64,000 nucleotides of DNA, from NCBI GenBank assembly GCA_024036415.1, contig JAMWET010002889.1, forward strand, positions 62,001 to 126,000. Reading direction: 5' to 3'. The position numbers and the translations under genes are program-made. Origin of the DNA: Prochilodus magdalenae (lineage: Eukaryota > Chordata > Actinopteri > Characiformes > Prochilodontidae). Below, piece by piece: positions 1 through 64,000 of the stretch. How positions within the stretch are numbered: position 1 is the first letter of the stretch; each line of letters opens with the position of its first letter. The notes beneath the pieces are model-generated. The model saw only the letters and a program-made list of their open reading frames with translations, was not told the DNA's origin and did no database searches.

Positions 1-84
1 CTGCTAATTTTCTGCAAATTTTTATTTCACAATTCTGTTGCTGAATAACATATTCAGAAAAAAATATACAACATATATATATAC

Positions 85-1318
85 TACACTATACTGCCAA
101 AAGTATTCACTCGTCTGTCTTCACACGCATATGAATTTGAGTGACATCCTATTCCAAATCCATAGGGTTTAGTATGATGTCGGCCCACCCTTTACAGCTA
201 TACCAGCTTCAACTTTTCTGGGGAGGCTTTTCACACGGTCAGGAATGTGTTTACGAGAATTTCTGACCATTCTTGGTCAGAAATCTCGTCCACTGATGTT
301 GGACGAGAAGGCCCGACTCTCAGTCTCCACTCTAGTTAATCCCAGAGGTGTTCTATCAGGTGGAGGTCAGGACTCTCTGCAGGCCAGTCCAGTTCCCCCA
401 CACCAGACTCGCTCCTCCATGTCTTTATGGAGCTTGCTCTGTGCACTGGTGTGCGGTCATGTTGGAACAGGAAGGGGCCGTCCCCAAACTGTCCCCACAA
501 AGTCAGGAGAATGGAATGGTCCAGAGTCTCTTGGTCTGCTGAAGCATTAAGAGTCCCTTCTACTGGAGCTAAGGGGTGGAGCCCAACTTCTGAACACCAA
601 CCCCACACCGCAATCCCCCCTCCACCAAACTTTACACTCGGCACAGTGCAGTCAGACAAGTACCGTTTTCCTGGCAACCTACCAACCCAGACTCGTCCAT
701 CGGACTGCCAGATGGAGAAGCGTGATTGGCCACTCCAGAGAACACGTCTGCACTGCTCTAGAGTCCAGGGGCGGAGCTTTACACCACTGCATTTTACGCT
801 CTGCAGTGGGCCTGGTGATGAAAGGCTTGGATGCAGCTGCTCGCCATGGAAACCCATTTCATGAAGCTCCACACACTGTTCCTGAGCTGATCTGAAGGAC
901 ACATGAAGTTTGGAGGTCTGTAGTGATGGACTCTGTAGGAAGTTGGTGACCTCTGTGACCTATCACCCTCAGCATCCGCTGACCCCGCTCTGTGATTGTA
1001 CGTGTCCCACCACTCTGTGGCTGAGCTGCTGTCATTCCCGATCCCTCCCACTGTGTTCTAATCCCACTGACAGTGGACTGTGGAATATTTAGGAGAGAGG
1101 GAATTTCACAGCTGGACTTGCTGCACAGGTGGCATCCTATCACGGTACCACAGGGATTCACTGAGCTCCTGAGAGCGACCCCTTCTCTCACTAATGTCTG
1201 TAGGAGCAGTCTGCATGTCTAGGTGCTTGGTTTATGCACTTGTGGCCATGGATGTGACTGGAACACCTGAATTCAGTGTGTTGAATGAGGGAGTGAATAC
1301 TTTTGGGAGTATAGTGTA
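85..1318 (-). mobile_element. Decayed Tc1/mariner-like DNA transposon
   Basis: The ends are near-perfect inverted repeats: CACTATACTGCCAAAAGTAT begins at 87, and its mirror ends at 1316 with one mismatch in the first dozen bases. Each end is flanked by TA (85-86 and 1317-1318), the target duplication of this superfamily. The interior carries a broken transposase on the minus strand. The size of about 1.23 kb is usual for Tc1-like elements. Confidence 0.92.
336..1191 (-). pseudogene. Tc1-like transposase, frameshifted
   Basis: Three overlapping minus-strand frames (859-1191, 794-1051, 336-902) together cover a Tc1-like transposase. The upstream frame has the helix-turn-helix part (IPQSTVSGI, then TITERGQRMLR). 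The 336-902 frame has the DDE domain, with VKFGGGGIAVWG, FLFQHDRTPVH (second Asp) and SPDLHLIEHLWD (catalytic Glu). The first catalytic Asp, expected in a LWSDES-type motif, is Gly here (LWSGQS). Frame changes plus this loss make it inactive. Confidence 0.88.
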
Positions 1319-2039
1319 TACACAGAATATACATAATCCTCTGTTTTTCACATTTTGTTATGACCCTACAGTTCATACTGTTTTTGTGCCGCCTGTTTTC
1401 ACCATGTTGCTTTGCAGAGCTGTGAGAGGGGGGATACCCCGGGTAGCCACCTCCAGCAGAGCGGCATTTATAAAGGACATGTCCAGGACATGGTGAGGGC
1501 CTGCTTCAGGCCCGGTTCCCTGACTGGTGGTGTGAAGGACTTCAGCTGTGGAGCTTTATCAAGATACCTTGTTGTGCTGATGAAGCCTTTCGCTGGAAAT
1601 ACACTGTACAACAGTTCACATATTAAACTCTCCCTTTTAGAAAAAACGGTTTCTGATTTCTATAAATCTATTTTTAATTCTCTCTCAGGTGTCTGACTGT
1701 AGTTAATGGTTATCAGCACTTAATCTAAACGGTCCTGTCCAATCACAGGCTGTTTACGTTTCCCCATATTCAGTGTTGTGCATTTATAGGCAGTTCTTTA
1801 TTCTTTACTCATGGCTGTTGTTGTGTTATTGGTTTCTCTCTGGTATGGCCCAGTGGAGGACGGGTTCCCTTGTTGGTTCTCTGAAGGTTTCTTTTTCTTT
1901 CCTTCAGTGAGCTTTTTGCTACCATCGTGTTTGGTGATGCTCATTTAGGGGTTGGACCTGTTTGTGAAGCTGCTTTGTGACCACTGTCATGTAAAAATGC
2001 TTTATGAATACATTTATTTGTATTTGATTTATTACTGGA
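1319..2039. other. Non-coding stretch with a degenerate interspersed repeat
   Basis: No convincing gene is present. The part from about 1835 to 2030 resembles a very common teleost repeat tail: a run near 'gaaggtttctttttc', then 'agctgctttgtgacc', then 'aaaatgctttatgaataca'. The exact family cannot be named from sequence alone. Confidence 0.4.
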
Positions 2040-2109
2040 TTACAGTATAATGTGCTCCAGATTCTGTGTTTCATAAAGGCCTTTAGTGTAATATGTGTAA
2101 CTGGGTTTT

Positions 2110-2122
2110 CCAGTAGGGGGCA
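2110..2122 (+). promoter_or_regulatory. CTCF-like core motif
   Basis: CCAGTAGGGGGCA matches the vertebrate CTCF core consensus CCASYAGRKGGCR at every position. The duplicate at 22443-22455 also matches, with one permitted base change. Binding is inferred only. Confidence 0.4.
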
Positions 2123-4716
2123 GCGTTTGAGCAGTTCTGTCTTTGGCTTGTTGTGTGATGGAGCACCAACAGGTGGAGCAGAGAGCATTAGCGTTACTAA
2201 GACTGACTGTGGGATCTGTAGGGCTCCCAGTCACACCCATAGTACTACAGGGTTCATCTTTATAACTCATATCAGTACAGTGGAGGAATCTAGAACCCCC
2301 TTTATAAGCTTTATGTCTATTTGCTGGTTCTAGCTTCTCTGCTCTGAGTGGTGGGAGACTATTTCTATTATTTAGTGACCATGTATCATTCATTTTTCTC
2401 ACTGTACACGACTGTACAAAGACCCATAATGCCTTAGTTCTGACTACTGTCTGATTACAGTTGCTCTGGAGTGATCTTACTGTTATTATTCCCAACTGGA
2501 ACCAAAATATTTCTCACAGACACTTTATATGGTGTGGTATTTATTTACCATAAACCTCAAATTCCATTTTTACATGTTAATTTTCCAATTATTGTTTCTT
2601 TTAAACTGTCTGTTCAAGTAAATATGGTCCTTACTGTGTCAATAAGAGTAATATATGCAAGCAGTCTGTATTCTGATTGGCTACACCTTATTCAAAAACA
2701 TTTCCAGCATGAATGGGCGGAGCCAAACGGCTGTAAGCTGAACAGACAGATGTAGTGTGGGTAAATTAATTAAAGCTGATAATGCTAATAACTTGTAGTG
2801 AAGAACTGTGTGCTAAAATTATTCAGAAAGTAAAATGCCAAACAGAGGCATGTCCACTAATGGTCTCAGACTATTCGACCCCACTGCTGATTCTTGCTTT
2901 TGTATTTCACATTATACCTTCAGACTTCAGAACTGAGCTATTAAAGCTTGTTTAAAGCTACGTCATGTACAGATGCTTTTGTTTTATAAAGAAACTAATT
3001 CTCTCTTTGTTTAATCTATTAACACATCATGCAGGTCATTTGATCAGGTCTAGAAGTGTGTCTGTATGTGTGAGCACACTGCGGCCTGAATATTTTCCAA
3101 CCACAAAACTGACCCTCTGCTATTTTCACCTGCTTGCTGCACCAAACCACACGCCTGCACCTCAACACCTCATTTTCCATCAGCAGATATACAGATCCGC
3201 CCTGTTCACTGTTACCCTGATAATGACAGTTCATTGAAGGACATCATCTAAAATAACACCAGTATACAGTGTTTAGACTGTTAGCCAGCAATGCTATAAA
3301 GCAGAAGCCAAAGTATCATGACACCATGATGCTATCACCTCCTGTTTCCAGTTTTCGTTGTTTTTCACTTTTGACATAATTGAACACCTCCAGCCGTATG
3401 TTATAGTGTGTAAATTCCATAATGATGGACCATGAAAAATGCTCAGAAATTGCTTATAATAAAATTTCTTTCCATTAAGTTACATTTAAAGTTATGTTCA
3501 TCTACTCCTTCTCCTGTAAAGTTAGCATTTTGGAGAAATTGGCCCGACTGCACTTTTATATAACGTAAACAATGGGAAATCTGTAACATATTATAGAGGA
3601 CTTGGCTCTTAACAACAAAAATAACTATAATTATGTGAAACATATAAATTCATTTCAAATGATCATGTAAGATGATGCTTCAAGAGTGCATTTGTGCATA
3701 CACATCTGGCTTGGACATGTGCCAACCACCATAATAACCTATTATCTATCTATTATATTATTTTCTTGTATGGGTACAGGCCCACATGTACCTGGCCGGC
3801 CTAACACCGTATGTGTAGTGGTTCTGCTCAGTGCATAGAACCTACATGTCTATTAGTTTTCATCTGTATCTGATCAGTGATCATCAAACAGTATCAGATA
3901 CGTCCTTCATCTTCATTTCTGAAAGCAGTAGTCAAAATCAGCCGCAAGTGGCAACATGCGGGGTCCAAGCACTAATCAGGTCACTGAGGTCTATTCTGCT
4001 CAGCTGGGCCTTTTCACAGTCATAGCTAATCAAAAGTCCTACATATGTCATTTTATGAATAAGGCCCATCATTTTTTGTACAGACTGACCTTGTGTAGGG
4101 TTTTGTACTGATTGACCTTTTGACCTTGGTGTACTAAGCTGCACCCCTTGATCAAACAAGTCAAAAGCTGCATAATCAGTTTAAGTTTCTTGCAAAGTAA
4201 TTTTTTTTAAAATATCTTTAAATAATAAATAGATACATGTCATTTAACTGTAGGAACAATGGAAATACTAAGTACTATCAATACTAGACTGAGACTAGAC
4301 TAGACTATTAGATACTTGATAGACTCTAAAACCCTGTTGGGTTGTTTTTCTGCCCAAGTTCTGTGTTGGGTAGTTCTACTGGGTTGTTATTTACATTTTG
4401 GTTAATGGTCAGAATTATTTTCTTTACTCGGCAGTTCGGTTACTGCACTTCGTTGCCACTAGTGACCTATTCTTGTGGACAAATGGCAAAGGGTAGTCGA
4501 CTAATTGAAGCACCAATTCATGGTCTTATTAATTTTCAAAACAAATCTACCTAACACTTCTTAACATTTTAAATAGTGCATTAGTAAATATATTTTTATA
4601 TAGTACAAATAATAAAAACAAGCTGTGACAAGGTGATATTAAACTTTTGAACTCTGACTGTGGTATTATGTGCAGCCATACTAAGTCATTACTGGTATGC
4701 AGATGCACACATGATG

Positions 4717-4721
4717 TACAA

Positions 4722-4752
<31 letters not shown>

Positions 4753-4764
4753 TGTGTATGTGTG
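4717..4764. repeat. (GT)n microsatellite
   Basis: An imperfect GT run with interspersed TATG. A homologous GT tract lies at 27120-27170 in cassette copy B, so it predates the duplication. Confidence 0.9.
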
Positions 4765-5293
4765 TGGCTACATACTTGTGCCTGAGCGACTGTGTGTGTC
4801 TGTGTATATGCACTTTATGGTTTTCCAACCACAAAACTGACCTGAGGTTTTCATTAGAAAGCCTCTAGTTTCCTGACACTGATATAAAAACAAAAATACC
4901 TTTTTGTCTTTAAAGATAACATACCATTGAGTCTTTTGTTTCTATTTCACATTATGAATCAACACATAAAGCAAAATGGCAGTTATAAGTGACATTGGGG
5001 TGATTTCATATATAGGTCCTTTGGATCCAGTAATGAGCAAGTCATCCAAAACGGCGGATGAGGAAAAGCTCCATGAGAAATGGAATTTTTTTATTTATAT
5101 GGGAAGTATAAACACGACATTAACAATACAAAGGGCTAAAAGAGGACCAAAGGTTTTAGTAGTAGGTCTTTATAGTCTCAAGTACAAAACTATAAAAAAT
5201 AATAATTCTTAATAAAGCGTTGATGCAGCATGTAAGATGTTTTTCTTCCCAATTACCCCTCTGAAGAGATTATAATTCAACAAAACAGGACAA

Positions 5294-5331
5294 GCATCAA
5301 GGGGGGTGAATACCTTCGTAAGGCACTGTAA
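5294..5331. mobile_element. Residual terminus of a Tc1-like element
   Basis: The run 'ggggggtgaatacct' followed by 'aaggcactgta' resembles the right terminal repeat of a common teleost Tc1-like family. Only one end is recognisable. The same remnant sits at about 28715-28751 before IgV-2, so insertion and decay preceded the cassette duplication. Confidence 0.5.
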
Positions 5332-5402
5332 GCCCCTCCCACTGAATATAAGTATAGTTTAACAGGACAGTGAAACTTCCTCTTTGGTATATACGTGATG
5401 TG
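5331..5402 (+). promoter_or_regulatory. IgV-1 proximal promoter
   Basis: A C-rich box (gcccctccc) is followed by TATAAG at 5347-5352 and ACTTCCTCTTT at 5375-5385. The last reads AAAGAGGAAGT on the minus strand, a good PU.1/ETS motif. The start codon is about 50 bp after the TATA-like box, giving a very short 5' leader. IgV-2 keeps the same order and spacing. Myeloid or lymphoid expression is inferred from the ETS site. Confidence 0.5.
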
Positions 5403-8400
5403 ATGGCTCCCACCTCAGTGATGGCTCTGCTGCTCTGTGGGATCAGTAAGTGTTTCTAAATTTACTCTGTTATTAAACTCTATGTGTTTATGAGAAGCTG
5501 TGCTGTTCTCCACTGTACTTCACTGTAATGACCTGATCTAAACCTGACCTCTGTGATCTATAAAGCCAGGGCCTGCGCTCAGTCCAAACATTTTCCTGTC
5601 AGAACACTGATGAGTCTATATGATGATCAGTTGATCCCTGTACATGATGGCTCTGATAAATATCCAGATGAGCAGCTCAGATAACACTGTTACCCTGTAC
5701 CGTACTGTGTGTTCCAGGTGTACTGTCAGTGTGTGTGAGCTCTCAGGCTGGTTTAACTGTGGAAGCAGGACCTGGTGATAATGTCACTTTCTGGTGTGAC
5801 TACAGACTGACTCCTACATCTTATATTTTCTGGCTCAAACAAACTAATAACTCAGCTCCAGTTTTTATTGCATGTAGATATTATACAGCGTCCTCCTCAG
5901 TTAAACCCTGTTACTCCATCACTGGTAGTAACAGAGCAGTGATGGAGGTGAACTCTGTGAAATCCTCTCTCACTATAACTGCAGTTCAGGACTCTGATTC
6001 AGCACTCTACTACTGCTGTGTTCAGAAGGAAGAGCATATGACCTTCAGCACCACCACATACCTACAAGTCAGAGGTAACAACCTTCATCTCATTAGATAA
6101 ACACATAAACAGATAAAATATCAGTCATATGAAACTATAATGTGGAATATTAATGATATAATCTATAATAATATGTGATTCTGACGTTTGCTGTTGTTGT
6201 ATTGTTCAGAGAGGAGTCAAAAATCTCCAGAGAACGCTGACCAATCTAAAGGTTTGTGATGGAGCATATTTACTATGTACCAGCTCCTGCACATTATTAT
6301 ATTACTGTATGAACAGCAATATTTGTTGTTTTGAAAATGAATATTTGATGTTAAGGAGAGCTAGAATTAAGAGCATCAGTCTTTTGAAAATATCATTTTA
6401 ATATATGATAGTGTATGTATTAAATACAGTGCCCTCCATAATTATTGGCACCCCTGGTTAAGATGTGTTCTTTAGCTTCTTATAAATTTAGGTTTTTTTC
6501 CAAAATAATATAGGACCACGATGGAAAAATAGAGTAAAATCCAACCTTTAACTCAAGTGAATTTATTCAGTAGGATAAAAATCCCACATTAAGAAATAAT
6601 TGTTTAACATCAAATCATGTGTGCCACAATTATTAGCACCCCTGATGTTAATACTTTGTACAACCCCCTTTTGCCAACAAAACAGCACCTAATCTTCTCC
6701 TATAATGTTTTACAAGATGGGAGAATACAGAAAGAGGGATCTTTGACCATTCCTCTTTGCACATTCTCTCTAAATCATCCAGCGACCTGGGTCCTCTCCT
6801 CTGCACTCTCCTCTTCAGCTCACCCCACAGGTTTTCAGTGGGGTTGAGGTCTGGGGACTGAGATGGCCATGGGAGGAGCTTGATTCTGTGTGTGGTGAAC
6901 CATTTCTGTGTAGATTTGGCCATATGTTTAGGGTCATTATCTTGCTGAAAGACCCAGTGACGACCCATCTTCAGCTTTCGGGCAGAAGCCACCAGATTTT
7001 GTTTTAAAATGTCCTGGTATTTCAGAGCATTCATGATGCCATGCACCCTAACAAGGTTCCCAGGGCCTTTGGAAGAGAAACAGGCCCACAGCATCACTGA
7101 TCCTCCCCCGTATTTCACAGTGGGCATGAGGTGCTTTTCTGCATACTCAGCTCTTGTGTTACGCCAGACCCACTTAGAGCATTTGTTGCCAAAAAGCTCT
7201 ATCTTTGTTTCATCTGACCAAAGCACACGGTCCCAGTTGAAGTCCCAGTACCGCTTAGCAAACTCCAGACGTTTGCGTTTATGATTGTGAGTGAGAAAAG
7301 GTTTTTTCCGTGCATGCCTCCCAAACAGCTTGTTGGCATGTAGATAGCACCTGATGGTTGTTTTGGAGACTTTGTGACCCCAAGAAGCTACCATTTGTTG
7401 CAATTCTGTAACAGTGAGCTTTGGAGAACTTTTTATTTCTCTTATCATCCTCCTCACTGTGCGTGGTGGCGTCCTCGTCCAGGCTTGTTTACCACTGTTC
7501 CAGTTGTTTTAAACTTCTTAATAATTCCTCTGACAGTAGATATGGACAGGTGTAGGCGAGTGGTCCTGACTTGTGAAGGTCAACACACATCTGCCTTACT
7601 TGAATGGTATGTTCCTTTGTCTTTCCCATGTTGAAGAGAAATGGCCTCTGTGTCACGTCATATTTATACCCCAGGGAAACAGGAAGTTGTGAATTACTAA
7701 TTAAATGTTCCTACATACTCTGATCAACTTCATAAACTACTGTAGAAGTGACAGAAATACTTTAATTAAATTTATTTCCTAAGAATTGTTAGGGGTGCCA
7801 ATAATTGTGGAACAGGTGATTTTATGAAGAATAATTATTTCTTAGTCAGGGATTTTATTTTCCCCTTAAAATTCACTTGAGTTAAAGGTTGGATTTTACT
7901 CTTTTTTTCCATCGTGGTCCTATAATATTTTAAAAAAAAACTTATGTAAAATTGATGAGAAGCTAAAGAACACATCTTAACCAGGGGTGCCAATAATTAC
8001 GGAGGGCACTGTAAATAAATTAAATTAATTAATTTGAATATTTAAAAAAAAAAAAAATAAATTAGTGTTTGTAGAAGCTGGTTCTCCTCCCGATTTGTTA
8101 CTCCTGCTGTCTCTGGTGTGTGGAGGTGTGATTGTGGTTCTGCTCAATGGTCTTCTGTTCCTGCTCTTTATCATACTGAAGTACAGGAAACACCACAGAG
8201 AGGGTAAATATAGATTATTACTGATTATAGATAATAAATAATTTTATTATTATGTATGATTCTATCGTCTCTCCAAGTAGTTTAGTAGAAATAAGAGAAG
8301 TAAATCTGTTTCTAAAATGTTTAAATTAATGTTTAAATCTGTAAAAGCTCACGTATACACATAACATACTACAGTTTGAATACGTTAGAATATCAAAGTT

Positions 8401-9493
8401 TAATAAAATATGTAACTGTGTGAACCTGTATTCACAGATTCTGACCCTAAACTGAAAGGAGAGAATGAGGTAATTGAAAAACTCCATCAGTAGAATCATT
8501 GTATACAACGGGTATCTGAAAGTTAATGGATGCAGCAAATATGATGGAACTAAATGGCATAATTGTTCACATCAAGTTTTGTATTTTAATTAAATGTGCT
8601 GATTTTTATTCTTCTTGTGCAGTAGTTGCTTGTCAGTGTGTGTTGTAGTCACAAATGCTGGACAGAAAAGGTGTAATAAACTTGACTAAAAAAACAAATT
8701 TAAAAGACTTTTTAAAATATTCTTCATCTTTTGAATATATTTTATAATGAAATTTAAGAAATTATTATTATTACATATACAGGGGTTGGACAATAAAACT
8801 GAAACACCTGTCATTTTAGTGTGGGAGGTCTCATGGCTAAATTGGACCAGCCTGGTGGCCAATCTTCATTAACTGCACATTGCACCAGTAAGAGCAGAGT
8901 GTGAAGGTTCAGTTAGCAGGTAAGAGCACAGTTCTGCTCAAAATACTGCAATGCACACAGCATTATGGGTGACATACCAGAGTTCAAAAGAGGACAGACT
9001 GTTGGTGCACGTCTTGCTGGCGCGTCTGTGACCAAGACAGCAAGTCTTTGTGATGTATCAAGAGCCACGGTATCCAGGGTAATGTCAGCATACCACCAAG
9101 AAGGACGAACCTCCACCAGCATCACGTAGTGACCTGGCCACTATCCTGCAAGAAGAATGGCTTAAACTCCCTCTGACCACTGTGCAGGACGCAGTATATG
9201 TCATTCCCAAGACCAACTGACGCTGTATTGGCCGCAAAAGGAGGCCCTACACCATACTAATAAATGATGGTGGTCTAAAACCAGGTGCTTCAGTTTCATT
9301 GTCCAACCCCTGTATATCTTCAGTGTTTTATTTTTTATTTTTTGATTTATTGTGTGTATCTGCTCTACTGCAGGAGCCGGATAGTGACATGGTGAACTAC
9401 GCTGCTCTTTACTCCATCTCCAATAAGAAGTACAAGAGATTACGCAGACGTGTTGAAGCAGAGTATACACATATTATATATTCTCAATTGTAA
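5403..9493 (+). CDS. IgV-1: single V-set Ig receptor with ITIM-like tail
   Basis: Six exons by GT/AG rule and phase: 5403-5445, 5718-6074, 6210-6251, 8075-8203, 8438-8469, 9374-9493 (240 residues). Exon 1 starts a signal peptide (MAPTSVMALLLCGI). Exon 2 is one V-set domain with core Cys in FWCDY and DSALYYCC, Trp in FWLKQ, and an extra Cys pair (ACRYY, KPCYS). Exon 4 encodes a stalk and hydrophobic helix ending LKYRKHHRE. The tail has VNYAAL and IIYSQL, both matching the inhibitory pattern [VIL]xYxx[LV]. This is the plan of an inhibitory surface receptor, resembling novel immune-type or CD300-like receptors, but the J-like end (TFSTTTYLQV) lacks FGxG, so no family is assigned. Two Tc1-like elements lie in introns 3 and 5. 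The start lies 50 bp after a TATA-like box. Confidence 0.85.
5718..6074 (+). CDS. IgV-1 exon 2, V-set domain
   Basis: A 357-nt exon bounded by ttccag and a gtaac donor, symmetric phase 1. It encodes the end of the signal peptide and the whole V domain: GLTVEAGPGDNVTF, the Trp-containing C strand, SSLTITAVQDSDSALYYCC and an atypical G strand. An unpaired Cys follows the canonical second core Cys and is absent in IgV-2. Confidence 0.9.
6425..8013 (-). mobile_element. Tc1-like transposon in IgV-1 intron 3
   Basis: TA duplications at 6425-6426 and 8012-8013 flank inverted ends beginning CAGTGCCCTCCATAATTATT. The ends extend more than 45 bp and are nearly identical at the extremes. A second inverted segment inside (about 6510-6560 against 7880-7935) suggests the IR/DR arrangement. 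The element ends about 60 bp before IgV-1 exon 4. The corresponding IgV-2 intron has no copy, so it arrived after the cassette duplication. Confidence 0.95.
6648..7637 (-). pseudogene. Tc1-like transposase, catalytic domain open, N-terminus frameshifted
   Basis: An open frame of 269 codons (6648-7457) covers the DNA-binding end and entire DDE domain. It has LWSDETK (first Asp), VKYGGGSVMLWACFS, FQQDNDPKH (second Asp) and SPDLNPTENLWGELK (Glu), so the triad is intact. Family members are about 340 residues. The missing N-terminal helix-turn-helix lies upstream, starting near 7630 on the minus strand with MGKTKEHTIQVRQM, but in other frames with at least two frame changes. The full protein cannot be made from this copy, though the damage is light, indicating a young insertion. 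Confidence 0.9.
8075..8203 (+). CDS. IgV-1 exon 4, stalk and transmembrane helix
   Basis: A 129-nt exon, the same length as its IgV-2 counterpart. After AGSPPDL it encodes about 24 hydrophobic residues ending FLLFIILKYRKHHRE, the basic stretch marking the cytoplasmic side. No charged residue lies in the helix, so adaptor pairing through the membrane is not indicated. Confidence 0.88.
8778..9314 (+). mobile_element. Internally deleted Tc1-like element in IgV-1 intron 5
   Basis: TA-flanked inverted ends (CAGGGGTTGGACAATAAAAC at 8780 and its mirror ending 9312) bound only 533 bp. A short + strand frame at 8965-9129 (MGDIPEFKRGQTVGARLAGA, then RATVSRVMSAYHQEGRT) is the helix-turn-helix start of a Tc1 transposase. 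The DDE domain is missing. It ends about 60 bp before IgV-1 exon 6 and is absent from IgV-2. Confidence 0.93.
9374..9493 (+). CDS. IgV-1 exon 6, cytoplasmic tail
   Basis: The acceptor is ctactgcag at 9373 and the stop TAA at 9491-9493. It encodes a tail with VNYAAL near the start and IIYSQL at the extreme C-terminus, both ITIM-like, separated by a basic stretch (KKYKRLRRR). AEYTHI between them is close to, but not, an ITSM. SHP-phosphatase recruitment is inferred from the motifs. Confidence 0.82.
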   Translation, partial: EPDSDMVNYAALYSISNKKYKRLRRRVEAEYTHIIYSQL

Positions 9494-9656
9494 TTTATTT
9501 ATTCATTCATTTTTTATACGTAGTTTATGATTTGTCTGAAAAGTGGAGACAGACAGATTCACATCATTCATATTATAATCTATTAAATATAATGAAGTGT
9601 AGATTGAGTATTAGCATCCTGAATAATAAGCAGCTGCCAGAAAACCTTTGTTTTAC

Positions 9657-9662
9657 AATAAA
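9657..9662 (+). terminator. Poly(A) signal of IgV-1
   Basis: AATAAA about 165 bases after the IgV-1 stop codon, followed by a T-rich stretch. Confidence 0.55.
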
Positions 9663-9937
9663 GAACTTTTTTTTAACTTTTATAGAGCTGCCTTACTCCA
9701 GTCTGTTGCTGAGTGTAGTGCTACTATTCATACAAGGTAGAAATAATAAACAGAGTTTGATACAAAGATTGTTACATTGTTTACATGTTTAGAAGTATTT
9801 TAGTGAGTGCATTAAAAAATGAAAATGCACTTTGTCAAAACATGGAAAATGATTTATATATGTAATGATAAAAAGCAGTGTTTGAGATAAGATATTTTTT
9901 ATTACATTCCCTTTCCCGCTCTGTAAATTATTATAAT

Positions 9938-9950
9938 TGTGGCAGATTAC

Positions 9951-9984
<34 letters not shown>

Positions 9985-11055
9985 GCTATGAGTAGTTTAA
10001 TCTTGCCGCTTAATGTGCTGGGGATCTTACTGGAGTGACATGGCGCCCCTATAAAAGGGTCTTGGGAATGCTCCACGGTCTCTGCCTTTGGTCCCCCCTC
10101 CCCTTCCGGGTCACTGCTCTGCTCTGAGTGTTTATCGCCACTGGCTTCCGTTCAAACGTTCTTGCCTGAGCCTAGGGCGCTTCAGCATTCAGTTTACTCA
10201 CCTGTGGGGCTGTCGGCGCTTGACCAATCGGGAAGCTTCTTTGCGGCGTTTCATTCATGCCGCATCGGTGGGACCAGTGAATACGGCGCTGACTGACTTA
10301 CCCACTGCATAAACGTGGCCTGTATCTGGGCGAATAAGCTGCCGTTTTGCCTCACCGAAACTTGGAACTGACGGCGCACGCGTTTAAAGCGTTGTGGATT
10401 GTTTTAGTAGCCATTGGGCCGTCGTGCACTCTCACTATTAAGTGAGTAGCTTGTATTTTAATGTTGTTGTTTTTTTGTTGTTCTTTTGGCTGCTTTGTTG
10501 TAATTTGTGTTTTGGTTAATTGTATTGTAGGTGCTGAGTGCTCCAGGGGGAGAGATTTATTTCGTGGTTGTGTTCACTTTATTTTTGGGAATTTGTGTAT
10601 TTTGGTTTGTTTTTCTTTGTACGGGTGATTTTGCGTTGAGGTTTTTTTGTATTGTTTTAGCTAGTCTGCCTCCCCTGGTGAGTCTCTGCCCTACAGGTTT
10701 TTTTGGTTTGAATCAACTAGCAGTCGAACGGTTTTATTAATTTTATTGTTAATTATAGTATTAGTAAATTTCTATTTTTAGTTTGACTATTCTGGTGTCA
10801 TTATTGTTTCTGTTGATATTAAATGTTTATTTTTGTGGCTGCCTTGTCTTTCGTTTTTGTTTCTTTTTTTTTTATTTTTAATTTGATCTGGTTTAAATAA
10901 AACTTTTTGTTGAGAAATCCTTGAGCCGTTGTGGTACCCACGAACCTGTGTTCCTACTTTAAAAATTCTCTGGGTGCAATTCCCAGAGTGGCGTAGTTGG
11001 CTACATTAGTCTTATTTAATCTTATATAACTTATAGCTCCCTGCTCGCCACGTTA
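9938..11055 (+). mobile_element. Probable solo LTR
   Basis: A roughly 1.1-kb gene-free block has promoter-like and terminator-like signals in LTR order. TATAAAAG is at 10050-10057, a CCAAT box (gaccaatcgg) lies near 10222, and AATAAA is at 10896-10901 after a T-rich tract. Candidate ends are TGTGGCAG near 9939 and TTACA near 11055. No clear target duplication was found, so the borders and the LTR assignment are tentative. Confidence 0.4.
9951..9985. repeat. (ATT)n microsatellite
   Basis: A perfect run of ATT/TTA triplets. Confidence 0.95.
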
Positions 11056-11196
11056 CATAAATAATGCATATATATATATATATATGCACAGCAATAAGGA
11101 TTTGCAGTAATGAGACTAACCTTCACTGTTAAAAATAACAGTTTTAATGATGACTGTTATTAAAAACGTGTGAAAGACCCGAATATAACTTTGTTT

Positions 11197-12191
11197 AAGA
11201 TTTTGGTAACACTTTACTCGAAGCGTGTCTACATAACACGTTCATAACCTCATACATACACACTTCATAACGTAACCATGAGGTACATATGTTTTACCTG
11301 ATATTATATGGAGTACTAGGTCCTCTGACTCTGGTCTCTTAGCTGTACCTAGGTTCAGGCTTTCCTCCATGGGTGGCAGGTCATTTAGTGTTGCTGCCCC
11401 CACACTCTGGAACTCCCTACCCTCATCTATACGCACCTCACCCTCTCTTTCCATCTTCAAAACTCACTTAAAGACTTACCTTTTCTCTAAACATTTTCAC
11501 TCTTCATGATTTTTTTTTTTTTTGTAAAGCGACCTTGGGTTTGTGAAAGGCGCTATATAAGTGTAACCTATTATTATTATTATTATTATTAGGTCACTTT
11601 ACTGAAACTCATTTTTCAAAATAAAAGTCCTCATTATTAATTTCTGGACTGTCAAAAAAATCTGTCTGACAGACAGTTTTTTGATACTTTTTGTTTAGCT
11701 ATTTATGTATCTGGCTTTTTGTTATTCTTTCCACTTTCTAATTAGTATTGTGCTTCATTCAGCAGGCCCATACACTGTTTAGGAAAAGATCACTCATCCT
11801 GAGTGGAAATGCACATCCTTAGAGGTTTTATTTCTAGTGATGTTCTTCCCCACTTATTGTTCTGCTGGAGAAGTAATTATGTTAATAAATGCATGTATAA
11901 GTGCACTAATTTAATAAGATTAAGAAAATTTTCCATTTAACAATGTACAGCCTGTTGAAATACCCCTTCCTGTCCAAAGTTTTTATTTTCATTTTGCCTG
12001 TCCAGAAATAAATAGGTTATTAAAATAGTAAATGAGTATTTATTTTGAAAAACGTCTTTCAGTAAAATGACAGTATTCTGTATTATTGTTATGTAAACAT
12101 GTACACTACATGAATGTTGATAACCCTTATAAAGGGTTTATTAAGATGTTATAAGTGTATCCTTTTTCAAGTAAAGTGTTACCAAGATTTT
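11197..12191. mobile_element. hAT-like MITE with perfect 8-bp target duplication
   Basis: GGTAACACTTTAC at 11205 and GTAAAGTGTTACC ending at 12183 form terminal inverted repeats. They are flanked on both sides by AAGATTTT (11197-11204 and 12184-12191). An 8-bp duplication is diagnostic of hAT-type insertion. No transposase remains inside, but an L2-like LINE tail is nested at about 11300-11593. Confidence 0.82.
11300..11593 (+). mobile_element. L2-like LINE 3' fragment
   Basis: It matches the 3' end of the LINE at 19560-19832: 'aggtcctctgactctggtct', 'cacactctggaactcccta', then 'gtgaaaggcgctatataag' and a terminal (ATT)n tail. It encodes the remains of the LINE C-terminus. It is nested in the hAT-like MITE. 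Confidence 0.85.
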
Positions 12192-12244
12192 AATAATGAC
12201 ATGTAGGATGTGCAGGAATATTTGCACAAAAAACATAAATAAGT

Positions 12245-12535
12245 ACAGTGTTTACATTTATACCAACATATGGACATAACTGCACTTTACTGCCCCCCTA
12301 CCAGTGGGCTATCTGCACTGTCCCCTCCCTGTCTTTACTACCAGTGGGCTATCTGCACTGTCCCCTCCCTGTATTTATTGTTTACTGTTTCGTATATTGT
12401 AAACTGTCCTGTGTATTATTGTATGTATTGTTCTGTGAAGCACCTTAGTCCTGGAGGAACGTTGTTCTGTTTCACTGTGTACTGTACACCACTGTATACG
12501 GTTGAAATGACAGTAAAAACTACTTAACTTGATCT
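12245..12535 (+). mobile_element. Non-LTR retrotransposon 3' tail
   Basis: The stretch ending 'gaaatgacagtaaaaacta' after 'caccttagtcctggaggaac' resembles the 3' untranslated end of a widespread teleost LINE. A short segment (taccagtgggctatctgcac) is duplicated in tandem at about 12300 and 12341. The clade is uncertain. Confidence 0.5.
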
Positions 12536-12826
12536 GATTGGCTGGAGGCTGGTCTTTATAGAACTGTGCATGGGAGACTTGCAGGATTATGGTCATATGG
12601 AGACAGATCTAGAGAATCAGTAGCTAGTCAGCAGTAAACTGTTCTCTTTATGTCCTGTTCTAATACAGGCCTGTACGTACTCATATGGACACTCTGTTAA
12701 TATTTCAACAAGTAGGGAATGACTCATCTGGCATCGCAGCCACTCCTTCAGCACCAGCTGAGCTCGCTGTGTACCAGGAAGTTACCTGAATAAATTAAAC
12801 AGTTCTTGAAATCTTCTGTGGTGAAA

Positions 12827-15225
12827 ATGGATCCCTGTACAGTGAAGTACCTGCTTCTCCTCTCAGCTTATATTCATCTAACATCAGCAGGTGAGTCTGA
12901 TCTCAGTCTTATATTAAATATAATCTGAGTGAACGGCTGTTTATCCTTCAAACCTTTACTCTACTGAAGTTCTGGATAAATTGACACTTAAAATGAAACG
13001 TGTTTAATAGTCTTTAGTTACTTACTGCATAAATCAACACAACTGTTTCATATTTAGAGCAGTAAACTCCTGATGCAGAAGCTAAACATTTGGGATGAAT
13101 TGTATTAATGAGAATTTAAATTAGTGAATTAATGTAACGTCAGTCGTTCATTGTTCTTAAAAACATTATTCTTATTATATAATTACTTTTTTATCATGAG
13201 TAGAGTGAATTTATTTGATTTTCAGAAGTTTATCTGCATTATGCAAAGTAAGCTAAAGAGATTTTTATCCTGCAGAGTGCTCAGTAGGTCTGACTCTAGT
13301 AGACAAGCTCTTATATTACTAAAAACCTTCATGTGTGAAAATCACCATTAATATGAGCATTATTATGACTGAACAATAGAGAAACTCTATTCTGTACAGG
13401 AGTTCAGGTTATTTATACTGGCTGCATTAATGCTGTAGAGCTACTGTAGATTAATTATATAATAACTATATAAGCACCTGATTAGGTGCTGATGTTCCTG
13501 CAGTCTGTGTTGTATTAACACTTAAATATTAATAACTGTTATTGTCATTTATTTGTGAAGCTCAGGCAGTACAGTTCAATGTGAGACATGAAGAGCATAC
13601 TTTATCACATAGTTCAATAATTTAAGTTAATGATATATGAGTCCAATGATTTTGTGTTTTTTCCCAATAAGGATAAGAACTGAGGTTAATATATAATCAC
13701 ATTTAATACAGATTGTCACAGAGATTATATGACTATAAGCACGTGTCAAATTTCATTCTTTATTTAGCATTTATTAGCATGCTAATTGTTGTGGTGGACT
13801 ATTTCATGCAAATACCCTCCAATCATGGAAACTGAATCAGATGAAATCATGATCTAATATAAAGACTGCATGCAGTTTCAGAGTGTGTCCGGTTATATAC
13901 TCCAGTCATTAAGTCTTCTCTTTTTCAGGCTCCCACTCTCTGCAGTACCTCCACACTGCAGTTACACGAGGAATAAACTTCCCAGAGTACACTGTGGTCG
14001 GTCTGGTGGATGGAGAGCAGTTTAGTTACTATGACAGTGACACTGAGAAGATGATTCCGAAGACGGAGTGGATGGAGAAGAGTGAGGGTGAAGAGTACTG
14101 GAACAGAGAGACAGAGAAAACACGGGGAACTCAGGAGACCTTCACAGCTTATATAAATACTCTGATGCAGCGCTTTAACCAGACTGGTGAGCATAAACAC
14201 ACTCTGAGCTTTACACCACTGAACACCAGATCTACAGTACATACGCCACATACATATTTATCAGTTTCTCAGACACATGCTCTGAGGAGATGCACATGCA
14301 CAGTGATGTTCTCAAAACTGAACACAGAATGAAACCGGGGAGGAAAATAATGGAAGAAAGTGTGATAGTAAGGAGAACAGCAGATAATATTTATTTATGT
14401 TTAATGTAAGAATGTCTTTATAGTGAACAAGTAGTAACACATTCCTAATCTAACAGACTCTGCTTATAACTTATATAACACACTGATCATATGATGGGTA
14501 AACTGGTATGAGCAGTGCATCTCTGCTGAATTTGAAAGTAAGCCTACTCTGGTGTGTAGTATGACAAAATCAGAGGTGAGTGGACAAACTGTAGAGGATG
14601 CATGATTAGAATAGCAGCTATACAGTAGTTAGTATGACAAGCTAAAGCTAAAATACTGTGGGATTATTAGCTCATCTTTTCTGAATATAATTTTAAAGCA
14701 CATTACTCTTTCAGTTTAAACTTTCAATTAGATAGCCAATCAATGAATGTTTTATATTAAACCAGTAATTCCCAGTATTTTATACCAGAAACTGAACTAA
14801 ATTATTTAATTTAATATCATACTCTGTGTACATTAAAATCTATAGTAAATGTTCCTGCAGCAGATGGTAGTGGAGGTGGTGTCACAGAAAAACATCTTTA
14901 ATAGCAGCTCTGGTAAACACCAGTATAGTTAACTATAGCAGCAGCTGACCAGCATGTAGGTCCACCTAGATACCAGGTCAGGAAACCTTCAGGAAAGCAG
15001 AGAGGAAGGAAGCTATCATTGAACTGTTCTGACCCAAACACAGTCCTGATCGTCCTGGCCTAGACATGGACTAGATAAAGATACTCTCAGGATATACACA
15101 CATACCACTGAACACTGTACTAGAGTCTGGAGAAGCAGGAGCTGATTAAGTTTAGGGTGAAGTTCAGTGTTCTGAGTGTATATGCTATATGTAGAGGGTT
15201 GAGTGGTGCAGTCATTGATGAACGC

Positions 15226-15257
<32 letters not shown>

Positions 15258-18200
15258 CAGGGGTTCACACATTCCAGTGGATGTACAGCTGTGAACTGGA
15301 TGATGATGGGTCTGAGAGAGGATACATGCAGTACGGTTATGATGGAGAAGACTTCCTCAGTCTGGATCTGAACACTGTCACCTGGACTGCAGCTAACGCT
15401 GAAGCTGTTATTACCAAACGGAAGTGGGATGGAGACTATGCTGCTAAACAGAAGGAGTATCTGAGCAATAAATGTATCGATGAGTTACAGAAGTATGTGG
15501 GATACGGCAGATCCACTCTGGAGAGGAAAGGTACAGTGGTCTGATTCTGTTCTGCTAAAAAAGGCTTATACTGTGGGAAAATCCAGGTTTGGCTGGAAAA
15601 TCATTCCAATCAGAGACATGTTGCCATTAAACTATCAATGTTTATAATGAGCAGATAAACCTGTAGCAAAGTACACTTTTAGTATTAAAGGACTAAGATA
15701 TTTTAAGAGCTGAAAACATAACTGTATAACATAACTGGGAAGCAGGGGTCGGAATCCAGAGAGATTTAGACTGAGTCAATACCAGAAAGATAACAACCAT
15801 AGAAACGTTCAGAATTGCAAACCAAGTTTGGCAAAGCTTCACAAGGAGCACATGGAACCATGGAGCTTAAATACCGGCACTGATTAATTACAGCTGCGTT
15901 AAACCAGGTGATCAAGAACGAGTAAGCATCTCTGCACGGGAGCATATGAATGTTACGTTATTGAATGTAGCCCTCTGGGAAGTGTAGTTCTGAAGTGCGG
16001 AGTGAACAGGGAGACCCAGTTGCATGACAGAGAGCCATTGCAGACTTTTAGGAGAGATCAGAACAGAAACAGAAGGCAGAGTATTTAGAACAGTTTGGAT
16101 TTAGAATATATGGTGAGGGGGATCTGAAAAAAACAGGCATCTGCTCGATATAATGCATACTGACCTGTGAAGTGAGCTTTTAACAACTACAACAAAACAG
16201 TTGGAAAGCAGTACAAACCTCCAAAGCTGACCAATTAGCATTTCAAAATTCAAAAATAGTTAAAATAATAAAAAATGATTATACATTTTTTTTGGTTATA
16301 ATTCAAGTTAGTTATCAATCATGTGATGGTCTCAGCAGCTTGTTTGAAGTGCACTCCTTATAATAAATGTATTATGAGATAATTATACGGTCTTTTCAAT
16401 CTGAAGGCATTTATTTGCTCTTGAGCAGAAACTTTGACCCCTATATAACCCTAAATCTAAAGCACTTTATAGCCCCGCCCATCATAAAATCACCATTGAC
16501 ATCACTCTATTTTTATCTTCTGTAGAGGTGCTCCATGTTAATTACAGGATCCACAATCATGTGGCCTGTTCCACAGTCTTGACTTAACCTGATGTGGTTT
16601 TGGTCTTTGGAACAGTCTACCAGCTCCTTTGAGACGGGGTCCTCAGTGACAGTTTCTGAAACCTTGCTCATAATGTCTTTCTCTCCACCGACTTTTAGTA
16701 ACTTTGAATTGGCTTAGAACTAGTATAAAATAGCTTTGATGGTTTTTAAAGCTTTGAATGGACGTGCTTCTGTCTACTTTTTTTTTTTTTTTTTATCATC
16801 TGCCTTTTTGCTTTCTATGGCGTTGGCTCAGTGATCAGTGGTCTGACTGATCATAGCCCAGGACTCAATATTGCCTATACTCCTGATAAACTCCTTTCTC
16901 TCTGGTTTCACTACCGACTTGACTCCTCAACTTAACTACTGCCGTTCAGTCGGCCTTGTTCGTCGCCCCCGCTATGTCCCACCGTGGTTGAAGATCTAGA
17001 CCAACGTTATACCAGACGTCAGAAGCTAGCATCCCCACCATTTGGACTAATGGTTGTGGATTTAGGAAGCATCTTAACCAAGTTCAACCAAGGAGTTGAT
17101 GTTGGTGTTTTACACGCAGTGCCACGAGCTCCTGACCTGCCGCAGTCCCCTGCCGTACCCCGCCTTCTTAATCTAGGGCTGTTTAACTGTCGTTCTCTTA
17201 ACGACAGAGCTTCACTACTTAATGACCTCATCGGACAGCACCATCTGGACCTGCTCTTTCTAACTGAAACCTGGCAGGTACCAGGTGAATTTCTGCTTCT
17301 GAATGAGGCAGCCCCACCTGGGTTTTGCTACTTCTGTGCTCCCAGGCTAACAGGAAGGGGTGGTGGGCTAGCTGTCATTTTTCGTGAATGTGTGAAAATA
17401 AGCTTATGTACATTACATGAGGTGTCCACATTCGAATATATGACTCTGAAGGTGATTGGATCCACAACAGTAGTACTGCTGTTGATTTACCAACCACGGA
17501 AACTTTCCATCACTGACTTCTTGTCAGAATTTAGCGAGTTGCTCACCATTGCCAGTTCCATGTCTCCATCTGTGGTTGTACTTGGTGACTTCAACATTCA
17601 TTTGGACGCTGTCTCTTCTGTATCTGCTGACTTCTTGTCATTGCTAAACTGTTTTAGCCAACATGTTGATTTTCCTACCCATAAGCGTGGGCATATTCTC
17701 GATCTGATCTGCTCTACTGGTTGTACTCTAAATGGAGTTTCAGGCGTTTATGTTGGTGTTTCTGATCACATGTTTATTACTGCTGACCTCTGTCTCCCCA
17801 ATTCCAAGTCTCGTGCTTCAACCTCGGTCTCTTTCTGTAATTTCACCACTGTAGATTATGTGTCTTTCTCTGCACTTCAAGTCCTCCTCTCTTTCTCTTA
17901 TCTGTGAGTGTTCTTCTACGGATGAGGCTGTCTCTCTTTATAATGAGTCTATCTCTGCCGTTCTTGACACCCTAGCTCCTCTGAAGACCAGAACTGTCCC
18001 CTCCACTCACTCCTCTCCCTGGTTTACGTCTGAGCTTCGAAATTTGAAAACCAGTGGCAGACGCCTTGAGCGCCTCTATAAAAAGACTGGCCTACAGGTA
18101 CATTCCCAAGCCTACTCAGATCACATGCTCAAATATAAAGCTGAACTAAAGGCAGCTCGCTCTGCCTACCACTCACAATTGATCAATGGATCTGGCCATG

Positions 18201-20699
18201 ATCCCAAACTTTTTTCTACAGTCAGTAAATTACTCCAGCCTCCCAGTCCTGTACTTTCACCCTCCCCTGAAACATGTACTGCTTTTCTAGATTTTTTTCC
18301 AGGATAAAATTATTTCTATCAATAAGGGATTTCCTAATCCTGTGCCCTCTGATTACTCCACCTTTCTCTCTAGCTCATGTACCAGGTTCCTATCCTGCTT
18401 CTCTCCCGTTGACCCTGAAGATATCTCAAAGATCATATCTAAATCTAAGGCTTCATCTTGTCTACTTGATCCTGCTCCAACCTCACTCCTGAAGCTTTGT
18501 CTTTCCGACATCTCCACTCCTATCGCCCATCTCATTAATCTGTCTCCTTCTACTGGTCATGTCCCCTGTGGCCTGAAAACGGCTGCTGTTACTCCCATTA
18601 TTAAAAAGCCAGGCCTTGATAGCTCAGCTCTGGAAAACTTCAGGCCAATCTCTAACCTGCCATTTGTTTCCAAGATACTTGAGAGGGTTCAAGATTTTCT
18701 TAGCACCAGTGATCTCTTTGAGACTTTTCAGTCAGGTTCTTGCTGTCATCACAGTACTGAGACTGCTCTCGTCCGTGTGGTTAATGATCTACTCCTCTGT
18801 AGTACTGTCCTGGTTTATATTATACTTTTCAGATAGATCTCAGTTTGGGAAACACAGATCCAACACTGCTCTGGTTGCTCGGGGAGTCCCTCAAGGTTCT
18901 GTCCTGGGTCCTCTGCTTTTTGTCATCTATATTTTACCCTTGGTAATATTATTCATTCTCATGGCTTCAGTTTTCATGCACTGCATTCAGGAGTTAACAA
19001 ACTGGTTGAATGCTAACTTTCTGAAGCCCAACGGTTAAAAAATGAATTTATAATTGTTGGTACTAAGACAGTTGTCTCTGCTTACTCCGACTGTGTGCTT
19101 GTTGTTAATGACACCCCAGTCCCCCTGTCCACTACTGTGCGGAACCTTGGTGTCCTGTTTGACCCTTGCCTTAGTTTTGCTTCCCATATTAAATCTCTGT
19201 CAAAGTCTGCATTTTTTCATCTTCGCAATATTGCTAGGCTCCGCCCACTGCTTACTTCGAAAGATGCTGAGACTCTGGTTCATGCATTTATTTCATCTAG
19301 GCTAGATTACTGCAATGCTCTGTTCCATGGTCTGCCCTCTAAAACACTTCCTCCTCTGCAGTACATTTAAAACTCCGCAGCCAGAGTCGCACCAAGAAGT
19401 CCGTGCACATCACCCCCATCCTTCTTCAGCTACACTAGCTACCAGTTACAGAGCGTATCTTCTATAAAGATCCTGCTCCTGACCTTTAAAGCCCTACACG
19501 GACTAGCACCCACCTATCTGTCAGCCCTCCTTCATCCTTACGTTCCATCACGTAAGCTAAGGTCCTCTGACTCTGGTCTCCTAGCTGTTCTCCTAGGTCC
19601 AGGCTTTCCTCTATGGGTAGCAGGTCATTTTGTGCTGCTGCCCCCACACTCTGGAACTCCCTACCTTTATCTATACATACTTCACCCTCTCTTTCCGTCT
19701 TCAACACTCACTTAAACTTATCTTTTCTCTGAACATTTTAATTCTTCATGATTAATTTTTTTTTTTTTAGATTGTAAAGCGTCCTTGTGTATGTGAAAGG
19801 TGCTATAGAAGTGTAACCCATTATTATTATTACGTTGTGAATATGCTTTGTATGCATACGTCTTCGAGATGTCTGCATCACAGTTACTTTTGACGATTCC
19901 CAAATCTCGTCTCAAGGAAAGGGGGATCCTGCTTTCGCTGTTGCTGCACCAAAACTTTGGAATGATCTCCAAAGTGACATTAGACATGCCCAATCTGGGA
20001 CTGTTTCTAAATCAAAGCTAGTTAATAATAAGTAATAATAAGTTAGCGTTCAGCAGCTGTTAGACTGATTGTAAAGCACTTTGGTTTTAAATGTCCTCTG
20101 TCTTGTTTTCTGTCCTATTTTCTCTCTCTCTCTCTCCAGTTCCTCCTGAGGTGTCTCTGTTCCAGAAAAACACCTCTTCTCCAGTGGTGTGCCATGCTAC
20201 AGGGTTCTACCCCAAACAAGTGAACATCACCTGGCAGAAGAATGGAGAGGATCTGGATGAGGGTGTGGAGCTCAGAGAGACGCTACCCAACCTGAATGGA
20301 ACTTTCCAGAAGAGGAGCATTCTGACTGTCTCACCTGAGGAGCTGAACAGGAACCAGTACACCTGTGTTGTTCAGCATGGTGGACTGGAGAAGGAGATGG
20401 TACTACAGGTGTCTGATCATAGAGTCCTCTCAGGTAGGATATTTTCCATGAAGGAAATTAAACTTTTTCAATTTCAACATTGATTTGATATTTTTTGTAT
20501 AATTATATGTAAACAACAACAGAGGTCCTGATGTCATATATGTGTTTCAGGTGGAGGGTCAGCTGGTATCATTGTTGGTGTAATTGTGGGTGGTTTTCTG
20601 CTTGTCATCATTGGGTGTGTTGGAGTGTTCATCTGGAAGAAGAAGCAGTCTGGTAAGTACAGAGAGATTTACATACAACATTAAACTACACACAGTTTA

Positions 20700-20748
<49 letters not shown>

Positions 20749-21109
20749 TTAACAGCTATTTATTCAGAATCAGTGTGATGAGTAGATGACTTGGTAAAAG
20801 ACTGAATGTAGAATTAAAGTATTTCTATAATGATGTAGGCTGTTTCTACACACATTTTTCAGCACATAATTCCATAATCTGGAGCTGTTTATAATGTACA
20901 TAGTACAGAAAATTATAATCTTCACTCATCTCTCATTTTTAGATTTCAAACCTGTTCAGAACCCTTCCAGTTCAGGTAATCCAGCCTCCCTGATTTGTCT
21001 CTTCTATAACACTATGAGTGTAAAATCTCTCAGTGTTAATTCTGATATATATTTATGTTTTTTAGATTGTGATTCTGCAGGAAGATCATCAAACATCTCC
21101 ATCATGTAA
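12827..21109 (+). CDS. MHC-1: MHC class I heavy chain, U-lineage-like
   Basis: Seven exons: 12827-12890, 13929-14186, 15261-15530, 20140-20433, 20551-20652, 20943-20975, 21066-21109, all phase 1 (354 residues). It presents peptides at the cell surface with beta-2-microglobulin. The leader (MDPCTVKYLLLLS) is followed by alpha1 starting GSHSLQY. Alpha2 has Cys in MYSCEL and NKCIDEL. Alpha3 is an Ig C1 domain with VVCHATGFYP and YTCVVQH. A hydrophobic helix and short tail follow. Groove residues equivalent to Y7, Y59, R84, T143, K146, W147, Y159 and Y171 are present, but the usual W167 is Glu (CIDEL). RFNQT keeps the conserved N-glycosylation site. A decayed LINE fills much of the alpha2-alpha3 intron. 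No coding break is seen. The Glu at 167 makes strict classical status less certain. This ATG opens a good leader with a canonical donor. Confidence 0.93.
13806..13813 (+). promoter_or_regulatory. Octamer motif in MHC-1 intron 1
   Basis: ATGCAAAT, a perfect POU/Oct site, lies in a roughly 40-bp stretch beginning gcatgctaattgttgtg. That stretch recurs upstream of MHC-2 alpha1, where the octamer is at 34143-34150. Confidence 0.35.
13929..14186 (+). CDS. MHC-1 exon 2, alpha1 domain
   Basis: A 258-nt exon between tttttcag and gtgagc. It encodes GSHSLQYLHTAV, GLVDGEQFSYYDSD, TEWMEKSEGEEYWN and LMQRFNQTG. Y7, Y59 and R84 equivalents are retained. It is one codon shorter than the MHC-2 and MHC-3 exons, which end in an extra Thr. 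Confidence 0.95.
15226..15260 (+). repeat. (GT)n tract as the splice-acceptor tract of MHC-1 alpha2
   Basis: A GT run ends only about 6 bases before the AG of the alpha2 acceptor and replaces the usual pyrimidine tract. MHC-2 (about 36569-36592) and MHC-3 (about 56502-56523) have shorter GT tracts at the same place. Confidence 0.85.
15261..15530 (+). CDS. MHC-1 exon 3, alpha2 domain
   Basis: A 270-nt exon. It encodes GVHTFQWMYSCEL, YGYDGEDFLSLDL, AVITKRKWDGD and EYLSNKCIDELQKYVGYGR. The disulfide Cys pair and the T143, K146, W147, Y159 and Y171 equivalents are kept. Glu replaces the Trp of the A pocket seen in the two sister genes (CIDWL, CIEWL). Confidence 0.95.
15720..16060. other. Unassigned repeat-like intron segment of MHC-1
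   Basis: Part of the alpha2-alpha3 intron with no coding signal. 'ccctctgggaagtgtagtt' (15971-15989) reads in reverse as AACTACACTTCCCAGAGGG, close to the ZNF143 motif. Segments of this type are common in dispersed repeats, but the family was not identified. Confidence 0.3.
16790..19832 (+). mobile_element. L2-like LINE in the MHC-1 alpha2-alpha3 intron
   Basis: A non-LTR element in the same orientation as the gene. It contains an endonuclease domain (from 16984), reverse transcriptase pieces (about 18340-19020), a C-terminal part (19095-19370) and a 3' end with (ATT)n tail at about 19820. The 5' border is uncertain. Further 3' fragments of the family lie at 11300, 27829 and 61104. Confidence 0.9.
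16984..19370 (+). pseudogene. LINE ORF2-like endonuclease/reverse transcriptase, broken
   Basis: The frame at 16984-17907 holds an apurinic-type endonuclease with LFNCRSLNDRA, LLFLTETW, GRGGGLAVIF, VVLGDFNIHLD and GVSDHMFITADL. The reading then shifts near 17880 and again near 18290. Reverse transcriptase blocks follow: AAVTPIIKKPGLD, LENFRPISNLPFVSKILERV, then ARGVPQGSVLGPLLFVIY. Between VVNDLLLC and the later block, the segment with the first catalytic Asp is deleted. The expected YADDT box after LFVIY is also missing. Shifts plus loss of both catalytic blocks make it dead. Confidence 0.9.
20140..20433 (+). CDS. MHC-1 exon 4, alpha3 Ig domain
   Basis: A 294-nt C1-set exon after a long (CT)n tract. 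It encodes PPEVSLFQKNTSSPVVCHAT, WQKNGEDLDEGVELRETLP and YTCVVQHGGLEKEM. The acidic loop GEDLDEG lies where CD8 contacts class I in other vertebrates. NIT and NGT are potential N-glycosylation sites. Confidence 0.95.
20551..20652 (+). CDS. MHC-1 exon 5, transmembrane segment
   Basis: A 102-nt phase 1 exon. It encodes GGGSAGIIVGVIVGGFLLVI, then more hydrophobic residues and a WKKKQS stop-transfer end. Exons 6 and 7 add a short tail (DFKPVQNPSSSG, then a Ser-rich end at 21109). Confidence 0.92.
20702..20747. repeat. (CA)n microsatellite
   Basis: A perfect CA run in the intron after the MHC-1 transmembrane exon. It would make a useful length marker. Confidence 0.95.
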
Positions 21110-22365
21110 CCTAAAGAATGATCAACTGCAGTATACAGCACAGATAAGCCTCACTGTGGGATCAGTATTCCACTATGTGGTTAAGCCATGATGGCTGTTG
21201 TTGTTGATAATGTAGCTCTTTCTCCACACTACTAATGTAACCTGCCTGACTTCAGTGTGTGTGTACCTAAGAGCGTGTGTGTGTGAGTGTGTATGTGTGT
21301 GCGTGCGTGTGCATGTGTTCATATGTGTGGGTGTTATTTTTAAGGTCTATTTCCTCACATATTAATATGGTGTTTAATTATGCACTTTCTTTTGTCTGTC
21401 AAATTAATGTGTCAATAACAGTCATGTGAATCAGCTGATCAAGCTTGTCCCCGAGTTCTCCACCAATGAATGTTCTGTTTGTTGTAGAGTAACTGTGGGG
21501 GCGTCTGTAGAAATACAAGTGTCATTAAATACATTGTAGCTGTGTTAGCAGATGAGTGTAGTATAGTATAGAGATATATATAACACTTCCACAGTCTGTA
21601 TCCTGAGATTACTCAGCTGTGAGTGTACGCCGTTTAGGTGAGTGTGGTACAGATATTGGTGGTTATGACTGATACAGATCAAAGCTTAACTGTTCATTGT
21701 TACAACTCTAATATGGTAAATTAGTTCCCGCAAAAGGAATTAATTTTTTTTAAAAAAAGGTAAGCACCCAGATTGGAAAAGATGGGTTGTAGATTGCATC
21801 AAGCAACACTGTATTTAAATCAGCTTAAATGATTTATGCAACCTCTGCATTAAATACTAAACATGTATGTACATATGTATTTGTAATAAAATACGCCCTA
21901 AAGATGGTCTCCTAGGGTGCTACACATGCTTAAGTGTATATACTGTTTTTTGAAGTTTTTTTTATTTTATTTTGTACAGTATACATTCATCTTGAAAACT
22001 GTAGATTCTGATTCTTCTCAAAATAAAGAAACTGAAAGAGAAAGAAGTGCAGTCTTAACTTCTAGTTGTCAGTCACCAAGAAGCATAAATATGCAGCTCA
22101 GCAACAGTTCATGTAATACACAAGATAAAGTTAAACTAACTGGTTTGTTTTAAGGATTTATATTTGATTTTTATAAACTACAGTGAATTGGGTAAAAAGC
22201 CATGTTCCAGTTCCCTCTGGGATCTTGGCCCACATGACTAAACACTGTTTACATCTGAATAAATGTAACATTGTACTGTGTGTGTATTTATTAGTGATGA
22301 TGTCACTAATAAATAACTGTCCCTGTATGTGATCTGTTACTGGACTGGACTTCCAGAGTAGAGTA
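21110..22365. other. MHC-1 3' flank
   Basis: Presumed 3' UTR and downstream DNA, including a GT-rich run at about 21255-21330. About 21390-21720 is homologous to 39075-39330 downstream of MHC-2 (shared 'ataacagtcatgtgaat' and 'ccaccaaggaatgttctgt'-type blocks). This marks the far end of the duplicated cassette. No other gene is seen. Confidence 0.65.
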
Positions 22366-22369
22366 TACA

Positions 22370-22640
22370 GTGCTCCAGGTTCTGTGTTGAGTTCTGTGAT
22401 TCATGTTAAAGGCCTTTAGTGTAATATGTGTATCTGGGTCTTCCAGTAGGTGGCAGTGTTTGAGTAGTTCTGTCTTTGGCTTGTTGTGTGATGGAGCACC
22501 AACAGGTGGAGCAGAGAGCATTACATTACTAAGGCTGACTGTGGGATCTGTAGGACTCCCAGTCACACCCATAGTACTACAGGGTTCATCTTTATAACTC
22601 ATATCAGTACAGTGGAGGAATCTAGAACCCCTTTATTAAA
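22370..22640. repeat. Cassette copy B, first homologous block
   Basis: Homologous to about 2045-2300, including 'ggcctttagtgtaatatgtg', the CTCF-like motif and 'agtactacagggttcatct'. It marks the start of the second cassette copy. Confidence 0.85.
22443..22455 (+). promoter_or_regulatory. CTCF-like core motif
   Basis: CCAGTAGGTGGCA fits CCASYAGRKGGCR at every position and is the duplicate of the site at 2110-2122, in the same orientation. Confidence 0.4.
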
Positions 22641-22709
22641 CGAATAGAGCACTGTAGCTTTGTGTCTACATGTCACTGTCACTAGCCACAGTCAGTGCCC
22701 TTTATTCTC

Positions 22710-24925
22710 TTTAGGGTTTAGGGATGAAGGGTGTAAAGCTGAGGGTTTAGGGATGAAGGGTGTAAAGCTGAGGGTTTAGGGGTGAAGGGTGTAAAGCTGA
22801 GGGTTTAGGGATGGAGGGTTTAGAGCTGAGGGTTTAGAGCTGAGGGTTTAGGGATCAAGGGTTTAGCGATGCAGGGTTATCGATGCAGGGTTTAGAGATC
22901 CAGGGTTCAGAGATGCAGGGTTTAGCGATCCAGGGTTTAGCGACGCAGGGTTCAGGGATGCAGGGTTTAAAGCTGAGTGTTTAGGGATGCAGGATTTAGA
23001 GATGCAGGGTTCAGAGATGCAGGGTTTAGCGATCCAGGGTTCAGGGATGCAGGGTTTAAAGCTGAGGGTTTAAGGATGCAGGGTTTAAGGATGCAGGGTT
23101 TAGGGATGCAGGGTTTAAAGCTGAGGGTTTAGGGATGCAGGGTTTAAAGCTGAGGGTTTAAGGATGCAGGGTTTAGAGCTGAGGGTTTAGGGATGCAGGG
23201 TTTAGAGCTGAGGGTTTAGGGATGCAGGGTTTAAAGCTGAGGGTTTAGGGAGGCAGGGTTTAGAGCTGAGGGTTTAGGGAGGCAGGGTTTAGAGCTGAGG
23301 GTTTAGGGAGGCAGGGTTTAGGGAGGCAGGGTTTAGGGATGCAGGGTTTAGGGATGCAGGGTTTAAAGCTGAGGGTTTAGGGATGCAGGGTTTAGGGATG
23401 CAGGGTTTAAAGCTGAGGGTTTAGGGATGCAGGGTTTAGAGCTGAGGGTTTAGGGATGCAGGGTTTAGAGCTGAGGGTTTAGGGATGCAGGGTTTAGGGA
23501 TGCAGGGTTTAGAGCTGAGTGTTTAGGGATGCAGGGTTTAGAGCTGAGTGTTTAGGGATGCAGGGTTTAGAGCTGAGTGTTTAGGGATGCAGGGTTTAGA
23601 GCTGAGTGTTTAGGGATGCAGGGTTTAGAGCTGAGGGTTTAGGGAGGCAGGGTTTAGAGCTGAGGGTTTAGGGATGCAGGGTTTAGGGATGCAGGGTTTA
23701 GAGCTGAGTGTTTAGGGATGCAGGGTTTAGAGCTGAGGGTTTAGGGAGGCAGGGTTTAAAGCTGAGGGTTTAGGGAGGCAGGGTTTAGAGCTGAGGGTTT
23801 AGGGATGCAGGGTTTAGAGCTGAGGGTTTAGGGATGCAGGGTTTAGAGCTGAGGGTTTAGGGATGCAGGGTTTAGAGCTGAGGGTTTAGGGAGGCAGGGT
23901 TTAAAGCTGAGGGTTTAGGGATGCAGGGTTTAGAGCTGAGGGTTTAGGGAGGCAGGGTTTAGAGCTGAGTGTTTAGGGAGGCAGGGTTTAGAGCTGAGTG
24001 TTTAGGGATGCAGGGTTTAGAGCTGAGGGTTTAGGGATGCAGGGTTTAGAGCTGAGGGTTTAGGGATGCAGGGTTTAGAGCTGAGGGTTTAGGGATGCAG
24101 GGTTTAAAGCTGAGGGTTTAGGGATGCAGGGTTTAGAGCTGAGGGTTTAGGAATGCAAGGTTTAGGGATGCAGGGTTTAGGGATGCAGGGTTTAGGGATG
24201 CAGGGTTTAGAGATTAGGGTTTAGGGATGCAGGGTTTAGAGTTGAAGGTTTAGGGATGCAGGGTTTAGAGATGCAGGGTTTAGGGATGCAGGGTTTAGAG
24301 CTGAGGGTTTAGGGATGCAGGGTTTAGGGATGCAGGGTTTAGGGATGCAGGGTTTAGAGATGCAGGGTTTAAGGATGCAGGGTTTAGAGCTGAGGGTTTA
24401 GGGAGGCAGGGTTTAGAGCTGAGGGTTTAGGGATGCAGAAATTAGGGATGCAGGGTTCAGAGCTGAGTGTTTAGGGATGCAAGGTTTAGAGCTGAGGGTT
24501 TAGGGATGCAGGGTTTAGAGCTGAGGGTTTAGGGATGCAGGGTTTAGAGCTGAGGGTTTAGGGATGCAGGGTTTAGAGCTGAGGGTTTAGGGATGCAGGG
24601 TTTAGAGCTGAGGGTTTAGGGATGCAGGGTTTAGAGCTGAGGGTTTAGGGAGGCAGGGTTTAGAGCTGAGGGTTTAGGGAGGCAGGGTTTAGGGATGCAG
24701 GGTTTAGAGCTGAGGGTTTAGGGATGCAGGGTTTAGAGCTGAGGGTTTAGGGATGCAGGGTTTAGAGCTGAGGGTTTAGGGAGGCAGGGTTTAGAGCTGA
24801 GGGTTTAGGGAGGCAGGGTTTAGAGCTGAGGGTTTAGGGATGCAGAAATTAGGGATGCAGGGTTCAGAGCTGAGTGTTTAGGGATGCAAGGTTTAGAGAT
24901 GCAGGGGTAGGGATGCAGGGTTTTC
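22710..24925 (+). repeat. 29-bp GGGTTTA-rich minisatellite
   Basis: About 2.2 kb of tandem units built from two half-repeats, gggatgcagggttta (15 bp) and gagctgagggttta (14 bp), usually alternating to give 29 bp, with local variants. Each half carries GGGTTTA, so G-runs are regularly spaced on the + strand. It lies inside cassette copy B and has no counterpart in copy A. Confidence 0.97.
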
Positions 24926-25394
24926 TAGAATTTTTATTTTTATTTTTTAGTCTTTCAAAGAAGCTCATGTTAGGATGACGGAGGAGTGCTCGCTGTCATT
25001 AAACAGAAAGGAGGAAATGCCTAAAGCTACCAAGTACTAAGAAACTCTGAAGTTCATGTGCTTATACTTTTTACTCAGATGCTGCAATATACTGAAACTA
25101 GAAATGAACCAACCAGAAGCGTGTTTATCGCTGGTCTCATATGTTATGATTTCACTGTATCTAAATTTTTTTTGCATTTTAAGCAATAACTTTATGGGTA
25201 CCTAAAAAATATATTTGACTGGTACATCACACCGAGTGTATCACCACCGTAAGGACGTTTTGTCTCAACTTACTGAAGCTCCTGACACTCTCAGGGCTAT
25301 AGCACATTGCTATAGCATTCCCACAGCATTCAGCAGAGCACCAGCAGAATAAGTACATATACCAGTGTGACATATGTAATATTATACGGTATGA
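24926..25394. other. Non-coding stretch, nothing recognised
   Basis: AT-rich sequence between the minisatellite and the hAT-like MITE. No gene, repeat family or motif was recognised. Confidence 0.5.
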
Positions 25395-26271
25395 TCATTA
25401 ACGGTAGCACTTTACAGATCAGTAATACATAGGTATGATATGGTAGTTTATTGTAACACATTTTATTTAATTTTTACTAAATACTAAATCAGAGTGTTAA
25501 CAAGGCCGTTATGGTAAAATAATGGTACAAGCTGTACCGACTTAAAAATGATCTGCTTATTTTATATTTCTGTATGTGTAATAAGTTAGGTATTGTAGTG
25601 GTAACAAGGCAGCAGTGTAATAGAATAGACTTACCTTCTAGAATAGTCTATTCCTGGGTAACTGTACTCGTCTATATGTGGGCCTACATGTGTGGCACAA
25701 GACCATGTTGACCTGAAGTTATGACCTGATGGGGGTGTAGTAGGTAAGAAAGAAGATGGAAATAATCTATTATAATAACATAATAATCTATAATAATCTA
25801 TAATAACTCTAACATTATATATTCAATTATTCCTCTCTCTTATTGTTCATTAAGAAATATAAAATTAGCAGGAAATTTTAGGTAAATAAAACATGTTACC
25901 GCTTTTTATCATTGTATTACTAAATACTGATACAATGATGATATTTCCATTTATTAATTATTAGACGATGTGAATATCATATTTAGGAGCGTACAGCTGG
26001 GTACCATTGTGTTTCTATTTCATTACTGGCTTGTTACCATGACAACAGCTTTTTAATATTCACAATTTTACATAAAGTATTAAAATAAGCAGGTTATTTT
26101 TCCAGGTAAGTACGACTTGCTACCATTATTTTACCAGTTTATAACGGCTTTATTAACACTCTATAATTTCTAATTAATTATTTAGTTACATCTAGTAAAA
26201 TAATGATCAGGTACAATTTGTTACTGTAAAATTACCATATTATTACCTACTATCTGTGCTACCTGATTAAA
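25395..26271. mobile_element. hAT-like MITE with long inverted termini
   Basis: Outer ends GGTAGCAC (25403) and GTGCTACC (ending 26263) are inverted repeats. Inner blocks near 25495-25545 (gtgttaacaaggccgttatg) and 26125-26165 are also inverted copies, so the arms extend over about 150 bp. Flanking 8-mers TCATTAAC and TGATTAAA agree at six of eight positions, as expected for an old hAT-type duplication. No coding remains. Confidence 0.65.
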
Positions 26272-27429
26272 TCTATGTCTCTGAGGACATATCTATGACT
26301 CTAAGGTGTAGACTTGTGTCTGTATGTGTGAGCACACTGTGGTCTGAATGTTTTCCAACCGCAAAACTGACCCCCACTTCTTTTCACCTACATGCTGCAC
26401 CAAACCACACGCCTGCACCTCAACACCTCTCATTTTCCATCAGCAGATATACAGATCCGCCCTGTTCACTGTTACCCTGATAATGACAGCTCACATTGAG
26501 ACATGGTTTAAAACCTCCAGTCGTCCGTTACAGCGTGTACATTCCTTAATGAACCCACCAGAGAAATAATCAGACATGACCAGCTATAAAATCTCTTCTC
26601 CTTAAATTACAGATTAAGAATATCTATACCTTCTAATGTAAAGTTAACGTTTTGGAGATACTGCTCTGACTGCACTTGTATATTCAGCAGCTGTTATAGT
26701 TAATAGAAGAATAGTTATAAACAACAAATATAGCTATAGCTCTCATAAAATATCAGTAATGAGAATCACAATGAATACATTCACATTAAATTGTTATGTG
26801 AGATGCTTCATGAGCGGTTCTGCTCAGTGGATGCCCCCATGTGTATAAGCTTCATACATGCATGCAACAGTTGGTCATCCAAGATTCAGCTGTTTGATTT
26901 TATTGGGCATGGGCTTGTCTTCGGATCTCCCACGGTGTGAGCAGCTTCCTCTCGTAAACTTGGCTCTGGTCCATTTGAAAGGGGTTTCTTTCCTTCCTGG
27001 CCCTGTGCAGGCTTCTCTTTGATCCACCTAGGAGACGACCAAGTTAATTTTAGACTTTTTGATTGTCTTTATGATCTTGCTGAAGCTTCTGAAACCAGCC
27101 AAAGCCAGCATCAACGTACAAGTGTGTGTGTGTGTGTGTTTGAGTGATTGTGTGTGTGTGTGTGCGTGGGTGTCTGTGCATTTGCACTTTATGGTTTTAG
27201 TATTTTCCAACCACAAAACTAACCTGACCTTTTCTTCAGAAGCCCACTCACTCCTTTTCTAGGTCTTGAAAGAAAACAGAGCCTTGTGTCTTTTATTCAG
27301 TTCTAGGTCCAGTAACAGTGGCTGAGGAACAGCTCTGTTAGAAAGGCCTCCACACACGGATTCGTTGGTCGTCTCCACCAAGACTAAAGCGGGACTAAAT
27401 TCTTGAATTTCTCTCTGGCATCAATAAAG

Positions 27430-27431
<2 letters not shown>

Positions 27432-27485
<54 letters not shown>
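27432..27485. repeat. (ATCT)n microsatellite
   Basis: A perfect tetranucleotide run after 'ggcatcaataaagt', the usual form of some non-LTR element 3' tails. Confidence 0.95.
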
Positions 27486-27828
27486 ACTGAAGATGACCCG
27501 CTGCCATTCTGAGTCACTCCATGACAGTCTGGTACGACACCAAGTGAAGTGATGGGTCAGTAATTTCCCATTGCTGCCTTATTTTAATGGCTTCATGGTT
27601 TATATTTGATTCATTAAAGCTGACAGAAATGTCTCAATCTCAATACACCACAACCCTGAAGGAGCTATACAGATCCACAGCAGTGACGGGAGTATCTGTC
27701 TATAGGACCACTTTAGGCCGTACTCTCAGGGCTTTATGCTGAAGTGTGTTTCAGTGCTGCGGGTGGCCTTTAAGTGTGCAGAGGTGGAAATCATTACCAC
27801 AAACCTCCTTTATTACATAAAAAATAAA

Positions 27829-27831
27829 ATC

Positions 27832-27869
<38 letters not shown>

Positions 27870-28158
27870 GTTACACTTCTATAGCACCTTTTACATACCC
27901 AAGGTCACTTTACAATTTTGCAAAAAAATAAAAAGGATATGGTTTTAAGTGGTCTTTAAAGATGGAGAGAGAGGGAGAAGAGCAAATACATGAAGGTAAG
28001 AGTTCCAGAAGGTGGGGGTGCAACAAGACTAAAAGGACCTGCCACCCATAGAGGAAAGCCTGAACCTAAGAACAGCCAGGAGACCAGCGTCAGAGGACCT
28101 TAGCTTGTGAGATGGAGTATAGGGATATAGGAGTGCTGACAGGTTGGTGGGTGCTGAA
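27829..28158 (-). mobile_element. L2-like LINE 3' fragment, minus strand
   Basis: The reverse of the family end seen at 19496-19832. The (AAT)n tail is at 27829-27869, followed by the mirror of the 'ctggaactc...' and 'aggtcctctgac' blocks and ending near 'ggtgggtgct'. Confidence 0.85.
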
Positions 28159-28750
28159 TCACAAACAGCCCCCTACTCCCTGTGCAGGTACCTGAACACT
28201 GTAGTATGCCTTAGCAGATTCCCTACAGCATCTGATACACTGATCACTGTGTAGTAGAGCTTACTAAGCTATGATTATATTAAAAGATTTAAAGTTCAAG
28301 ATTTAACGCCATTGTAAAATTATTTTAATAATGCTGTTGTAATATCATCACTGTCCAAAGACAAACAAGTATCTCCACAATGGTGATTTTACAGGAGAGG
28401 CCAAAAACCCAATATCATTTTACTGCAAGTCCACAGAACTGGACTTCCTACCGAGCGATTCTGGGTCATTTCTGACAGTCCATTCATCATGAAATGTTCA
28501 GACGGGTTGAACAGCAGCTGCTGTGTTCAAATGATCCCAGTTCCCAGTACATTAACTGGGTCTAGCCTGTCCGCCCTATAGAGAAAGTTCAGGCTACACT
28601 CCTGGCAATATACACCTATGGAATATACACTAACGTGTTCTGATTTTAAACATATACAAACATGTTTTATAAAAATCTATTTTAATTGCAGGTCGTAGAG
28701 CAACATAACAGGACAAAAACAGGGGGATGAACACTTTCGCAGGGGACCGT

Positions 28751-28822
28751 AAGCCCCGCCTACTCCTTATAAGTATAGTTTAACAGGATCGTAAAACTTC
28801 CTCTTTGGTATATACGTATGTG
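28751..28822 (+). promoter_or_regulatory. IgV-2 proximal promoter
   Basis: Same order as IgV-1: GC box (gccccgcc), TATAAG at 28768-28773, ACTTCCTCTTT (reverse PU.1/ETS motif) at 28796-28806, ATG at 28823. The motifs are kept while surrounding bases changed, which supports function. Confidence 0.5.
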
Positions 28823-31458
28823 ATGGCTCCTAGTTTGGTGACTGCTCTGCTGCTCTGTGGGATCAGTAAGTGTTCCTAAACTTATTAAATCTGATTAAAC
28901 ATTCTCAGAATAAACTGCAGGAGGAGGATTTGAGTTTATGAGAAGCTATCGCTAGAGTTTAATAACTCCTTATTAAATCATAACCCCTTTTAACTGATCC
29001 AGTAATGACCTGTAGGATGTCCAGCATGATCTTCCTGTGCATGACCGCACTGATGAATATCCACATGAGCAGCTCAGATAACCCTGTTACCCTGTACCGT
29101 ACTGTGTGTTCCAGGTGTACTGTCAGTGTGTGTGAGCTCTCAGGCTGGTTTAACTGTGGAAGCAGGACCTGGGGATAATGTCACTCTCTGGTGTGAACAC
29201 GGTCTGATTAAATCAGATTATTTATTCTGGTTTAAACACACCAATAACTCAGCACCAGTTTATATGGCGTGCAAATTCCACTCATTGGAAGCATCAGCTA
29301 AACCCTGTTACTTCATGACTGGTAGTCCCAGAGCAGTGATGGAGGTGAACTCTGTGAACTCCTCTCTCACTATAACTGCAGTTCAGGACTCTGATTCAGG
29401 ACTCTACTACTGCAGCCGTATGACCGGAAAACTCATGATCTTCAGCCCCACCACATACCTACATATCAGAGGTAACGACCTTCATCTCATTAGATAAACA
29501 CAAAGACAGCAAACAATACAATAAACAACCAAATATGATATTATAATATAAACTATATTAATAAGTGATTCCTCTGTTTGTGGATGTTTTCTTTTCAGAA
29601 CAGATCTCCTCTGAAAACTCTGGAGACACATCTGAAGGTATCGTATTTGCTGTATCTACATCACACATTAAAAGTTTAGACCTTGATCTTACAGTCGTAC
29701 ACTGAACAGCTCCACCTGCTGAGAGTCTGAACCAGTCCATATCCTGATCCACCACATCTACTCCTGATGTACACAGTATGGTACTCCTCCATATCTCCAC
29801 CTCTAATATATATTTAGTGGTGTAAAAACTTTGATCTCTTTTTCTGCACAGTGTAAAAGCTCTAGCTCTCCTTTCAGCTTAGTGAATATTCATGATGGAC
29901 CGACCAATAGAATCGCTCCAAACCTGCTTAGTAATAAACCTTGTTCTATCAGCTCCACTGCAGGGTAAGGAAGCTGCTCCATCCTCCTGTACAGCTCCAC
30001 TCTGGAGGGTTTTAAGGTGGACTGGATAATTCCATTCTGGAAGGTTTTAAGGTGGACTGGATAATTCAATTCTGGAAGGTTTTAAGGTGGACTGGATAAT
30101 TCCATGAGGGCTAATTTATAGCTTAGTGTCTTCAATTTTATTCTACAGTGATGCTTTACAATACACATAAGGAGAACCTGCTATGAGGAGCCGTCTCTAA
30201 CATTTTGACTGGTGGAGTACACTGTTATGAGGCTTTATTATATTTAGAACAGTCTGCATCATAGTGTATTAATAGAGTTTATCGTTTTACAGTCTTTGTT
30301 TTTGTGATGATTGATATTTGAGGTGTAGGAAATGAAGAGCAACTGCCTTTTAAATATCATTTATCATACCGAATGTATTCAGTGGATACACGGGTATAGA
30401 GAAAATTACATCTTTAGTTAAATCTGAAAATTTTAATAAAAAAAAAAAAAATAATAAAATAAAATAATATATATATATATATATATATATTTCTGGTGTT
30501 TGTAGAAGCTGGTTCTCCTCCTGATGTGTTCTTCATGCTGACTCTGGTGTGTGGAGCTGCGATTGTGGTTCTGCTCAGTGTTCTTCTGTTCCTGCTGTTT
30601 ATCATACTGAAGTACAGACAACACCACAGAGAGGGTAAATACAGATTATTACTGATTTATAAAGGTCTATATAGCTTATTACTGATTTATAAAGGTAAAT
30701 ATAGCTTCTTTCTGATTATAGGCAATAACTAATCTCATATTTCTATTTTTTTCTCTTATAATAACTCTAGAAAAAACAGTTTTCTGTTCCTACATTTTTA
30801 TTATTTTTTAAAAATGTATTTAAGAAATTCCACATAATGTACTGAAGTTTGTAAACATTCTACATATGCCTGAAATATGTAACGATATGTATGTGCTTCC
30901 ACAGGTACTAACTCTACACTGAAAAGAGAGAATAAGGTCATTTTAAATTTACTCTTAAAACATGAAAACAATCTGAACACATTAAAACTGTACCATGTTT
31001 ATTTACTGATGTCTCAAATGTGATGAAACTAAACTGTATACATTTATCACACATTTTCTAATTTAATATGCTGATTGATTTTCTCTTATAGTTTCATGTG
31101 AGAGACTAAACGTTGTTTAAAATATTCTACACCAATTTTGCAAATGTACGTTTAGTAAATCCCCTATATTGACTAAAGAATCAAAAGAAAGAAAGACAGG
31201 AGTTTTAGGCTTATCTTTAAATGTAAAATTATTACTCAAGTTAGATGATGCCTGCAGTAGTCTGTATGGGAGGGAGGATGTTTATGTGATCTGTTTGTGT
31301 GTTTCTGCCTCTAACAGCAGCGAGCCGGACGCGCGGAGATGGTGAACTACGGTCTGCTCCACATCATTTACAATGTAAAAGACAGAGATCAACTCACATC
31401 TGACGTAGTAGAGATTAGCAGATGGACTACAGCATGTTGTATGTATTCCTCTGCCTAG
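28823..31458 (+). CDS. IgV-2: single V-set Ig receptor with ITIM-like tail
   Basis: Paralogue of IgV-1. Six exons: 28823-28865, 29115-29471, 29599-29637, 30506-30634, 30905-30936, 31321-31458 (245 residues). Signal peptide MAPSLVTALLLCGI precedes one V-set domain with core Cys in LWCEH and DSGLYYCS and the same extra Cys pair (ACKFH, KPCYF). The stalk is Ser/Glu-rich and the helix ends FLLFIILKYRQHHRE. The tail keeps one ITIM-like motif, VNYGLL. After HIIYN it diverges from IgV-1, and the second tyrosine motif is lost, so the C-terminal part is unsure. Exon sizes of the V, TM and fifth exons equal those of IgV-1. A role as an inhibitory leukocyte receptor is inferred from architecture. The ATG matches that of IgV-1 in position and downstream phase. 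Confidence 0.83.
29115..29471 (+). CDS. IgV-2 exon 2, V-set domain
   Basis: A 357-nt exon, same length as IgV-1. Changes concentrate in the CDR1-like region (HGLIKSDY versus YRLTPTSY), the region around the extra Cys pair, and CDR3 (RMTGKLM versus VQKEEHM). The framework SSLTITAVQDSDS is identical. Confidence 0.9.
30001..30105. repeat. 35-bp tandem repeat in IgV-2 intron 3
   Basis: Three copies of a unit containing 'ggttttaaggtggactggat'. Confidence 0.9.
30467..30491. repeat. (AT)n tract
   Basis: A short AT run just before the acceptor of the IgV-2 transmembrane exon. Confidence 0.9.
31321..31458 (+). CDS. IgV-2 exon 6, cytoplasmic tail
   Basis: The acceptor is aacagcag (31320, or 31317 in the same frame) and the stop TAG at 31456-31458. 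EMVNYGLLHIIYN aligns with DMVNYAALYSISN of IgV-1. Beyond that the sequences part, probably through a small indel. The one clear ITIM-like motif is VNYGLL. Confidence 0.65.
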   Translation, partial: RAGRAEMVNYGLLHIIYNVKDRDQLTSDVVEISRWTTACCMYSSA

Positions 31459-34120
31459 GACTCGTTATTTATATTGACCAGATAATCGCTACATGTGCGT
31501 TTTTAACTGAGGGTTCTTAATTAAAGTCCCCCCACACACCCCCCAAAAAATATTTCTCCAACTCATAGTGTTAAATCTCTGCTATGAATGGTTTTGGGTC
31601 TGTTGGCACATATTCCTTCCTCCCTTAAGATTTATTAGTGACTGTAGATGATGGTGGTAACGGGTTTAACCAGGTCAGTAGTGTTTGAACTATACGCCTG
31701 AATTAATCAGTTAGCTGTGAAAATCACCATTCTGTTATAAAAGTTTAGTGCAAGAAACGAGATCTGTCTTGTTTGCGCGAGTGCTGTTCATTCGAGGGCG
31801 TGGTGAGCTAATATTATGACTAATTAATTATTATGTGTAGTTGATATAGTGGCTTTCACATAAGATTTATTATATTTGAGCATGTTCAGGGACCATACCC
31901 TCTCCCCCCAAGATAGAATCGACATAAAGGTAAATCTTGTAACGCCTGAATAATAATCAGCGGTGCTAGTGTTTAAGAGTCTGCCAGCTAGAAAAGCGCT
32001 CTAAAATGACTGGTTGCTGGCTTAGAAACTACTCCCTCTTTATTATAAAATAAATAAATAAATAAATAAATAAATTAAGTGCATGTAGCTAATACGAAAC
32101 AACCCTATCATCTATTATAGTGCACTTAGAGCGATGCTGGACATTTTTGAGCCCCCCGGGCGTTGTGTATTTTAAGACACTGCTTCTCCTCCATAGACAG
32201 TGTCCTCGCTTCTGTTGATCACCGTTGATCTTAGCTTGCACTTGTATGTAAGAGAGGTTCTGCATCCATATCCTCCATCGCTCTTAATATTTATAATATC
32301 GATATATATATTATAATTATAATATATATATAGAGTATAATACTATGGTATGATGTGATATATAATATATTAATATAGTAGTATAATTATATATATCTAT
32401 AGTGATATATCATATTAAAACGATACTAAACTATGTATCTCGTCTCCTTTGTTGCATGCACAGTAAAATCTAGTCCTCTTCATGTTCTGCTCCATAGTGC
32501 CTAGTGTCTGTAACATTACATAACAGAGAAAGAATATACTTTACTACACGGTGTTCCAGATATGTTGCATATCTGGCAACTTACCCATGCTGCCCTCCTC
32601 TCTACCTAGCTGCTGAGCTGTCCTGTGTTCCAGGAAGCAGCTGAAGTATAATGATATGGCTATGCAAGTTAGTTTATTTCGATGAGAGGTTCTAAAGGGT
32701 CTTCTAGTGCCGTGAATATGGCATCACGTGTATAGTGATAGTGATCGCTTGGCTTCTCCTCTCGGGTCTTATATTGCATAAGAAAATCAGCATAAGCAGT
32801 CTGATACTCTGGCTTAAATATGAAGTCTGATCTGAGCAGTCTGCTCGCTTTAGGAGCTAGAATTGATCCTGAGGCATTGCTGCTGTTTACAGGGTAGAGT
32901 ATATGATATCATAAGACAGGCCTGTATTAGTTGAATTTATCAGGAAGACAAGACATTGTTTATGGTTGAGCTGGTAAAAAAATGCCAGCAGCCTAAAAAG
33001 CGTGGTTAAAGAGGGGCACCATATAGTTAGGGAGACTCATAAACTACGCAGTGACCTCTCCAGTTTCTGCAACAGCTCCCCTAAGTCCACCTAGACTGAT
33101 ATGGTAGGCTGATGTTTCATCGCAGTGCCGGAGTCGGGAGTTGCTAGAGTTTTCACTGTGCCTATGGAATTATTTATATACTGATTTCAGACAAACCTCA
33201 TGTCTATATAATGAAAGACTGGGCAGTCGCCTGAAATGGAGATACTTGTATACGGGTGGTCCATAAGTAGCACTCGTGTATGCGCTCACCGAATCATATT
33301 GTAATATCAGGCAGGTCAGTAATGACCTTTATGATGTTGCTGGGATTGGTATCATCATGCTGTTTTAGAAATCTGGTTCTGTTGTATTGCAGCAGAACGC
33401 ATTTATTTTTAGTTGCGGAGAAGGTTTACTAGACTGTACAATGATAATGAAGCCAGATTTGTGATGCCTAAACTGTTGTAAACATCGGCCCAACAAGCGT
33501 TTCTGTGCTTTCATTTCAGAAAACAAAATTACAAAAATTAAACAAATGAAAAAACCTGGCACTTTATACACAGTTTGTAACATTATTTACCCACTTAGAA
33601 TATATGACGGATAAGAGAGGCGGTCTAAGGCACTACCGAAGTGCTTGTTGTGGACCTTAAGGAGAAAGAGGGTTTTTATTTTTTTGTCATAGTTTGGGGG
33701 ATAGTGATACAACTAGCAAAAAAGGGGCAGGTTATTGATCCGATGCATGTTAGTTCTGTGCGAACCGCGTCTTTATATTTTAAAAAAGACCGTCTGTTGC
33801 GATCTGCTTTCTATGCTCACGCCACTCTAGGGCGCAGCCGTGAAATAGTTTGATTGACTAAGGCACTTCCGGGTGTGTTATGAAGCGTCCTCTTTCGGCA
33901 TCATGAACTCACGAGGGTTTGTAAAAGTCTTTGAAAGTAAACTGGCTGAAGGTGCTTTCACTGATCTTGTAATTTTGTTTTCTGAGCTGGTAATAATTTT
34001 GTCACAGGGGGGGGGGGATTTTGTTTCTGAAATGTTAATTTGTTTTGTACTTTTATTCTCCATTAGCACATATAGGTGTCCATTGTCATTATCTATTAAG
34101 GTCCGTTAGCTTTAAATCGC
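31459..34120. other. Unassigned stretch before MHC-2
   Basis: No gene recognised. It holds an (AAAT)n run at about 32046-32075 and an AT-rich self-complementary stretch at about 32285-32410. This is where the MHC-2 promoter and leader exon would be expected by comparison with MHC-1, but no leader exon with a matching phase and hydrophobic core was found. Confidence 0.5.
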
Positions 34121-34142
34121 ATGCTAATTGTTGTGCTGTTTT

Positions 34143-34150
34143 ATGCAAAT
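34143..34150 (+). promoter_or_regulatory. Octamer motif, MHC-2 upstream
   Basis: ATGCAAAT in a block homologous to MHC-1 intron 1 (octamer 13806-13813). It places this point inside the former intron 1 of MHC-2. Confidence 0.35.
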
Positions 34151-34600
34151 AAGCACACTTATTTAAAAAACAAAAAATCTGATAAAAACAGTATAGATTT
34201 ATCCACCTAGAGTCTACACTGCCAGAGGTGTAACAGAGGTGAAAAAGAAGGTCCATTTTACATAAATCCTTCTTTAATTTGCTGTACTATTTTTAGTAAA
34301 ATATTCTTCATTTTATCTAAGTGTTCGTTGCTTAGTACAATGTATATTCTATTTTAATACATTTGTGGCGAGCTTTTATTTTGAAACATTCGCGCGCTGT
34401 TTTGGCGATTTTATCGGTGCTCGGTTTCACCTATCCTCGGCGGTGCTTATGTTAAGCGTTATTTTAAAGTTGTTCAAGCACTTTTCTCTGTATTTAGTTG
34501 GTTGATTGTGGTGTATACAGCTGCTGGAAGTGAGATATTTTCAGTTTTGTACGTGTATTGAGTTTATTTGAGAGTTAAATCGTGTGCAGCAGGCGGTAGC

Positions 34601-34643
34601 ATGGTAAAATTACTGTTGTGTGGATTGACCCTCGGCTGCTTAA
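34601..34643 (+). CDS. Weak candidate leader exon for MHC-2
   Basis: ATG opens a signal-like run (MVKLLLCGLTLGCL) ending in phase 1, compatible with the alpha1 exon. The donor (a|gtttag) is poor, and the position is downstream of the block homologous to MHC-1 intron 1, so it would be a new leader. Probably chance. Confidence 0.15.
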
Positions 34644-34972
34644 GTTTAGTTACATACAATGAGCCGTTAAATCGCTCTTCTCCTCACAGTGGGCGTCACA
34701 GTGGGAGAATATACTGACAAGTAAGTTTAAAAATGGCGTCTCCTCTTCTCCTCACAGTGCTGTGTAGTTGGGAGAGATACTGACAATTCATTAATTGCTT
34801 GTGTTATATCCAGACACACATCTCAAACATACGTCCAGGGCTTTATTTATCACCCAACATAAGTTGTGGGGGAAGAAACAACTTCTCTTAGCTCAGCTGA
34901 AGGCGACAGACACAGAGACGGCTTCTTCTTTCTGTCTAACTCCACTGTACAATTCAATCGCACAAGTAACAG

Positions 34973-34985
34973 TGCCCCCTAGTGG
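34973..34985 (-). promoter_or_regulatory. CTCF-like core motif, minus strand
   Basis: TGCCCCCTAGTGG reads CCACTAGGGGGCA on the minus strand, an exact match to CCASYAGRKGGCR. It lies 260 bp before the MHC-2 alpha1 exon, facing the two + strand sites at 2110 and 22443. Confidence 0.45.
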
Positions 34986-35244
34986 CTGAACTCTGCATAT
35001 CCAATATGAAAACATTGAGTTCTACTATACTACAGTGCTGCACATTTGCCACTCTCATTTTGTACACAGATAGAATACGAGAGAAGGAGGCCATACATTC
35101 CCAGTCAAATGGCAGAGCGTGTTCAGTCCTATTGTTTTTCCCTGTTAACACAACGCAGAGGGTGTCGGGGTGCAGTCTCACACACTCATGCCCAACTCTA
35201 CTACACCTACAGTTTAAAGGGAGTCTGTTTATTTCTCCTTCTAG

Positions 35245-35505
35245 TCTCCCACTCTCTACAGTACTTCTACACTGCAGTTACACCAGGATTAAACTTCCCA
35301 GAGTTCACTGCTGTCGGTCTGGTGGATGGAGAGCAGTTTATGTACTATGACAGTAACACCAGGAAGGTGATTCCCAAAACCGAGTGGATGGAGAAGACTG
35401 TGGGTGAAGATTACTGGAATGATGGGACACAGACTTTGCAGGGAACTCAGGAGGTCTACAAAGTTAATGTGGCTACTATAATGCAGCGCTTCAATCAGAC
35501 TACAG
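35245..35505 (+). CDS. MHC-2 exon 2, alpha1 domain
   Basis: A 261-nt exon between cttctag and gtggg. It encodes TEWMEKTVGEDYWN and IMQRFNQTTG, with Y7, Y59, R84 and the NQT glycosylation site. Confidence 0.94.
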
Positions 35506-38500
35506 GTGGGTATAAACACGCTCAGCTTTAAACACTGATCACCGGATCTACATGAACACCTTTCTTTCATCTGTTTCTGAGACACATGTTCTGAAAGCTA
35601 TGAATAAGAAATTTCATAACTACACACAGATTTAGATTCAGGCTGCCGAAGCACAATCAAACACTTCAGCATCATAGGAAACATCTCAATGAATTTGCAT
35701 GTACAGGCAGCTGAACACGCATACAGTGAATTATACTGTACAGCACACAGTGTGCTTCAATTGCATAACAGCTCGCGTGTGTGTATATATATAATGCTCT
35801 GGACAGATTCATTTTTATTTTACATTTATTTAAGCTAGATTTATTATACACAGTGCTGTAATGACTCGTATCTCTGTTCTGAGGTTGATGAAATGTAAAC
35901 CTGTGGATGAATACATTTCAGTTACTACTTTTGATGATGAAGACTAAATATCTGGTAAGGATGATGATAATTTTAAGTTAATAATTAAAAAGTATGTAAT
36001 GTAAGGACGTTATACTGAATATGTTTCTCAATCTAGCATTTCCTAAGTGCTAATAATTAATACAAAATACTGATCATATAATGGGTCGGGCGTATGAGCA
36101 GTGCATCTCTAGAGTAAAAAATGAAACCTTCATTAGAGTTTAACATGAAAAAGGTTGATGGTTGCTACTTAGTTTTATTCCAGAAACTAAAGAAATTTGA
36201 CATTTTCATACTGTGTGTACATTAAAATCTATATTAATGCTCCTGTAGCAGACAGTAGTGGAGGTGGTGTCACAGAAAGACATCTCTAACAGCAGCTCTG
36301 GTAAATGCTAATACAGTTATAGCAGCAGAGGACTGGCATATAGGTCCACATGAATACTGAATCAGGCATATAACTAAACACTGTACTACAGTATGGAGCA
36401 TCTACACAAGCCACTGAACACCATACTACAGTATGGAGAATCTGTACTTCATACTGTAGTAGTAAGACCCTGAATCATGCACTGATTGAGTTCAAGTGTA
36501 GTGTACCCTGTATGTGAAGTATAGAATGGTGCAGCCAATAATGAACAGAGACCTGAACTGACCTCACTGTGTGTGTGTGTGTGTGTCTGCAGGAATTCAC
36601 ACATTGCAGAGAATGTACGGCTGTGAGCTCAATGGGGATGGAACTCCGACAGGACACAGGCAGTACGGTTATGATGGAGAAGACTTCCTCAGTCTGGATC
36701 TGAACACTCTCACCTGGACTGCAGCTAACGCTAAGGCTGTTATAACCAAACAGAAGTGGGAGCGCCAAGGTGAAGTTGCTATCGGGAAGGCCTACCTGGA
36801 GAATGAATGTATCGACTGGTTAGAGAAGTATGTGGGATACGGTAGATCCACTCTGGAGAGGAAAGGTACAGTGATCTGATCTGTTACTGGAACTGCAGCT
36901 CTGGTTAAATGAACCTAAATTCATAGCAACGATTTAAGCCAGTGGAATTGCAGTGTCATGCCGACATTAAGCTTATAAACTTATAATAATAAACAATGTA
37001 ACCTGTAATGTAGTACACTTCCTAAGATATGTTTTATAGAAGCTTAACGTTACTGTTATATAAGATCTAACATAAGCTGGATGAACAAAGCACCCCAAAA
37101 CTCTGCATGTTACCAGAACTGTACTTCTGACTCAATCCACTCTAGATCTTATCATAGCAGACAAGCATATATAGAGTGACTGGTGAGGAGGATCTCAAAA
37201 CCAACCAGATACCTGCTAAATGTTGGTGGTTGGTGTGGCTCAGCAGATAACACCGCTACCCACCAGAGAGCCAACACCATGTGGGAAACAGGGCTTTAAA
37301 TCCCAGTCTAGATGCTGGGCTACACCAGTAAGAGTCCTTGGACAAGAGTCCTAACACTGCCCCAGCCTACCTGTAAAATGAATGACCTTGTAAGTCGCTC
37401 TGGAATGTAAATGTCATGCATATTGACCTTGGTGTGATCAGTAATGAGCTGTTTACAAAAAAAAATCTAAATATTAACTTAAGAAATGTATTTAAAGGTA
37501 CTAATTTGCCCCTATACAGCCGTACCTAAAACATCTTATAGCCCCACCTAAAGAATCATAGAACTGAAAATGTATCACTTCAGTTTTATTATCTGTGTAT
37601 GTGCTCCATGTTTATGATAGTATCTAATATAATGCATGTTTAATTGTTTGTAAAGTACTGAATGGCTTTGTATCTTCTCATATTATGGACATTCTGTATC
37701 CAGAATGGTTCAACATCTTCAACGCTGCAAAAGGAAAACTGAACTTTCTTAATTCCATTTTTTTTCTCTCTCTCCCCCCCCAGTTCCTCCTCAGGTCTCT
37801 CTGTTCCAGAAGGACACTTCTTCTCCAGTGGTGTGTCATGCTACAGGGTTCTACCCCAAACCAGTGATGATCTCCTGGAAGAAGAATGGAGAGGATCTGA
37901 ATGAAGGTGTGGAGCTCAGAGAGACGCTACCCAACCAGGATAGGACCTTCCAGAGGAGGAGTGTTCTGACCGTCTCACCTGAGGAGCTGGACAGGAACAA
38001 GAAGTACACATGTGTGCTTCAGCATTGTGGTTTGCAGAAGGAGATGGTGTTACAGGTGTCTGATCGTAGAGTCCTGACAGGTAGGATTTCCCCCCCCCCC
38101 CCCATGTAGGAAATGAAACTGTACATTAATGTCAACATTTTATTTCTCTCTGTCACATTATATATATATAATTTTTATTTTGTGAAATAATAGATCCTGG
38201 TGTCATGTGTGTTTCAGGTGGAGGGTCAGTTGGCATGACTGTTGGGGCAGTTGTGGCTGGTCTCCTGCTTGCCCTCATTGTCTGTATGGGATTGTTCTTG
38301 TGGAAGAAGCAGAGGATGAAGGAGAAGATGAAGTCTGGTAGGTACAGAGAGATGTACATTTTAAACTAGATTTCTCTCATCTCTCCTACACACAGTTCTC
38401 CATACCACATCTCTTACACACATTCATAAGACCACAGTGTTTATTCAGTAATATGGATATTGTACGTTATTATAGAGGGTGTTCTCCGTATAAACTGAGA

Positions 38501-38780
38501 AGATGAAAAGATGACTTGGTAAAAGTCTGAACGTAGAATGTAGGCTGTTTTACGTACAATACATAATTCCATAATGTGGAGCTGTATGTAATGTACACAG
38601 TCAGGGGAGAATGATAATCACTCATCTCTCTTTCAGATTACAAACCTGTTCAGAGCAGCTCCGGTTCAGGTAACCCAGCCCTCCTGAAGTTTCTCTTCTA
38701 TAACAGTCAGAGTATATGATATGATCTCTCAGATTTAATTCTCATATATTTATTTGTTTTTAGGCCACAGTTCTGAATGA
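35245..38780 (+). CDS. MHC-2: MHC class I heavy chain, U-lineage-like, leader not found
   Basis: Six exons: 35245-35505, 36593-36865, 37784-38080, 38218-38337, 38637-38669, 38764-38780, all phase 1, about 333 mature residues, open throughout. Alpha1 begins SHSLQYFYTAV. Alpha2 has MYGCEL and NECIDWL, with T143, K146, W147, Y159, W167 and Y171 equivalents, so the peptide-anchoring set is fuller than in MHC-1. Alpha3 has VVCHATGFYP and YTCVLQH plus an odd extra Cys (HCGLQ). The helix exon is longer, with a basic KKQRMKEKMK end. The first codon joins to TC instead of GC, so mature residue 1 is not Gly. No convincing signal-peptide exon is seen, leaving it uncertain whether the gene is expressed, uses a new leader, or lost its 5' end. 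A SINE sits in the alpha2-alpha3 intron. It is the cassette B partner of IgV-2. Confidence 0.88.
36593..36865 (+). CDS. MHC-2 exon 3, alpha2 domain
   Basis: A 273-nt exon. It encodes HTLQRMYGCELNGDG, YGYDGEDFLSLDLNT, AVITKQKWERQG and AYLENECIDWLEKYVGYGR. The acceptor follows a (GT)n tract. Confidence 0.95.
37224..37416 (+). mobile_element. tRNA-derived SINE, degraded
   Basis: A-box-like 'tggtgtggctcagcag' near 37229, degenerate B box 'ggctttaaatccc' near 37290, then the tail 'cttgtaagtcgctctgga'. The same family as the SINE at 51941, but the B box has lost ggttcgaa. Lies in the MHC-2 alpha2-alpha3 intron. Confidence 0.8.
37784..38080 (+). CDS. MHC-2 exon 4, alpha3 Ig domain
   Basis: A 297-nt C1-set exon. 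It encodes PPQVSLFQKDTSSPVVCHAT, WKKNGEDLNEGVELRETLP and KKYTCVLQHCGLQ. One codon longer than MHC-1, with an unpaired Cys near the domain end. Confidence 0.95.
38218..38337 (+). CDS. MHC-2 exon 5, transmembrane segment
   Basis: A 120-nt exon, 18 nt longer than in the sister genes. The extra codons give an extended basic cytoplasmic start (WKKQRMKEKMKS). Exons 6 and 7 add a short tail ending GHSSE. Confidence 0.9.
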
Positions 38781-41640
38781 AGCTCATCGAAGATGAATTA
38801 AACCTGACTGTGGGATCAGTATTACACGGTTCTTTATGAACTATGCACTTTCTGGAACCAGGTTTAATCCTAGGCACTGAGGCTGAACTGAGAGATTAGA
38901 CATCTGGATTTTTCTTGGATCCCATTGCTGGCTTTATGGCCTGCTGTATTTCTGTTCCAGATGGTTTTGTTTCTCAGAAGTGTCTACAGGGGGACACTAG
39001 TGAGGATACAGCAGAGAGTAAAAATAAAAGCCATGGATATATTTTATTAAACACTTCACATGTTAATGAGATATTTATTTATTAATGTGCCAATAACAGT
39101 CATGTGAATAAGCTGAGCAAGCTTGTCCCCAGAGTTCTCCACCAAGGAATGTTCTGTTTGTTGTAGAGTGACTGTGAGAGACACTGTAGAAATACAAGTG
39201 TCATCAAATACAGTGTTAGCAGATAAAGATAAAGCCAAAGCACTTCCAAAGTCTGTATCCTGAGATTACTCAGCTGTGAGCGTGCGCCGTGGTTATGACT
39301 TGATACAGATCAAAGCTTAACTGCCCATTGTTACGTTTCTAATCATTTCCTACATCCCAATAAATGCAGTATTTTTATTTGTTTTGAATAAAAAGTCCAG
39401 AAAGCACCAGGACAGAAATGATGGGTTGTGGCCTGTGTGAAGAAACGCTGTGTTCAGATTAAAGTTAGTTTCTAATGTGTCGGTGTTCTTATCTGGCTTG
39501 CTCTCCTGTTGTTCAGTCAGCATCATTGTACCACTGGGAAAAGCCCAATCCACCCGGTTCCACTCAGTCAGACAACTGTACCACCACTGTAACCTCCTAT
39601 GATAATAATGAGCCACTACATTAAACAAGTGTTATTAAACAGGTATGTACGTGTGAGTTTGTGAGATTGCATACACATACATCATTATATATACATATAT
39701 GTATGAACACACACACACACACACACACAGGTCAGTTTGGTCGGTATGATGAATAAGCTCTTAACAAATTAACTTAGCTAGAGAGCAGTACAAGCCTCCA
39801 GACCCTCAAAGCCTCTCCTGGGGGTGGGAACTTTTTCACTGCTCACCACTTTACATTTCTAAATAAAAAAAAAATATAAAAATGTATTAATTAATTAAAT
39901 AATTAAGTGCTCCAGGAACAGAAATGAAAGTAAGACGAGTTGTACTGTTTGGGTTCTATTGGGTTCTAGTAACACTGTATTTAAAGCTGGTTTAAATGGT
40001 TCTAATGTGCCAGTTTGTCCAACTTGTTGTGAACTACTACAGTCATCCTTAATGGACCCCTCTGAAAAATCTTGGACAGCACTCAAACTTGAAACAACCC
40101 AATTTCAGTTAGATAATAAATGAAAATTATTAAAATGTAAATGAGATGAAATACAGCCTAAACAACTGGACATGTGTTATTATTTTAATTTAGCAGGTAG
40201 ATAAATCTTCGTATCATCACTGTACAAAGAATAATAAGTATTTCTAAAATGTTAACTTTACAGGACAGGACAAAAACCTGATTTAACTTCAGTGTAAGTC
40301 AATGGAGTTTTTACCAAGCAGTTTTGCGTTGTTTCTGTTGGTATATAGTCTGTAATGTTCTGGAGGTCAGTCTGTGCAGTTAGGCAGTCTGTGGTCAGCT
40401 TGTAGGAGACTGAACTGAGCATAAACTGCGTTACTGGTCAGATGCTTGTGGCAGATGAGCATGAGGTGTGGAGGAAGTGAGGTGTCTGTGTTCGTGTTCC
40501 TGATATAATGCCCAGTTTGTGTGGTTTAGTGGTTTTGTATATCAGTAAAATATCTCTTTACTGTAAAAGGTGACCTGTGTAATAGTAGGTTGCCAGATTG
40601 TGTCCATTCCAAGCTACAACAGCCATAATTGTCACGGTAAGGCACTGTGGAGAGGACAGTGCAGGGACACAGGGCTGGCTAAACGAGTCTGTATTTATGA
40701 TTTTCTTTTTGGATTATTGTTATGGATGAAGCTTTCTCTTCTTGATTTGAGCAGAGGTGGGGAATAAGCTTGATCACAGTAATGATCGAACCCCTGAGCG
40801 TAGTGTGAGAAACCTGTGCTCTACTGCGCCACCCGAGAGCACAGGTAACGAAGGGAACTACACCCTGACAACAAAGGATGCAAAATAAAAGGAAGGTCTT
40901 CAGAAAAATTAAAAAACAAAACAAGTCTCTTAGAATAAAATATTCTTTACCATCCTCCTTCACCACTCAAAATTTTATTTTTCAGTGCTGGATTTACTTT
41001 CTCCCAGCTCAGAAATTAATTCTCTCTTTTAGCCTGTCTGTCCGTCCGTCCGTCTGTCTCAACACTGGCCGACCTTTACGGTGCATTACCATTAGTTTTT
41101 TTTCCAAGTAGGTGCGTCTTCTATAGAGACGTGTTAAACAGTAAAGGTAAATACCTGTACTATAAGCTACACGCTATTAGCAGTGTTAGCGTAGCGTTTA
41201 GCTCTGTGTAGGTATTTAGTTCATCTGCTGGGGAGTCTAACAGACACCTGCTGCTTTTCGTTCACTTTCCTTTCTCTTTCTAGCAGGCTGCGTGTAAGGT
41301 GAGACTCAGCACAGAGTCATGTTTATGGTGAAGGGCGTGTCAGAGCATGAAAACAGCTCGGCCCTGAGGGCTTTTTCCAGAGTAGGATTTTCTGGTTAGC
41401 TTGCTGTACAGAACAGAGAAGAGCTGAAGGACAGTCCTATAGCATATCTTATGGTATACAGCTTACTGAGACGCCCTGCTCTGTGAAACAGGCCCCTGTT
41501 CACTGTAGAGCTGTTCTCACCTGGACTAATGTGAACTGATGTGCAGTTTGTACTGTTTTACTCAGTGTAAAGATCTATACATCCAAAGCACATGTGGAGT
41601 TCAGCAGTGCAGGGCAAAATTACATTAAGCACTGGAGTAA
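38781..41640. other. MHC-2 3' flank and intergenic DNA
   Basis: About 39075-39330 matches the MHC-1 3' flank (cassette end). A (CA)n run lies at 39708-39730. About 39930-39985 shares a block with 62285-62360, and 40440-40590 shares one with 63480-63630, showing dispersed repeats on either side of MHC-3. No gene. Confidence 0.55.
39023..39028 (+). terminator. Poly(A) signal of MHC-2
   Basis: AATAAA about 240 bases after the MHC-2 stop codon. Confidence 0.5.
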
Positions 41641-41966
41641 CAGTACTAAAGTATGTACCTTCAGATGTACTGAAGTATGGAGAGTAGCAGTACTAAAGTA
41701 TGTACCTCCAGATGTACTGAAGTATGGAGATTAGCAGTACTAAAGTATGTACCTTCAGATGTACTGAAGTATGGAGAGTACCTGTACTAAAGTATGTACC
41801 TTCAGATGTACTGAAGTATGGAGAGTACCTGTACTAAAGTATGGAGAGTAACAGTACTAAAGTATGTACCTTCAGATGTACTGAAGTATGGAGAGTACCT
41901 GTACTAAAGTATGGAGAGTAACAGTACTAAAGTATGTCCCTTCAGATGTACTGAAGTATGGAGAGT
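41641..41966. repeat. About 47-bp tandem repeat with half-units
   Basis: Repeats of 'agtactaaagtatgtacctt' plus 'cagatgtactgaagtatgga'. Some units are shortened. Confidence 0.92.
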
Positions 41967-42174
41967 AACAGGAGCATGGTTTATTAGGGCTCTAATGTCC
42001 TATTATCATTTCTGGAACAGGACTCTTCATCAGCTCAGTGTAGGTGAAGAGACTCTAGTGTCTCTCAGTCCACCAGTCTTTACTAGAAGCTCATTCATTA
42101 GTCTGACCCTGACATCTATTCACATCATTGAACACTGAAGGAGAACAGGTACTGTTAGCTAGAACCATGTGGCT

Positions 42175-42177
<3 letters not shown>

Positions 42178-42206
<29 letters not shown>
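42178..42206. repeat. Poly(A) run
   Basis: A run of A without a recognisable processed gene ahead of it. Confidence 0.9.
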
Positions 42207-42208
<2 letters not shown>

Positions 42209-43018
42209 ACACACTTCTGCAAACCAGTGAAGTTTGAGTTTAGGATTTATTTGGAACTTAGTCACAAGTTTAAGTTTAAGGTTCATAGATAAGTTTTCCT
42301 TTACTGTACTGCATCTGTAGGTCTCAGTTCATAAACAGATTTACTATAAAGGAAAGCAGTGTGTTTAAATTCAGTAAAAAGACAAACAGCAGCTGCATAG
42401 CCCGTCATCACGAGTACTAAAACAACAGGCCTGAAATGGAGGTGAGGAGAAGTGGTGGCAGTAAAGGTCATGAGTCATAGCACACAATCAGTGCTTTTGG
42501 GGAGCATGCTAGTACAGCATGGCACTGATGATCTAATCAGAGGATCCAACTAAAGCTATATCTTTTATTCAGCTTGAGGAGAAGCTGGCTCTCAAAGTCC
42601 CTTCTTGCTCTCCTGGGACGGAAAGGAAGTCCTCCAGCGCTGAAAAGACTGTGCTGGGAAGGACTTCAGGATTTCTCTCATCAACTGTGCAGGGAAGGTA
42701 ACCATCTGACTGCTTGATATGTGCCTGACAATGAATAGACTTCATGCTCACACTAGAACCATCAACTGACTTAAAGTCTCTTCCTCTAGGTGGTCCTTGA
42801 TGTAGTCCAGGCCTGAAATGGACATTTCCACTGATGCTAAGAATCCATTTAAATTCCACACAGTTTCACCAGACTGAAAAATGTAAAGAACAGTATTAAT
42901 CCAAGTACTTAAAATGGTGCATTTAAAATTAACCTAAAAAAACTAAATAAATAAAAAAATAAAAAAACTTTAAGTCCTGTCTTAGTCCCCCTATAGTAAT
43001 GAAGCTACTGGCTCTGCT

Positions 43019-43345
43019 GTGGATGAGGGCAGATGCTTACTAACAACTCTCTCCATACACTTAGACAGTTGTCATATACTACCCCCTGCTGGGCCTGCAT
43101 GGTACTGCACATGCCTTATGACAGCGTGCTGGCTCTGTAACTGGGAAGTGGGCCTAAGAGCAGAGAGGGCCAAAGTGTCACTCGCTACCAGAGAGGCCAA
43201 GCTTCCACAGTCTCCAAGAGTCTATGGACACTTCCAGAACACCACTGACACACAGCACATGTGGCAGGACATCCAGTGCGTCAGCAATACAGGGGAACAC
43301 CACCCTCCTGTGACAGCAATGCCTCACTCCCAGATGTACTGACTG
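43019..43345 (+). mobile_element. Possible non-LTR retrotransposon fragment
   Basis: An open stretch of 107 codons contains HFQNTTDTQHMWQDIQCVSN followed by a Pro-rich piece. This resembles the linker before the reverse transcriptase of some teleost LINEs (a 'MWxGIQ' theme). Only this motif supports it. Confidence 0.35.
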
Positions 43346-43669
43346 CTATGCCCGGCTTGAAACAGAAAGACCACCCAACGACCTGGACCACAGCTGACAT
43401 AAAGGGAACCTAGACTCAGCCCACCGAAAGCTACTAACACTGAACACCTTCCTCTGAAGTTTGTAAACACATATCAAACAAAGGAGACCCCTACAACGAC
43501 ATGCTCAAACAAAAGGGGGGTGTTTATAAAAGAACAGAAACAACCAGGGAAAGGTTTAACAGAAAGGGGATGTCTTTTCTTTCCTGTGGCTCTGTGTTTC
43601 TCAATAATAATAAATCGATATATACCACACATTGAAATATACTCTCTTTCATCTTTTATTGCATGCGCA

Positions 43670-43870
43670 GATCCCGACCTTCTCTCTTTGCTCTCTGTTC
43701 TCTCTCCTTTTTTCCCCCTCCCCTCCTTTCTCTCCCCTTTTCTTTTGTTTCCTCCCTTCCCCACCCCCCCTCTCCTCTTTTCTCTCTTTCTTTCTCTTTT
43801 TTTCGTTCTTCATCCTCTTTTCTCCTTCTCTCTTTTCTCTCTTTTCTCTCTTTACCATACCGTCTACCCC
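43670..43870. repeat. Pyrimidine-rich tract
   Basis: About 200 bp of almost pure C/T on the + strand. Several long open frames across it are composition artefacts. Confidence 0.9.
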
Positions 43871-43889
43871 TCTACAAAGGTGTAGCAGT

Positions 43890-44060
43890 GACGGCTGTTC
43901 GGTTGGGGTTTATATGGCCGGCACCTCAGGTGTAGCTTGTTGGGTGATCAACCCGGGGCATTCTGGGAGTTGGAGTTCCGGGCTGTAGTTCTCTCAGAAC
44001 GGCGCTGCCGCGGTCGCCCTCTGCTGGCAGTAGGCGGCACCGCCCGGACCCTTACAAAGA
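43890..44060. promoter_or_regulatory. CpG-rich island with ZNF143-like and CTCF-like motifs
   Basis: A CpG-dense stretch between two purine/pyrimidine tracts. On the minus strand, 43956-43977 reads AACTCCAACTCCCAGAATGC, close to the ZNF143 site. 44015-44027 reads CCAGCAGAGGGCG, an exact CTCF core match. Might be a promoter or insulator, or a fragment of a repeat carrying such motifs. No adjacent gene is visible. Confidence 0.4.
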
Positions 44061-44069
44061 AAAGTACAA

Positions 44070-44255
44070 TCATGATAAGAAGAAGAAGAAGAAGAAGAAG
44101 AAGACAAAGAAGAAGTAGTAGGAGAAATGTAGAACAAGAAGACGAAGAAGAAAAGTGGAGGAGGAGGATAAAAAGAAAACTAGAAGAAGAAAAGTAAAAT
44201 AATTAGAAGGAGAAGAAGGAGGAGGGACGAAGAAAAGTAGAAGGAGAAGAAGCCT
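44070..44255. repeat. Purine-rich GAA/AGG tract
   Basis: About 185 bp of almost pure A/G with (AGA)n cores on the + strand, the purine mirror of the tract at 43670-43870. Confidence 0.9.
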
Positions 44256-46300
44256 GCTGCTGTAGTCCTGCATATGCAGCATCAGTTTTACTGAAATGAT
44301 CCTAATGAACAATGAGTGTTCCTTCTACAGCGAAGGGGTCTGGAACACATCTTCTTTAACTCCTGGGGGTCCAGGAGGGTCGGTGTCCAGCACAGGTGGG
44401 CTATTCCACTGAATCATCACCAGCCCTTAGCCCTACTGTAAAACATACAGCACAGTAATACAATCCAGTAATAAGGCTGGTACAGTATGGGAAGTAAAAT
44501 GATTAACTATACATAAATAATACCATCAGCTATAGATAAATACATCTCACTAATTACCATGAGGCAGTCATTTATACAAAACATCCAGATACAAATATCA
44601 CTGTAGATGAAGCATCAATATGGAACTAAGGTCCCCCAGTGGACCCAAACGGGACTACAGAGTGTCTATCACTATACTGAACTGTAGAAGAATAAAGAGA
44701 GAGAATAACACATGAACTCCATCAAGGTCTGTTGGTTAATAAAGTTATAACCAGTTCATGTTTTTAAACCTGGATTTCTTTCATTTCTTCAGAGTGGATG
44801 AATATCCTCTACTGTATCAAACACAAACAGAGTCAGTGTGAAGCGTCTCCACTCAGCACAATCTACATCTGACCTCCACCGTTTATTTCACTTTCTACAC
44901 CAGTAAACAGCTCCAGCAGGCCCTGCTATACCGAATACACGTCAGTTCATTAAAACGGTACTACTTATAACACTCCCTAATAAACATTCAGCTCTGAATA
45001 CAAAGATTACAGCACAATACAATACGACCCTTCAGGATAAACACCCCCCGGATAAATACCCCGGATCATCCACTCAGCCTCCACTCTTCAGCTCAACTCA
45101 CCATGATCAACATGTTATTTCTCCTATTTGGAAATACAGGGTTCAGACCACACGGTCTGTCTGTTCATGTCTTTAAAATCGTGTGTCTCCACACTGTAAA
45201 ATACGTTTGGACATCTGGCCAAACAGTGGTGCTTTCGAGTTTGAATTCTCAGTCACCTTCATTTGTCTGTACATACCTCATCATCAAAGAAGTATGTGCA
45301 CACATAGATCCACCTAGATGGAATCAATCGAGAGGAGTGAAACTTGGTGTGTAGGTTTGACATCGTGAGACATGAAGGATTTTTTTGTAAATATATGCAA
45401 ATTCCAAATATGCTGCCTGCATGTTTAAATCATGTTCAAAGGATCATGTTTTACATCATCTTTCCTCAAACAGCACTTCATAATTTGGAAGTGAAATTGT
45501 ACACGGTTCTGTTGGACAAGGCTTAAGCTGTACAGGTGTGCTTTTGATCTTAATGAGTCACACCTTCTTCATTCTGGGCTGCAGGCCGGTCAGTCTAGCA
45601 CTGGAACTCTTCGATTACAGAGGCTTGGTCTAAAATATAGAGCACATACATCACACCAAGATGTGTATATATCCTTCATCTTTCATACTATGATGTATTT
45701 TCAGCAAAGTGGCTAACCTTGACCATCCTGGTTAGCCTGGTTAGCTCCTAAATGTGTTCCAGGCATCAATCAAATTTATTTACAGCACATAATGAAGTTT
45801 ATAACATTAAACCAACACTGTTTTAACACAGGTTTTTTTTCTGGAATAGTGTTTGTATGAAGCCATAGAGATAGATAGAGTTTTTAATAGTTGCAGTAAA
45901 TAAATATTTATTCATCTTAGCCAATTAATTTACACACAATAAACTACACACAGTTCCAAAACATATGGCATACTATTCATATAAAGTGGATTTTACATTC
46001 CATTCTGCTCTGGCAGACATTCTCCCTGCACTGTGACACAATGCAGCTTTCTAGATTGATGTTTTGTAGATGATTTTAATCAACAGTCAGAATGTACAGT
46101 ACAGCCGCTTTCCCCCCTACTGCCCAAAAATCTGATCTGCTCTGAGGCATCATGACTCTTATAGGACAGTCTTTACTGAGCGGGTCTCTCTGTGATTACT
46201 TTGTTTGCTGTTCTGGGACACTTTGATTGACAGTGGACAATCCTAGTAAGAGCCCAACACCTAGTAAGCAAGTGCTTATATATGAAAGCAGTGGAGGCTA
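44256..46300. other. Intergenic, nothing recognised
   Basis: No gene, transposon end or structured repeat was identified. Short ORFs here have no recognisable domain. Confidence 0.45.
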
Positions 46301-46304
46301 TTAG

Positions 46305-47035
46305 GTTAGCCCATCATATGGCTGAATAATGCAGAACAGGTACCGTAATATTTACAGTATGTGTGACTACTTTCTAATAGATCCATCATATGGCTGAATA
46401 ATGCTAAACAGGTACTGTAATATTTACAGTATGTGTGACTACTTTCTAATAGATCCATCATATGGCTGAATAATGCTAAACAGGTACCGTAATATTTACA
46501 GTAGGTGTGATTACTTTCTAATAGATCCATCATATGGCTGAATAATGCTAAACAGGTACTGTAATATTTACAGTATGTGTGGACTTACTTTCTAATAGAT
46601 CCATCATATGGCTGAATAATGCTAAACAGGTACCGTAATATTTACAGTAGGTGTGATTACTTTCTAATAGATCCATCATATGGCTGAATAATGCTAAACA
46701 GGTACCGTAATATTTACAGTATGTGTGACTACTTTCTAATAGATCCATCATATGGCTGAATAATGCTAAACAGGTACTGTAATATTTACAGTATGTGTGA
46801 CTACTTTCTAATAGATCCATCATATGGCTGAATAATGCAGAACAGGTACCGTAATATTTACAGTATGTGTGACTACTTTCTAATAGATCCATCATATGGC
46901 TGAATAATACAGAACAGGTACCGTAATATTTACAGTATGTGTGACTACTTTCTAATAGATCCATCATATGGCTGAATAATACAGAACAGGTACTGTAATA
47001 TATATAGTTTGCGTGACTGTGCTTTCCACTAGATA
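46305..47035. repeat. 72-bp minisatellite
   Basis: About ten copies of a 72-bp unit that includes 'atagatccatcatatggctg' and 'ccgtaatatttacagtatgt'. Because 72 is divisible by three it stays open on the minus strand, but the peptide is a repeat artefact. Confidence 0.96.
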
Positions 47036-48815
47036 TTGTAGAGTACTCCATTTTTAGCTTCTATCACTTCTATCACTTTATTTGTTCCCATTTTCATTTG
47101 CTGTAAATATGGCTTATCAGTTTAATTGATAAGAAACTAAGCATTACTAAGTTCACCTTTATTTTATTTCCTCACACGTCTCTCTACAGAAACCTGCAGC
47201 TCAGCACAACAGCTCATTTAACTCCCCAAACGCTCTACAGCTGTAAAATACATCTTGCAGGTCTCTCAGTTAAAACCCAACACCAGTGCTCTCGTTACAT
47301 GATTCTTCATAAATCACAGCACACAGATGCAAACAGACTAGCTGACATATTAACTGTTATCATTCATATATATCCAGTGTATTATGTGGATCATTGAGGT
47401 AGTAAAGGATTATTCACTCTGCAGTTTTGTTTTATTTTGTAAGATCTTTACTATTATTTGACTGATCATGTAAACCGTATTGTAAAAAATAACATACCAG
47501 AAGGTGCTTTACAGTCGCTAGTCTTTTATGTAATACTTCTTTCATGTAGTCACACTGTCAAAACTCTTAACTCCACATAACACAGCATTTACCAGTTGTG
47601 ATCACATGGAGCAATGGAGCATCCCACCATCCACATGCCTTCACAAACAGGTTCACAGACCTTTTAAAAATGATGCACCTTTTTGTCCACCCCACTGAGG
47701 ATTCTTTTTCAGCCTGGAGGTGGAAGGTAGGTGGTAATGCCACATGACCAAATGTTCCTTTTGGATGCGATGGAGGATGACTGCAGAGACCTTTCAGCTG
47801 AAGCCTGTGAGGGATGGATAAGGCTAACCCTTTCTATCCCAGGTGCATGGTAAGGGTGATGTGATGTGGATGAGACCATGTGGTCAACTGCTGAAGACCA
47901 TACAGACTAACAGTACTGTGTATGTTTGTGTTTTTCCGTGTTCTGAATTATTATTATTATATATAATTAATAGGAATGAGTAGCAGGTGAGAGAGGGCAG
48001 GTGCAGGAGGGGCTAGGTGAGAGGGAGCATGCGCGAAAATACTCAGTACTTCTCCAGTGAGCTGGACCTCTGGTGGCCGGTATGAGAAGTGTCCCAGGAG
48101 TGCCCCTTCCTGGGACGGCCTGACACCGATGTAGGGTATCAGCAAATGCTTGTGAGCAGTTATTAAAAATTGTAAATAGCCAATTAACAAAAAATATTGA
48201 TTTTGTTCATATGAACTACAATTGTGATTTGCATGGTTTCACTGATAAGTTTTTTCACTGATAATTTTTTCAACAAATTGTTGCTATAGTTATTGTTAAA
48301 TATTTTAGGTCACAATCTTGTTCCACAGTAATATCAGCATGATTTACCATATTAGTACAGACCCAGTAATAGAAATTATTATCCAGCAAAGAAAGCAGTC
48401 ATAGATAGTAAATATCACTCTACATACCCTACATCATTCAGCCACATGTTCTCATCCACATCACACCTAATGTCACATCAGGATGTGTCACATATAAATA
48501 TACCCAATTATTGATTATGTGCTGGGCTAATAATGGAGCATGGAACAACACATACAGCACATCTGGTAATGGCTTGGTGCAAACAGAGTACAGCTGTTTA
48601 AAAAAAAACCTTAACACTGTGGACTGTTTCACCTCATTGCACTATTCTGGCATATGAATTGTACATGAATTCATTTTACACTGTTACACTGTTTTGTTGT
48701 ATTTGTGGCTGTATTCTATCTCCTGTTTCTAAATTATTCTGACAAACTGAACTTTAACCTAACTTTTTTTTTCCAGGTCCCTCACTATCTGCCTAGTTAC
48801 TAACTGCAATGCCTG

Positions 48816-48905
<90 letters not shown>

Positions 48906-49180
48906 GTGTGTATATATAAATATATATATTTTTATGTTCTATATATTTATTTATCACTCTTTGTGATTTCAGACCACTGACTCAGTGCCCTTTAGTAATT
49001 CAGTGTGCTCTAGTTCAGTGTCTCTCTTCTCTCTAACCCTGACGTTAGATCAGATATACTGTATTCTGTTCAGGTGAGCTACAGCACTACCTTAACAACT
49101 CCGCCTTAATCTGAAACTCTCTCCCTCTCTATGATCTGCAGTCTTTTAGTTTCTGTATCAACCTCCTCTCCTCCTCTCTG
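47036..49180. other. Intergenic upstream of MHC-3
   Basis: No gene. A (TTA)n/(ATA)n compound microsatellite lies at about 48818-48905. 'acctctggtggcc' near 48066 is a partial CTCF-like match only. Confidence 0.5.
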
Positions 49181-49256
49181 CCTGGAGACTCCTGACTCTG
49201 ACACGGGCTCCTTATTTCTCATTGGCCAGAGCTCCTGGATCCTGAATTCTCATTGG
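49181..49256 (+). promoter_or_regulatory. Candidate SXY-type module of the MHC-3 promoter
   Basis: CCTGGAGACTCCTGAC (49181-49196) fits the X1-X2 layout CCTRGNRAC followed by TGAC. ATTGG Y boxes lie at 49221-49225 and 49252-49256. X-to-Y spacing of about 24 bp and location 70-140 bp before the ATG fit the MHC promoter bound by RFX, CREB/ATF and NF-Y under NLRC5. No TATA box is seen. Confidence 0.45.
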
Positions 49257-49321
49257 CCAGGTCTCTGCTGTACAGTCTCCTCATGTTTATCGGTAAGTTC
49301 GGGCCCACACTGAGGTGGAAG

Positions 49322-52300
49322 ATGGAGCAGATCATGAAGTCTCTGGTTTTCCTGGCCTTTACAGTTCAGCTGGCTTCAGCAGGTCAGTTTGCTGGTCTTA
49401 TTATAAACACTCTGTAGATGGATTATAGGAGATGGTTAATCGCACTGTCTGAACCGTCCGTTAAAGAAGAATCAGTTTAATCGGAGTGAAGCAGGCGGTT
49501 TTGTTTCTGGTTCACTCGGTTGTAATTAACCTGGCGGTTTAGAGATATATAACCTGTAAGCTTTGAGCAGAGTTTAGGGTTAAACCGGTCTTCCTGATGA
49601 AACCTGTTCTGAAGATAAAAAGTTACTCAGATCAGTTAAACCTTGGTTTTAAAGTTGGACTGGAGACTAAGCTAATATCTGGTGATGGTCTTCTGGTGGC
49701 CTACGATTTTCTTGAGTGTTCCGTCTCACGTGGACTTTGATTGACAGGTTGTTAATGTTGATAACTGCTTTAATTGTTCAGAATAAACTGTATATTAAGT
49801 TATAGATCTTGTTCTTGCTAAATCAGAAATGTGAATAAAGCAGTGAGATTAGTTTCATTTTCAACATCCAGAAGTTCATTCTACCTGACAACTGCTGATG
49901 GTAATTTTGGGGGCGTGGCTAGTAAACTTATTATACTAATGTCCTGGCTGGACTAAATATTATTAACAGCCACACATAAACATCAGTAGTAGTAATTTAA
50001 TGAAGACTACTGAATTTGTCTGAAATGTATTATTAATATTAATATTTATTTATTACATGTTGGTTCTTTTAAAAATATTGATGTGCAAAACCCAGAACAT
50101 ATTTCTTATTATTGTTTTTACCTGTTTATTAATTTATTTTTCTAACACTAGAAACAGTTTATAAGACTTTGTACAGGTGTGATTTATAGCTGGTGAGTTT
50201 TGGAGCTGGACCGTCTGGGACTATAATTCATATGTGTGGTTCTTCACAATTATTCACATGCCCGTTCTTCTTTCCAGGCTCCCACTCTCTACAGTACTTC
50301 TACACTGCAGTTACAAAAGGAATAGACTTCCCAGAGTTCACTGTGGTCGGTCTGGTGGATGGAGAGGAGACTGAGTACTATGACAGTAACATCGGGAAGA
50401 TGATCCCAAAGACGGAGTGGATAAATAAGATTGAGGGTGAAGATTACTGGAACACACAGACACAGACTGCACAGGGAACTCAGGAGAGCTTCAAAGTCGG
50501 TGTGGGTACTCTAATGCAGCGCTTCAATCAGACTACAGGTGAGTGTAAACACACTGAGAGCATTAAACACTGAACACCAGCTCCGAGTCAGCAGTGTTTA
50601 CTCTAGATAATCTCTGAACACTGAGGGGGAGGTGCTGAGGAATGTTTAGGAGCGAGGGGTGAACAGTGAACACGTTATTTAAATAGAGCTACATACGGGT
50701 TTGTCTTTAGTAGCGCTCTGCTGTTATTCTCTGCCTCACACAGTTCACAGACAGGTGTGTAGGTGTGCGGTATCAGTTTAGACTGAGCTCAGCACTGTAG
50801 TGTCTCTCTGTAGTTCAGAGCTCCAGTTTAGTTAGTACTCAGGATGATCCGTTAGTCCTCCAGTACTCCTCTTCCTAACTCCTCCTTCACTCCTTCTCCT
50901 AAAGTAGGAACTCCAGTACTCCTCTTACTAACTCCTACTTCACTCCTTCTCCTAAAGTAGGAACTCCAGTACTCCTCCTACTACCTCCTCCTTCACTCCT
51001 TCTCCTAAAGTAGGAACTCCAGTACTCCTCTTACCAACTCCTCCTTCAGTCCTTCTCCTAAAGTAGGAACTCCAGTACTCCTCTTACTAGCTCCTCCTTC
51101 AGTCCTTCTCCTAAAGTAGGAGCTCCAGGACTCTCTCGATCCCGGTCTGGATTCACTACTGACCTACTGAATCAGTTCATGGTGTGAGTGCTCCTCCTGG
51201 ACCTCCTCACTCGTTTACCTCTACACCTCTAAACACCTCCTCTGGTTCTCTCCATCAGTGTGTGGTCAGACGTTCAGGTATCAGGCTGGAGTCCTTTACT
51301 AAGTGGTGTTGGGGTCAGTAGAGCTTAACCCCTGTGATGTGTGCAGCTGAAGGTGAGGTCGTTATTTAACAGGGTGGTTCTTCACACAGCAGAACTACGG
51401 CCTGCACTGGGTCTTGCTCTACGGCCTCCGCTGGGTCTTGCTCTACCGCCTCCGCTGGGTCTTGCTCTACGGCCTCCACTGGGTCTTGCTCAATGGTCTC
51501 CACTGGGTCTTGCTCAATGGTCTCCACTGGGTCTTGCTCAATGGTCTCCACTTGGTCTTGCTCAGTGGTCTCCACTGGGCCTTGCTCAATGGTCTCCACT
51601 GGGTCTTGCTCAATGGTCTCCACTGGGTCTTGCTCAGTGGTCTCCAATGGGTCTTGCTCAATGGTCTCCACTGAGTCTTAATCTTTGCCTCAACTGGGTC
51701 TTACTCTATGCCTCCACTGGGTCTTACTCTACACCTCCACTGGGTCTTACTCTGCACCTCCACTGGGTCTTACTGCGTCTGTCTCCGTCCTGTGTGGTAT
51801 TACCCTTCATGAGGTGTAGTCTGTACGTATGGTGGTAGCTAGTGGTAAGGAGATGTTTTATGATCTTCTAATCAGTTTGTGGAGAAATAAACTAGTCTGA
51901 TGAGTTTACTCATAAGATACTCAGCAGTTCATGGTAGATGGTGGTTGGTGTAGCTCAGCGGATAACACCACAACCCACCAAGTAGCCACCACCCCACGTG
52001 GGAGACTGGGGTTCGAATCCCAGTAGGGGTGACTATGCTAAGATATACCAATAAGAGTCCTTGGGCAAGACTCCTAACACCACACTGGCCTACCTGTAAT
52101 GTGGTTAACCTTGTAAGTCGCTCTGGATAAGAGCGTCAGCTAAATGCCAGAAATGTAAATGTAAATGTAGAGAACGCTGTGGTCTGCTGGGTACAGGGTA
52201 GTGGAGGACAGTCCATGGTAGATGGAGACTGTGGTCTACTGGGTACAGGGTAGTGGAGTACAGTCCATGGTAGATGGAGACTGTGGTCCGCTGGGTACAG

Positions 52301-55300
52301 GGTAGTGGAGGACAGTCCATGGTAGATGGAGACTGTGGTCTGCTGGGTACAGGGTAGTGGAGCACAGTCCCTGGTAGATGGAGACTGTGGTCCACTGGGT
52401 ACAGGGTAGTGGAGTACAGTCCATGGTAGATGGAGACTGTTGTCTGCTGGGTACAGGGTGGTGGAGTATAGTCCATGGTAGATGGAGACTGTGGTCCGCT
52501 GGGTACAGGGTGGTGGAGTACAGTCCATGGTAGATGGAGACTGTGGTCCGCTGGGTACAGGGTAGTGGAGTACGGTCCATGGTAGATGGAGACTGTGGTC
52601 CGCTGGGTACAGGGTGGTGGAGTACAGTCCATGGTAGATGGAGACTGTGGTCTGCTGGGTACAGGGTAGTGGAGGACAGTCCATGGTAGATGGAGACTGT
52701 GGTCTACTGGGTACAGGGTAGTGGAGTACAGTCCATGGTAGATGGAGACTGTGGTCCGCTGGGTACAGGGTAGTGGAGGACAGTCCATGGTAGATGGAGA
52801 CTGTGGTCTGCTGGGTACAGGGTAGTGGAGCACAGTCCCTGGTAGATGGAGACTGTGGTCCACTGGGTACAGGGTAGTGGAGTACAGTCCATGGTAGATG
52901 GAGACTGTTGTCTGCTGGGTACAGGGTAGTGGAGCACAGTCCATGGTAGATGGAGACTGTGGTCTGCTGGGTACAGGGTGGTGGAGTACGGTCCCTGATA
53001 GATGGAGACTGTAGTCTGCTGGGTACAGGGTAGTGGAGCACAGTCCATGGTAGATGGAGACTGTGGTCTGCCGGGTACAGGGTAGTGGAGGACAGTCCAT
53101 GGTAGATGGAGACTGTGGTCCGCTGGGTACAGGGTAGTGGAGTACAGTCCATGGTAGATGGAGACTGTGGTCCGCTGGGTACAGGGTAGTGGAGCACAGT
53201 CCATGGTAGATGGAGACCGTGGTCCGCTGGGTACAGGGTGGTGGAGGACAGTCCATGGTAGAGGGAGACTGTGGTCTGCTGGGTACAGGGTAGTGGAGTA
53301 CAGTCCATGGTAGATGGAGACTGTGGTCTGCTGGGTACAGGGTAGTGGAGGACAGTCCATGGTAGATGGAGACTGTGGTCTGCTGGGTACAGGGTAGTGG
53401 AGTACAGTCCATGGTATATGGAGACTGTGGTCTGCCGGGTACAGGGTAGTGGAGCACAGTCCATGGTAGATGGAGACTGTGGTCTGCTGGGTACAGGGTA
53501 GTGGAGCACAGTCCATGGTAGATGGAGACTGTGGTCTGCTGGGTACAGGGTAGTGGAGGACAGTCCATGGTAGATGGAGACTGTGGTCTGCTGGGTACAG
53601 GGTAGTGGAGTACAGTCCATGGTAGATGGAGACTGTGGTCTGCTGGGTACAGGGTAGTGGAGCACAGTCCATGGTAGATGGAGACTGTGGTCTGCTGGGT
53701 ACAGGGTAGTGGAGCACAGTCCATGGTAGATGGAGACTGTGGTCTGCCGGGTACAGGGTAGTGGAGCACAGTCCATGGTAGATGGAGACTGTGGTCTGCT
53801 GGGTACAGGGTGGTGGAGGACAGTCCATGGTAGATGGAGACTGTGGTCTGCTGGGTACAGGGTAGTGGAGGACAGTCCATGGTAGATGGAGACTGTGGTC
53901 TGCTGGGTACAGGGTAGTGGAGGACAGTCCATGGTAGATGGAGACTGTGGTCTGCTGGGTACAGGGTAGTGGAGGACAGTCCATGGTAGATGGAGACTGT
54001 GGTCTGCTGGGTACAGGGTAGTGGAGGACAGTCCATGGTAGATGGAGACTGTGGTCTGCTGGGTACAGGGTGGTGGAGGACAGTCCATGCTGTACATGTG
54101 GTCCTGCGGTCATGTGTATTTGTTTTAAGGGTAAAGTGTATGTATGTATTTATGTGGTGCACTCTCCCAGTTAAACTAACGGACTCTGTCTGGAGAATTT
54201 ACTAGAACTATGTTTAACTCACTACACCAGGTACGAAAACACATGATGAGATCAGAACACTATTAATTACAGAACTACAGGTAGGAGGTACGGGCTCTGA
54301 TAGAAGGAGGAGCGTATCTATGATAGAAGGAGAGAGAGGTGAGGAGATCCGGTATCAGATACGGTCTCTGATAGAAGGAGGAGGGTATCTATGATAGAAG
54401 GAGAGAGAGGTGATGGAGATCCGGTAGCAGATACGGTCTGATAGAAGGAGGAGCGTATCTATGATAGAAGGAGAGAGAGGTGATGGAGGTCCGGTAGCAG
54501 ATACGGTCTGATAGAAGGAGAAGTGTATCTATGATAGATGGAGAGAGAGGTGATGGAGATCCAGTAGCAGATACAGTCTCTGATAGAAGGAGGAGCGTAT
54601 CTATGATAGAAGGAGAGAGAGGTGATGGAGATCCGGTAGCAGATACGTTTTTTGATAGAAGGAGGAGGGTATCTATGATAGGAGGAGAGAGGTGATGGAG
54701 ATCCGGTAGCAGATACGGTCTGATAGAAGGAGAAGTGTATCTATGATAGATGGAGAGAGAGGTGATGGAGATCCAGTAGCAGATACGGTCTCTGATAGAA
54801 GGAGGAGCGTATCTATGATAGAAGGAGAGAGGTGATGGAGATCCGGTAGCAGATACGGTCTCTGATAGAAGGAGGAGAGTATCTATGATAGAAGGAGAGA
54901 GAGGTGATGGAGATCCGGTAGCAGATACGGTCTCTGATAGAAGGAGGAGCGTATCTATGATAGAAGGAGAGAGAGGTGATGGAGATCCGGTAGCAGATAC
55001 GGTCTCTGATAGAAGGAGGAGCGTATTATCTATGATAGAAGGAGAGAGAGGTGATGGAGATCCGGTAGCAGATACGGTCTCTGATAGAAGGAGGAGCGTA
55101 TCTATGATAGAAGGAGAGAGAGGTGATGGAGATCCGGTAGCAGATACGGTCTCTGATAGAAGGAGGAGCGTATCTATGATAGAAGGAGAGAGAGGTGATG
55201 GAGATCCGGTAGCAGATACGATCTGATAGAAGGAGGAGGGTATCTATGATAGGAGGAGAGAGAGGTGATGGAGATCCGGTAGCAGATACGTTTTTTGATA

Positions 55301-56963
55301 GAAGGAGGAGGGTATCTATGATAGGAGGAGAGAGAGGTGATGGAGATCCGGTAGCAGATACGTTTTTTGATAGAAGGAGGAGGGTATCTATGATTCACCA
55401 GGTCTCCTGTCCCACCCTAAATGGTGAGGCCGGTACATTCTGGCGCAGAAATCAACAAAACCAGAATAAGATGACTTCAGTGTGGTGGTGAGTAGTGAGT
55501 GCTGTATGTTACACAGTGGATCTGTGGCTGTGCTCTAGTGTAGATTTAAAATTACAGCTACAAGAAACACAGCTAAATCAGAACAAGAAGCTGGTGAACA
55601 GGAAGCTGCCTCCAGCCTCGCCCCGACCACAGGGGAGGCCATTTGTGCTGTTGATTTTCTGTCAGTTTTCTCCCTCATGAATAACAACTTTTGGCTCTGG
55701 ATAAATGCCCCTCATGGTTTCCCAGCTAAACTGATTTTGAGCAACTGTAGACGACACAGACTACAGGCTCCTTCTATAGTGCTCCCTGCGTAAAATCATA
55801 GCCTGCCTTCCATCTGCAGTTTGCTCCCCAGCAACTCAGTGACGTGAAGTATTTTTCAAACAGCCTGTTCTCAAACAGAGACAGTCACACATTTAGTAAA
55901 AACAAAAAACGGTAAAGTAAAACTACAGTACAGTCTGGTATTAAGCTGAGATTGTTTTTCTCTTGAAAAGCTGATTGACGTTGTAGGAATGGAATTAGCC
56001 AAGTAACATGTGTACATCTAGTTTTTTCAGTTTTTTTAAGTTTGTATCACTGATCTCGTATATATTACAAAAGAAAGTCCAAAGACGCCTAAAAAATACA
56101 ATCTCTCACAGAGATGCAGTTTTGAAGCTAAAAAGGCTTAAAAATTAAACCAATCTACCACTTGCTGTTTTGTGGTTGTTTACACTGCCATGACACACCA
56201 CTATCTCGGAAACTCTCCTATAGTAATTTTCCTAAAATATCAGGATATGTGTGGACAGAACACATTACATTATTTATCTCTCAGACGCGACACGAAAGTA
56301 CAACACTATAAAAAACTTACATTGAATCTCGATTACTGTAAAGAAAGCAGAGTATTATCCGTCTTGTTTAATAAAACTACAAAAGAGAAATAACGAAATA
56401 CGTCTTCATGTCAGACATTATACAGGACAACATATGTAGAATGTCACAAAAGGCTGACAGGGGAATGTATAGAGTCCTCTAACAAAAATCGTGTGACATG
56501 CTTGTGTGTATGTGTGTCTGCAGGGGTCCACACATGGCAGAGGATGTACGGCTGTGAGCTGAGTGATGAAGGAATCCCGAGTGGATATGACCAGCACGGT
56601 TATGATGGAGAAGACTTCATCAGCTTTGATCTAAAATCTCTCACCTGGATTGCAGCTAATCAGAAAGCAGAAATTACCAAGCGGAAGTGGGACCCTGATG
56701 CAGCATATAATCAACGAAAGAAAAACTACCTGGTGAACATCTGTATCGAGTGGTTAAAGAAGTATGTGGGATACGGCAGAGCCACTCTGGAGAGGAAAGG
56801 TACAGTGATCTGATCTGTTACTGGAGCTGTTGTTCGCTGTACTCACCCCCATCACAAATAATCAGAAATCAGTAAAATATACCAATCTCAAAACACTGTA
56901 CTGGTAATATTTCAAAGTATGTGTCCTAATCAGTTAATATGTAATAACCTCTCTCTCTCTCTT

Positions 56964-57003
<40 letters not shown>

Positions 57004-57009
57004 TTTCTT

Positions 57010-57040
<31 letters not shown>

Positions 57041-57845
57041 AGTCCCTCCTAAGACTGACCTGTTCCAGAAGGACCCTTCTTCTCCAGTGGTGTGTCATGC
57101 TACAGGGTTCTTCCCCAAAGCAGTGACGATCTCCTGGAAGAAGAATGGAGAGGATGTACACGAGAACGTGGAGCTCAGAGAAACGCTACCCAACCCGGAT
57201 GGAACCTTCCAGAAGAGGAGTGTTCTGACTGTCCCACCTGAGGAGCTGAAAGGGAAGGAGTACACCTGCGTCATTCAGCATGTTGGAATGAAGGAGGAGC
57301 TACGGCTTTCTGATCCCAGAGTCCTATCAGGTAAGGGGCAACTCTGGAGAGAATAAAGCTACTGTGTGCTGAAATGGACTGTATTGAAGATGGAGGTGGT
57401 GGAGTTTATAATGATGTAACTTTGGTGTTTTAGGTGGAGGCTCAATTGGTATCATCATCTGTGCAGTTGTGGCTGTTCTCCTGGTGCTCGTCATTGCCTG
57501 CATTGGAGTTTTCATTTGGAGGAAGAAGAAGTCTGGTAAGGAAGACATGAGTGAAATGTCAGCTTGGGGAAGGTTTCCTGACACTGTGTTTTATATAACA
57601 GTATGTAATATATAAGACCTCATTCACACATGAATTAAAAGCTACCTGGAATTATTCTGACACCTTTGTTGTTGTCTTTCAGGCTTCAAACCAGTTTCAC
57701 AACAATGTAAGTGAGCCTCCATGGAGCTTATGCAGTAATAAACACTGCTGGATTATGTATTTGTCTGGTTTAGTCCATGTTATAACTCTGAATGTCTTGG
57801 TATGTTGTAGCCCTTGTCAGAGACTCATCATCCAACAACTCCTAG
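49322..57845 (+). CDS. MHC-3: MHC class I heavy chain, U-lineage-like
   Basis: Seven exons: 49322-49382, 50278-50538, 56524-56799, 57043-57330, 57434-57535, 57683-57706, 57811-57845, all phase 1 (348 residues). The leader is MEQIMKSLVFLAFTVQLASA, with a second in-frame Met five codons in. Alpha1 begins GSHSLQYFYTAV. Alpha2 has MYGCEL, EITKRKWDPD and NICIEWLKKYVGYGR. Alpha3 has VVCHATGFFP and YTCVIQH. The helix (IIICAVVAVLLVLVIACIGV) ends in a WRKKKS stop. All groove residues checked (Y7, Y59, R84, T143, K146, W147, Y159, W167, Y171) are present, so this is the best classical candidate here. Intron 2 is about 6 kb and packed with minisatellites. The tail is shortest of the three. Possible spliced 3' UTR follows the stop. 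A candidate SXY module precedes it. Confidence 0.94.
50278..50538 (+). CDS. MHC-3 exon 2, alpha1 domain
   Basis: A 261-nt exon. It encodes GSHSLQYFYTAVTKGIDFPE, TEWINKIEGEDYWN and LMQRFNQTTG. Differences from MHC-2 cluster at groove-facing positions (GEETEYYDSNIGK versus GEQFMYYDSNTRK). Confidence 0.95.
50858..51130. repeat. 53-bp tandem repeat, MHC-3 intron 2
   Basis: About five copies of a unit starting ctccagtactcctctt and including ccttctcctaaagtaggaa. Confidence 0.95.
51405..51775. repeat. 24-bp minisatellite, MHC-3 intron 2
   Basis: Units such as 'ctccactgggtcttgctcaa', eight codons long, so open in several frames on both strands. No start or splice context marks it as coding. Confidence 0.96.
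51941..52170 (+). mobile_element. tRNA-derived SINE
   Basis: A-box region 'tggtgtagctcagcgg' (51947-51962) and perfect B box GGTTCGAATCC (52010-52020) of a tRNA-like head. Then comes the tail 'cttgtaagtcgctctggat' and repeated 'aatgta' units. The sequence just before it, 'catggtagatgg', is also part of the neighbouring 52-bp minisatellite unit. Confidence 0.92.
52171..54092. repeat. 52-bp minisatellite, MHC-3 intron 2
   Basis: About 37 copies of a unit containing 'ctgctgggtacagggtagtg' and 'cagtccatggtagatggaga'. The unit has no stop codon in any minus-strand frame, so very long minus-strand open frames (up to 685 codons) run through it. They are artefacts of repetition. Confidence 0.97.
54295..55395. 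repeat. 72-bp minisatellite, MHC-3 intron 2
   Basis: About 15 copies of a purine-rich unit with 'gtatctatgatagaaggaga' and 'gatccggtagcagatacggt'. Some copies carry short deletions. Unrelated to the 72-bp repeat at 46305. Confidence 0.96.
55396..56500. other. MHC-3 intron 2, remainder
   Basis: Low-complexity-free AT-rich intron. No gene or named repeat was recognised. Confidence 0.5.
56524..56799 (+). CDS. MHC-3 exon 3, alpha2 domain
   Basis: A 276-nt exon. It encodes GVHTWQRMYGCELSDEG, YDGEDFISFDLKS, AEITKRKWDPDAAYNQ and NICIEWLKKYVGYGR. Slightly longer than its sisters through extra codons in the alpha2 helix. Confidence 0.95.
56950..57042 (+). repeat. (CT)n tract up to the MHC-3 alpha3 acceptor
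   Basis: About 90 bp of CT with TTTC islands ending in 'ctag', an extended polypyrimidine tract. MHC-1 and MHC-2 have much shorter ones. Confidence 0.93.
57043..57330 (+). CDS. MHC-3 exon 4, alpha3 Ig domain
   Basis: A 288-nt C1-set exon. It encodes PPKTDLFQKDPSSPVVCHAT, WKKNGEDVHENVELRETLP and KEYTCVIQHVGMKEEL. Confidence 0.95.
57434..57535 (+). CDS. MHC-3 exon 5, transmembrane segment
   Basis: A 102-nt exon. GGGS linker, about 25 hydrophobic residues, then WRKKKS. The tail continues in exons 57683-57706 and 57811-57845. Confidence 0.92.
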
Positions 57846-59050
57846 TGAAAGTCCAGTTTCTGACAGAGTAAGTCTTTTCTATGCTTTCTCTATACTGCAC
57901 ATGAACCGAGCTCAGTCTGAGTCTCAGTTCAGATAGAAACAGTCTAATGTCTTTGTGTTTGTGTTTATAGGGAACAGATAAGAGGAAGACGGGACAGATA
58001 TGAAGAGATCAGTTAAACAGCACCTAAATTACACTAACCTCTGCAGATATTTTCTTCTCTCATTTATCACTTCACTGTGATCAGTATATTCCAGTCTTTA
58101 TCCGACCTGCCAGATTTTGGGAATCTTATAGAGGTTTAAATTTTTAAAGAGGTCTTAAACTTTTTTCTTCTATTTCAGTGAAATGGGGTAAGAGGTTTGT
58201 TGTTTTTGTATTTGAATTGAATTAGTTTTATTATGATTATTATATTTTGAATGCTGTTCTGTTGAATTGCACTGTGCTTGGATCTGTTTTCCTGCTTTTG
58301 GGATTAAAAGTTTTAGTCATGGTGTCATAGTAAACCACTTTCTCTTACTCAGTGATCTCCATAGCATATAGTTAGTATAAGGAACTATGTAAGATTGAAA
58401 CAGTTTCACTCTGAATAATCTGTGCAGTTTTACGTTGACACGACTAATTTTTAATTCAGCAGGGCTTTGTACAAATATCCTGAAACCGTAAAGCTTGATT
58501 TAATTTGCTTTTGAGTTCTTTACAGAAAAAAACTGGTGATATCTTTAACATTCCCAGTTCTTTCAGTTTTTCAAGCCGGTATATATATACAATTATTTGC
58601 ACTTTATTAGGCCAAACAGACATTGTGTAATGAAAGATAATTTGCTGTTTGTGAAAGACACCTAATCTGGAGCTTCTCAGCATTATTAACGAGAGGTTCT
58701 ACTGATTATCAGACACAACACATTTACTCAGATACAGTCTACTGTAGAAACATACGCCATGTGAAGCAGATGCAGGACCAAAGCTAAGTTATACAAAATG
58801 AAGCTTGCGGTTTCAGGGTGGTATAAGGGTCAGTGCTCGCTCTTTATTTAAAACCGAATCTACTGTACACACATTTTTAGTTTTTAGTTTTGCACTTAGT
58901 AAATGAGGTGCTTCTCAAAGTGTTCAGACACGCTTACACCAATCAGTTGGCATGCCCAAATGCAGTCACTACTTTTAGCCAATTATTAACATCTGCTTTG
59001 GAGCCGTTTCTCATTTCTCAGTCTACGGATTTACGGACATATTCTTAAAA
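57846..59050. other. MHC-3 3' UTR and flank
   Basis: A donor-like 'gacagagtaagt' near 57865 and acceptor-like 'gtttatag' at 57970 suggest an intron in the 3' UTR. ATTAAA near 58302 could be the poly(A) signal. No further gene. Confidence 0.4.
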
Positions 59051-59059
59051 TAGAATATA

Positions 59060-59350
59060 CCCACACTCATTCATCCTCAAAAACTTTATCCTACTGGGTC
59101 GTAGGGTTTTGTTGGAGCCTATCCCAGCTCAGTGGGCAGAAGGCAGGAAGCACCCTGGACTGGCTACCAGTCTGTAGCAGGGCAGACACACCCATCTATG
59201 TTTACACACTCACACCTAAGGAGGTAATTTAGCATCTCCAGTTCACCTGACTGCATGTCTTTGTACTGTGGGAGGAAACTCACACACCCAGAGGAAACCA
59301 ACACACGGGGTGAACATACACAAGGACCCCCTATGCTCTGCCTGGCACTC
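59060..59350. mobile_element. Common teleost interspersed repeat
   Basis: Phrases 'ggagcctatcccagctcagt', 'caccctggactggctaccag' and 'ctgtgggaggaaac' belong to a repeat found throughout fish genomes. The class is not certain. Confidence 0.6.
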
Positions 59351-61085
59351 AAACCCAATAATAAATCTAATAATGCTATTTGACTTATTGAGCTTTTGAT
59401 TTAGTAACAGGTTATATATATTTAAGTGAAATAGGGTTAAGAGTGTTTGTTAATGCTTTATTTAATAATTAATCTCAATTGTAATTTTCTCGTTGTCTCT
59501 GATGCTGCTCTGGTGAAGTGTGAAATGTAAAGATTTTTTTTTCTTTCTTATTTGGGCATCATGTAGTAATCCTGAAACTGTGAAGCTCTGAAAGCCCTAA
59601 TACATTCATTTGCACTGTTTCTGTTTGGGACATTTTTAGATCTAGATTTTGGATTTAGCTTCAACTATTTCGGGAAATCCGTGGTTACCTAGGACAAATT
59701 CTATTTGGTCAGTCATCATGGGACCACTGCTTCTTAAAGCATAGCATCTTGCAGAGTCTTCCTGAGCATTCAGTGCCAAACGATGCAGTGCAGTGCTTTT
59801 TTCCTTGCAAATTTCTGCAAAAATATGTTTTTTCAAGTGACCCGCCCCATTTGGTGCCGCTCCACAGTCAGCTGTGTACTTCAAGTTCAGATCAGCTGTG
59901 CCTAGTAGCAGTAGTTTTCTGTTTCTGCCCGCAGTCTACATCATAATTACAGAACAGATATCACAGATTATAAAACACCATTATTCAGTATGTGGGCTAT
60001 TGCAAAAAATATGTGTAGCAGATGCAAAACCAAAACTACAATATAGAATACAGCTAACATCACTTTCAGGATGTCGTATTAGGCTCATTCCTCTTTATTT
60101 AAACCTGAATTTACTGCACAGTTGATCACAAATCCCTCCGGTCTTATGCCTACAACACTACTCTGTCTACTGTGTTTCCACAGTTCACTGCTGGGTACTG
60201 AACCTTTTGTTATTCATTGCCTTTTTTTTGTTTTAACCATTGCCTGTGTTTTTATTTGTGATGTGATGTGTATTTTTGACAAGTGACAGGATCTATTTGA
60301 TGTATATTTGCATTTCCAATGTTGAATTAAAGCATCAAACTTGCTTTTACCCACAAGCGTCTGCCTACTCTGTTGCATTACAGCTAAAGGAAATCGGCTA
60401 AATAAGTAGATTCAGTGCAGTTATTGAAGCCGGGTGATTCTCAGTCAGCTCATTAAATTCCTTAGGATTAGAAACAGGAACTCAACTTAAAATACTATCA
60501 TTAATTATGTAGAATTTTCACATTTTCTGTATAATTTAGTAATTCAGAGTGTGGGGTTTGGTGTCAGATGGTTCAGATGTTCTTCATAGCGGTGGTAGTG
60601 ATGATGGGAACCAAGGGTCTCCATGTCTACAACACACATATAGACACTTTATTTACCATCTAAATCCCAGGTGAATGTCTACTACACATGTCTTCTGAGA
60701 CTGCACGGGTAGGTCCATAAATATTTGTATATTGACCAAGTTTTTTTTATTGTAGATGTCCAGCAGAGTTAAAATTACACAATAAATATATCACCTTTTA
60801 TTCAGTTTTTACATGCAGATTGGATGAGCTGTTTAGGAATTACAGCAAATTTACATTATTCCTGGAAAACTTACATAAGCATAAGTTAACCTGTCAGTTT
60901 AATACTTGGTTGCATATCCTTGGCGATCAATGACTGCCTGAAGTGTACAACTCACACACCATAAAAATGCTGGGTTTCTTGCTCTGTCAGACATTTACTG
61001 TGCTGCCTTCAGTTCCTGCTTATTCTTGGGGTGTTTTATCCTCGGGTTTGCCTTTAGTAAATCAAATGCATGCCCCGTTGAACTG
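59351..61085. other. Intergenic, nothing recognised
   Basis: No coding region with a known domain. A few AT-rich blocks only. Confidence 0.45.
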
Positions 61086-61103
61086 AGGTGAAGTAAATTC
61101 ATT

Positions 61104-61602
61104 CATTGCATCTAGGTTAGATTATTGCAATGCTCTGTTCCATGGTTTACCCTCCCAAACCCTTCGCTCTTTGCAGTACATTCAAACTCCACAGCCAGAG
61201 TCTTATTTCGCTACCAATTGGCTACCAATTGCAGAACATGTCTACTATAAAGTCCTGCTCCTGACCTTTAAAGCCTTGCACGGACTAGCACCCACCTATC
61301 TGTCAGCCCCCTATGTCATTATGTTCCATCACACAAGCTAAGGTCCTTTCCTCTATGGGTGGCAGGTCGTTTAGTGTTGCTGCTCCCACACTCTGGAACT
61401 CCCTACCTTCATCTATTCGCACTTATCCCTCCTCTCTTTCCATCCTTACAACTTACTTAAAAACATATTTTCTCAGAACATTTTCATTCTTCATGATTAT
61501 TTATTTATTTATTTATTTATTTAGAGATTGTAAAGTGTCCTTGGGTATGTGAAAGGGGCTATAGAAGTGTAACCGATTAATAATAATAATAATAATAATA
61601 AT
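61104..61602 (+). mobile_element. L2-like LINE 3' fragment
   Basis: Matches 19296-19832 of the MHC-1 intron LINE ('aggttagattattgcaatgc', 'tgacctttaaagcc', 'ctctggaactccctacc') and ends in an (AAT)n tail. Confidence 0.88.
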
Positions 61603-61779
61603 AATGGTAGGCAGCACTGCTGTATTTTTGTCAGAGGAAGCCCAGAACTGTTGTGGGCCAAGTGAGCTTTTTTAATATTTTTAAATATTGTTTAATATTT
61701 AATATTTTGACTTGCATGCAGATGACCAGTGCTGACCATTGGCCAGCAGTGTCTTATGTTTGCCTTAAATGTAGAAATG

Positions 61780-62360
61780 TCCACATATACACAATAAATA
61801 CAGAAAATTACAATATACAATATATCTTCACAATAAACAAACTACAAACAATATACAGTTTACACATTATTTACAAACAGTATAAAGCAGAAGTGTTGAG
61901 ATAAAGGCAATAGTGTTGAGGTAGAGGCAGTAGTGTTGAGGTAGTGCAGCAGTATAAGCGCACATGTCTGGGGAAGTGACTGTGGTGTATAATCTGTAAC
62001 TATGGTCCAGTAGATGATGTGACTGGTCAGCTGTTTATAAAAGTGACGACCTGAGGAAAGAAACTGTTCCTGTGTCTGGTGGTCTTGGTGTACAGGGTCC
62101 TGTATTGCCTGCCGGATGGGAGGAGTTTGAATATGGAGAATGGAGCACCAGTTATCTTTGCAGCTGTCTTTACGGACCATGTAGTCTGTTCCGGTCCTGT
62201 ACAGTGGCCGCTCCAAACCAGACTGTGATGGATGTGCACAGGACTGATTCGATGACTGCAGTGTAGAACTAGATCAGCAGCTCCTGTGGCAATTAGAAGT
62301 ATTGAAAGTAAGACGAGTTGTGGTCTGTAGTATGTTCTGTTGGGTTCTAGTAACACTGTA
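61780..62360 (-). mobile_element. Non-LTR retrotransposon C-terminal fragment, minus strand
   Basis: Minus-strand frames 62027-62356 and 61860-62216 hold the C-terminal end of a LINE reverse-transcriptase protein: SLVWSGHCTGPEQTTWSVKT, then LLPSGRQYRTLYTKTTRHRN and SFFPQV. The end is similar to Rex1/CR1-type elements. Frame changes make it inactive. Confidence 0.7.
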
Positions 62361-63480
62361 TTACTATTACTGTATTACTTGGCTGACAGACAATGCATAA
62401 GCTCTATACTGCTGTTTTGTGGATGTAGATCAATATATAACAAACTGCCCATCCTGCCATCCATCTTCAACATATTTCCTATCCCGAGTTCTGTTTGATG
62501 TGTCCATGAAGATAAAACAGTAAAAGCAAGATGGATGTGCAACATGTAGGGTACTGTGTCAGCATATCTGAAACAGTGGCAGTCTGACCAACAAAAGACT
62601 ACATAATGGGGAAAGAGTTCAGGCGACTTATCTGCTAGTGGTTTCTGGTCAGTGGTTTACTTCAGACTCTCAGATAGTTGGGGTTTTTTGCTTACGCAGC
62701 CACTTTTGCACAGTCTGATCACAATCAAGCTTTAAGCTACTGTTACTATGTGGGCCTGAGGCATCAAGCTAACAGATCCACAGATGCATGTATGATCCCA
62801 GGTTCCAAGCGATCATAGTGCATGTATAGGCTCGTGGCCCAAGCATTTATTGTTCACATCTCATGTTTATTTTCAGGCTACTGATCCAGGTGAAGACCTC
62901 TCTTCTGGGTCTCTCTAATTAAAATATGAAGCCTCTGCCATCTCAGGTCTTGATGCTTCAAGATCTGGACAGGGGATGTTTTTGAGGGTAAATAGTTTTA
63001 TTACTTGTACAACTGCTTGAACCTGGTAGGGCGAGGACTAGAAGGATTATGGCCTTTGCTATTTCAGTTGGACTTCTTGGATGGACAACATTTTGGGCTG
63101 GTGTGTCATTATTTATTACAGCTTTTATAAATGAAATTTAAATAGGCCTGTTTTCCTCAGTCAGCTATCCAAATCTGGATTACCACAGATTGGATGGGTG
63201 TGGAGTCAGGCTCAAATGCAGCACTGATAATTTGGTTTACTCTGCATTACTGACAGTACATAGTTCAGAACCTGCAATCTGTTCAGTAGAGTCTATAGTT
63301 TATCTAACTTTATGTAATTGTGTATATAATGCAAGTCTGAAAGGCATAGGAGCAGAACATGTGTACGGTGAACAATATCTGTGGATATGATTGTACTGTG
63401 CAATAGCAGCCAATTACAGACTCAAGTATGCTATTTAAGTTTACATGCATCATATACATAGTGCACATAATGCAATTACA
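62361..63480. other. Intergenic, nothing recognised
   Basis: No supported coding or repeat feature. Confidence 0.45.
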
Positions 63481-63740
63481 TTACTGGTCGGATGCTTGTT
63501 TCAGAGAAGCATGAGGTGGAATGGTTGTTGGAGACGGCAAGGTGTCCAGAGACCTGTTTCTAAGATTATTCCCAGTTTGTGTTTAGCGGGTTTGCATATC
63601 AGTAAAATATCTCTCTGCTTTAAAGGTGACCCATCAAACTTTGTGTAATAATAATAATAATAATAATAGAAGTCAGGTCGCCAGATTATGTCTATTCCAA
63701 GGTACAACGGCCATAACTTTTCTTCATGCTTGGGATACCT
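63480..63740. repeat. Dispersed repeat shared with 40440-40640
   Basis: Shares 'atatcagtaaaatatctct' and flanking sequence, and the later 'tcgccagattatgtctattc' piece resembles 40588-40610. An (ATA)n insertion lies at 63647-63668. Confidence 0.6.
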
Positions 63741-63837
63741 GGGTCCCATATTATTTGAACAGTAGCCTACATTATAGCCTCCAATAGAATACCATCACAT
63801 GGAACTCAGTGCATGGTTAGATTTAGGTTTAGGACCA

Positions 63838-63895
63838 GAGTTAGGGTTAGGTTTTGTGTTGTGGTTAAGGTAAGGTTAGGGTTAGGGCCAGGTTA
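63838..63895 (+). repeat. Short degenerate TTAGGG-like tract
   Basis: Several GTTAGG/GGTTAGGG words in about 60 bp, like a small interstitial telomeric-type repeat. Confidence 0.6.
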
Positions 63896-64000
63896 AGGGT
63901 TTAATGGCTTTAATGTATTCAGAGCACTGCTTCACATTCCAGTGGGCTAGTTAACATTAGCCATTTATATTTAACTGACACTGATAATGAAGTATACTGC

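What the first reader, a model, noticed from the sequence alone, without database searches (positions are those of the whole stretch)
2040..39340. Tandemly duplicated cassette pairing an ITIM-type IgV receptor with an MHC class I gene
Seen: ordered homologous blocks run upstream block - IgV - MHC-I - 3' flank twice (about 2040-21750 and 22370-39340) on the same strand. The two IgV genes share exon sizes, phases, promoter motifs and tail motif. Known: class I molecules are ligands of inhibitory receptors in mammals, and genetically linked receptor-ligand pairs can co-evolve (for example Nkrp1-Clr). Inference: this could be a linked receptor-ligand or self-recognition module copied as a unit.
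Basis: partly seen in the sequence, partly recalled or inferred. Interest (0 to 1): 0.85.

Follow-up and report, generated by a model that had tools for sequence, protein, structure and literature searches.

The report
Repeated fish receptor plus MHC-I cassette
In a South American river fish, a gene for a probable 'off-switch' immune receptor and a gene for an MHC class I molecule sit side by side and have been copied together many times, which suggests (but does not prove) that the receptor reads the MHC molecule next door.

Summary
The window (inferred to be Prochilodus magdalenae) has two collinear same-strand blocks, 2062-21712 and 22392-39343. Each carries a one-V-domain ITIM receptor gene, a class I gene and matching flanks. 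A third class I gene (49322-57706) has no receptor.

The unit recurs. 46 of 50 strong receptor hits, on 19 of 22 contigs, share a contig with class I; 33 of 41 have the next class I downstream on the same strand. The 5' flank has 11 copies, all on such contigs. Receptor nearest neighbours match those of the cassette's alpha1 exon in 12 of 17 (1.6 expected). But 81 of 132 class I sites lie on 39 contigs without a strong receptor hit.

The receptor is a NITR12-type novel immune-type receptor. The MHC is U-lineage-like; the three window genes keep eight peptide-anchor residues.

Both families share a contig in 19 of 23 chromosome-size contigs from characins, catfishes and electric fishes (hand count).

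Binding is untested and dN/dS shows no arms race; hitch-hiking is the main rival. Nearest precedent: zebrafish DICP genes linked to class I.

The parts
2062..2305 (+). 5' flank block of cassette 1 (11 matches found in the genome, all on IgV+MHC contigs)
3046..3253 (+). upstream conserved block of cassette 1
5278..5464 (+). promoter (TATAAGTATAGTTTAACAGGA) and exon 1 block, IgV1
5403..9493 (+). IgV1 gene (NITR12-type receptor, 240 aa): exons 5403-5445, 5718-6074, 6210-6251, 8075-8203, 8438-8469, 9374-9493; ITIMs VNYAAL and IIYSQL
6425..8013 (-). Tc1/mariner element with 0.22-kb terminal inverted repeats, inserted in IgV1 intron 3
12827..12890 (+). leader exon of MHC-I M1 (MDPCTVKYLLLLSAYIHLTSA)
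13929..21109 (+). MHC class I M1: alpha1 13929-14186, alpha2 15261-15530, alpha3 20140-20433, TM 20551-20652, tail exons 20943-20975 and 21066-21109
16936..19830 (+). LINE remnant (endonuclease/reverse transcriptase frames, read by eye) in the M1 alpha2-alpha3 intron
21403..21712 (+). 3' flank block of cassette 1 (besides itself only its partner at 39081-39343 was found in the genome)
22392..22636 (+). 5' flank block of cassette 2
26304..26513 (+). upstream conserved block of cassette 2
28701..28884 (+). promoter and exon 1 block, IgV2
28823..31458 (+). IgV2 gene (245 aa): exons 28823-28865, 29115-29471, 29599-29637, 30506-30634, 30905-30936, 31321-31458; one ITIM VNYGLL
35245..38780 (+). MHC class I M2: alpha1 35245-35505, alpha2 36593-36865, alpha3 37784-38080, TM 38218-38337, tail 38637-38669 and 38764-38780; no leader exon found
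39081..39343 (+). 3' flank block of cassette 2
49322..57706 (+). MHC class I M3 without an IgV partner: leader 49322-49382, alpha1 50278-50538, alpha2 56524-56799, alpha3 57043-57330, TM 57434-57535, tail 57683-57706 (later tail exons not modelled)

Best explanation
The window holds two copies of a duplicating unit that pairs an inhibitory NITR12-type receptor gene with a U-lineage-like MHC class I gene. Shown: the unit, its flanks, its usual orientation, its many genomic copies and its co-inheritance. Inferred: the V domain binds class I alpha1/alpha2 of this family on other cells, the tail ITIMs recruit SHP-type phosphatases, and NK-like or other lymphoid cells are thereby restrained from attacking self, a missing-self system. 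Linkage would keep receptor and ligand repertoires growing together. The most likely form is family-level recognition of U class I, not strict one-to-one pairing.
For: Collinear blocks beyond the exons. 46 of 50 IgV hits on 19 of 22 contigs with MHC-I alpha2 (contig-level hypergeometric p 2e-39). 33 of 41 with the next alpha2 downstream on the same strand. Adjacent IgV->MHC same-strand pairs 27 against 18.0 in label shuffles, p 0.0002. 5' flank: 11 of 11 matches on such contigs. Nearest-neighbour agreement IgV/alpha1 12 of 17 (1.6 expected) and IgV/alpha2 9 of 21 (2.2 expected). IgV nearest neighbours share MHC anchor class in 15 of 17 (8.0 expected, p 0.004). Both window IgV genes intact with ITIMs. 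NITR kinship. MHC best matches solved class I 5h5z, 356 bits against 249 for the next. All 8 anchors in the three window genes. Linkage in other otophysan fish.
Against: No binding, expression or cell data. dN/dS below 1 for IgV (0.55), its CDR-like loops (0.58) and alpha1/alpha2 (0.52/0.55), so no arms-race signature by pairwise counts. Mantel IgV-alpha2 weak (r 0.185, p 0.067, n 21) and absent in the 12 core cassettes. Agreement with alpha3 not significant (3 of 8, 1.9 expected). Only 27 of 51 alpha2 on these contigs directly follow a same-strand IgV, and 81 of 132 alpha2 sites are on 39 contigs with no strong IgV hit; M3 has none. The upstream alpha2 neighbour is on the same strand almost as often (23 of 30) as the downstream one (33 of 41). 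11 of 50 V exons are broken or partial (counted). Co-inheritance is expected from proximity alone.
Confidence: 0.45

Rival explanations
1. Hitch-hiking: an IgV gene happened to lie next to a class I gene in an ancestor, and class I birth-and-death copied both. The receptor binds something else (lipid, viral or other cell-surface ligand).
For: Co-inheritance is strongest with alpha1, the MHC domain nearest the IgV gene, and falls off through alpha2 to alpha3, as linkage with recombination alone would give. dN/dS below 1. M3 and many class I genes lack a partner.
Against: Linkage is kept over three receptor subfamilies and in other otophysan fishes, though the orientation is not kept in the third subfamily (C2672, C47). 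39 of 50 V exons stay open over nearly full length (counted) and dN/dS is below 1, so the receptor itself appears to be maintained.
Confidence: 0.4
2. Strict pairing: each IgV recognises mainly its own cassette's class I molecule, a cis-encoded self-recognition module.
For: IgV nearest neighbours share MHC anchor class in 15 of 17; cassette subtypes (for example C3114_82k, C2063, C6534_0k) match in both genes.
Against: Expected from co-duplication alone; W2 has an IgV in the clade whose other members have MHC with L84/I143 or I143, but its MHC keeps all anchors; IgV-alpha2 Mantel is near zero in the core set.
Confidence: 0.1
3. The pair is largely decaying: most copies are pseudogenes or assembly duplicates.
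For: 11 of 50 V exons broken or partial (counted); no leader found for M2; draft assembly of 7790 contigs; some copies 97-99% alike could be haplotypes.
Against: Both window IgV genes and M1 are intact in the exons modelled; 39 of 50 V exons open; dN/dS below 1.
Confidence: 0.05

Closest known systems
Novel immune-type receptors (NITRs), especially channel catfish NITR12a (A4UU48)
   Same: One V domain, J-like TxLxV end, TM, ITIM/itim tail; nests in the same family tree; NITR10/11 are among the best PDB matches
   Different: Medaka and zebrafish NITR clusters lie on chromosomes 10/18/21 and 7/14, and the passages I saw mention no class I neighbour (PMC2442602, passages); here 46 of 50 strong hits share a contig with class I
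Zebrafish DICP genes linked to MHC class I (Rodriguez-Nunez et al. 2016; only its title seen, in a reference list; paper not held)
   Same: Multigene Ig receptor family (with ITIM-type members, recalled) linked to class I genes
   Different: Different receptor family as far as tested (no DICP-named hit among those listed); I do not recall an ordered receptor-MHC cassette there
Nkrp1-Clr (rodent NKC) and the chicken MHC lectin pair
   Same: Receptor and ligand, or candidate ligand, genetically linked (PMC1193534, PMC5002281, passages)
   Different: C-type lectins, not IgV and MHC-I; for Nkrp1-Clr binding is known (recalled; the title of Iizuka 2003 was seen in a reference list), here it is not
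Teleost MHC class I U lineage
   Same: Sequence, exon layout, peptide-anchor residues
   Different: Carries a receptor gene upstream in a repeated unit; some cassette members lost anchors (L84/I143 or L147)

Membership tests
NITR | N-terminal V-type Ig domain in a type I transmembrane protein | tested here: met
   Pfam V-set 6.5e-11 and 2.5e-8; signal and TM exons; AF2 V fold, pLDDT 82.5
NITR | J or J-like motif (FGxG or TxLx[VLI]; PMC2442602) | tested here: met
   TYLQV / TYLHI at the V-domain end; the FGxG part is absent
NITR | Cytoplasmic ITIM/itim or charged TM residue | tested here: met
   VNYAAL + IIYSQL; VNYGLL
NITR | Sequence kinship with named NITRs | tested here: met
   NITR12a and 12b among profile hits; NITR12a inside the tree, node 93/99; NITR11 third and NITR10 near the top, below two antibody constructs; NITR10 ranks 1-4. 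The names are the depositors'.
NITR | Second I-type domain with six cysteines | tested here: not met
   Only one Ig exon; the paper gives one-V-domain NITRs as one of the two major forms, so this is not required
DICP | D1/D2 sequence similarity to zebrafish DICPs | tested here: inconclusive
   No DICP-named hit among those listed; most hits carry no family name; no DICP sequence at hand
MHC class I U lineage | alpha1-alpha2-alpha3 class I architecture | tested here: met
   Pfam MHC_I and C1-set on the exons given; exon models
MHC class I U lineage | Closest to U-lineage molecules | tested here: met
   For M3: best solved match 5h5z, 356 bits (that it is grass carp UAA is recalled); catfish class I alpha O62894 63%. 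No lineage tree was built.
MHC class I U lineage | Peptide-end anchors Y7 Y59 R84 T143 K146 W147 Y159 Y171 (set and numbering recalled) | tested here: met
   All 8 in M1, M2, M3; 9 of 18 genes with both domains read keep all 8
Linked receptor-ligand pair (Nkrp1-Clr type) | Genetic linkage of the two genes | tested here: met
Linked receptor-ligand pair (Nkrp1-Clr type) | Direct binding of the products | not testable with these tools
   no binding assay; none found in the passages seen
Linked receptor-ligand pair (Nkrp1-Clr type) | Matched evolution beyond linkage | tested here: inconclusive
   neighbour agreement high but dN/dS < 1 and Mantel weak

The most novel reading that the evidence does not exclude
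The long-unknown ligands of NITRs include the U-lineage class I molecules encoded next to them. Otophysan fishes would then carry dozens of self-contained missing-self cassettes in which receptor subtype and class I groove subtype are inherited together.
Probability: 0.3. Interest if true: 0.9.

Novelty: new variant of a known kind. Interest (0 to 1): 0.7.

Why it matters
Fish NK-type receptors lack an established MHC ligand as far as I saw: a 2019 paper says the interplay of class I lineages and NK receptors in fish 'remains elusive' (PMC6797598, passage), and the 2008 medaka NITR paper speaks of ongoing efforts to find NITR ligands (PMC2442602, passage). This cassette names concrete pairs to test, in a group that includes farmed fish (catfish, tambaqui). 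If true it would be another linked receptor-class I system, built from IgV receptors and classical-like MHC.

Tried and rejected
First guesses by eye, dropped: L lineage for the MHC (it is U-like and catfish matches) and DICP for the receptor (named profile hits are NITR12). 'CD226-like' is an automatic name in Colossoma records; no support for it was sought. Dispersed repeat as the cause of the flank identity: rejected, 11 and 2 genomic matches only. Diversifying selection: looked for by pairwise counts, not seen. IgV remnant before M3: none convincing in 39000-50300. Leader for M2: none found. Literature searches for NITR-class I linkage listed no such report; the library lacks most subscription papers and listings were capped. 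Catfish NITR12a against the own genome did not complete. tRNA: none; Rfam: one LINE 3' element.
Full report
SOURCE. The window is G000:C2866:62001-126000 of a 1.18-Gb assembly in 7790 contigs. The protein search returns a 99% match (67% of the query) from a Prochilodus magdalenae contig of 163,971 bases, the length of C2866; other contig lengths agree. So the species is P. magdalenae (inference from matching lengths). A 1.2-Gb draft is published (PMC9893009, start of abstract in search listing).

OBSERVATION. Self-comparison shows ordered same-strand blocks between 2062-21712 and 22392-39343, with upstream, intron and 3' flank blocks besides the exons. Both IgV genes splice to intact proteins of 240 and 245 aa with equal exon order and phases. 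M1 has a leader (12827-12890, donor GTGAGT); none was found for M2. IgV1 carries two ITIMs, IgV2 one. A third class I gene (M3) has a clear leader but no convincing IgV trace in 39000-50300.

GENOME-WIDE. The IgV2 V domain finds 140 matches (150 of 903 candidates scored). Alpha2 sites: 117 (150 of 294 candidates scored; its alpha1 rows left out) plus 15 (150 of 171 scored; 13 weak rows, E 1.6e-8 or weaker, left out) make 132 sites on 58 contigs. 46 of 50 IgV hits, on 19 of 22 contigs, share a contig with alpha2; C724, C3953 and C6535 have IgV without alpha2. The hypergeometric value of 2e-39 treats contigs as equal and duplicates as independent, so it only shows that chance is excluded.

ORDER. 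Of 41 IgV with an alpha2 downstream on the contig, 33 have it on the same strand (median 10.4 kb); the 8 exceptions are on C2307 (39 kb), C2672 (3), C47 (24 kb) and C7313 (3); 5 have none downstream. The upstream neighbour is on the same strand in 23 of 30. On the 19 contigs (97 features, 78 adjacencies) there are 27 adjacent IgV->MHC same-strand pairs (18.0 in label shuffles, p 0.0002), 56 alternations (45.1, p 0.004) and 62 same-strand adjacencies (39.1 in strand shuffles, p 0.0002); such shuffles ignore that neighbours arose by duplication. Own contig C2866: I8 M21 I38 M45 I60 I67 M77 I91 M98 M118 I137 M146, all plus. The 5' flank block has 11 matches, all on C2866, C3735, C2307, C3114 and C6698. 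By coordinates 9 of 11 lie 2-8 kb upstream of an IgV hit (one of these partial); the one at C2866:139971 lies downstream of its nearest IgV, and the one at C3735:61309 has no mapped IgV after it.

SHARED HISTORY. For 21 of the 33 same-strand pairs I had both genes (loci and the window); 20 are direct neighbours, and in C3735_1k a partial IgV lies between. Rows under 70 residues were dropped per exon. Nearest-neighbour agreement between IgV and alpha1 is 12 of 17 (1.6 expected, p 2e-4), with alpha2 9 of 21 (2.2, p 8e-4), with alpha3 3 of 8 (1.9, p 0.35); alpha1 with alpha2 of the same gene gives 9 of 17 (2.0 expected). Ties within 0.012 counted as agreement. Mantel: IgV-alpha1 r 0.24, p 0.006 (n 17); IgV-alpha2 r 0.185, p 0.067 (n 21), or 0.275, p 0.014 on the 17 with both domains; IgV-alpha3 r 0.34, p 0.04 (n 8). 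In the 12 core cassettes alpha1 remains (0.30, p 0.015) and alpha2 vanishes (-0.11, p 0.71). Neighbour agreement falls with distance from the IgV gene, which fits plain linkage with recombination.

MHC GROOVE. M1-M3 keep Y7, Y59, R84, T143, K146, W147, Y159, Y171; of the 18 genes with both domains read, 9 keep all eight. Losses come mainly in classes: L84+I143 (C2866_38k, C2307_70k, C2307_91k, C6698_39k) and L147 (C3114_82k, C2063, C6534_0k, C4538_88k); C5050 has F59. The IgV nearest neighbour has the same class (all anchors or not) in 15 of 17 (8.0 expected, p 0.004); close copies are not independent. W2 is an exception by tree. The anchor set and numbering are recalled from mammalian class I with R84 for fish.

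RECEPTOR KIND. The profile search returns catfish NITR12a and Clarias 'immune-type receptor 12a/12b'. In a 59-row tree catfish NITR12a groups with other catfish rows, P. magdalenae C2307_17k and C752_77k and two serrasalmid rows (93/99); a gymnotiform, Astyanax and P. magdalenae group (C2672, C47, C4146, C7180) is another subfamily (100/99); the window genes fall in a characiform group whose base is weakly supported (87/86). Each of the three has P. magdalenae members on class I contigs. AF2 of the IgV1 V domain (pLDDT 82.5) has NITR10 as Foldseek ranks 1-4 and NITR11 at 21 and 45, among many antibody domains of close score. Two further nearly invariant cysteines (C52, C64 of the domain) may form an extra disulphide (inference).

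RELATIVES. Colossoma: IgV P0002 and MHC P0077 on a 14,825-base contig; IgV P0147/P0174 and MHC P0052 on 69,825 bases. Counted by hand from the listed rows, the IgV-matching entries of Acnodon (4 of 4), Metynnis (8 of 8) and Serrasalmus (6 of 6) lie inside the tag range of the listed class I entries or within 22 tag steps of one. Some public gene models join IgV and MHC parts (P0016, P0017 in Prochilodus; P0184, P0185 in Metynnis), which I read as annotation fusions of neighbours. Of 23 chromosome-size otophysan contigs with an IgV hit, counted by hand, 19 also carry a class I hit among the best 120 of 2081; not Neoarius, Tachysurus fulvidraco 18.7 Mb or Clarias 29.6 Mb; Pygocentrus could not be judged. 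Some of the 23 may be alternative assemblies of one chromosome (Tachysurus vachellii, Clarias, Silurus), and same chromosome is not adjacency. Outside otophysans the listed hits are Alosa and Scleropages, with no class I link seen in these capped lists.

SELECTION. Pairwise dN/dS (ratio of means) for pairs with dS 0.01-0.6: IgV 0.55 (297 pairs, 8 with dN>dS), CDR-like 0.58 against framework 0.49, alpha1 0.52 (231 pairs, 8), alpha2 0.55 (490, 10), alpha3 0.51 (65, 1). 15 of the 22 highest-entropy V sites lie in the CDR-like stretches that I defined. No evidence for an arms race by this crude test.

VERDICT. The cassette is real, repeated and probably old; the receptor is an inhibitory NITR12-type molecule. 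That its ligand is the linked class I is the most attractive reading but rests on linkage and analogy.

Noticed in passing
L020:2062-3354 (C2866 about 38.6-39.9 kb), L012, L022, L029: A 51-bp tandem array (at least 25 copies in L020, cut by the locus end) whose unit holds the splice acceptor and the first part of the IgV transmembrane exon, open in frame (EAGSPPDVLLVLTLVFV repeated). It could give many alternative acceptors or a long hydrophobic stalk.
   Followed up: partly
window 22713-24923, 46311-47018, 52177-54089, 54280-55394: Large minisatellites of 29-, 72-, 52- and 72-bp units, the last two inside the M3 alpha1-alpha2 intron; the 52-bp and the last array give long frames that look spurious.
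   Followed up: no
window 52100-52153: UnaL2 LINE 3' element by Rfam, next to the 52-bp array.
   Followed up: no
window 336-1218 (-) and about 8780-9300 (+): Fragments that look like further Tc1-type transposon remnants (by eye).
   Followed up: no
G000 contigs C369, C439, C3851, C1799, C394, C233, C47: Short V-like matches with nearly equal scores (38-39% over residues 52-115) recur on class I contigs: perhaps another linked Ig gene.
   Followed up: no
G000 genome: Class I is strongly expanded: at least 132 alpha2 sites on 58 contigs, against 42 MHC-I genes or fragments listed for cavefish (PMC4364491, passage); sites are not genes, and draft haplotypes may inflate the number.
   Followed up: partly
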